In this document: piece by piece, positions 1-27,825 of the stretch
Numbering within the stretch: the first letter of the stretch is position 1
Layout of the letters: each line of letters starts with the position of its first letter
DNA from: a virus
Reading direction: 5' to 3' (one strand)
IMG/VR virus record: IMGVR_UViG_3300024323_000016
Location: 1 to 27,825 of that record
DNA: 27,825 nt
Made by a program: the position numbers and the translations under genes
Notes under the pieces: model-generated
The model's input: only the letters and a program-made list of their open reading frames with translations
What the model was told of the DNA's origin: nothing
Database searches by the model: none

Positions 1-1192
1 TTTGTTCGATGGTTGGCTTAGGTGCTTCACTCGGTCGTGCTGCAGACATCGAGCCGGGTTGCAAACCACCGTTAACTCCCGGCCTACGGGCAGTTTGTTG
101 CGCATTTTGCGCTACTGCAGGCGTAGAATTCGGGGCCGTTTCCGCTGCGGGAGGTACCACCGGTGTTGCCGGTGCCGCTGACGGCTGTACTGTAGGTTGA
201 ACTGTTTCCTTACTCGGAACAACGGCTGGCGTTATTGACGCCGAGGCCGAGGCTGCGGGTGTGGACGCTGATGCCGAAGTATTATTCGACGGCTCAGCAG
301 ATGTTGTCACTTCAGTTGCCTGTTGCCTTTCAACCTTAGGCAACTGGTGTTTTACTGCCTGAAACGCCTTCTCAAGATTTTCATACGACATAGATAGTCC
401 ATTAGCGGACATATACTCGCGCATGATGTTTGAGGATGCGAGACACGGCAAGAAATCTTCTTTGTGGTCTTCCATCCAAGCTTCGGCAACTTTCTTGCCT
501 TGCTGGTGGGCGTCTACCTCGGCCTCTCGTGCTGCTACTTCGGCTTCGGCGACTTTCTTAATTGCTTCAATTCTCTTCTCTGGGTCTTGTTCTTTTGCTG
601 CTTCATCGAGAAGTTGAGCGGTCTTGTCTTTTGCGGCCCTAACGGCTGCGTTCTTTACTTCGGCATCGGCTGCCACAACTGCTTGCTTCGAGCGATTGGC
701 CTTCAAGCGCTCTGCGTAACGAACCGCGTGAATGTGCGCTTGCTTCTGCTTCTCGGAAACTTCTTCCCACGACCATCCCTCGATGTGAGTCGGACGACCG
801 ATAGGCTGACCGTTTTCGTCGGTCACTTGATAATCTAATACAATCTTTTTCTTCGGCTCTTCTACGGGAACGACGGGCGCTTCACCTTCGGGAGTAATCG
901 GGGCCCCTAGTTCGGACGCTTGAGCGTTCTTCTCTGCTTCGAGGGCAGCGGCTGCTCTAGCCTCATCTTCTGCAATCTGCGCGGCTTCGGCTGGGTCCAC
1001 TTGACGACGGGACTTCGGCACGTAATCCGGATCGTTCAACATCTCGCTGGCAATTGTTTTGCCTTCGGGTGTGACGAGCAAAGCGTTGACGGCGTTCAAT
1101 ACGTCGCCACCGGCTCTCATCGCGGATTTCAAATCTTCGAGTGTTGCGGACTCAAGCCATGTTAGGCTGATGTCATTTGCGGTAAGTCTCAT
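1..1192 (-). CDS. Probable virion or scaffold-like protein, C-terminus outside window
   Basis: The frame is open from the ATG at 1192 to the left edge, so at least 397 residues are present and the stop lies outside the window. An AAGGA Shine-Dalgarno site lies about 7 nt upstream. The protein is highly charged and Ala/Glu/Lys rich. Residues about 65-105 and 160-240 look like helix or coiled coil, and the last 120 visible residues are a low-complexity Ser/Thr/Pro/Ala tail. I recognise no domain. It lies two genes downstream of the portal gene in transcription order, where tailed phages often keep the scaffolding protein or protease before the major capsid protein, and the charged helical composition fits a scaffold. 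This role is inferred from position and composition only. Confidence 0.8.
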   Translation of the reverse strand, partial: MRLTANDISLTWLESATLEDLKSAMRAGGDVLNAVNALLVTPEGKTIASEMLNDPDYVPKSRRQVDPAEAAQIAEDEARAAAALEAEKNAQASELGAPITPEGEAPVVPVEEPKKKIVLDYQVTDENGQPIGRPTHIEGWSWEEVSEKQKQAHIHAVRYAERLKANRSKQAVVAADAEVKNAAVRAAKDKTAQLLDEAAKEQDPEKRIEAIKKVAEAEVAAREAEVDAHQQGKKVAEAWMEDHKEDFLPCLASSNIMREYMSANGLSMSYENLEKAFQAVKHQLPKVERQQATEVTTSAEPSNNTSASASTPAASASASITPAVVPSKETVQPTVQPSAAPATPVVPPAAETAPNSTPAVAQNAQQTARRPGVNGGLQPGSMSAARPSEAPKPTIEQ

Positions 1193-1239
1193 TTTATTGT
1201 TCCTTAAGATTAATTCAACTGCTTCCCCTCGGGAGGGAA

Positions 1240-1689
1240 TTACTTAACACTATTTTCAGACTTCTTGGGACGAGCCGGATGAATGCCAAAAGTCTTCTTT
1301 ATGGCTTCTGCCGGATCGGCCTTCGGGTCCGCTTTCTTTGCTGGATGAATTCCGAACGCTGCGCCTACGGATTCAACCACTTCTCTATCTTCTTTCGCTT
1401 GCGTCTGTCGTATTGAATTAGCGTGTACGACAATTGACTTGAAAAGAAGATCACTAAACTCTGAGGCGTTACGAGCGCGTAATGTTCTTGTTTGGGCTAC
1501 ACGCTCGTAATCCTCTGATTCTGGGTCTAATCTTATAATGTCCTGTGTGAACCTGAGACAGGCTTCGTTAGCGATTTCCTCAACCACTTTCCACCCGGGT
1601 GAAAGAATTACTTGCAAAAGCAGTGCTTTCTTTGCGGGTGACAAATCTGGTGAAAGAATTGTTTGCTTTTCTTTTTGTCTCTCAGTCAT
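1240..1689 (-). CDS. Hypothetical phage protein with duplicated FGIHPA motif
   Basis: 149 residues, not recognised. The N-terminal 110 residues are a mixed-charge, probably helical domain. The C-terminal 45 residues contain the six-residue motif FGIHPA twice, separated by a Lys/Pro/Ala-rich linker, and end in a basic tail. The ATG overlaps the stop codon of the upstream HNH gene (TAATG), so translation may be coupled. It lies between portal and the scaffold-like gene, so a head-assembly role is possible but not shown. The repeated motif could be a short peptide ligand that docks on a partner protein. Confidence 0.75.
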   Translation of the reverse strand: MTERQKEKQTILSPDLSPAKKALLLQVILSPGWKVVEEIANEACLRFTQDIIRLDPESEDYERVAQTRTLRARNASEFSDLLFKSIVVHANSIRQTQAKEDREVVESVGAAFGIHPAKKADPKADPAEAIKKTFGIHPARPKKSENSVK

Positions 1690-2183
1690 TAGGACCTCTT
1701 ATGCTTTTTCAAATATTTGATTGCTTTAAGTAAAAGGTCTATGCTGTCTTTAAACATACCTAAACCCCTATTGCAATTGCCACAAAGAAGACCTCTTAAC
1801 TTGTTGGTTTTGTGGTCGTGATCTACCGATAAAACTCTTACCTTGCCTGAACGATGGTCTTTGTGGGTTTCTTTGTTGCCGCACAGAGCACAACGATTCC
1901 TTTGTTTTTTAACTTTCTCTTTGTACTCTTCAGGCGTAATACCGTAATTGTGCTTGCGAGCAATTTCAGCAACTCTGTCAGGATGCTTTTTAATCCACTC
2001 TTTAGTTCTGGCGATTCTTTCGGGGTCTCTGTGCCTTTTGTGCGTCTGTTCGTACTTTCTGCTTTTCTTGAGATTTAATTCTTTGATGCGCTCGGGGTTA
2101 TTCAGTGCCCATAGTCTCGAACGTTCTTTTACTTCTTCTGCGTGTGCAAGATACCAAGCATGTTTCTTTTCTGCGTCTGTCAT
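1689..2183 (-). CDS. HNH homing-type endonuclease, Endonuclease VII-like
   Basis: 164 residues. The C-terminal half has the Endonuclease VII (Recombination_endonuclease_VII, PF02945) pattern: a CxxC knuckle near residue 97, VDHDH near 121 as the His-metal core, then LLCxxCN followed by RGLG and a helix. The N-terminus is basic and helical and may bind DNA. Such freestanding phage HNH genes cut an allele that lacks them and spread by gene conversion. It sits between portal and the next head gene; its stop overlaps the next ATG by one base, so it has inserted exactly at a gene start. Its ribosome site lies in a conserved kissing-loop leader (2187-2229). A sigma70-like promoter (2249-2277) could give it its own transcript. 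Confidence 0.93.
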   Translation of the reverse strand: MTDAEKKHAWYLAHAEEVKERSRLWALNNPERIKELNLKKSRKYEQTHKRHRDPERIARTKEWIKKHPDRVAEIARKHNYGITPEEYKEKVKKQRNRCALCGNKETHKDHRSGKVRVLSVDHDHKTNKLRGLLCGNCNRGLGMFKDSIDLLLKAIKYLKKHKRS

Positions 2184-2186
2184 TTG

Positions 2187-2229
2187 TCTCTCCTTATAAG
2201 AGTGATCTGGGGGAGTATAAGGCTCCCCC
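2187..2229 (-). promoter_or_regulatory. Kissing-loop leader RNA of HNH gene (copy 1 of 7)
   Basis: Hairpin 1 has stem 2223-2229 with 2209-2215 (GGGGGAG/CTCCCCC) and 7-nt loop CCTTATA (2216-2222). Hairpin 2 has stem CTCT (2199-2202) with AGAG (2188-2191) and 7-nt loop TATAAGG (2192-2198). The two loops are perfectly complementary. The SD (AAGGAG) is made of loop 2 plus stem 2, so folding should block ribosome binding. A further inverted repeat, CCGTGG/CCACGG, lies just upstream at 2243-2263. Confidence 0.85.
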
Positions 2230-2248
2230 TGTATCAGTAAAGCCGTGG

Positions 2249-2277
2249 ATTATAAGCCCACGGGAAGTATTTTACAA
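2249..2277 (-). promoter_or_regulatory. Sigma70-like promoter ahead of HNH gene
   Basis: TTGTAA (2272-2277), a 17-nt spacer and TATAAT (2249-2254), reading leftward. The -35 box overlaps the portal stop codon. The -10 box lies in the loop of the hairpin CCGTGG/CCACGG (2243-2263). It would give the HNH gene and the downstream head genes their own start. Sequence match only. Confidence 0.5.
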
Positions 2278-4386
2278 AGCTGTTGTTGAACCGAACCCAG
2301 ATGTTGTATTTTGTCCTATCAATTCAGGCTGTGTAGCCTTATTGATGGCGGCACGAAACGCTTCATTTCCTGCCTTACCCAACTGTTTCTGGTTCTCTAT
2401 TTGTTGTTCGTGCTCGAAGTTTGCTTTCTGCATTTGAGCGGCACTGGCTGCCTGTGCTTGCTGTAAGGCTGCAGGCGAGTTAGCTTGGTGACGCTGTGCT
2501 TCTTCTGGTGTCATCTTGCGGAGGAACGATTGACTAAATTTCCAACCCGCCGCATCCACAAACGCCTTAAAGATTGCAACAGCATCAAATTGATACCCTG
2601 CATCGTTAGCATTTGCTGTGAATGAGGGGTTGTTCAAAAGTTGAATAATTATAGGAAGGGCTTGCGCCATTTCCTTCTTCGCGCCCAACTGCGCGCCCGC
2701 GAGAACTTCATATTCGATGTTCGCTTCTCGGAATTCAATATGGTCGACTAGATATGGCTCACCAAGCTCGTCGCCGAGTAAGTCACGAATGACCGACGTT
2801 GGCAACAATAGATTGTTGAGTTCATCCATCTGATACAGCCACGGCTTGAACACTTGACGAACGAATCGTCCTGTCGGACCATCAAGTCGGCTGGCGTTAG
2901 CTTGAATAACCGCTGCCGCGCCCGTTCCCGAACGCATGCCTGTGGTTTTAATACCAGCGGCACCTGCGCCTTGAACAACTTGTTCGTTCGCTCCTGACGT
3001 CGACGCTCCCGATGACTGAGCTTGTGCAATGAACTGCCACGCTTCTCCCGGGACCGGCGGCATCTGAAGAAACTTAAATGCCTTGTCGACGTCTTCTTCG
3101 ACGTCGATAATTCCGCCTTGACGGCAACGGACGTCTTGGGTAAGAGCGTTAAAACCTTTCTTACGAACGGCGGTTGGTTGCAAACCGTACGCCAACAAAT
3201 CAAGAGCCAAGTTTGTTACGCCTTGCTCAACGATTTGCTCGCTTCCGATAAGAAGACCAAGCCCTTGTCCGTAAAAACAATCCGGAATGTTTCGCCAATT
3301 GAACGAATAGAACGGAATGTGTCCGTACGGGTTCGCTTCATTGCGAACAAGAATATTGTGTCCGTTGAAGGACAGAATCACAATAACCTTCTCGTCATCC
3401 CAACGTTCCAAAATCTCGATAGGTGAACGGTTAGGATCGGCTGAAGTCTTGTAGCTGCGTGGCAAAGCATGTTGGATATATCCCATCATGCCTTCCGGAA
3501 GCGTCATCGTAATATTGTCTGGACCCGATGTCGGGTTCTGCGCAAAGATTGCTCTGAGCACATCCTCTTCAGGAATGTTGTAGCCTTCTACGCCACGTAG
3601 ACGGTTAAGATCGCTGTACGTTGCGTAATCGCGATATACAACCCAGCCCGCGCGGCGAATGTCGCCGACGCGGCAACCCGGATTTACAAGCACTGTGCGA
3701 ATATCGCAGAATTTAATCCAAGGATGCGAAATCTTCTTCGTGTACTCTTCGGCTTCGTAATCATCCGATTCGGGTGTGTCAACCATCTTGACACTTCCGT
3801 CTGGTTGCTCAATAGGCTTACGTTCGCCTTTGCGCTTGTAACGGCGCATCTTCTTTTCGAATTCGACGAAACCGTACTTCATGATACCAGTGCCCAAAAG
3901 GGCAGCTTGTTCCATAGTACGTTCGACTTCTTCTTCGAAGTGCATCTGATCTAGTTGAGCCGAAAAAATTGCTTCTTTGGCTCTAACTACATCTTGCGAT
4001 ACAGACGGGCGAGGACGAAGATCGAATGGCGGGTCCTCGTAAAACAACCCTCCCATGACTTTGGGAACGATGGATGAAATGTGATTGCTCACCATGAATT
4101 TAGGAACCGATGAGCTTCCAACACTTCCGCCATCAAAGGCGCTTTGTGTCGCGGGTGATTGATACAATAAATCTGCGAGGGTCCACCCGCTACTCCATTG
4201 TTGGAGGTTCAAATACGAATCTGCTTCTGTTGTGTCGTCTATAACCAGTTTCACGGCGGCAGAATCGTTAAATGCGATGGTGTCGGTTTCTTTATCTACG
4301 TGTGTATTTTCCTCTGTAATCTCATTCGCAGGAGTAACATAGAGATCGTGGATTTTTTGCTGAATTCTCTGATCTTGGTCAGACAT
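2272..4386 (-). CDS. Portal (head-tail connector) protein
   Basis: 704 residues. The portal forms the dodecameric ring at the unique capsid vertex through which DNA is packed and ejected. The middle region looks like a podovirus-type portal: conserved proline/aromatic segments, and the stretch around residues 370-480 (binding to the vertex and channel, LGLLIGSEQIVEQ then Gly/Ser/Ala-rich GAGAAGIK) is typical of connector proteins. The C-terminal 100 residues are Gln/Ala-rich helical, as in the portal barrel. The length (about 700) is at the long end of the family. It follows terminase directly in transcription order apart from an inserted GIY-YIG gene. The GIY-YIG stop lies 8 nt inside the portal frame, so the insertion is right at the portal start; the SD (AGAG) is weak. 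Confidence 0.85.
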   Translation of the reverse strand: MSDQDQRIQQKIHDLYVTPANEITEENTHVDKETDTIAFNDSAAVKLVIDDTTEADSYLNLQQWSSGWTLADLLYQSPATQSAFDGGSVGSSSVPKFMVSNHISSIVPKVMGGLFYEDPPFDLRPRPSVSQDVVRAKEAIFSAQLDQMHFEEEVERTMEQAALLGTGIMKYGFVEFEKKMRRYKRKGERKPIEQPDGSVKMVDTPESDDYEAEEYTKKISHPWIKFCDIRTVLVNPGCRVGDIRRAGWVVYRDYATYSDLNRLRGVEGYNIPEEDVLRAIFAQNPTSGPDNITMTLPEGMMGYIQHALPRSYKTSADPNRSPIEILERWDDEKVIVILSFNGHNILVRNEANPYGHIPFYSFNWRNIPDCFYGQGLGLLIGSEQIVEQGVTNLALDLLAYGLQPTAVRKKGFNALTQDVRCRQGGIIDVEEDVDKAFKFLQMPPVPGEAWQFIAQAQSSGASTSGANEQVVQGAGAAGIKTTGMRSGTGAAAVIQANASRLDGPTGRFVRQVFKPWLYQMDELNNLLLPTSVIRDLLGDELGEPYLVDHIEFREANIEYEVLAGAQLGAKKEMAQALPIIIQLLNNPSFTANANDAGYQFDAVAIFKAFVDAAGWKFSQSFLRKMTPEEAQRHQANSPAALQQAQAASAAQMQKANFEHEQQIENQKQLGKAGNEAFRAAINKATQPELIGQNTTSGFGSTTAL

Positions 4387-5113
4387 TGCGCTCTCTTAAC
4401 CTTCTAGCCATTTGCGACAACTTCATCCTATGTTTAACCTCTTCAGATAAGGGCATTCGTTTCCTATCTTCTGGAGATTCGTTTAGCCGTCTCTTTTGTT
4501 GGGCTAAACGCATATTCTCACGAGTCTCTTCTGTTGCCTTTTTACCGCTGTGTGCGATAGAAAGTTGTTGCTTTGTTTCTTTTGAAAGAATTTTGCCTTT
4601 GTGCGCCGAACCTATCTTGCGTCGAGTTTCTTCAGACACGTGTCTTCCGCTGGGATTTTTATTCCCTTTCATGGCAGCGGACAGCTTTTGCCTTTGTTCA
4701 TGTGTCATCTTTTTACCGGTGTTAGCTAAAGACAGTTTTCTTTTTGTTTCTTCAGAAGGAACATGCCCCACACGATACTTATTGCCTTTGTGTAACTTAG
4801 AGATAGCTTGGCGTTGTTTTTCTGTTAATGGCGGTCTATCATCTCCACCGGGAAGAATGTTGTACCCGTTAGGAAACAAAGTGCAATAACGTTTTATGTA
4901 CTCTATCTCAAACTCATTCGCCAACTCTTTAGTCGGAACATCGAACAGAACTTCCATAGAGAAGTTCTCTCTTCCGTGTTTCTGAATCGCATTGTACAAA
5001 TATCGGCAATGATTTTTAGATACGTGCATGTTCCATCGAGCAGACAGGCTTTGTTTAGTCTGCCCAATGTACCGTTTGCCGTTAATCAAATTCGTAATCA
5101 AATAAATAAACAT
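4379..5113 (-). CDS. GIY-YIG homing endonuclease with NUMOD3 repeats
   Basis: 244 residues. The N-terminal GIY-YIG nuclease domain is visible as YLI near residue 4 and RYIGQT near residue 14, with an Arg in the following helix (SARW). Residues about 85-235 contain four or five copies of the NUMOD3-type DNA-binding motif (S-E-E/K-T-x-x-K-x-S-x-A-x-x-G-K). This is the architecture of segF/segG-type phage homing nucleases. I chose the ATG at 5113 rather than the longer frame to 5164 because AGGAGAG lies just before it. The gene lies between terminase and portal and overlaps the portal start by 8 nt. It has the same kissing-loop leader as the HNH genes, even though the nuclease fold is unrelated. 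Confidence 0.94.
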   Translation of the reverse strand: MFIYLITNLINGKRYIGQTKQSLSARWNMHVSKNHCRYLYNAIQKHGRENFSMEVLFDVPTKELANEFEIEYIKRYCTLFPNGYNILPGGDDRPPLTEKQRQAISKLHKGNKYRVGHVPSEETKRKLSLANTGKKMTHEQRQKLSAAMKGNKNPSGRHVSEETRRKIGSAHKGKILSKETKQQLSIAHSGKKATEETRENMRLAQQKRRLNESPEDRKRMPLSEEVKHRMKLSQMARRLRERNV

Positions 5114-5117
5114 TTTC

Positions 5118-5162
5118 ACTCTCCTGTAAAGAGTAGACTGAGGCGTGTTACAGGCACGCCCC
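5118..5162 (-). promoter_or_regulatory. Kissing-loop leader RNA of GIY-YIG gene (copy 2 of 7)
   Basis: Hairpin 1 has stem 5155-5162 with 5140-5147 (core GGCGTG/CACGCC) and loop CCTGTAA (5148-5154). Hairpin 2 has stem ACTCT/AGAGT (5130-5134 with 5118-5122) and loop TTACAGG (5123-5129). The loops are 7/7 complementary. The SD AGGAGAG is inside hairpin 2. The palindrome TTGTACGTACAA (5170-5181) lies 7 nt upstream. Confidence 0.87.
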
Positions 5163-5183
5163 AATCAGGTTGTACGTACAAAA

Positions 5184-7508
5184 TTAGATTCGCATTCCGG
5201 CGGGCAAAATCTTGCCAACCAGTTTTTTCATTAACTCTTGCCGAGAATCTCTCGGAGGAGGCGTGTCTATTACAATCGGTTCTTTTGGTTTTGTTGGAGA
5301 AGGACCGCCGTGCATGCGTTGGTACCAAGCGCTTCTTGCTTCTTTAGCTAGCATGTCTTCGTGTTCTTTTTCGACTTCTTTTGGGTCAGGATTGACCCCC
5401 AAAGCAGATGCCGGAAGATGTGTAACCGCCAAACTTATTGCGTCAACGATGTCATCTTTTTTGTATCCCGTGCTCTTGCCGCCTTTATAGTCAATGAACT
5501 GTTTATATAGCTCGTCAATCCACCAACCCTTAACGAACCACAAACGCTCTTGCGAATACAAAAACTGCAAATCCATAACGCGAATTTTCTTAGCTCCGCG
5601 CTCAACGTTGATTGGTCTGACTCGCCACTTGGACGGTAAATCGCAATTGACTCTTACGCAATTGGCTTTTACCAATTGTAAAAAGGAGTCTGTTCCATTC
5701 GTGTCTTCAATGAATACTCTATTCGGCTTGTGCTTATCATAATACTTCATGAAATGATAAGACAACTCGGACGACTTCCATTTTCCGTAAAGAACGTCCA
5801 AGACTACTATTCCGGGCATACCGTACTTGTCTCTGTAAATTCCCAGAGTTGCACCAACTGAATAGTCTGACGTCTTTTTGTCTCCGTACGCTGTGTCCCA
5901 TGACTGTATAACTTCTATCAACGGGGGAACAGCAGAACGGTCGTACGTGTGCGCTCTTAGCCCATCTTCGTCGAACTGACTGATGAACAAGTCGTCTACG
6001 GCGGGATCAGTAGCTATATTAAGCTGCTGATTTTTAAAACTGCGCTCGCCTTTCTTTTTCAAAGTTCGAGCTAATTCTTCCCACGTAAGTTTGTACGGAT
6101 GAACTAACTTGGCTCGTTTTTGTTGGATGATATCTTTAACAGTAAGATTACCGCGATCAAAATGCTGCTGGTCTTCTTTGTTAAGAATCCAAGAACTTCG
6201 GCAGCTATACAAAAGAGGAGCGATGTCCTTAGAGCCCTCGTCTTGGGGCAACTGACGAGTGCCGTACCAGTCGGTTGTAAAATATCTCGTTCCACACGAA
6301 TCTGTAAATCCCCAAGGATCGCGCACGTCTTCGTATGCGTTAATCCTGAATTTTAAGGCTTCCCGTTTTTCAGGATTATCAGAATTTTTTAAGTCGACGG
6401 CATCATCAAACTTACAAATGTCACAGTGTTTTCCAGTGCTCGTAATCTGCATCGACGTCGCCCATACACTGGGCTGAGGCTGATGGTGGATACGCGCTGG
6501 ACATTCCAAAGGCTGCTCAGACCAACCGTCTGTGCCTGTTAGAATAAACTCCGGGAAAAGCATTTGGAAGGCACTGGGACGAGCGCCACTAGCCAAATAA
6601 AAATGAGCTTTCTTTACGTCCGTGGCAAATTCTTCGGCCAAATCTTTTGTAGACGTGATGAACATGATTCTAATATCAGCCGCTGATATCAACCACTGTA
6701 CAACGTCTATTCTGTTTATCGTGCTTTTGTAGGAACTTCTGGGTTCCAAAAGCATCATTTCACGCGTCTCTCTCGGGGTATCGACATCTACCCCAAGATT
6801 GGCATAGCGCTTCTGTTTACGCATTGCCGAATGGAAATCGTCGAGCGTATAACCCGGAAAATACAGCCCTTCAAAATTCTTAGCCACAAATTGCTTGCAG
6901 ACATACTGGTGGGACATGTGGTACAAGCCGTAGCCTAACAAACGACCTAGCCAAAACAAGTCTAAACGAGCTTTCGCGCGCAAATCTAACCAGCGACGAA
7001 ACGAAACTATCTCGTCTACTTCTTTAGCGCCACGATACTCTCGCCCACAATCTTTGTGGTCACAGTTGTCAATACAGTCTGGCTCTATCGGCCTTTCGAG
7101 AGAAACCTTTACGCCGTCACCTAAATCGTGATCCTCGATGTACGATATGGCTTTTATGGTTATTTTTTGAAAAGACGGGTTAGGCCAATTTTTTTTCTTC
7201 TTTTTCGATTTCTTTTTCTTTGGCTCTTCTTCGTCGTCCAACTCTTTGTCGTGGATATCTATGCCTTCGTATATCGCTAGAAGATCGACGTGGGGCATTT
7301 GTTCGCCCCTATAAAACACACCTAGAGCATCTTGCTCTGTGGCCCAAGCCAAGTTAAGCTCGTGCTCTTTTCCGTATTTTTGGATAGCGTCTTCAGGAGG
7401 CGGTGCAGGTTGTGATGCCTGTAATCTATCTTTTTCTGCTTTCTTGCGTGCTCTAAAAGCAGCTTGACGAAGACGATTTGATTCTCTTTCTTCTTGTGTT
7501 AGAGCCAT
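5184..7508 (-). CDS. terL: Terminase large subunit (DNA packaging ATPase/nuclease)
   Basis: 774 residues, started by an ATG after GAGGAGAG. The ATPase domain has a Walker A-like EPRSSYKST near residues 255-263 and a Walker B-like stretch KFDDAV near 366-371. The RNase H-like nuclease domain is marked by SWDTA (Asp near 538), FIEDTNG (Glu/Asp near 601-602) and a C-terminal DDIVDA near 695. The motor pumps DNA into the prohead at the portal and cuts concatemers. Unusual parts are an N-terminal extension of about 165 residues with a run of lysines (97-106), and a small Cys/His cluster CxxxxCDHxxC at 145-154 that could bind zinc. It is longer than the common 450-650 residues. The first three packaging genes follow in order terminase, (GIY-YIG), portal. 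Confidence 0.93.
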   Translation of the reverse strand: MALTQEERESNRLRQAAFRARKKAEKDRLQASQPAPPPEDAIQKYGKEHELNLAWATEQDALGVFYRGEQMPHVDLLAIYEGIDIHDKELDDEEEPKKKKSKKKKKNWPNPSFQKITIKAISYIEDHDLGDGVKVSLERPIEPDCIDNCDHKDCGREYRGAKEVDEIVSFRRWLDLRAKARLDLFWLGRLLGYGLYHMSHQYVCKQFVAKNFEGLYFPGYTLDDFHSAMRKQKRYANLGVDVDTPRETREMMLLEPRSSYKSTINRIDVVQWLISAADIRIMFITSTKDLAEEFATDVKKAHFYLASGARPSAFQMLFPEFILTGTDGWSEQPLECPARIHHQPQPSVWATSMQITSTGKHCDICKFDDAVDLKNSDNPEKREALKFRINAYEDVRDPWGFTDSCGTRYFTTDWYGTRQLPQDEGSKDIAPLLYSCRSSWILNKEDQQHFDRGNLTVKDIIQQKRAKLVHPYKLTWEELARTLKKKGERSFKNQQLNIATDPAVDDLFISQFDEDGLRAHTYDRSAVPPLIEVIQSWDTAYGDKKTSDYSVGATLGIYRDKYGMPGIVVLDVLYGKWKSSELSYHFMKYYDKHKPNRVFIEDTNGTDSFLQLVKANCVRVNCDLPSKWRVRPINVERGAKKIRVMDLQFLYSQERLWFVKGWWIDELYKQFIDYKGGKSTGYKKDDIVDAISLAVTHLPASALGVNPDPKEVEKEHEDMLAKEARSAWYQRMHGGPSPTKPKEPIVIDTPPPRDSRQELMKKLVGKILPAGMRI

Positions 7509-7543
7509 TTGGACTCTCCTCGGCCAATTATATTGCTGGCCAG

Positions 7544-7744
7544 TTACTTCTGTTTATTTGCATCGTACGCAAGACTGTACGGAGCCTCTCTGGGCTCTTT
7601 GGCTTGCGGTATGCTTGGCTTCTTTATTGTTGGTGGTGAAAAAGAAAACGTCGGATTGCCCTCAACATTCTCTGTCGAGTTGTTTCCTTTTTGCAAAACG
7701 TTCTTTGCGCCTTTCAAAACTTCTTGAACCGGATCGTTTCGCAT
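7544..7744 (-). CDS. Small protein with APYSLA motif
   Basis: 66 residues, not recognised. Polar and Pro/Lys-rich, with APYSLAYDA near its C-terminus. The same motif (PYSxA) occurs in two other small proteins of this window, at 8044-8316 and 16760-16951. It lies just upstream of terminase, where a small terminase subunit is often found, but it shows no helix-turn-helix and is too short for that. The start ATG follows the stop of the upstream gene by two bases (TAA-AC-ATG), so translation is probably coupled. Confidence 0.7.
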   Translation of the reverse strand: MRNDPVQEVLKGAKNVLQKGNNSTENVEGNPTFSFSPPTIKKPSIPQAKEPREAPYSLAYDANKQK

Positions 7745-7746
7745 GT

Positions 7747-8043
7747 TTAACTCTTTTTGACAACTACGGGTACGTCTGCTGCGGCTGCGATAGCATCGTC
7801 ATCTTTACTCGGTTGACTAGGCTGATTCCTATTTTGCCATGCCGTTGTAGCCCTATTGGCTGCGTAAGCCGCTGTTGCAAGTGTTGCTGCTCCTGCGCTC
7901 GCACCACCATCGGGTAATTGATGATTGTGAAAACAAACGTGAATAAAACCAACCAACACCGTTATCGTAGATACAGCGGTAAGAATACGACTGCTGCTCG
8001 GCGTTCCGTTATCGCAAAATGCGTCCTTCAAAAACTTAAACAT
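7747..8043 (-). CDS. Small membrane protein, holin-like
   Basis: 98 residues. After a short amphipathic start (MFKFLKDAFCDNGTPSSSR) there is one clear hydrophobic helix at about residues 21-41 (ILTAVSTITVLVGFIHVCF), then a small Ala-rich segment at 48-63 that could be a second helix, and a charged tail. The DGTPSSSR-then-helix layout is seen in small phage membrane proteins placed near terminase that are often called holins. No lysin is visible next to it, so a lysis role is a guess. It is the middle gene of a tight cluster (8316 to 7544) with 0-2 nt gaps. Confidence 0.7.
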   Translation of the reverse strand: MFKFLKDAFCDNGTPSSSRILTAVSTITVLVGFIHVCFHNHQLPDGGASAGAATLATAAYAANRATTAWQNRNQPSQPSKDDDAIAAAADVPVVVKKS

Positions 8044-8316
8044 TTATTGTTGATCCAGAGATTTTCTAGCTGCTTCTTCCGTTTCCATTCTGTGCTTAAT
8101 GCCTGCGCCTGCGTCCTCGGCTTCTCCTGACAAACCCGGCTTGTGCGCCATCGAATACGGCGCGTTTGAAAGGTCTGTCTTTGCCGGTGCTGCCGCTGGC
8201 TTTTTGGCAGGGGTCCACGCATGTTGACCGCCGGTGTCTATATTCGAGTGAGACACTTTGTTCAATGTCTTTTTTGCACTCGCTAATGCCGCTGCTACTC
8301 CGCCGTCTGCTGCCAT
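8044..8316 (-). CDS. Small protein with APYSMA motif
   Basis: 90 residues, Ala/Lys-rich and probably unstructured at the start. It contains APYSMAHKPG near residue 52, related to the PYSLA motif of the proteins at 7544-7744 and 16760-16951. The start ATG lies after AAAGGT. The stop is followed directly by the ATG of the holin-like gene. I know no function. The motif shared with the gene two places downstream suggests both proteins dock on the same partner, which is an inference. Confidence 0.7.
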   Translation of the reverse strand: MAADGGVAAALASAKKTLNKVSHSNIDTGGQHAWTPAKKPAAAPAKTDLSNAPYSMAHKPGLSGEAEDAGAGIKHRMETEEAARKSLDQQ

Positions 8317-8329
8317 GTTGGTTTACCTT

Positions 8330-8530
8330 TTACTTTTTATGATTCCACTTAGACATCGTATGCGCGAACTCGGCCATTTTTCGGACGTGCTCGTTCGTGC
8401 TGTGGCGAGCCGCCTGAACCTTCTCTTCAGGAATCTGTTGCCCTTGAGCAACACCTAATGCCTTGTGCAGATTTCCTTTTCTGAGTTGATGCAAACTTCT
8501 ATAGAGAGACGGGTTTTTTACTTTCGCCAT
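8330..8530 (-). CDS. Small basic helical protein
   Basis: 66 residues, basic (many Lys, His, Arg) and mostly helical. It is not recognised. A GCAGGAG Shine-Dalgarno site lies 7 nt before the ATG. The first 32 nt are inside the 3' end of the upstream HNH gene, so that HNH gene has invaded the very start of this gene, leaving the SD of the target gene inside the HNH coding region. Confidence 0.7.
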   Translation of the reverse strand: MAKVKNPSLYRSLHQLRKGNLHKALGVAQGQQIPEEKVQAARHSTNEHVRKMAEFAHTMSKWNHKK

Positions 8531-9113
8531 CTAAATACTCCTGCAACAAATTTGTTGCGATTTCAAAATCTTCAGCGGTTGGCTCTAATTCTATGTCTTT
8601 GGATTTTTCTAAATACTCTGCTGCTCTTCTTAGAATTTCGGGGCTGTCTTTAAAGAATCCTAAAGCAGAATTACAGGGTTTACACAACATACCCCTAACA
8701 TACTTTCCTACGTGGCTGTGATCTGTTGCACAGCTAATCGCATCTATGGGATCAAAACAGATGGCGCAAATACTTCCTTGGATTTCTACCAACGCCTGTT
8801 TTAACTCCGGCGTTATATCGTACTTGGCAGAAAGTTGCCAACGCCTTCTATCTTCTTTGTACTTTTCTGGATTTTCTACTTTAAGTCTAGCCATTCTTTC
8901 GCGAGTTGTTTTGTTTCTACGCTCTCGGTTCTCGGGCCTGTTCTTCCATTGTTCGGCTGCTGGAAGCCACAAGTGCCCACGTTTTGCATAGCACTCTTTA
9001 TGCGCCGTCCTTGTACAATCCTTACAGCGGTATTGTAAACCGTCGGGAGCGACTCTATTCTTTTGAAAAGAATCTAAGGACAGTTCTTGCTTGCAATGAC
9101 AACATGTTTTCAT
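8499..9113 (-). CDS. HNH homing-type endonuclease, Endonuclease VII-like with N-terminal zinc ribbon
   Basis: 204 residues. The N-terminus has a zinc ribbon (CxxC near residues 4-7 and CxxC near 30-33). The C-terminal nuclease core has CAIC, then a TDHSH metal/His core, then MLCxxCN and ALGFFKDS, which is the Endonuclease VII pattern. ATG 9113 is preceded by AGGAGAAT within the kissing-loop leader (9117-9162). Its 3' end overlaps the next gene by 32 nt. Related in core sequence to the HNH genes at 1689-2183 and 12200-12829. Confidence 0.93.
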   Translation of the reverse strand: MKTCCHCKQELSLDSFQKNRVAPDGLQYRCKDCTRTAHKECYAKRGHLWLPAAEQWKNRPENRERRNKTTRERMARLKVENPEKYKEDRRRWQLSAKYDITPELKQALVEIQGSICAICFDPIDAISCATDHSHVGKYVRGMLCKPCNSALGFFKDSPEILRRAAEYLEKSKDIELEPTAEDFEIATNLLQEYLDGESKKPVSL

Positions 9114-9116
9114 TTT

Positions 9117-9162
9117 ATTCTCCTAAACAGAATGCGACCCGGGGCGTGGTTTAGGCACGCCC
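9117..9162 (-). promoter_or_regulatory. Kissing-loop leader RNA of HNH gene (copy 3 of 7)
   Basis: Hairpin 1: GGGCGTG (9156-9162) with CACGCCC (9142-9148), loop CCTAAAC (9149-9155). Hairpin 2: ATTCT (9129-9133) with AGAAT (9117-9121), loop GTTTAGG (9122-9128). Loops are 7/7 complementary. Stem 2 differs from copy 2 by a compensatory C-G to T-A change. A CCTCGGG-type hairpin lies upstream at 9174-9193. Confidence 0.86.
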
Positions 9163-9173
9163 TCGAATCTGCG

Positions 9174-9193
9174 CCTCAGGAGCAACCCCGAGG
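9174..9193 (-). repeat. CCTCGGGGTTGCTCC hairpin, shared by two endonuclease leaders
   Basis: A 20-nt hairpin (CCTCGGG with CCTGAGG) around loop GTTGCT. A close copy lies at 12887-12906 upstream of another HNH leader, with changes U-A to U-G and G-U to G-C that keep pairing. Preceded by an AT-rich segment in both places. Confidence 0.6.
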
Positions 9194-9213
9194 AATTTTA
9201 AAAATAATTTATA

Positions 9214-9480
9214 TTACGCCGCTTGTCCTTGTGCCGCTGGCATCGGAATGCCTGCCGGTTGTGCGTGCTCTGTCGGGATGCCGTGATTACCAGCAGCGGC
9301 TTCCATTTCACCTTCGTTCGGCGTTCCCAAATGGTCTTGCATGCTGTCGTGCAGGTGATCTAGCGACGTAACAGCGTGATGAACGTCCTTGTGCGGACCA
9401 TCTTTGTGCGCGTGATGAATCGTAGCGCTACCATCTTTATGGTGAGTAATTTTTGTGTGTTTGAAACCGTGTTTTGCCAT
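9214..9480 (-). CDS. His-rich small protein, paralogue A
   Basis: 88 residues. The first 50 residues are rich in His, Lys and Asp (KHTKITHHKDGSATIHHAHK) and match the protein of the next gene upstream (9484-9711) position by position, including DGSA-IHH and the later HAV-x-x-LD-x-x-HDS-x-x-D-x-L. The C-terminal 38 residues are unrelated, Pro/Ala/Gly-rich. SD AAAGGA precedes the ATG. The two genes are a tandem duplication. The fold is not known to me; the shared part looks like a small beta-hairpin plus helix, and the many His could bind metal. Confidence 0.75.
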   Translation of the reverse strand: MAKHGFKHTKITHHKDGSATIHHAHKDGPHKDVHHAVTSLDHLHDSMQDHLGTPNEGEMEAAAGNHGIPTEHAQPAGIPMPAAQGQAA

Positions 9481-9483
9481 GAC

Positions 9484-9711
9484 TTATTCCTTTGCCTTTT
9501 CGATTTCATCGTGAAGGCCGGGATGAACTTCTTCCTCTTTGGCTTCCTCGTCTTCGTGGTCGCGTAGATAATCTTCGAGACTATCATGAATGGCATCGAG
9601 GTCTTCTACGGCATGACGAACGTGGGACGACCCGTCTTCGTGTTCGTGATGAATCATTGCTGACCCATCATCACAATGTTCGATTTCGGTCTTTGTAAAT
9701 TTGTGCTTCAT
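9484..9711 (-). CDS. His-rich small protein, paralogue B
   Basis: 75 residues, homologous over residues 1-48 to the gene at 9214-9480, then an acidic tail (EDEEAKEEEE-like) instead of the Pro/Ala tail of its partner. The ATG overlaps the stop of the histidine phosphatase gene (TAATG), so it is probably translated by coupling. Not recognised by family. Similar small proteins next to head genes of other phages are usually annotated as hypothetical. Confidence 0.75.
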   Translation of the reverse strand: MKHKFTKTEIEHCDDGSAMIHHEHEDGSSHVRHAVEDLDAIHDSLEDYLRDHEDEEAKEEEVHPGLHDEIEKAKE

Positions 9712-10322
9712 TAGCTCACCATGTGCTTATCTTTTTCGTCGTGGCTTTCTTTTGTTAAAGCCTTGGCGTAATACCCGAATGGTCCTTTGAATACTCCGGC
9801 CATTCCTCCCGGTTTCACTTTCACATGATTGTGGTCATCGTGAAGCAAATGTCCGAGTTGATGAATCGTAGAACTGTGAACGAACGCTACCGCTGGTTTA
9901 CCGCTATCTTCGCCACGTCTAATAATCATCTTAATCTTTGGATTGACGCGCGCTCTGAATTGATTGATACTCTCACCGCCCGGAATCACTTCGTCGGGAT
10001 TCTCCTGATGGTGAACAATTTGTTTCATGTTCTCGTCGTTCTTCGGCTGCCCTGCAAAGTCACCAACGTTAAGAGGATCGAGATTCTTTACGGCTTTGTG
10101 TTTCTTCCCGCCGAGTGCGATATCTGCTGTTTGCTTTGAGCGTTTTTTGCTGCTTGTGAAAACTCCGCTGAACGAACGTCCTTTCAATTGCTTACCGATT
10201 TCTTCGGCTTGTTCTTTACCTTTATCATCCAAATCGGGATCGGCGGGGCCCCTAAACTTGTTTTGGTCGTTAAGATTTGTCGTACCATGACGGATTAGGA
10301 GGGCTACTAGTTTGTGTGCCAT
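9711..10322 (-). CDS. Histidine phosphatase superfamily protein (phosphoglycerate mutase-like)
   Basis: 203 residues. The catalytic RHG motif is at residues 11-13 (LLIRHGTTNLND), the family's phospho-acceptor His. Arg in the KKRSKQTADIA helix, the Glu in GGESINQFRARV and the second His in AFVHSSTIHQLGH complete the pocket expected for this superfamily. The substrate cannot be told; members dephosphorylate sugars, nucleotides or proteins. I chose the ATG at 10322 because GAGGG lies upstream; the frame extends to 10463 without support. The preceding gene ends at 10324 and the following ATG overlaps its stop. A phosphatase among structural genes is unusual and may alter host metabolism or a signal. 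Confidence 0.9.
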   Translation of the reverse strand: MAHKLVALLIRHGTTNLNDQNKFRGPADPDLDDKGKEQAEEIGKQLKGRSFSGVFTSSKKRSKQTADIALGGKKHKAVKNLDPLNVGDFAGQPKNDENMKQIVHHQENPDEVIPGGESINQFRARVNPKIKMIIRRGEDSGKPAVAFVHSSTIHQLGHLLHDDHNHVKVKPGGMAGVFKGPFGYYAKALTKESHDEKDKHMVS

Positions 10323-10323
10323 T

Positions 10324-10854
10324 TTACTTTTCCCTCTTACGCCACTTATAAGCTGCTCCAAATTCTTCCGATTCTTGAGAGCCTTCGGCTTGTATTCTTT
10401 GTTGTGCTTCTTTCCAGTCCATTGATGAACCTTTGTGTGCTGCGCAACAATCGTCCCAATCAACTTTATTATCGTCGTCAGTCATAATGGCGCAAGTTCC
10501 GTCATTACCTTCTGTGGGAACAAAACGTTCGCACGGTGCGCCATTGGCGTAGCCGCCACAGTTCGTTCCTGTGCCTTTTGCCCATTCGAGCCCTAGTTCG
10601 TCGGGGTCTTTACCCATGTACGTAGGCTTATCGGTTACGGTTGGAAGACCGCCAATCTGATACCCACAAACCGGTGTGTACAGTTGCCCGTCGACTGTCA
10701 AATGTTTCAGTATTACTTCGGGACCTATATACGCGCACGTTTCTTGTTTTGCCATCATGTGTGGGCAATTAAAACAAGACTTTGGCTGACCGTTGGTATC
10801 TTTGCCGCCAACAAACAACAAGCCCCATCTTTCTATCTTTACAAGATTAGCCAT
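10324..10854 (-). CDS. Cysteine-rich protein, possibly iron-sulfur or zinc binding
   Basis: 176 residues from the ATG at 10854 (MANLVKIERWG). About 13 cysteines fall in two groups: SCFNCPHM-x6-TC with VCGY (residues about 30-68), and NCGGY, APCERF, GTCAIM, DDCCAAH (about 98-142). This spacing recalls the high-potential iron-sulfur-like small proteins found in phage structural regions, but zinc binding is equally possible. The first ATG of the open frame lies at 10917; AGAGA before 10854 and the natural N-terminus favour 10854. It overlaps the end of the upstream gene by 8 nt and ends 2 nt before the phosphatase ATG. Confidence 0.75.
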   Translation of the reverse strand: MANLVKIERWGLLFVGGKDTNGQPKSCFNCPHMMAKQETCAYIGPEVILKHLTVDGQLYTPVCGYQIGGLPTVTDKPTYMGKDPDELGLEWAKGTGTNCGGYANGAPCERFVPTEGNDGTCAIMTDDDNKVDWDDCCAAHKGSSMDWKEAQQRIQAEGSQESEEFGAAYKWRKREK

Positions 10855-11035
10855 TGTCTCTACGAGCCTTTCGCGCGTGTGCATACGAAGGGAGATTGTG
10901 TCGCGGCGTTGATGCAAACTCGTGCAACTGCTTGTGGTTCATGCTCAGCAACCCGCGATTCTCTTTATGCAGTTTCTCGGGGTGATGGAGTGCAATCGCC
11001 ATAACCTGTTGCTGTGCTTTTGATTCTGCGGGCAC
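10847..11035 (-). CDS. DUF3008-like small phage protein
   Basis: 62 residues from a GTG at 11035, with CGGAGA 6 nt upstream. The sequence begins VPAESKAQQQVMAIA and continues with HHPEKL, MNHKQLHEFAS and a basic tail. The K/S-K-A-Q-Q-x-x-M start with a conserved L-x-E-F-A/x-x-T near the end is typical of the DUF3008 family seen in many tailed phages; its function is unknown. The upstream gene stops at 11037, two bases before this start. The longer frame to 11092 is unlikely. Confidence 0.75.
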   Translation of the reverse strand: MPAESKAQQQVMAIALHHPEKLHKENRGLLSMNHKQLHEFASTPRHNLPSYAHARKARRDNG

Positions 11036-11036
11036 T

Positions 11037-11354
11037 TTAAATCTCCGATGAATCCTCAGTCGTGTACGTATCTTGCTCAAATGAGGTAGCACGTACTTGA
11101 TGACGAGCTATATTTTTCAAATCTGATTCCATATGAGTCAAATGATTCGTTAGGAGCGTGTGCATTCCTTGTCGAATGTAAGCACTATCACTCTCTACCG
11201 TATCCATAAATGTCGTCAAACGCTCAAAGAACTTCTTACCGGCTTCGAATATACCGCGCGCTTTCCACGCGCCGCCAACAAGAAACCCTACGATTGCAAA
11301 ATCTCTGATCGCTGATGAAACCTGACCCAATGTCAAACTGGCTGGGTCGAACAT
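11037..11354 (-). CDS. Small membrane-anchored protein, unknown
   Basis: 105 residues. One hydrophobic segment at about residues 16-33 (IRDFAIVGFLVGGAW) is followed by a long amphipathic helix (FFERLTTFMDTVESD) and a charged C-terminus. SD AAGGAT precedes the ATG. N-terminal helix plus coiled region fits a single-pass membrane protein, a type common in phage lysis cassettes, but no lysis gene is nearby. It starts the minus-strand run that follows the terminator at 11471-11488. Confidence 0.7.
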   Translation of the reverse strand: MFDPASLTLGQVSSAIRDFAIVGFLVGGAWKARGIFEAGKKFFERLTTFMDTVESDSAYIRQGMHTLLTNHLTHMESDLKNIARHQVRATSFEQDTYTTEDSSEI

Positions 11355-11470
11355 GGTATCCTTAAAATTTTTGTCATCGACTATAACGATCAGACAGGTC
11401 GTGGATTACACACGGGCTTCTCTGGGAGTAGCTGCTTCTATATCGCGCTCACTCGCCGAGAGAAAATTGA
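11355..11470. other. Intergenic segment, no gene seen
   Basis: 116 nt between the terminator and the start of the 105-residue gene. It probably holds the promoter for the leftward genes; I see no clear -35/-10 pair. No coding frame has a ribosome site. Confidence 0.5.
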
Positions 11471-11488
11471 GGGGGCCTTTCGACCCCC
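11461..11488 (-). terminator. Rho-independent terminator after the 211-residue structural gene
   Basis: Hairpin GGGGGTC-GAAA-GGCCCCC (11471-11488) with a GNRA-type tetraloop, then TCAATTTTCT. It lies 18 nt after the stop at 11506. Confidence 0.8.
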
Positions 11489-11505
11489 GTGATTATGTGA
11501 TCGAA

Positions 11506-12141
11506 TTAAGCGCTGATGCTGAATTCGTAGAGCTTAGCCTTGTTGGCTGCGTCGCTCTGGCTGAAGGTCACGCCTACAACCAAACCAAACGGACCACCAA
11601 GTGCGCCCGGAACGCCGTTCACAACGCCGTTCTGGCCAAAGCTGATGCCAGTCAACGAGTTGTCGAGCGCCTTCGGGGTGCTGTTCGCAACGGTGTTGTT
11701 AACAACCGCGCTGTAGTTACCGCCGACGATGCCGCTGTCGTTGTTGCCTTGCATGTTTGCTCTGATCGTGAAGTTGTACCACAAGCCGTCAACGCCCGGT
11801 GCGAATGCGCCAGTAGATGCAAGCTGTGTGTACGTCGGGCTGGTAATTGTACCAGTTACGGCATACAAAGCAACCGTCACGGTTTCAGACGAACTGATTG
11901 CCGAAGACGGGAAGAACGCGCCCGATGCCACAACTTCAAGCACCTGACCGTTCAATTTCAAATCGCCGGGAACAACCATCAAACCGCTTGCGTTCGTTGA
12001 AGACGGGGTGGCCGGTGAGGTCCACGTTGCGCCTGCTGCGAATGCTGCGTTACGGCCAAAATATTTGACCGAAGTTCCGGTACCACCTACAGTCGACGGG
12101 AAACCGCCATTAGCGCCCCAATCCTGAATTGGAAAAGACAT
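11506..12141 (-). CDS. Probable virion surface or decoration protein
   Basis: 211 residues, low in charge, rich in Gly, Ser, Thr, Ala, Val and Asn, no Cys. This beta-rich composition is typical of phage head decoration, capsid or tail surface proteins. SD AAGGAG lies 8 nt before the ATG. It is followed by a strong terminator and is the largest of three similar-composition genes (with 12961-13341 and 13467-13877). I cannot name the exact structure; a head fibre or decoration protein is the likeliest guess. Confidence 0.8.
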   Translation of the reverse strand: MSFPIQDWGANGGFPSTVGGTGTSVKYFGRNAAFAAGATWTSPATPSSTNASGLMVVPGDLKLNGQVLEVVASGAFFPSSAISSSETVTVALYAVTGTITSPTYTQLASTGAFAPGVDGLWYNFTIRANMQGNNDSGIVGGNYSAVVNNTVANSTPKALDNSLTGISFGQNGVVNGVPGALGGPFGLVVGVTFSQSDAANKAKLYEFSISA

Positions 12142-12199
12142 GTACTACTCCTTATGTTTACGATAGACGACTCGGATTAACTAAATCGAATACCGCTTT

Positions 12200-12829
12200 T
12201 TATGACGCGACAGAAATATTCTGTACGCCATCACAGACAGTTTGGATCGAGCTACCGTCTGCGTGTTTTCGTAAATACAAAATCGCATTTACGAGAATCT
12301 TTTCATTTTCGTAAGAGTTTCCTAACAGCAGATTACAACTAGAGCACAATAAATCTCTCAGTTTACCTGTCTCGTGATTGTGGTCTTGGCAAACTCTTTT
12401 ACCGCGAGGTTTTCCGCTGGTAATCATAGGCTCTTTACAAATAGAACAAAGCCCTCGCTGTAGATTAAACTGAGCTTCAAACTCTTCTCTCGTTATTCCG
12501 TATTTCTTTTTTCTATACCAACTTCGACAAAACTGTTTGTGTTTAACAGAATTTTTAGCCGCCCATTTTTCGGCTCTTTCTTTTACTTTTTCGGCTACTT
12601 TTTGATATTCTAGATTTTCACAAATCCTACATTTGCCTCTGCCGATTTTTAGTGTCGATGGGTTGCTGTTGCTCTCAGAAAAAATCTCTTTGCATGCATG
12701 ACATCTGCCGGGACCTCTTTTTATTCGGGCACACGAACGGCAATATCCGGCTCTCTTTTTAAAAACAGATGGCTTAGAGTTTTCTAAAGTTAAAACATTT
12801 TTGCAAAACGAACATAATCCGCTTCTCAT
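12200..12829 (-). CDS. HNH homing-type endonuclease, Endonuclease VII-like with zinc fingers
   Basis: 209 residues. The N-terminal half carries three zinc-knuckle pairs (CSFC and CRSC, CHAC and CRIC; residues 6-80). The C-terminal core is Endonuclease VII-like: CSIC, QDHNHETGKLRDLLC, SSCNLLLG. The ATG at 12829 is chosen because AGGAG lies just before it in the kissing-loop leader; the frame upstream to 12943 is not supported. Unlike the other six nuclease genes its stop is 58 nt before the next gene's start. Confidence 0.93.
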   Translation of the reverse strand: MRSGLCSFCKNVLTLENSKPSVFKKRAGYCRSCARIKRGPGRCHACKEIFSESNSNPSTLKIGRGKCRICENLEYQKVAEKVKERAEKWAAKNSVKHKQFCRSWYRKKKYGITREEFEAQFNLQRGLCSICKEPMITSGKPRGKRVCQDHNHETGKLRDLLCSSCNLLLGNSYENEKILVNAILYLRKHADGSSIQTVCDGVQNISVAS

Positions 12830-12833
12830 TTTT

Positions 12834-12878
12834 ATTCTCCTATTAAGAACGACAAGGAGGGTGTAATAGGCACCCTCC
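12834..12878 (-). promoter_or_regulatory. Kissing-loop leader RNA of HNH gene (copy 4 of 7)
   Basis: Hairpin 1: GGAGGGTG (12871-12878) with CACCCTCC (12856-12863), loop CCTATTA (12864-12870). Hairpin 2: GTTCT (12846-12850) with AGAAT (12834-12838), loop TAATAGG (12839-12845). Loops 7/7 complementary. SD AGGAGA is in hairpin 2. Confidence 0.86.
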
Positions 12879-12886
12879 AAGTCTAG

Positions 12887-12906
12887 CCCCGGGAGCAACC
12901 CCGAGG
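12887..12906 (-). repeat. CCTCGGGGTTGCTCC hairpin, second copy
   Basis: Stem CCTCGGG with CCCGGGG around loop GTTGCT, 8 nt upstream of the kissing-loop leader. Related to 9174-9193 with pair-preserving changes. Confidence 0.55.
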
Positions 12907-12960
12907 GATATCTATTGCTTGAAATCACAATCTGTGACTTCAAAAACTTTTTAAAAACTC

Positions 12961-13341
12961 TTAGACGAAATTGACAGTTACAACCGTAGCACTCGATGGT
13001 GCTGTTGTGCCCGACGTTCCGCCCGTAGTTACTGCCGCCGCACTCAATGCGGTTCCGAAAGTCTTGCCTTGCGAAGCGCCTGTATAGAGAACGTGCGTAA
13101 TAATTGCGCTCGCTGGTACATAGATTATTTCATCCGGAGCCGTCGTTCCGACTACAACTGAACCGCTGGCAACGTTCCACAACTTAACGTACGTTGCTGC
13201 GTTGTTCAACGAGTTGTCAACGATGATTGAAAAAACTTTTGCTGAGGAGGCTTTGATTCCTTCCACAGTTGATCCCATAGCACTGCTGCTATAGATGATT
13301 TCGTTTGCGGGTGACGACACGTTCACTGTTGCGATTGCCAC
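12961..13341 (-). CDS. Probable virion surface protein
   Basis: 126 residues from a GTG at 13341, with GGAGATAAT directly before it. Ser/Thr/Ala/Val/Gly-rich and almost free of Lys/Arg, no Cys, predicted beta. It resembles in composition the proteins at 11506-12141 and 13467-13877. A decoration, tail-tip or fibre subunit would fit. The short zinc-ribbon frame upstream ends 1 nt before this start, and the SD of this gene lies inside it. Confidence 0.78.
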   Translation of the reverse strand: MAIATVNVSSPANEIIYSSSAMGSTVEGIKASSAKVFSIIVDNSLNNAATYVKLWNVASGSVVVGTTAPDEIIYVPASAIITHVLYTGASQGKTFGTALSAAAVTTGGTSGTTAPSSATVVTVNFV

Positions 13342-13342
13342 A

Positions 13343-13438
13343 TTATCTCCAAATCCACGAACAACGTGGACAAACTAAAACTTCTCCCGTCTTCTTTCGA
13401 AGAGGTAATTTACAAACAGCGCAAAGCCTGCTCCACAT
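13343..13438 (-). CDS. 31-residue zinc-ribbon peptide, possible endonuclease remnant
   Basis: ATG 13438 is preceded by GGAGG with 5 nt spacing. The peptide has CAVC near residue 6 and CPRC near residue 24, a classic zinc ribbon, and little else. The start MWSRLCAVCK resembles the N-termini of the HNH genes in this window, so it may be what remains of an HNH gene after deletion. It ends 1 nt before the next gene's GTG. Confidence 0.55.
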   Translation of the reverse strand: MWSRLCAVCKLPLRKKTGEVLVCPRCSWIWR

Positions 13439-13466
13439 AGGAGCCTCCGTGCAGCTATCTTAATCT

Positions 13467-13877
13467 TTACGATCCGTGAGAAACACCTAGACTATCCACG
13501 TAGTAAGCGACGTTCGCACCTTGCTGGACGATTTGAATAATGTCTTGATTTTGGGGATTAGTCGGGAAGGCTGCTGCGAAGGCTTGCGCTACGGTAGTAA
13601 TTGTGGTGCCGGGGTTAGTTCTGAATTGACCAATGACTTGGCGATTCAGAGTATACTTTCCAGTCCCGCCACTTCCGAGAGAAGCAGTTAGACCCGAAGC
13701 ATTAAACTGAACAGTGCCTGTGTAATCGACGGCAGCTAAAATCGCTGTGCCATCGTCATTAGCAATCTGAAGAAGATCAGCCTGAGACGTATTATCTGTA
13801 AACGCAGATGCTACCACGGGCGTGGATGCGGCGTAACTTTGATACTGGGCCAAAAGAGCCCCGTTTGTTGCTGGCAT
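13467..13877 (-). CDS. Probable virion surface protein
   Basis: 136 residues, low in charge and rich in Ala, Thr, Asn, Gln, Gly and Val, no Cys. SD GAGGAT before ATG 13877. It looks like a small beta-rich virion protein, similar in character to the two other such genes, and it is the first coding gene left of the tRNA block in transcription order. A small hairpin/pseudoknot (13882-13911) precedes the SD. Confidence 0.75.
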   Translation of the reverse strand: MPATNGALLAQYQSYAASTPVVASAFTDNTSQADLLQIANDDGTAILAAVDYTGTVQFNASGLTASLGSGGTGKYTLNRQVIGQFRTNPGTTITTVAQAFAAAFPTNPQNQDIIQIVQQGANVAYYVDSLGVSHGS

Positions 13878-13881
13878 GTTA

Positions 13882-13911
13882 GTTTATCCTCATACCGCAT
13901 AAACTGCGGTA
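13882..13911 (-). promoter_or_regulatory. Possible small pseudoknot before the structural gene
   Basis: Hairpin TACCGCA/TGCGGTA (7 bp, 13905-13911 with 13893-13899), loop GTTTA. Five nt of the loop are complementary to TAAAC (13882-13886), just after the SD GAGGA. Shorter than the leaders of the nuclease genes, and only one example. Confidence 0.35.
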
Positions 13912-13934
13912 AACTTTTTACAACTTCTAAAACT

Positions 13935-14009
13935 TGGTTCGGGCGGAACGAGTCGAACGTTCATGACGACTTTCAGAGAGTCGCATCCTACCGATTGGAT
14001 GACATCCGA
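13935..14009 (-). tRNA. tRNA-Gln (CTG)
   Basis: Cloverleaf with loop CTCTGAA (anticodon CTG), T-arm TTCGACT, encoded CCA. One A-C mismatch in the acceptor stem. Last tRNA of the array in transcription order. Confidence 0.88.
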
Positions 14010-14021
14010 ACAGAAATAAAA

Positions 14022-14101
14022 GTCGTCCCCACTAGGGCGAAGGGGTCCTTTTCCTTAGAAAGTGCTATCGCGATTTTCTTTCTAAGTACCTGACCGACGA
14101 C
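14022..14101 (-). ncRNA. Candidate structured RNA between two tRNA-Gln genes
   Basis: Outer stem GTCGTC/GACGAC (14096-14101 with 14022-14027) encloses GGTC/GACC, a 9-bp stem CTTAGAAAG/CTTTCTAAG with a 15-nt loop, and a CCC/GGG arm, then TTTTATTT. No CCA and no anticodon arm, so it is not a tRNA. It begins 8 nt after a tRNA end. Confidence 0.5.
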
Positions 14102-14109
14102 TCGAAGAT

Positions 14110-14184
14110 TGGTTGGATGCGAAGGATTCGAACCTTCACGAACTGATTCAAAGTCAGTTATGCTACCGATTACATTAGCGTCCA
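14110..14184 (-). tRNA. tRNA-Gln (TTG)
   Basis: Anticodon loop CTTTGAA, T-arm TTCGAAT, encoded CCA. A C-A mismatch lies in the acceptor, in the same place as the mismatch in the other Gln tRNA. Confidence 0.92.
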
Positions 14185-14194
14185 ACAGAAAATT

Positions 14195-14268
14195 TGGTCC
14201 TTGCTCACCGAATCGAGCGGTGTCCACTTGTGTTTCAAACAAGGGTGCGACCTCTACACCAAACAAGG
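14195..14268 (-). tRNA. tRNA-Phe (GAA)
   Basis: Loop TTGAAAC, acceptor CCTTGTT/AGCAAGG, T-loop CTCGATT, encoded CCA. Only one base separates it from the Ser tRNA. Confidence 0.9.
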
Positions 14269-14269
14269 C

Positions 14270-14357
14270 TGGAGGAACACAACTGAGTCGAACAGTTAAC
14301 CCTTTCAGGTTAGTCTAGTTTTCAAGACTAGTTGCCCACCATCGAGCACTGCGTTCC
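14270..14357 (-). tRNA. tRNA-Ser (TGA)
   Basis: Long variable arm (AACC/GGTT), anticodon loop CTTGAAA, acceptor GGAACGC, encoded CCA. Confidence 0.9.
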
Positions 14358-14365
14358 ATAAACTT

Positions 14366-14455
14366 TGGCGGATGGTTTGTGATTCGAACACAAACAACCA
14401 ATTAAGGTTGACTCAGTCTTAGCAGGACCGTACGTTGCCGTTCCGTCAACCATCC
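14366..14455 (-). tRNA. tRNA-Ser (GCT)
   Basis: Long variable arm (CAACC/GGTTG), anticodon loop CTGCTAA, acceptor GGATGG/CCATCC, G73 and encoded CCA. Confidence 0.92.
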
Positions 14456-14459
14456 ATAA

Positions 14460-14774
14460 TTACTTCGACTTCAAAAATCCGTAAAGACCTGCGGCAGCGC
14501 TAAGCAGCGCGCCTGCGATCCAAACATACGCCCACGTGGTCTCATTCACGTATTCGCCGTTCTGATAATGAGCCCACGCGAACCCGAGCAAACCGATTGG
14601 CCAAGCCTTGTAAGCCAATGCGGCCCACTTCGACTTCGAGAAAAAGAATCTCATGATCGGATTCTTTTCACCAGCTAATCCGTTCTTGTGAATCAACTCG
14701 TCGGTCTTGTGCCAGTCAAGATAATTCGTTGCCACGGCTGCCGCGAGTGCCACTGAGAATACGAAACCCAACAT
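14460..14774 (-). CDS. Small integral membrane protein (three helices)
   Basis: 104 residues with hydrophobic helices at about 3-18, 53-70 and 81-98. The first loop contains GEKNPIMR, a pattern (G-x-x-E-x-N-P) seen in some small membrane proteins of the DUF5658 type; this match is only suggestive. SD AGGAAGG lies before ATG 14774. The stop is 4 nt before the 5' end of tRNA-Ser (GCT), so both are probably on the same transcript. Location next to tRNAs gives no hint of function. Confidence 0.7.
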   Translation of the reverse strand: MLGFVFSVALAAAVATNYLDWHKTDELIHKNGLAGEKNPIMRFFFSKSKWAALAYKAWPIGLLGFAWAHYQNGEYVNETTWAYVWIAGALLSAAAGLYGFLKSK

Positions 14775-14792
14775 GTGTACCTTCCTATCTTT

Positions 14793-15026
14793 CTACTTGC
14801 CTGTCTTCAAATGCGCGATGTACGCCGCGTCGGCATATCGGCGAGCGAAATGGTAGAACAACCAACCGATGAACGGCAGCGTGATCCACCAAGGAACATA
14901 TCTGCAAACGACTTGAGTCAATGGCGGCTGATAGCCGTTGCCGCGATACAAAGCGTAGCCTTCGTAGCCGCCGAGTATAAGAAGAATTGCAAGCCAACCG
15001 TAAACAAACGCTGTGTTCCAGTTCAT
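14793..15026 (-). CDS. Small membrane protein (two helices)
   Basis: 77 residues. Hydrophobic segments lie at about 6-24 (YGWLAILLILGGY) and 44-60 (PWWITLPFIGWLFYHF), ending in a basic/His tail. ATG 15026, with a weak SD. Together with the next gene it forms a pair of tiny membrane proteins; a holin/antiholin role is possible but unproven. Confidence 0.65.
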   Translation of the reverse strand: MNWNTAFVYGWLAILLILGGYEGYALYRGNGYQPPLTQVVCRYVPWWITLPFIGWLFYHFARRYADAAYIAHLKTGK

Positions 15027-15044
15027 GTGGACTCACTTAAAAAT

Positions 15045-15118
15045 TGGCAGGCCGTGAGTGAATCGGACACCCGTTGCTCGATTTGGAGGCGAGCAGATTG
15101 CCACTATCTTAACGACCT
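15045..15118 (-). tRNA. tRNA-Trp (CCA)
   Basis: Anticodon loop CTCCAAA, acceptor AGGTCGT/ACGGCCT, G73, encoded CCA. A C-U mismatch closes the anticodon stem. The first 10 nt also encode the end of an HNH gene. Confidence 0.88.
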
Positions 15119-15507
15119 AAATAAAATCTACATCTACTGCTGTGGTTGTTTTTGAATCGGTTGCACACTTTACAGATGTGCTTTTTACGATGACAGTTCG
15201 AACAAAGTATTACACATTTGGCAATTTCTTTTTCGAGGTGGCTTAACGACCACCCTACACGAAAAACTTGACTGATAGCCTTTTCTTTAATTTTGGGGTT
15301 CTTGTGATGAAAATCCAAACATCTAATGTCTTTTTCACCACACACCACACACTTCGATGCTTTCTTTACAGACTTGATAAAAGAACGAATTTTAGATGCT
15401 TGCTTACGGTTTCGTTGATAGTGTTCTTCTTTATTTCTGTAGTAGTAATCCCTACGATACTTTCGCATTTCTTCTGCGTGTTTTCGTTTCCATCTATCAC
15501 TACCCAT
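15109..15507 (-). CDS. HNH homing-type endonuclease inserted at tRNA-Trp
   Basis: 132 residues. The N-terminal third is basic and helical (Lys/Arg/Tyr-rich, DNA contact). The HNH core reads CVVCGEKDIRCLDFHHK, then LEKEIAKCVILCSNCHRKKH, then a zinc pair CKVC. It is closely related to the HNH at 20896-21354 in the motif LDFxH and EIAKCVIxCxNCH. ATG 15507 was chosen because AAGGGAGGG lies before it in the kissing-loop leader; the frame upstream is untranslated. The last codons and stop lie inside the first 10 nt of tRNA-Trp, so the gene has integrated exactly at the tRNA 5' end. Confidence 0.93.
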   Translation of the reverse strand: MGSDRWKRKHAEEMRKYRRDYYYRNKEEHYQRNRKQASKIRSFIKSVKKASKCVVCGEKDIRCLDFHHKNPKIKEKAISQVFRVGWSLSHLEKEIAKCVILCSNCHRKKHICKVCNRFKNNHSSRCRFYLGR

Positions 15508-15512
15508 ATAGT

Positions 15513-15557
15513 GCCCTCCCTTAAAGAGCAAGTCGGGGAGTGTTAAGGGCACTCCCC
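15513..15557 (-). promoter_or_regulatory. Kissing-loop leader RNA of HNH gene (copy 5 of 7)
   Basis: Hairpin 1: GGGGAGTG (15550-15557) with CACTCCCC (15535-15542), loop CCCTTAA (15543-15549). Hairpin 2: GCTCT (15525-15529) with AGGGC (15513-15517), loop TTAAGGG (15518-15524). Loops 7/7 complementary. The G-C end pair of stem 2 covaries with copies 2 and 3. Palindrome TTGTACGTACAA is 6 nt upstream (15564-15575). Confidence 0.88.
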
Positions 15558-15577
15558 AACTAATTGTACGTACAAAC

Positions 15578-15679
15578 TTACTTAATCACTTTCTTTGCTA
15601 GTTGAAATCCCAGTCCGAACAAAAAGCCGAAGGAGAACATCAATCCGAAAAGCAAGGCTACTAAAATTAATCCTGCCAT
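15578..15679 (-). CDS. Tiny membrane peptide, 33 residues
   Basis: One hydrophobic helix (LILVALLFGLMFSFGFLFG) with a basic C-terminus. The ATG at 15679 follows CGGAGA 6 nt upstream and lies 13 nt inside the end of the protease gene. A single-helix phage peptide; function unknown, though a pinholin-like or membrane-anchoring role is imaginable. Confidence 0.6.
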   Translation of the reverse strand: MAGLILVALLFGLMFSFGFLFGLGFQLAKKVIK

Positions 15680-16425
15680 CGGGTTTCTCCGGACGGGCGC
15701 GCTAAAAAATCTTTACTCGATGATTCTTTCTTTGGCTGTTGACTCAGGTACACATTAAGCAACGGGGTGGGAACAACCACGACACCATTTTCGAAAACGT
15801 GACCTTCGAGAATGCCGATAACCTTGCCTGTCTTCTCGCTAATAACAGCCGAGCCAGAGGCTCCGGGACCACCGCCGTCTTGAATCAAGATTCGACCTTT
15901 ACAAATGTCGCACTCTGCTCTTCCGACGTGTCCTGCTACTTTGATAGGACCACTAGACACTCGACCGACGTAAACGACTTGCGTCAACATTTCGGGGTAG
16001 CCTACGTAAAAAACTTTGTCGTCGATCTTAGTCGGCTTGTTGTCTAACTCAAGAACCTCGTAGACTTTCTTAGTCTTGAAATGAAGTTCCGCCGCGTCCA
16101 TCTTGCCGTCATCGACGTGTCTCAGCACTTCGACTGGCTGCAAGTCTTCTACTTGCGGGTCCTCGATAACTTGATCCGCGACGTAGTACGTTGCGTCTGC
16201 CGGGTTCTCGTCAAAGCAATGACCGGCGGTCAAAAGAAAATAACCGTCAGTCGACTTCTCGTAAACGAACGCTGTACACAACGGGATAGTCATGTGGCGT
16301 TCGTCAGAGTGCCCGTAAAGAACCATCGTAGCTTTTTGGGCTCTCTCGTGATTCTTGTTAACTGCTTGAGCCGAACTTGCAAAAACCAAACACGCTGCTA
16401 GCGTGACTGCGCGAAGAACTTTCAT
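15667..16425 (-). CDS. Secreted trypsin-like serine protease
   Basis: 252 residues. A signal peptide is visible at residues 1-21 (basic start, hydrophobic core, cleavage after AQA). The catalytic triad fits trypsin-like S1: His69 in LTAGHC, Asp110 in DGKMDAAEL and Ser190 in GPGASGSA. Two Cys pairs (50/70 and 172/175) may form disulfides. It should be exported by the host to the periplasm or outside and cut proteins. SD GGAGA before ATG 16425; a hairpin CGAGCG/CGCTCG precedes it. Secreted proteases are rare in phage genomes; roles could be envelope or host protein cleavage at lysis, or degradation of host defence. The membrane peptide downstream overlaps its stop. Confidence 0.88.
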   Translation of the reverse strand: MKVLRAVTLAACLVFASSAQAVNKNHERAQKATMVLYGHSDERHMTIPLCTAFVYEKSTDGYFLLTAGHCFDENPADATYYVADQVIEDPQVEDLQPVEVLRHVDDGKMDAAELHFKTKKVYEVLELDNKPTKIDDKVFYVGYPEMLTQVVYVGRVSSGPIKVAGHVGRAECDICKGRILIQDGGGPGASGSAVISEKTGKVIGILEGHVFENGVVVVPTPLLNVYLSQQPKKESSSKDFLARPSGETRWQD

Positions 16426-16513
16426 CGTACATCTCCGCGAGCGTTGGCAAGGCGCGCTCGTTAAATTATCTCTGCTTCCCTAACTTCAGGAACCCCTTGT
16501 TCAGAGTTGAAAT

Positions 16514-16603
16514 TGGTGGATGATGAGGGATTCGAACTCTCTACGGTCGCAAGGACCAACGGGGTTACAGCCCGCCGCGCCACTCCCACTGCGCCGCTCA
16601 TCC
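16514..16603 (-). tRNA. tRNA-Tyr (GTA)
   Basis: Anticodon loop CTGTAAC, long variable arm GGTC/GACC, acceptor GGATGAG, A73 and encoded CCA. Confidence 0.9.
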
Positions 16604-16609
16604 ATAAAT

Positions 16610-16684
16610 TGGAGCTTCGAGGTGGGATCAAACCACCGCGCCATCCTTACCAAGGACGTATGCTATCGACTACATCATCGAAGC
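16610..16684 (-). tRNA. tRNA-Thr (GGT)
   Basis: Perfect acceptor GCTTCGA/TCGAAGC, anticodon loop TTGGTAA, T73 and encoded CCA. Confidence 0.93.
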
Positions 16685-16685
16685 T

Positions 16686-16760
16686 TGGAGCCAGAAGTTG
16701 GAATTGAACCAACGGAGTACACTTTACGAAAGTGTTGCCCTGCCATCGGGCGCTCCCGGC
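16686..16760 (-). tRNA. tRNA-Thr (CGT)
   Basis: Anticodon loop TTCGTAA, acceptor GCCGGGA/TTCTGGC with wobble pairs, T73, CCA. One base after the previous tRNA. Confidence 0.91.
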
Positions 16761-16951
16761 TAAGTTGTTTTCACCGACTCTGGTGCGTCTACCCGGTGTG
16801 AATAATTTTTATCGAACGGATCGTACACGTTCTTATCTATGCGTTGCGTATCGGACTTCAATAATACTTTGGGGTTTGTTATCCCTGTCATGTCGCGATG
16901 TTTCTTCGCCAACGAATACGGCGTTTGTTTTTCGTCCTTGTCGTTTGGCAT
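16760..16951 (-). CDS. Small protein with TPYSLA motif
   Basis: 63 residues, hydrophilic and charged, with TPYSLAKKHRD near the start, matching APYSLA/APYSMA in the proteins at 7544-7744 and 8044-8316. No clear Shine-Dalgarno. The stop TAG shares its last base with the 5' end of tRNA-Thr (CGT). The motif suggests a family of short docking proteins. Not recognised otherwise. Confidence 0.6.
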   Translation of the reverse strand: MPNDKDEKQTPYSLAKKHRDMTGITNPKVLLKSDTQRIDKNVYDPFDKNYSHRVDAPESVKTT

Positions 16952-16970
16952 AGAGTCTTACTAAACCTTT

Positions 16971-17044
16971 TGGAGCCAAACCCCGGAATCGAACCGAAGT
17001 CTACGAGGTACAAGCTCGTCGTCTTGCCACTAGACGAGTAAGGC
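16971..17044 (-). tRNA. tRNA-Thr (TGT)
   Basis: Anticodon loop CTTGTAC, D-stem GTCT/AGAC, T-loop TTCGATT, encoded CCA. The acceptor (GCCTTAC/GTTTGGC) has two U-U mismatches, so it may work less well or be edited. Confidence 0.82.
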
Positions 17045-17144
17045 TCTGAAATTTTATGCGTGAGGTTTTCGTTACCCCGCACAAACGATTCGGACTTTCA
17101 CTTCGCTCTCCTATGGAGAGTCTGTGCCGACTTTTCTAGAAACT
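17045..17144. other. Spacer with nested inverted repeats, no gene
   Basis: 100 nt between tRNA-Thr and tRNA-Gly. It contains CTCTCC/GGAGAG, GACT/AGTC and GCACA/TGTGC nested, and the imperfect hairpin GTGCGGGGT. No tRNA or coding gene. It may be a processing spacer. Confidence 0.4.
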
Positions 17145-17220
17145 TGGAGCGACGTGAGGGAAACTCGAACCCTCGCCTGTGACTTGGCAAGCCACCGAAC
17201 TACCATTATTCGAACATCGC
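17145..17220 (-). tRNA. tRNA-Gly (GCC)
   Basis: Anticodon loop TTGCCAA, acceptor GCGATGT/ACGTCGC, T73, encoded CCA. Confidence 0.92.
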
Positions 17221-17226
17221 TCAGAA

Positions 17227-17302
17227 TGGAGAGGTGTATGGGATTTGAACCCATTCCGCTTCTTTGGAAGAGAAGCATGCTACCATTAAACACCAATACC
17301 TC
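17227..17302 (-). tRNA. tRNA-Gly (TCC)
   Basis: Anticodon loop CTTCCAA, acceptor GAGGTAT/ACACCTC, T-loop TTCAAAT, encoded CCA. Confidence 0.91.
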
Positions 17303-17313
17303 TTTGAAACTTA

Positions 17314-17571
17314 TTACGCCGCCGGTGCTGCCGGAGGAACTAACGCTGCTACAACTTGTGCGTCTACTGCGTCAACTGCTGCTGCGTCCGCTGCGTCCTT
17401 GGCTGCGACTGCCGCTGCCACTGCGCCCGGGCCGTTCTCGGCAATCAACTTCGCCACGTCTGCTTGAAGCTTTGCTACTGAGTCTGCGAATGCCATCAGT
17501 GTTCTCCTGAACTCGTGAATTAATTTACGATCTTCATGCGACAACTCAACGACTATTTGTTTTTCAAACAT
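17314..17571 (-). CDS. Ala-rich small helical protein
   Basis: 85 residues. The first 35 residues are a charged helix (EDRKLIHEFRRTLMAFADSV) with coiled-coil-like heptads; the last 45 are almost only Ala/Val/Asp. SD GAGGG is 3 nt before ATG 17571. No family recognised. Similar short proteins beginning with a coiled coil and ending Ala-rich occur among phage structural genes. Confidence 0.65.
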   Translation of the reverse strand: MFEKQIVVELSHEDRKLIHEFRRTLMAFADSVAKLQADVAKLIAENGPGAVAAAVAAKDAADAAAVDAVDAQVVAALVPPAAPAA

Positions 17572-17595
17572 CGTCCCTCTTTTTGAGGATTAAGG

Positions 17596-17668
17596 TGGTT
17601 GCGGGTCCGGGATTTGCGCCCGACTCGGTGGCTTTATGAGAGCGACCTACTCACTAGAGCTACCCGCT
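17596..17668 (-). tRNA. tRNA-Met (CAT)
   Basis: Anticodon loop CTCATAA, acceptor AGCGGGT/ACCCGCA with an A-A mismatch at 1:72, T-arm TCGGG/CCCGG, encoded CCA. The D-arm is short and non-canonical. The open 1:72 pair is initiator-like, but the anticodon stem lacks the three G-C pairs of initiators. The TATAAT promoter lies directly upstream. Confidence 0.75.
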
Positions 17669-17675
17669 ATAGAAA

Positions 17676-17703
17676 ATTATACATGTGTTATCGACGCTTT
17701 CAA
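17676..17703 (-). promoter_or_regulatory. Sigma70 promoter inside tRNA cluster
   Basis: TTGAAA (17698-17703), 16-nt spacer, TATAAT (17676-17681), reading leftward into tRNA-Met. The start of transcription should be at about the tRNA 5' end. Confidence 0.75.
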
Positions 17704-17754
17704 CATGTTAGCACAGGCACGCCGTACGACGGTTGTGTCAACTGTGTTCGAACT

Positions 17755-17828
17755 TGGTACTCCAAAAAGGACTTGAACCTTTACGAAACGCTAATCAGGC
17801 ATCCATGCTACCATTACATCATCGGAGT
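17755..17828 (-). tRNA. tRNA-Ile (GAT)
   Basis: Anticodon loop CTGATTA, acceptor ACTCCGA/TTGGAGT, T-loop TTCAAGT, encoded CCA. Confidence 0.92.
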
Positions 17829-17835
17829 ACAGAAA

Positions 17836-18186
17836 CTATTTTCTCGAAATTTCTTTCAACCATTCATCTTCGCGCTGTTTACTTTCTTCCCAACGCTCGA
17901 TTATTTCTTTTGAAGAATACCAATCACAGTACGCTGTATAGGCAAACGGATTGTTGTACTGTTGGCTACGAGTTTGGAGACGTTGTTTTCCGTCTCGACT
18001 CCACGAATAAACATTATTCCAATTGCACTCACGTTTGTGTGGAAGAAAGAGTTCTTCCCAATCTTGACAAACACGGAGTGCGTAATTTTGTGCGCGACGT
18101 TCACCGCGATGCGCGAGAATCTTATCTTGCTTCGCACTGCGGTTGCCCGTTATAGATGCGTACGGGCGACGGTATGACTTACTCAT
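17836..18186 (-). CDS. Conserved-type phage hypothetical protein, basic and aromatic
   Basis: 116 residues, rich in Arg, Lys, Trp, Tyr and Glu. It starts MSKSYRRPYAS, a start that recurs in basic phage hypothetical proteins of similar length. No known domain; the C-terminal half is helical and charged. SD AGGAGG lies 9 nt before the ATG at 18186, one of the strongest ribosome sites here, so high expression is likely. Confidence 0.8.
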   Translation of the reverse strand: MSKSYRRPYASITGNRSAKQDKILAHRGERRAQNYALRVCQDWEELFLPHKRECNWNNVYSWSRDGKQRLQTRSQQYNNPFAYTAYCDWYSSKEIIERWEESKQREDEWLKEISRK

Positions 18187-18245
18187 CTTAGTAACCTCCT
18201 AGGTTATCTAATGAATTGTAACTGTCATAACATCTCCTTTAAATT

Positions 18246-18321
18246 TGGTGGAGCTTGTCGGCTCTGCCCCGACCGCCTCAGATTTGCAAAACCTGCGCTC
18301 TCCTGAATGAGCTAAAACCCC
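18246..18321 (-). tRNA. tRNA-Ala (TGC) with aberrant T-loop
   Basis: Anticodon loop TTTGCAA, acceptor GGGGTTT/AAGCTCC, D-arm GCTC/GAGC, encoded CCA. The T-loop reads GGCAGAG where TTCRANY is expected, so the T54-psi55-C56 triad is missing. The T-stem GTCGG/CCGAC is intact. Confidence 0.85.
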
Positions 18322-18331
18322 ATTGAAAATT

Positions 18332-18405
18332 TGGTACCGAAGGAGGGTACTGACCCCTCGCCGCGAGATTGAAAGTCTCGTATCCTGCCTTTAGATGACT
18401 TCGGC
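18332..18405 (-). tRNA. tRNA-Glu (TTC)
   Basis: Anticodon loop CTTTCAA, acceptor GCCGAAG/CTTCGGT, encoded CCA. T-loop GTCAGTA starts with G instead of T. Its first 15 nt lie inside the end of the coding gene upstream. Confidence 0.88.
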
Positions 18406-18696
18406 TTTGATCTTTGTTCTCGGCATCATAATCGACTGCCTGTATTTCTTTTTGCTGCCGACGGCTTCGATTATTTCTATATCTTTTCCCGATGCGGTAT
18501 ATCCATCGTCTTTAATTACATTCGCGCCCGTGATAGTCATGTCGTTAAGGACATTGGCTAAATCCATCGGATGGATGTACTCGATGTTCCCGGGGCCTTC
18601 TGTAAGTTGCCTAATCACATCTTGGGCTTCACTTACTAAATCGCGATAATAATCTCGTTCTTTTACGAGATTTGCAACTGCTGATACAACATTCAT
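18391..18696 (-). CDS. Hypothetical protein, C-terminus encoded inside tRNA-Glu
   Basis: 101 residues from ATG 18696, which follows AGGAGGG (7 nt). N-terminal helix-rich part, then a mixed region (GPGNIEYIHPMDL) and basic C-terminus. No family recognised. The last four codons and stop lie inside the tRNA-Glu acceptor and D region (18391-18405), so the two genes share 15 nt. Confidence 0.7.
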   Translation of the reverse strand: MNVVSAVANLVKERDYYRDLVSEAQDVIRQLTEGPGNIEYIHPMDLANVLNDMTITGANVIKDDGYTASGKDIEIIEAVGSKKKYRQSIMMPRTKIKAEVI

Positions 18697-18733
18697 TATA
18701 ACCCTCCTACAACTATACATCTACTTCAAAACT

Positions 18734-18807
18734 TGGTGACGTCGCCGGGGATCGGACCCGGACTACTTGGTTGAGAACCAAGTGTTCTGCCATTAGACTA
18801 CAACGCC
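18734..18807 (-). tRNA. tRNA-Glu (CTC)
   Basis: Anticodon loop TTCTCAA, acceptor GGCGTTG/CGACGTC, T-loop TCCGATC, encoded CCA. Confidence 0.9.
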
Positions 18808-18813
18808 GTAACT

Positions 18814-18896
18814 TGGTGGGCAAGATCGGAATCGAACCGATAACCTTTCGGAGCGCGTTTTAAGTGCGCCGCGTTTGCCTGTTTCGCCACAAGCCC
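18814..18896 (-). tRNA. tRNA-Leu (TAA)
   Basis: Long variable arm (TCCGAAAGGT), anticodon loop CTTAAAA, acceptor GGGCTTG/CTTGCCC with two U-U mismatches, T-loop TTCGATT, CCA encoded. Confidence 0.87.
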
Positions 18897-18900
18897 AAAC

Positions 18901-18995
18901 TGGTATTGGCCTAGCGAGTCGAACGCTATCGGCAACTCTAATCAGGAGTCAATCCGGGCTTTATAAGAGCCCGCTGCATACCGATGCTGACCAAT
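18901..18995 (-). tRNA. Atypical tRNA, probably Ile (two anticodon-like arms)
   Basis: Acceptor ATTGGTC/GGCCAAT, T-arm TAGCG-TTCGACT-CGCTA and encoded CCA are good. Two anticodon-like arms lie in tandem: GGGCT-CTTATAA-AGCCC (anticodon TAT) and GACTC-CTGATTA-GAGTT (anticodon GAT). Normal variable-loop spacing follows the second, so the first may be an insertion in the D-loop. Both would read Ile. 95 nt is much longer than normal. Confidence 0.65.
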
Positions 18996-19003
18996 GAAAT
19001 TTT

Positions 19004-19054
19004 GCGGACGACTTCATCGTACATCCTTCTGTGTCTTACGAGCACAGCGTCCGC
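19004..19054 (-). ncRNA. Candidate structured RNA with possible pseudoknot
   Basis: A 7-bp stem GCGGACG/CGTCCGC (19048-19054 with 19004-19010) encloses hairpin CTGTG/CACAG whose loop contains TCGTA, complementary to TACGA downstream in the same element. No CCA. Confidence 0.4.
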
Positions 19055-19062
19055 GAGTAAAC

Positions 19063-19170
19063 TTAATGATGAAACACTTTCCAAAGAATGATGAGAGAAG
19101 CAGTTGCGCTCAGCATACCACTAACCGTTCGTGCTATCGCTAGAGCTAAATCCCACTGCTGCCTTGTCAT
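19063..19170 (-). CDS. 35-residue membrane peptide, overlapping the end of another gene
   Basis: ATG 19170 follows AAGGACA closely. The peptide has one hydrophobic helix (SGMLSATASLIILWKVF). It lies partly inside the end of the 78-residue gene at 19121-19357 in another frame. Spacing of the SD is short, so translation is not certain. Confidence 0.4.
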   Translation of the reverse strand: MTRQQWDLALAIARTVSGMLSATASLIILWKVFHH

Positions 19171-19357
19171 TGTCCTTCTTCTTCAAACGGCTTTCGTACC
19201 ATTTCCGTCTTAGATCAAGATATTGTTTCTGTGCCTCTAAACTCTCTCGACTGATGAGCAAACTTTCTTTTGCCATCTGACGCATCGCGTGATCGTCGAG
19301 ATAAATCAAGAACAAGATGACTGCTTCGAGAATCAGGAGTGCGTCCTGCCACGTCAT
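19121..19357 (-). CDS. Single-pass membrane protein with coiled coil, spanin-like
   Basis: 78 residues. An N-terminal hydrophobic helix (LLILEAVILFLIYL) is followed by a long charged amphipathic helix (ESLEAQKQYLDLRRKWYESRLKKKDND) and a Ser/Thr tail. This N-anchor plus coiled-coil layout is like an inner-membrane spanin (Rz) or a small holin partner, but no Rz1-type lipoprotein is identified next to it. SD AGGTG is 4 nt upstream. A 35-residue membrane frame overlaps its 3' end. Identity unproven. Confidence 0.65.
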   Translation of the reverse strand: MTWQDALLILEAVILFLIYLDDHAMRQMAKESLLISRESLEAQKQYLDLRRKWYESRLKKKDNDKAAVGFSSSDSTNG

Positions 19358-19377
19358 AAGTCACCTGTTAAACTCGT

Positions 19378-19578
19378 TTATTCGAAACTTTTAAAACCGT
19401 CCAAGCCTTGCTTTTCAAAAACCTCGGTGAAATAAGAGAACCTTGTTCGCATCCAGAAATCCAAATCGTCTTTGATCTCGATTCGTTGCCCAGTACGTCC
19501 GTCGGTGACGAACAGTTTCAATCGTTCTGGTAAATCCAGAATGTAGCCAGACATCTTGCGTTGTATTATTCTTCCCAT
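19378..19578 (-). CDS. Hypothetical small protein
   Basis: 66 residues, moderately charged, no membrane segment or known motif (WMRTRFSYFTEVFEKQG near the C-terminus). The first ATG has no Shine-Dalgarno and lies 7 nt after the CCA of tRNA-Val; translation may instead start at Met9. It ends 20 nt before the next gene. Confidence 0.5.
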   Translation of the reverse strand: MGRIIQRKMSGYILDLPERLKLFVTDGRTGQRIEIKDDLDFWMRTRFSYFTEVFEKQGLDGFKSFE

Positions 19579-19584
19579 AAAATT

Positions 19585-19661
19585 TGGTAGAAAGCCACGG
19601 ACTCGAACCGTGAACCTACTGCTTGTAAGGCAGCCGCTCTGACCAATTGAGCTAGCCTTCT
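19585..19661 (-). tRNA. tRNA-Val (TAC)
   Basis: Anticodon loop CTTACAA, acceptor AGAAGGC/GCTTTCT, D-arm GCTC/GAGC, T-loop TTCGAGT, encoded CCA. Confidence 0.93.
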
Positions 19662-19857
19662 ACAGAAAATTGTTACGGCGTGCTACCATTGCACCATAAG
19701 CGACGCGCCGTATACACGGCTGACTCGCGCCTCGGATCGCTCCGACATTGCTTTTGTGAGACTCGAACTCACATCTCCGGTTTTAACGGTGTCTTACCAT
19801 TCGACGAACGGCCTCCGAAGAAACCGTGTTGGACTCGAACCAACATCTCCGTAAGAT
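19662..19857 (-). other. tRNA fragments (halves), decayed or permuted
   Basis: Between tRNA-Lys and tRNA-Val. In transcription order: a 3' half (ACGG, AGAT, T-arm GTTGG/CCAAC, acceptor strand ACGGTTT), linker CTTCGG, a 5' half (AGGCCGT, D-arm with AATGGTA, CCGTT), then a second 3' half (CCGG, AGAT, T-arm GTGAG/CTCAC, AAAAGCA), then another 5' half (TCGCTTA, GTGC-AATGGTA-GCAC, CCGTA). No complete cloverleaf or CCA. Confidence 0.5.
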
Positions 19858-19933
19858 TGGTGGGTCCGGTAGGCAACGATCCTACACGCCCCTATTTAAA
19901 AGATAGGTGCTCTGCCAATTGAGCTACAAACCC
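19858..19933 (-). tRNA. tRNA-Lys (TTT)
   Basis: Anticodon loop CTTTTAA, acceptor GGGTTTG/CGGACCC, encoded CCA. T-loop ATCGTTG is non-standard at position 54. Confidence 0.9.
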
Positions 19934-19939
19934 AAAACT

Positions 19940-20015
19940 TGGTCGTCCGCCTCGGGCTCGAACCGAGACCAGCTTCTTTAAGAGAGAAGTATTCTGCCCC
20001 TCGAAATCGCAGACG
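19940..20015 (-). tRNA. tRNA-Lys (CTT)
   Basis: Anticodon loop CTCTTAA, acceptor CGTCTGC/GCGGACG, T-loop TTCGAGC, encoded CCA. Confidence 0.91.
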
Positions 20016-20126
20016 AAAATTAATGGCAACGCTATAATCAGACTTTTGTCATACGCTTACGCGCGGGGCGAACATTCCTCTGAGCCTTTAACCCGACCCT
20101 CATCGTGCTCAACAAGCACTCGGGTC
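20016..20126. other. Spacer with hairpin, no gene
   Basis: Contains ACCCGA/TCGGGT (20120-20125 with 20091-20096) enclosing GTGCT/AGCAC. No tRNA or supported coding frame. Confidence 0.35.
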
Positions 20127-20402
20127 CTATTTAAAGTTACACCAGAAAAGAGTTACTCGGCTCCAATGAGTCTTTCGACTACCGAGGCTTACTTGTACGA
20201 TTACTCGTCTTGCAACTTCCACAATTCTGTGTTGAGGCGTGGCCTGAATTTCCTCGGGTACGATATGTACAAATCTTTCGACTTGCACCTTTTCGTACAC
20301 GCGTTCGTCTACGCTACCAAACTTCTTCGTGTCGGGCGCTTTTAAATTCCGTTGCGATTCTCTAATTGAATCGTCGGACGCCCTTCGGGGGTTCTTTGCC
20401 AC
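20127..20402 (-). CDS. Possible 91-residue protein, unsupported start
   Basis: From a GTG at 20402 the frame is open for 91 residues and looks protein-like (RVYEKVQVERFVHIVPEE, then RIVEVARRVIVQVSLG). No Shine-Dalgarno is visible, and the opposite strand also has an open frame here. It starts 12 nt after the 3' end of tRNA-Cys. I favour the minus-strand frame because all neighbours use that strand. Confidence 0.4.
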   Translation of the reverse strand: MAKNPRRASDDSIRESQRNLKAPDTKKFGSVDERVYEKVQVERFVHIVPEEIQATPQHRIVEVARRVIVQVSLGSRKTHWSRVTLFWCNFK

Positions 20403-20413
20403 TTTCACGAACT

Positions 20414-20487
20414 TGGAGCACGAGGCTGGAGTCGAACCAGCGGTTGATGTTTTGCAGACACCTAGCTTACCGTTTGCCGACTCGTGC
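20414..20487 (-). tRNA. tRNA-Cys (GCA)
   Basis: Perfect acceptor GCACGAG/CTCGTGC, anticodon loop CTGCAAA, T73, CCA encoded. Confidence 0.93.
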
Positions 20488-20497
20488 GAAATATTTT

Positions 20498-20632
20498 GAT
20501 GCGTCCACCCTCGTCGCAACTTACTATCAGTAACAAACGCTCAATTCTTAGTTGTACGTTTAAGTTCTGAGCCAGCGGTGGCAATCAGCGCGGCCTGCTA
20601 AGACAGACCATGTAGCCCTTGCGGGCCGCATC
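20498..20632 (-). ncRNA. Candidate structured spacer RNA
   Basis: Closed by GATGCG/CGCATC, with inner hairpins GCCC-GCAA-GGGC and GCCA-CCGC-TGGC. No tRNA features or CCA. Purely fold-based; function unknown. Confidence 0.3.
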
Positions 20633-20637
20633 AAACT

Positions 20638-20721
20638 TGGTCCGCCGCGTAGGATTCGAACCTACACCCTTTCGGATTCGGGTTTGAGCCGAACGCGTCT
20701 GCCAATTCCAGCCAGCAGCGG
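20638..20721 (-). tRNA. tRNA-Leu (CAA)
   Basis: Anticodon loop CTCAAAC, long variable arm, acceptor CCGCTGC/GCGGCGG, T-loop TTCGAAT, encoded CCA. Confidence 0.91.
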
Positions 20722-20801
20722 ATTAAATTTATTCACCCTCAGCACGGAACAAACGTGTGCCTCATAGCCTTCGGGGACGTGTCCCACCCCTCGGGGAAAC
20801 T

Positions 20802-20878
20802 TGGTGACCTCGGTGTGATTCGAACACACAACCCGCCGTTTAGGAAACGGCTGCGCTATCCATTTGCGCCACGGGGTC
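20802..20878 (-). tRNA. tRNA-Arg (CCT)
   Basis: Anticodon loop TTCCTAA, D-arm GCGC/GCGC, acceptor GACCCCG/CGAGGTC with one mismatch, encoded CCA. Confidence 0.91.
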
Positions 20879-20885
20879 AAAATTT

Positions 20886-20960
20886 TGGAAGGCCGTCACG
20901 GATGTGCGCCGTGGTTTGCGGTTTCGTAGACCGCCGTCTTATCTGCTGGACCAACAGCCC
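20886..20960 (-). tRNA. tRNA-Arg (ACG), embedded in an HNH gene
   Basis: Acceptor GGGCTGT/ACGGCCT (7 bp with two wobbles), D-stem GTC/GAC, anticodon loop CTACGAA, T-arm CACGG/CCGTG with loop CGCACAT, T73 and encoded CCA. 65 of its 75 nt also code for the C-terminus of the HNH gene at 20896-21354. Confidence 0.82.
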
Positions 20961-21354
20961 TTTGATACTTTTTCATGTGCCCGTAGGTCTTACGGCGGTG
21001 ACAATTAGCGCACCGAATAACGCACTTGGCAATTTCTTTTAGTATGATATGCCACTGATAAGAAGACCTTGCCATCACGCTGACTTCTGTTCTCTTCTTA
21101 CCTATCACGTGGTCGAAATCCAAGACTACCGGGTCACTCTCACCACAATCAACACAAGGATGCTCTCTCAGGTATTGAACCAAACGAGTTTGTGAATCCT
21201 TTTTGTATCTTTTGTTCCTGTCTAAATATTGCTTCTTGTTTGCACTATAGTGCGAACGAACATAAGCGTTTTGACACTTTTTACAGTGATAATAAAACTT
21301 CCCGTTTGGGCGTTTATGAAACTCGCCTTCTTTACCACACTTTCGACAAACCAT
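20896..21354 (-). CDS. HNH homing-type endonuclease whose frame runs through tRNA-Arg
   Basis: 152 residues. Zinc ribbon at the N-terminus (CRKC near 3-6, CKKC near 24-27), basic central helix, then HNH core CVDCGESDPVVLDFDH, LKEIAKCVIRCANCHRRK. Very similar core to the HNH at 15109-15507. The nuclease core ends about 20 residues before the stop; those last residues are encoded by the tRNA-Arg (ACG) gene and the stop TGA lies in its T-arm. SD GGAGGG lies before ATG 21354 in the kissing-loop leader. Confidence 0.93.
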   Translation of the reverse strand: MVCRKCGKEGEFHKRPNGKFYYHCKKCQNAYVRSHYSANKKQYLDRNKRYKKDSQTRLVQYLREHPCVDCGESDPVVLDFDHVIGKKRTEVSVMARSSYQWHIILKEIAKCVIRCANCHRRKTYGHMKKYQRAVGPADKTAVYETANHGAHP

Positions 21355-21357
21355 TTC

Positions 21358-21400
21358 ACCCTCCGCAATAGAGTGGGTGGGAGTGATTGCGGCACTCCCA
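21358..21400 (-). promoter_or_regulatory. Kissing-loop leader RNA of HNH gene (copy 6 of 7)
   Basis: Hairpin 1: TGGGAGTG (21393-21400) with CACTCCCA (21378-21385), loop CCGCAAT (21386-21392). Hairpin 2: ACTCT (21370-21374) with AGGGT (21358-21362), loop ATTGCGG (21363-21369). Loops 7/7 complementary. Palindrome TGTACGTACA lies 5 nt upstream (21406-21415). Confidence 0.87.
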
Positions 21401-21424
21401 ACCGATGTACGTACAAAATTAAAT

Positions 21425-21478
21425 TGGTTGCTGGCCCCTTCGATTCATGAGGTCTAGAGGAGCGCGCCTACGCCAGCA
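21425..21478 (-). ncRNA. 54-nt mini-tRNA-like element with CCA
   Basis: A perfect 7-bp acceptor TGCTGGC/GCCAGCA followed by A-CCA encloses only 36 nt, too few for a cloverleaf. It starts 4 nt after tRNA-Arg (TCT). Inside, CCTC/GGGG and AGG/CCT small arms can form. Remnant or tRNA-like substrate. Confidence 0.55.
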
Positions 21479-21482
21479 ATAT

Positions 21483-21557
21483 TGGGGGTTCCACTCGGAA
21501 TCGAACCGAGATTCGGTGCTTAGAAGGCACCATCCTATCCTTTTAGACGATAGAACC
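21483..21557 (-). tRNA. tRNA-Arg (TCT)
   Basis: Anticodon loop CTTCTAA, acceptor GGTTCTA/TGGAACC, T-loop TTCGATT, C73, encoded CCA. Confidence 0.92.
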
Positions 21558-21563
21558 AAATTC

Positions 21564-21683
21564 TTAAAATAAAAAGTACGTTGCTTGCTCTCGAATATCT
21601 TCCCATCGCACGCCGATGAGCACTGCAACCGCTCCAATCAAAACGACTGGGATTAACTTTACTGGAAAGCTTAGGTACTTCAT
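21564..21683 (-). CDS. 39-residue membrane peptide
   Basis: One hydrophobic helix (PVVLIGAVAVLIGVRW). A strong GGAGGA lies 3 nt before ATG 21683. Single-helix peptide; function unknown. Confidence 0.65.
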   Translation of the reverse strand: MKYLSFPVKLIPVVLIGAVAVLIGVRWEDIREQATYFLF

Positions 21684-21698
21684 GCTTCCTCCAAAATT

Positions 21699-21783
21699 TG
21701 GTTCCCGAGGTGGGACTTGGACCCACAATCTCTTTCGAGCGCCGAGGTCTAAACTCGGTAAGTATGCATTCCTCCACTCGGGA
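21699..21783 (-). tRNA. tRNA-Leu (TAG)
   Basis: Perfect acceptor TCCCGAG/CTCGGGA, anticodon loop TTTAGAC, long variable arm, encoded CCA. Confidence 0.93.
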
Positions 21784-21883
21784 ATAGAAATCCGGGCCGG
21801 TATTTAATCAGCGCACCCCGGCCACCGCGCGTAGGCGGAATAAGGTGCTGGGGCGATCTTTTATCGCCGGAGCCGTATGCGCC
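21784..21883. other. GC-rich spacer with hairpins, no gene
   Basis: Contains GGCCGG/CCGGCC around 17 nt and GGCGAT-AAAAG-ATCGCC. No tRNA or coding gene found. Confidence 0.35.
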
Positions 21884-22006
21884 TTACCAGTCGACGACGC
21901 CAATCATTGGGAGCGACCCGAGATTGTTGAGGCTCTTGTTGTACAACATCTCTTCCACGGTGGCTTCACGCCTCGGTGTAGGATTTTTCTCGAACCGTCG
22001 AAACAG
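21884..22006 (-). CDS. Possible 40-residue protein from a non-ATG start
   Basis: A protein-like frame (FRRFEKNPTPRREATVEEML, ending IGVVDW) begins just after tRNA-Asp. GGGAG precedes CTG at 22006, a rare start codon, so the start is uncertain. Confidence 0.4.
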   Translation of the reverse strand: MFRRFEKNPTPRREATVEEMLYNKSLNNLGSLPMIGVVDW

Positions 22007-22032
22007 CCCGAGAAAACTCCCGTGGAATATCT

Positions 22033-22107
22033 TGGCAGAGATAACCAGAATCGAACTGGCACTTCGCCCGTGACAGGGGCGCGTCGTTACCAACTGACCC
22101 TATCTCT
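22033..22107 (-). tRNA. tRNA-Asp (GTC)
   Basis: Perfect acceptor AGAGATA/TATCTCT, anticodon loop CTGTCAC, G73, encoded CCA. Confidence 0.93.
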
Positions 22108-22130
22108 GTTGAAAATCTTTCTGCCAATCG

Positions 22131-22203
22131 CTGGAGCGGCAGGAGTCGAACCTGCGATGTCTGCATTAACAGTGCAGCGGATTACCAGCTTGCCTACACT
22201 CCA
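22131..22203 (-). tRNA. tRNA-Asn (GTT), no encoded CCA
   Basis: Anticodon loop CTGTTAA, acceptor TGGAGTG/CGCTCCA, T-loop TTCGACT. After G73 the sequence is CGA, and it pairs with TCG before the tRNA, so the CCA must be added by the host enzyme. Confidence 0.88.
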
Positions 22204-22220
22204 GCGACGGGCAGAAAACT

Positions 22221-22308
22221 TGGTCGGGCTGCGAGGATTCGAACCTCGAAGGTCGTAGACACTCGGTTCCGAACCGAGACCGCTGCCAGATTACGGAACT
22301 ACAACCCG
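22221..22308 (-). tRNA. tRNA-Pro (CGG) with extended variable arm
   Basis: Anticodon loop TTCGGAA, acceptor CGGGTTG/CAGCCCG, T-arm CGAGG/CCTCG, CCA. A 13-nt variable region folds as GTC-TAC-GAC; the D-arm is longer than usual. The first 18 nt lie in the end of an HNH gene. Confidence 0.87.
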
Positions 22309-22944
22309 ATCTAAAATCAAAATTCCTAAATCTAATTCAACGTGATGATTAGGACACAGAGCCACAAGATTGCTTTGTGCGTTAATCTCAGATAATAAAG
22401 CGTTGCTCGGAAACTCTTTTATCGGTTTTATGTGACAGCAATCAACGCGTATGCTATAACCACAAACCTTACACTTACGATCTGATGCCTTAAATAGTTC
22501 TTTTCTAGCGTGTAATCTTACTTCTTGTATTCTGCATTCCGATTTCTTTCTTGACGAAAGAATAGAAACTATCGGCAGATGCCTACAATCGGAACAACGA
22601 ACTGTTCGTTTATACGGACTCGTGTACTTCACACCACAAGACGTACAAACTCGTATTTTAGGCACTCGGTGCGGATAACCTAAAACACGATTCTGATACT
22701 TAGCACCACAAGAATGACCACAAAATTTTTTCTTTTTTATCCAAGCAAATTGACTACCTGTGGCGCCTGCGTGAACCAAAATAGGCGCTTTACATTCTTT
22801 ACAATAGTTCGGAGACTCGTTATATTTTCTACGTCTCTCAAGAGAAAGAACAGTGTTAGCTACTCTTCCTAAATCAGCGGCTATTCTTGCTTGCGCCAGT
22901 TTAGCTTCGCTCACAACTTTGAACTTGTATCCTACGGGTAACAT
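22291..22944 (-). CDS. HNH homing-type endonuclease with zinc fingers, inserted at tRNA-Pro
   Basis: 217 residues. Several zinc pairs: CKEC near 48, CGHSC near 74, CTSC and CSDC near 97-118, and CKVC near 158, followed by the HNH core (VDCCHIKPIKEF then NLVALCPNHHVELD). The N-terminal part is basic and may bind DNA by a helix. ATG 22944 follows AGGAGA in the kissing-loop leader. The stop TAA lies 18 nt inside tRNA-Pro (CGG), so it has integrated at that tRNA's 5' end. Confidence 0.92.
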   Translation of the reverse strand: MLPVGYKFKVVSEAKLAQARIAADLGRVANTVLSLERRRKYNESPNYCKECKAPILVHAGATGSQFAWIKKKKFCGHSCGAKYQNRVLGYPHRVPKIRVCTSCGVKYTSPYKRTVRCSDCRHLPIVSILSSRKKSECRIQEVRLHARKELFKASDRKCKVCGYSIRVDCCHIKPIKEFPSNALLSEINAQSNLVALCPNHHVELDLGILILDRVVVP

Positions 22945-22946
22945 GT

Positions 22947-22987
22947 CTCTCCTCTAAAGAGCGGCTGGGGATGTTAGAGGCATCCCC
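22947..22987 (-). promoter_or_regulatory. Kissing-loop leader RNA of HNH gene (copy 7 of 7)
   Basis: Hairpin 1: GGGGATG (22981-22987) with CATCCCC (22967-22973), loop CCTCTAA (22974-22980). Hairpin 2: CTCT (22958-22961) with AGAG (22947-22950), loop TTAGAGG (22951-22957). Loops 7/7 complementary. A further inverted repeat GTTCCG/CGGAAC lies upstream (22995-23015). Confidence 0.86.
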
Positions 22988-23032
22988 AACCCGAGTTCCG
23001 TTAATTAGGCGGAACGTGCTCAAATTATAAAA

Positions 23033-23121
23033 TGGTCGAGATGGAAGGATTTGAACCTCCAAGGCGTTGCCGCACTGGTTTCCAAAACCAGACCGCTACC
23101 AAGTTACGGACCTACACCTCG
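23033..23121 (-). tRNA. tRNA-Pro (TGG) with extended variable arm
   Basis: Anticodon loop TTTGGAA, acceptor CGAGGTG/CATCTCG, T-loop TTCAAAT, encoded CCA. The variable region folds GCG-GCAA-CGC, and the D-arm is extended as in tRNA-Pro (CGG). Confidence 0.88.
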
Positions 23122-23186
23122 ACTGAAACTCTAGGACGTTTCCAGTGCCCTTTCCACTCCTCTGTACTACCCAACTCAAATTTAAA

Positions 23187-23239
23187 GGCGGGGTATTAAG
23201 GGATGTCTCCCAAACCGGGCATCCCCGGCTTACCGCGCC
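23187..23239 (-). ncRNA. Candidate three-way-junction RNA
   Basis: Outer GGCGCGGTA/TACCCCGCC (one mismatch) encloses CCGGG-GATG-CCCGG and GGGA-GACA-TCCC, followed by TTTAAATTT. Confidence 0.45.
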
Positions 23240-23251
23240 TAACTCAAACTT

Positions 23252-23331
23252 TGGTCGCTATCGTGGTGACCCACGCCGGTTTCCCACTAGGGTGTATCCG
23301 GAAAACTTATTTGGACGGGTGGCGATAGACC
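23252..23331 (-). ncRNA. Candidate structured RNA ending in CCA
   Basis: GGTC/GACC plus TATCG/CGATA close it, and GTTTTCC/GGGAAAC carries a 14-nt loop. It ends ACCA like a tRNA but has no anticodon arm of normal size. Confidence 0.4.
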
Positions 23332-23415
23332 TACATCCTTGCGTTAGCCCCTCAGTCGAACGTCTTGTTGCCAAGAACGTCATCCAAAACTTTTTAGTAC
23401 CGCCTAAGTGAAACC

Positions 23416-23444
23416 ACCTTACTACACTTTCGAACTTTTGTCAA
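23416..23444 (-). promoter_or_regulatory. Sigma70-like promoter between tRNA-His and element 23252-23331
   Basis: TTGACA (23439-23444), 17 nt, TAAGGT (23416-23421), reading leftward. Confidence 0.6.
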
Positions 23445-23454
23445 GCACTAAATT

Positions 23455-23531
23455 TGGGGTGCTAGATGGGTATTGCGCCCACTAGACAATCGGTTCACAG
23501 CCGACGCGCTCGCTATCTGCGTCCAAGCACC
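23455..23531 (-). tRNA. tRNA-His (GTG) with encoded G-1
   Basis: Anticodon loop CTGTGAA, acceptor GTGCTTG/CTAGCAC, C73 paired with an encoded G-1 as expected for tRNA-His, T-stem GTGGG/CCCAT, encoded CCA. First tRNA transcribed from the main promoter. Confidence 0.9.
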
Positions 23532-23667
23532 ATTGAAATTCTAGGAGGGGCTTGTATAGTTATCAGCCACAAGTGCAAGCACAGACGGACTGACGAGGCG
23601 TACCTTATCCGACGTGACGCCCCTCTAACATTCGGATACTCTAGCCTCTTCCTTTAAGTTCGAAATC
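23532..23667. other. Leader segment of the tRNA cluster transcript, no gene
   Basis: Between the promoter at 23668-23696 and tRNA-His. GC-rich with short inverted repeats (AGGGGCG, CGCCTC); no coding frame with a Shine-Dalgarno. Confidence 0.4.
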
Positions 23668-23696
23668 ATTCTTGCACAAAATCGAAAATTTGTCAA
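23668..23696 (-). promoter_or_regulatory. Main sigma70-like promoter of the tRNA cluster
   Basis: TTGACA (23691-23696), 17-nt spacer and AAGAAT (23668-23673), reading leftward. AT-rich upstream sequence supports strength. Confidence 0.75.
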
Positions 23697-23714
23697 GCTT
23701 TATTTTAAAATACT

Positions 23715-23852
23715 TTAGAGCTTGGTTTTTACCTTATCGAAACCCTTTGCGACTTCCTCGGCAACGCGCGCTTCAAAGTTCTTGACGTTGTGAATACGGC
23801 CCGCGCCGAACCCGAGTGCGAAAAAGATTACAACCATGATTGTGGTGAACAT
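23715..23852 (-). CDS. 45-residue membrane protein with basic tail
   Basis: ATG 23852 after GGGGAT. A hydrophobic helix (TIMVVIFFALGFGAG) is followed by a charged helix. Single-pass anchor topology with the C-terminus exposed. It ends before the tRNA promoter. Confidence 0.65.
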   Translation of the reverse strand: MFTTIMVVIFFALGFGAGRIHNVKNFEARVAEEVAKGFDKVKTKL

Positions 23853-23856
23853 TGTT

Positions 23857-24057
23857 TTATCCCCTTGTGACTTTCTCTCGCCTGCTATTGCTTAAATCCA
23901 AATTCGAAACCTTTGTGAGTGTCTGTCCGTTCAAACTGACCCACTCTTCTCCATCCTCAGTTTTGAAGATTGGGAGATGGCGTTGCGATCCCAACCCGGG
24001 CTTTGCATGCCCGCCTTGGTTGATAATCAAGTCGACGTTTGTAATTTCATAAGTCAT
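23857..24057 (-). CDS. Small hypothetical protein
   Basis: 66 residues (EITNVDLIINQGGHAKPGLG, EEWVSLNGQTL). Beta-rich pattern, no cysteine, basic end. Start overlaps the previous gene's stop by the ATGA type (24054-24057). Not recognised. Confidence 0.68.
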   Translation of the reverse strand: MTYEITNVDLIINQGGHAKPGLGSQRHLPIFKTEDGEEWVSLNGQTLTKVSNLDLSNSRREKVTRG

Positions 24058-24254
24058 TTGCTTTTCTCGGCTGCCGTTAATAGAACGTGAACCAGTTCTT
24101 CGTAATCATCGCGGACATCTAACTCTGTCCCGTTCGTAAATACCAACGTTGAGCCGCCACCATTTCTAGACTTGATTCGAGCGATGGTATCGGTGTTGAC
24201 GGCTGTCTTCACCTTGTTGGAAAATGAAGCTGCGTCGACGCTCATCCAAGACAT
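24054..24254 (-). CDS. Small hypothetical protein
   Basis: 66 residues, mixed. It has NGGGSTLVFTNGTELDVRDD, beta-like, then a helix. Start TAATG overlaps the stop of the upstream gene. Not recognised. Confidence 0.68.
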   Translation of the reverse strand: MSWMSVDAASFSNKVKTAVNTDTIARIKSRNGGGSTLVFTNGTELDVRDDYEELVHVLLTAAEKSK

Positions 24255-24550
24255 TACTCGTGTCCTGTCGCGTCCTCGCCACCCTTATCATGCGTCAAGA
24301 CCGCCTTGCCAGAATTCGGGATGACGTTGAGGATTTTAGTCCCGTCGGACGTCAAGGAAATGTTTTGCTTCAAAGCAGCTTCTTGTGCGGCGTTCTTGTT
24401 TTGGTTGACGTCGACAGTTCTTACGGCTTCGCTCTTTGGAAGATTACCTTTGCGCAAAGTCGAATCTTCAGCGTTACTCTTGCCAGCGGATTTGACACCC
24501 TCTACGCCGGTGGATTCGATTTTCTTTTTTCTTTCATCGGCATATGCCAT
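24254..24550 (-). CDS. Hypothetical hydrophilic protein
   Basis: 98 residues from the ATG at 24550, which follows GAGGAACACT. Rich in Lys, Glu, Ser, Thr and Asn; probably disordered at the N-terminus with a beta-like end (SLTSDGTKILNVIPNSGK). Not recognised. Adjacent to two other small genes with overlapping starts. Confidence 0.7.
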   Translation of the reverse strand: MAYADERKKKIESTGVEGVKSAGKSNAEDSTLRKGNLPKSEAVRTVDVNQNKNAAQEAALKQNISLTSDGTKILNVIPNSGKAVLTHDKGGEDATGHE

Positions 24551-24558
24551 AGTGTTCC

Positions 24559-24750
24559 TCAATCCTTCTTTTTCTTTTCCCAAAGAATCAACTTGCCGCC
24601 GGACAGGTTTGCCGGGTCGGTGCCACGACGGATCGCTCTTGCGCTCGAACCACTGTATTCGTACGTCATGTGGCTGCCGTCGGATACTTCGAAAGTCAGT
24701 TCGACTTTCTTTCCGTTCTCTTTCTTATTAACGATGTTCTTCTTGCTCAT
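24559..24750 (-). CDS. Small basic hypothetical protein
   Basis: 63 residues, very Lys-rich at both ends. Beta-like centre (VELTFEVSDGSHMTYEYSG) with a Cys-free fold. Start ATG overlaps the stop of the coiled-coil gene by the ATGA type. Not recognised. Confidence 0.65.
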   Translation of the reverse strand: MSKKNIVNKKENGKKVELTFEVSDGSHMTYEYSGSSARAIRRGTDPANLSGGKLILWEKKKKD

Positions 24751-24902
24751 TTACGTCGATGCTTTCGTACTTCAAATTCTTCTAAGATACGTTCGGTGAT
24801 TTCGTCGCTTTCAGGGGCGGCGTATCTTACCGCGCGCTCTAAGTTCTCAACGCGTTCTTTCAAATCGCGAATCTCTTGTTCTGCCCAAACCAGATTGTCC
24901 AT
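24747..24902 (-). CDS. Coiled-coil small protein
   Basis: 51 residues. ATG 24902, GAGG upstream. Residues 5-30 form heptads (LVWAEQEIRDLKERVENLER) followed by an acidic/basic tail. The stop overlaps the next ATG (ATGA). It may be an oligomerisation module. Confidence 0.72.
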   Translation of the reverse strand: MDNLVWAEQEIRDLKERVENLERAVRYAAPESDEITERILEEFEVRKHRRK

Positions 24903-24919
24903 TGACTTACCTCGTAAAA

Positions 24920-25192
24920 CTAAATGCTGTACGTTGTGCTTCCGTCTGCAATCACAATCGGGTTATTCAGAACGTTTGAAACATCGGCTCCAGTTTCGTC
25001 CCCCACAGTTCCGTTGTTCAACACGATCTTGACTTGGTACGTTCCTGCGGGAAGACCCTTCAAAGAGAAGTTACCGCTAGCTACCACATCGCTCGTTTGA
25101 ATACCGTTCGGGCGACCGTTGGTTAAAATTATCGCGGAGACTATCGCTCCGTTGTTTGCCGCGCCTGCGGAACCGTTAATCGTTGAGGACAT
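24920..25192 (-). CDS. Ig/carboxypeptidase-regulatory-like beta protein
   Basis: 90 residues, beta-rich: it reads like a single bacterial Ig-like or carboxypeptidase-regulatory-like domain (GLPAGTYQVKIVL in the middle is typical: Leu-x-x-Gly-x-Tyr-x-Val). No Cys. SD AGGAGA before ATG 25192. Such domains are common as surface decorations on phage virions. Structural use is an inference. Confidence 0.72.
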   Translation of the reverse strand: MSSTINGSAGAANNGAIVSAIILTNGRPNGIQTSDVVASGNFSLKGLPAGTYQVKIVLNNGTVGDETGADVSNVLNNPIVIADGSTTYSI

Positions 25193-25206
25193 CGAATCTC
25201 CTGACC

Positions 25207-25398
25207 TTAGTTCACAGGTCCGTTAAAAAGTTTGTCGATAGAATAGAGTGTTTGCCTGTCGAAGTACTGGGCCCAAATACCCTCTAGCTTTAACTCATCT
25301 GCCCGACGTATCAGTTCGACGCATTCTTCGTGCGTGAAGAATCTCATGTCCGAGGGATCGCCGACGTCGCGGAAGATTCGACCTTGTACGTTTTGCAC
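25207..25398 (-). CDS. Small hypothetical protein
   Basis: 63 residues from a GTG at 25398 with GAGG upstream. Acidic, helical, one Cys. The helix HEECVELIRRADELKLEGIW stands out. First gene of this leftward block after the intergenic region. Confidence 0.65.
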   Translation of the reverse strand: MQNVQGRIFRDVGDPSDMRFFTHEECVELIRRADELKLEGIWAQYFDRQTLYSIDKLFNGPVN

Positions 25399-25658
25399 AT
25401 CGCCTCACTTAGGCTCTATCTGATAGCACAGCCTCGTACAACTGATTTATGTCTCGCGCTCTGTGTTCTGCCAATCGGTGGGCGGCTTGGCCGATGCTGC
25501 GAGCGAGGAGTTACTGCAGAGCGAAACGAAGACTACAGCCTTCCCTTGGAACGAAGGAAGCGGGGCACCAATATTTTTAACTTCATTCAAAGCGTTATTG
25601 TAACGGACGTAAAGTCTTTAATCTCAACCACATGGACGTCGAGTACAAGAAGGTGGGG
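25399..25658. other. Intergenic, no supported gene
   Basis: A minus-strand frame of 56 codons (ending PPTDWQ..ERET) has no ribosome site. No repeats or clear promoter seen. Confidence 0.4.
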
Positions 25659-25844
25659 CTAGGGGTTGGTGCGCATGGCGGAGTACCCCGGGGTCATATT
25701 TTTGGATGGGTGGTGGGGGTACTTGTTGTTACACGTAACGTCTGTAAGTTGTTGACGGTACACCACGTTAACGTCGTCGGGACCGTCGAGCCGTATGGGG
25801 CGGTGTGCACCCAGCACTGCCGCCGGGTCGAAACTTTGCCCCAC
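25659..25844 (-). CDS. Possible 61-residue protein (GTG start)
   Basis: Frame from GTG 25844 reads protein-like (QSFDPAAVLGAHRPIRLDG, then DDVNVVYRQQLTDVT). A better ribosome site (AAAGGA before ATG 25873) lies in a different frame that could reach this one only by a -1 shift near a G run. Not recognised. Confidence 0.42.
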   Translation of the reverse strand: MGQSFDPAAVLGAHRPIRLDGPDDVNVVYRQQLTDVTCNNKYPHHPSKNMTPGYSAMRTNP

Positions 25845-26024
25845 CCGCCACCCCCTTGCAATTGCGTTACCATTGTATTAAGTCCTTTGTTTTCAATGTT
25901 TGCCCTTTTGCATTTCGCCGATTGCGTTCTTTGCGGACCGCGCGCGCCGGATCGTTGCAAACCCAAATCGTTGCAGCTTTTCCTTGCAAACCATTGATTG
26001 TAAAAGGTTTATCGAGCTTTCGCC

Positions 26025-26057
26025 AATCCGTAAAGAACAGTATATTCCTTACGGATT
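26025..26057. repeat. 9-bp perfect inverted repeat, 15-nt loop
   Basis: AATCCGTAA (26025-26033) and TTACGGATT (26049-26057). Confidence 0.6.
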
Positions 26058-26252
26058 CGATTATACGAAGAAAAAGCGAAAATGAATGTTGACGTTTAGG
26101 TTAAGTGAACGGTTGCTCAGAGCGCGCCTGATTGAGTGACCTCTGTTCATTGGTGACTGACGGTCATCTATAAGTGCTTTGTTGTCAATTGATTGCAGAG
26201 CTTAACAGTGTTAAGTAAGTTCACACTGTGAGTTTTGTTGTTACAGTTTGTT

Positions 26253-26316
26253 CTGTCGTGACAGAAATGACTGAAAGAACTGTCGTGACAGAAATGACTG
26301 AAAGAACTGTCGTGAC
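26253..26316 (+). repeat. 27-bp direct repeat, two full copies and part of a third
   Basis: Units at 26253-26279, 26280-26306 and 26307-26316 (partial, begins CTGTCGTGAC). Contains CTGTCGTGACAG, a near palindrome. Confidence 0.85.
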
Positions 26317-26617
26317 TGACACTCTGATCGTGTTGCGGCGTAGTCTCCGTTCACCCGCCGACACACGCACAGCGCTCGCGCACCGGCTTCGCTCCATTCT
26401 TTGTTGACTCGACACTACAGACGTTGTGCTCACTACAACCTGTCTTTGTAGCGTGCTTAGCGTTTGTATTATTTGTTCGCTTTATCTTCGCTTTCATTGT
26501 TTCGCTTTTATTTCTCCCACACAATTATATCCTGAAGCCCGAAAAATTGGTGACACAATCGCAAAATAGGCCCAAAATGCTGTCACCATTAACGTTGGTG
26601 ACACTTTATTTTAGTGG

Positions 26618-26656
26618 TGATTGACGGTGACGGCGGTGACGGCGGTGATTAAGTGA
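26618..26656 (+). repeat. 9-bp iterons, left array
   Basis: ATTGACGGTGA then two CGGCGGTGA units and TTAAGTGA. Mirror of the right array. Confidence 0.7.
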
Positions 26657-26893
26657 CCCTCCCTGAAGGAAGCGGAGAAAACATGCGTTCGAGCACTAAT
26701 TAACGCTTATGATCGTACGTTTTAGTGAATTTATTTTGTCGGTTATCTATAAATGGTTCCGTATGTTTTTTTGTAAGTTATTGAAATCACACGACTTAGT
26801 TTTTACCAATTGTGTCACCAATTATTGCAAGGTAGTAAATTTGAGTACAAACTCTCTAACCGAGTTAATTACTGTGCATCTTACGGGTACCCT

Positions 26894-26941
26894 CACTTAA
26901 TCACCGTCATCACCGTCATCACCGTCGTTCACCGTCAATTA
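26894..26941 (-). repeat. 9-bp iterons, right array (inverted)
   Basis: Read on the minus strand: ATTGACGGTGA, ACGACGGTGA, two TGACGGTGA units, TTAAGTGA. The two arrays flank about 240 AT-rich nt. Confidence 0.7.
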
Positions 26942-26954
26942 CGACAAAAAAGTC

Positions 26955-26983
26955 TTGACTCGGCGACGATTTTGTGATAGGAT
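26955..26983 (+). promoter_or_regulatory. Strong sigma70 promoter of the plus-strand operon
   Basis: TTGACT (26955-26960), 17 nt, TAGGAT (26978-26983), followed by GGAGG and ATG at 27004. Confidence 0.85.
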
Positions 26984-27003
26984 GCTCCTCGGAGGTAACA
27001 ACT

Positions 27004-27474
27004 ATGACCAAATTTAGTGCAAAAAACCAGCCACAAAATCCATTAAAAAGACGTGCTGTTTGCCGCGCAGGACACTCTCTGTTGCCCGGTGATCCCAACG
27101 TGAGAGTACGCCAAGACGGGCAGCGAGTTTGCCGCGCGTGCGAGTCTTCCAGACGGGCAGAAGCATATCAAAGGCAATTGGAAGTCAAGAAAGGGGTAAC
27201 TCTACCGTTTACCCTCGACCGAATCCACCGCAACCCAGCGATATATTACAACACGGACATGCCACTTCTCAATGAATACCTGAGGCAACAGAAAGAGAAG
27301 CTGGAATTGCTGGTCGCGCGCACTGGTAAGCCTGTTAGATTACCCAACGGCGAGGCAATGCTCGCGGACGAAGTGGCAAGCATGCTGAGAGCAGAGATCG
27401 ACGTTGTGCAAGATGTAATTCTCAAGAGAGTAAGACAAGACTATCAGCCCAATCAATCCAAGGAGGCATCATGA
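27004..27474 (+). CDS. Zinc-ribbon protein, likely DNA-binding
   Basis: 156 residues from ATG 27004, with GGAGG 9 nt before it. The N-terminus has a zinc ribbon (CRAGHSLLPGDPNV, then RVCRACESS), a form often found next to HNH nucleases or in small phage DNA-binding proteins. The C-terminal half is a charged helix (LNEYLRQQKEKLELL). It starts the rightward operon after the origin-like region, so an early function in DNA binding is plausible. Not assigned to a family. Confidence 0.78.
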   Translation: MTKFSAKNQPQNPLKRRAVCRAGHSLLPGDPNVRVRQDGQRVCRACESSRRAEAYQRQLEVKKGVTLPFTLDRIHRNPAIYYNTDMPLLNEYLRQQKEKLELLVARTGKPVRLPNGEAMLADEVASMLRAEIDVVQDVILKRVRQDYQPNQSKEAS

Positions 27475-27825
27475 CATTCACAAAGGCAGCGGACGCGAAT
27501 CGTCCAGCAATTGAGTACAGAACACGGACCAAGGAATTCATTGTGTTTGGCCGCAAGCCAATGTTTGGACACCAAGGCAAGGCCGTGGAACTGTTTCGAA
27601 CGAAAAGCCGAGAGTCGGCGCACGCGAAGTTGGCCGCGATAGAGGAAGAAGCCGAGCGCCTGACAGAACAACGATTGACACCTGTCATCACAGTGTACGG
27701 AGCCATAGGCGTCAAGGATCAGAATTGGCGATACATCATAGCGGTAATTCATCCCGATAAGCCCGAGGGCCCGCCGTCGTTGGTAAGTGGCACGTACTTC
27801 GAAAGCGATGGCAAGCTATTGCTCA
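27471..27825 (+). CDS. Hypothetical protein, C-terminus outside window
   Basis: ATG 27471 overlaps the stop of the upstream gene by 4 nt (ATGA), with AAGGAGG before it. 118 codons are visible, with a helical stretch (HAKLAAIEEEAERLTEQ) and beta-like ends. Not recognised. Co-transcribed with the zinc-ribbon gene. Confidence 0.75.
   Translation, partial: MTFTKAADANRPAIEYRTRTKEFIVFGRKPMFGHQGKAVELFRTKSRESAHAKLAAIEEEAERLTEQRLTPVITVYGAIGVKDQNWRYIIAVIHPDKPEGPPSLVSGTYFESDGKLLL

Follow-up and report, generated by a model that had tools for sequence, protein, structure and literature searches.

A two-hairpin leader with complementary loops precedes mobile homing endonuclease genes of unrelated classes in tailed phages

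Seven endonuclease genes and their leaders

The window analysed here, by which we mean the whole stretch of DNA, is a 27.8-kb virus fragment that carries seven endonuclease genes, all located with their leaders on the minus strand (Table 1). Six of the genes encode HNH proteins and one encodes a GIY-YIG protein, as proposed by a first-pass annotation made from the sequence letters; profile searches resolved the set into three endonuclease VII-type HNH proteins, one HNH_2 protein, two HNH proteins recognised by PHROGs and one GIY-YIG protein with NUMOD3. No further nuclease-like ORF was found when the window was searched with the leader-linked proteins as queries. One extra row of that search was the open frame of the gene starting at 12829, taken from an earlier codon.

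Each leader was found where the first-pass annotation had placed it, directly 5' of an ATG (at 2183, 5113, 9113, 12829, 15507, 21354 and 22944) with a gap of a few bases. The leader consists of hairpin 1, with an upper stem of 7–8 bp and a 7-nt loop starting with CC, followed by a spacer, hairpin 2 and the ATG. Hairpin 2 of the window copies has 4–6 bp and a 7-nt loop ending in GG, and this loop runs on into the AGAG, AGAA or AGGG of the Shine-Dalgarno (SD) sequence. The proposed position of the SD in loop 2 and stem 2 held for all seven window copies and for nearly all of the 104 distinct copies described below. The loops had been described as fully complementary in every copy, and they are indeed perfect reverse complements, with 7/7 Watson-Crick pairs in 7/7 leaders. 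Among the seven leaders, 98.5% of cells were paired and both sides changed in 11 of 20 pairs; the covariation score was 0.567, compared to 0.186 for shuffled sequences and 0.07–0.12 for slid registers. A two-stem covariance model run on the window matched these seven leaders and nothing else credible.

Table 1. Leader-linked nuclease genes, leaders, upstream hairpins (H0) and the inserted cassette in the window
Feature	Coordinates	Strand	Description
HNH homing-type endonuclease, leader 1	1689..2183	-	Pfam Endonuclease_7 (4.8e-22); endonuclease VII-type
GIY-YIG homing-type endonuclease, leader 2	4379..5113	-	with NUMOD3
HNH endonuclease, leader 3	8499..9113	-	Endonuclease_7 (4.9e-20)
HNH endonuclease, leader 4	12200..12829	-	Endonuclease_7 (2.7e-17)
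HNH endonuclease, leader 5	15109..15507	-	phrog_2255 (9.4e-23)
HNH endonuclease, leader 6	20896..21354	-	phrog_2255 (4e-31)
HNH endonuclease, leader 7	22291..22944	-	HNH_2 (9.1e-6)
Leader 1	2184..2230	-	stem 1 GGGGGAG/CTCCCCC, loop CCTTATA; stem 2 CTCT/AGAG, loop TATAAGG (SD); 55.2 bits
Leader 2	5115..5166	-	stem 1 12 bp GATTGGGGCGTG/CACGCCTCAGTC, loop CCTGTAA; stem 2 ACTCT/AGAGT, loop TTACAGG; 60 bits
Leader 3	9114..9162	-	loops CCTAAAC / GTTTAGG
Leader 4	12831..12878	-	loops CCTATTA / TAATAGG
Leader 5	15510..15561	-	stem 1 12 bp; loops CCCTTAA / TTAAGGG
Leader 6	21355..21400	-	loops CCGCAAT / ATTGCGG
Leader 7	22943..22991	-	loops CCTCTAA / TTAGAGG
H0 of leader 1	2243..2263	-	CCGTGG-GCTTATAAT-CCACGG; 6-mer palindrome TTATAA in loop
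H0 of leader 2	5170..5181	-	palindrome TTGTACGTACAA
H0 of leader 3	9174..9193	-	CCTCGGG-GTTGCT-CCTGAGG; read from sequence
H0 of leader 4	12887..12906	-	CCTCGGGGTTGCTCCCGGGG; read from sequence
H0 of leader 5	15564..15575	-	palindrome TTGTACGTACAA
H0 of leader 6	21406..21415	-	palindrome TGTACGTACA
H0 of leader 7	22995..23015	-	GTTCCG-CCTAATTAA-CGGAAC; 6-mer palindrome TAATTA in loop
Inserted cassette (H0, leader and GIY-YIG gene)	4387..5183	-	exactly between terminase stop (5184-5186) and portal ATG (4386)

Two dimensions in the first-pass annotation required correction. A linker of 3–8 nt had been described, and a spacer is present, but much of it pairs with bases that precede hairpin 1; the resulting lower stem has a mean length of 3.1 bp compared to 2.2 ± 0.12 bp when the partners are shuffled. 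Consequently, the 7–8 bp given for stem 1 apply to its upper part, whereas the whole stem is often 10–13 bp long. Where the lower stem reaches at least 3 bp, the free linker is mostly 0–2 nt. Most copies also possess an additional hairpin or palindrome upstream of stem 1, designated H0, which was absent from the first-pass account. With a minimum arm length of 5 bp, H0 was detected in 60 of 79 copies versus about 31% of shuffles and, where clear, often lies 3–16 nt from stem 1.

Distribution, covariation and association with nuclease genes

The phage represented by the window is unlike those in GenBank, its terminase reaching at best about 23%. Relatives by terminase (58–60% identity) carry the leader at other sites and before other nucleases. 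A pattern fixing only three loop bases recovered 63 stretches in viral contigs, and a looser pattern gave at least 120 matches, many of them by chance. A model-free search accepted only places with both stems, complementary loops and a second loop ending in GG; it returned 169 in 1.57 Mb, some of which mirror another on the opposite strand, whereas shuffled sequence gave none.

For the wide search, a covariance model of the two stems was used, with the loop pairing left out. Across 74 loci, cmsearch with this stem-only model yielded 110 copies, 104 of them distinct. The loop-loop helix, although outside the model, was 99.6% paired over the distinct copies, with both-side changes at six of the seven pairs (in up to 65 of 99 copies at one pair) and G-U in 2 of about 697 cells. 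Stem 1 was 99.9% paired, and stem 2 was the weakest helix, with 90.7% of cells paired and the outermost pair often missing. Complementarity is kept across 50 different loops among the 104 rows, and loop lengths co-vary, a 6-nt loop standing opposite a 6-nt loop. The first-pass annotation had claimed covariation of stem 1, stem 2 and the loop-loop helix and had suggested a covariance model with a wider search as a check; the covariation seen in the seven leaders was preserved in the larger alignment, while slid and shuffled controls failed.

An origin of the loop pairing in the search itself was ruled out, since it still appears with a model and a pattern in which loop pairing is not imposed. 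With the strict pattern, 55 of 57 distinct viral matches paired at all four free loop positions (chance 1/256 each). The same test on bacterial genomes gave such pairing in 2 of 24 distinct genome-contig matches, both on one contig of a Bacteroidetes MAG (L094), which is probably viral; among 295 bacterial genomes of the class of this MAG, the leader was found in that MAG only.

According to phmmer, a nuclease-like ORF follows 99 of the 110 leader copies, the query set being the leader-linked genes themselves and including two proteins not known as nucleases. Most of the remaining copies precede an ORF that is decayed, frameshifted or cut by the contig end. Leaders were also observed before genes not known as nucleases, namely an AAA ATPase gene (L098), a ParB-like gene (L130) and possibly in L038. 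The association is nearly, but not wholly, exclusive. Viewed from the genes, a leader precedes 126 of 161 nuclease-like ORFs (103 by the strict rule and 23 by the relaxed one), versus 7 of 1434 other ORFs under the relaxed rule. Pfam analysis of 78 leader-linked proteins identified Endonuclease_7 (29), NUMOD3 (9), GIY-YIG (8), SegE GIY-YIG (5) and several HNH families, and PHROGs assigned most of the leader-linked proteins to endonuclease VII, HNH or homing endonucleases. The sharing of one leader by unrelated nuclease families, noticed in the first pass, thus extends over HNH families and GIY-YIG alike.

Eleven named phages were examined, ten of them chosen by similar nuclease or ParB-like genes. 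Scanning near those genes revealed no leader, and genome-wide only weak model matches were obtained, in ESCO5, Y8A and KIL2; none of these phages was shown to carry the leader, and the ESCO5 and Y8A matches have no kissing-loop pair around them. Rfam 15 detected only tRNAs in the window, with no match to the leader above the gathering score and nothing credible around the 5113 leader at E up to 5. A literature search, mostly outside subscription journals, retrieved no description of homing genes preceded by tandem hairpins or kissing loops. The first-pass annotation knew of no family with this paired-loop design, and neither Rfam 15 nor the literature searched contained one. The RNA architecture therefore appears to be undescribed, within the known kind of ribosome-binding site (RBS) occlusion of phage homing nucleases.

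The leader as part of a mobile cassette

The insertion at the terminase/portal junction is 797 bp long and starts with the palindrome TTTTGTACGTACAA, followed by the leader and the GIY-YIG gene, whose stop codon falls within the first codons of the portal gene (ATGTCTGA). In relatives L004 and L005, the same junction reads TAAATG, stop then start, with no insert. Similarly, an HNH cassette of L005 is missing from L004, with flanks 95–100% identical and an insert that starts at the upstream palindrome TTTGTAGCTACAA. Nuclease genes present in one phage are thus absent, with clean junctions, from a relative, as is characteristic of free-standing cassettes.

Comparisons between other loci were consistent with this. 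L018 and L024 have the same leader loops and adjoining upstream flank (97%) with different nucleases behind, and L023 differs from L018 (left flank 94%, right flank 87%) by matched changes in both loops, CCTCAAT/ATTGAGG versus CCTAAAC/GTTTAGG. In L018, the leader is intact though the gene is largely deleted. Together with the clean insertion junctions, which include H0 and the leader, these comparisons indicate that the leader belongs to the mobile unit and can outlast the gene, as anticipated by the first-pass proposal that it travels with, or is selected by, the mobile genes. Judging by their sequences, the units are mobile homing-endonuclease cassettes of tailed phages. The same observations bear on whether the leaders resemble each other by chance or recent common origin, without function. 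Relatedness of the copies and the near identity of some leaders would fit this, but the 50 different loops that remain complementary, the failure of the slid and shuffled controls and the survival of the L018 leader reduce the probability of likeness by descent alone to almost nothing.

Probable burial of the ribosome site and comparison with known systems

The register of the leader is fixed relative to the SD and the start codon, nearly every copy has an anti-SD-like loop 1, and in the variant L116 the loops still pair even though the SD has shifted from loop 2 to stem 2. These features point to burying of the translation start. Stem 1 contains 31 G-U cells against 1 A-C, in an alignment fitted to stem 1 and thus favouring G-U somewhat, which argues for selection on the sense-strand RNA. 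The fixed register, the G-U excess and the anti-SD-like loop 1 also stand against the hairpins acting as DNA, as a recombination, cleavage or replication site of the nuclease or cassette. Such a site would agree with the location of the leader within the mobile unit, with H0 often being a perfect DNA palindrome and with the almost exclusively Watson-Crick loop pairs; nevertheless, we regard it as highly improbable. A transcription terminator was also rejected, as most copies lack a T run and the three terminator-like window leaders have only scattered T.

We consider it probable that the leader is a cis-acting mRNA structure of the mobile cassette that buries the ribosome site and limits nuclease translation. 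Of the possible functions, occlusion of the start site has the best support, given the location of the SD within loop 2 and stem 2. Within the cassette, the upstream hairpin is followed by the long hairpin 1, the short SD-bearing hairpin 2, the ATG and the nuclease gene. The anti-SD-like loop 1 (CCTNNNN) would pair with loop 2 (NNNNAGG) over 6–7 Watson-Crick bases, stem 2 would pair the rest of the SD (AGAG), and the ribosome site would be buried whatever mRNA receives the cassette. The prediction is that the nuclease, which without this control could become a burden where expression of the operon is high (as between terminase and portal), is translated at a low level regardless of context; the structure would be opened at a low rate by the ribosome or another factor. 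The estimated energy of the loop duplex was −7.2 kcal/mol and that of hairpin 2 averaged −2.2 kcal/mol; estimates of that size predict clear repression by SD occlusion. It is doubtful, though conceivable, that the leaders further serve as mobile locks: every cassette would keep a matched loop pair unlike those of neighbouring cassettes in its phage, and all locks would be opened by a factor from phage or host, or by the timing of infection, through the shape they share and not their sequence.

The main rival to the three-helix kissing form is, according to modelling, a bistable switch or H-type pseudoknot. Here stem 1 would be constant, loop 1 would pair the SD region with stem 2 open, and stem 2 would be an alternative state, with a ligand, protein, the ribosome or temperature selecting between them. 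In a coarse rigid-body model with free hinges, intended as a feasibility check only, all three helices fitted when the linker was about 5–6 nt or more and were strained at 0–3 nt, whereas the pseudoknot of stem 1 and the loop-loop helix fitted every case tried. With a free linker of 0–3 nt, the three helices may be unable to coexist; the stronger idea that they are impossible together was dropped, since the coarse model allows them with the longer linkers. Pairing of a hairpin loop with sequence 3' of its stem, as in H-type pseudoknots, is what loops 1 and 2 display in 99.6% of cells. The longer stem 1 uses up much of the linker, stem 2 is weak next to the loop duplex, and both stem 2 and the loop helix covary, so both are used. 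On the other hand, loop lengths co-vary and whole loops pair, like full kissing complexes, raw linkers are mostly at least 4 nt, and the geometry model is coarse. We hold this alternative to be possible but the less likely form. An H-type pseudoknot is known from the autoregulated gene 32 mRNA of T-even phages, where a hairpin loop pairs with downstream sequence near the translation start. The present leader shares such loop-downstream pairing near a phage translation start; unlike in gene 32, loop 1 here pairs with a downstream segment that forms the loop of a second, covarying hairpin and includes the SD.

Fully complementary 7-nt loops also occur in the kissing complex of ColE1 RNA I and RNA II, which lies on two molecules, controls plasmid replication and is recognised by Rop. 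This likeness, together with the 6-mer palindrome frequent in H0 loops of at least 4 nt (13 of 38 versus 1.8 expected), would suit action in trans, with pairing between hairpin 1 and loop 2 of different mRNAs, or dimers of leaders, so that copies cross-regulate. We find this very unlikely, as copies within one genome all have different loops (0 of 99 pairs identical) and so would not cross-pair; avoidance of identical loops within one genome was itself not significant (1.8 expected, P 0.15). Unlike the two RNAs of ColE1, both loops of the leader fit into about 50 nt of the same strand, on one mRNA and over the SD.

Taken together, the data strongly support a conserved RNA family whose members nearly always accompany selfish homing endonucleases, of unrelated classes, and move with them. 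In this way, a mobile gene may come equipped with a translational brake when it enters an essential phage operon. The leader would offer a compact natural case of translation control by a kissing loop or pseudoknot, with more than 100 natural variants for reporter tests, and is usable as a marker of homing cassettes in metagenomes.

Among the closest known systems are those of T4, already named in the first-pass annotation: RNA structures that hide the RBS have been described for T4 I-TevI, I-TevII, I-TevIII and segB and for Aeh1 mobE, with relief by late promoters (PMC2988022). In both cases, the SD of a phage homing endonuclease gene lies within RNA structure immediately upstream of the start codon; the T4-type leaders are reported to limit translation (PMC2988022), as the present leader would. 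The T4-type hairpin varies from gene to gene and is relieved by a late-promoter transcript without the hairpin (PMC2988022). In contrast, the present leader has two hairpins with matched loops, in one design for HNH and GIY-YIG genes, and lies inside the cassette. Some cassettes (L154, L043 and others) also differ in having, by eye, TTGACA-N17-TATAAT-like (sigma-70-like) promoters directly upstream; in window positions 1–16000, the number of such matches is near that in shuffled sequence. With a predicted promoter upstream of the whole leader, relief of the T4 type, through a shorter late transcript, would not apply to those cassettes.

Boundaries of the nuclease cassettes

H0, a hairpin or palindrome upstream of the leader, was present at each of the seven nuclease cassettes of the window, and a 6-mer palindrome was frequent within its loops. 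In two clean comparisons, H0 was the start point of the insert. The inserted GIY-YIG gene had its stop codon inside the beginning of the portal gene (ATGTCTGA, window 4379-4386); therefore, no spacer was left by the insertion. Three leader-nuclease cassettes were located among or immediately adjoining an array of 28 tRNA genes.

Coordinates of H0 sites, cassettes and other features
Feature	Sequence	Positions	Strand
H0	window	2243-2263	
H0	window	5170-5181	
H0	window	9174-9193	
H0	window	12887-12906	
H0	window	15564-15575	
H0	window	21406-21415	
H0	window	22995-23015	
tRNA array (ARAGORN)	window	13935-22308	minus
Cassette at array	window	15109-15557	
Cassette at array	window	20896-21400	
Cassette at array	window	22291-22988	
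Hairpin pair	window	26200-26235	plus
Intact leader	L018	9926-9972	
Leader-like, before AAA ATPase gene	L098	1817-1862	
Leader-like, before ParB-like protein gene	L130	256-297	
Leader-like, before possible replication protein gene	L038	5401-5447	

Loop-loop pairing

The loop-loop helix was nearly devoid of G-U pairs, with 2 in ~697 cells (loop columns of the leader-copy alignment A2) versus 31 in stem 1; geometric intolerance of wobble pairs in this helix is possible. Another hairpin pair in the window, with complementary 7-nt loops (ACAGTGT/ACACTGT) and neither Shine-Dalgarno nor start codon, is probably due to chance.

Genes and promoters flanking the leader

At locus L018, the nuclease gene behind the leader carried an internal deletion, leaving a 34-aa remnant. 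Three leader-like structures preceded genes of proteins that are not known nucleases. Sigma-70-like promoters were observed 5' of the leader at five loci (L043, L154, L003, L046 and L047). In L043-type cassettes, an inverted repeat, such as GGTTGCAACC, sits between the -35 and -10 elements and may serve as an operator.
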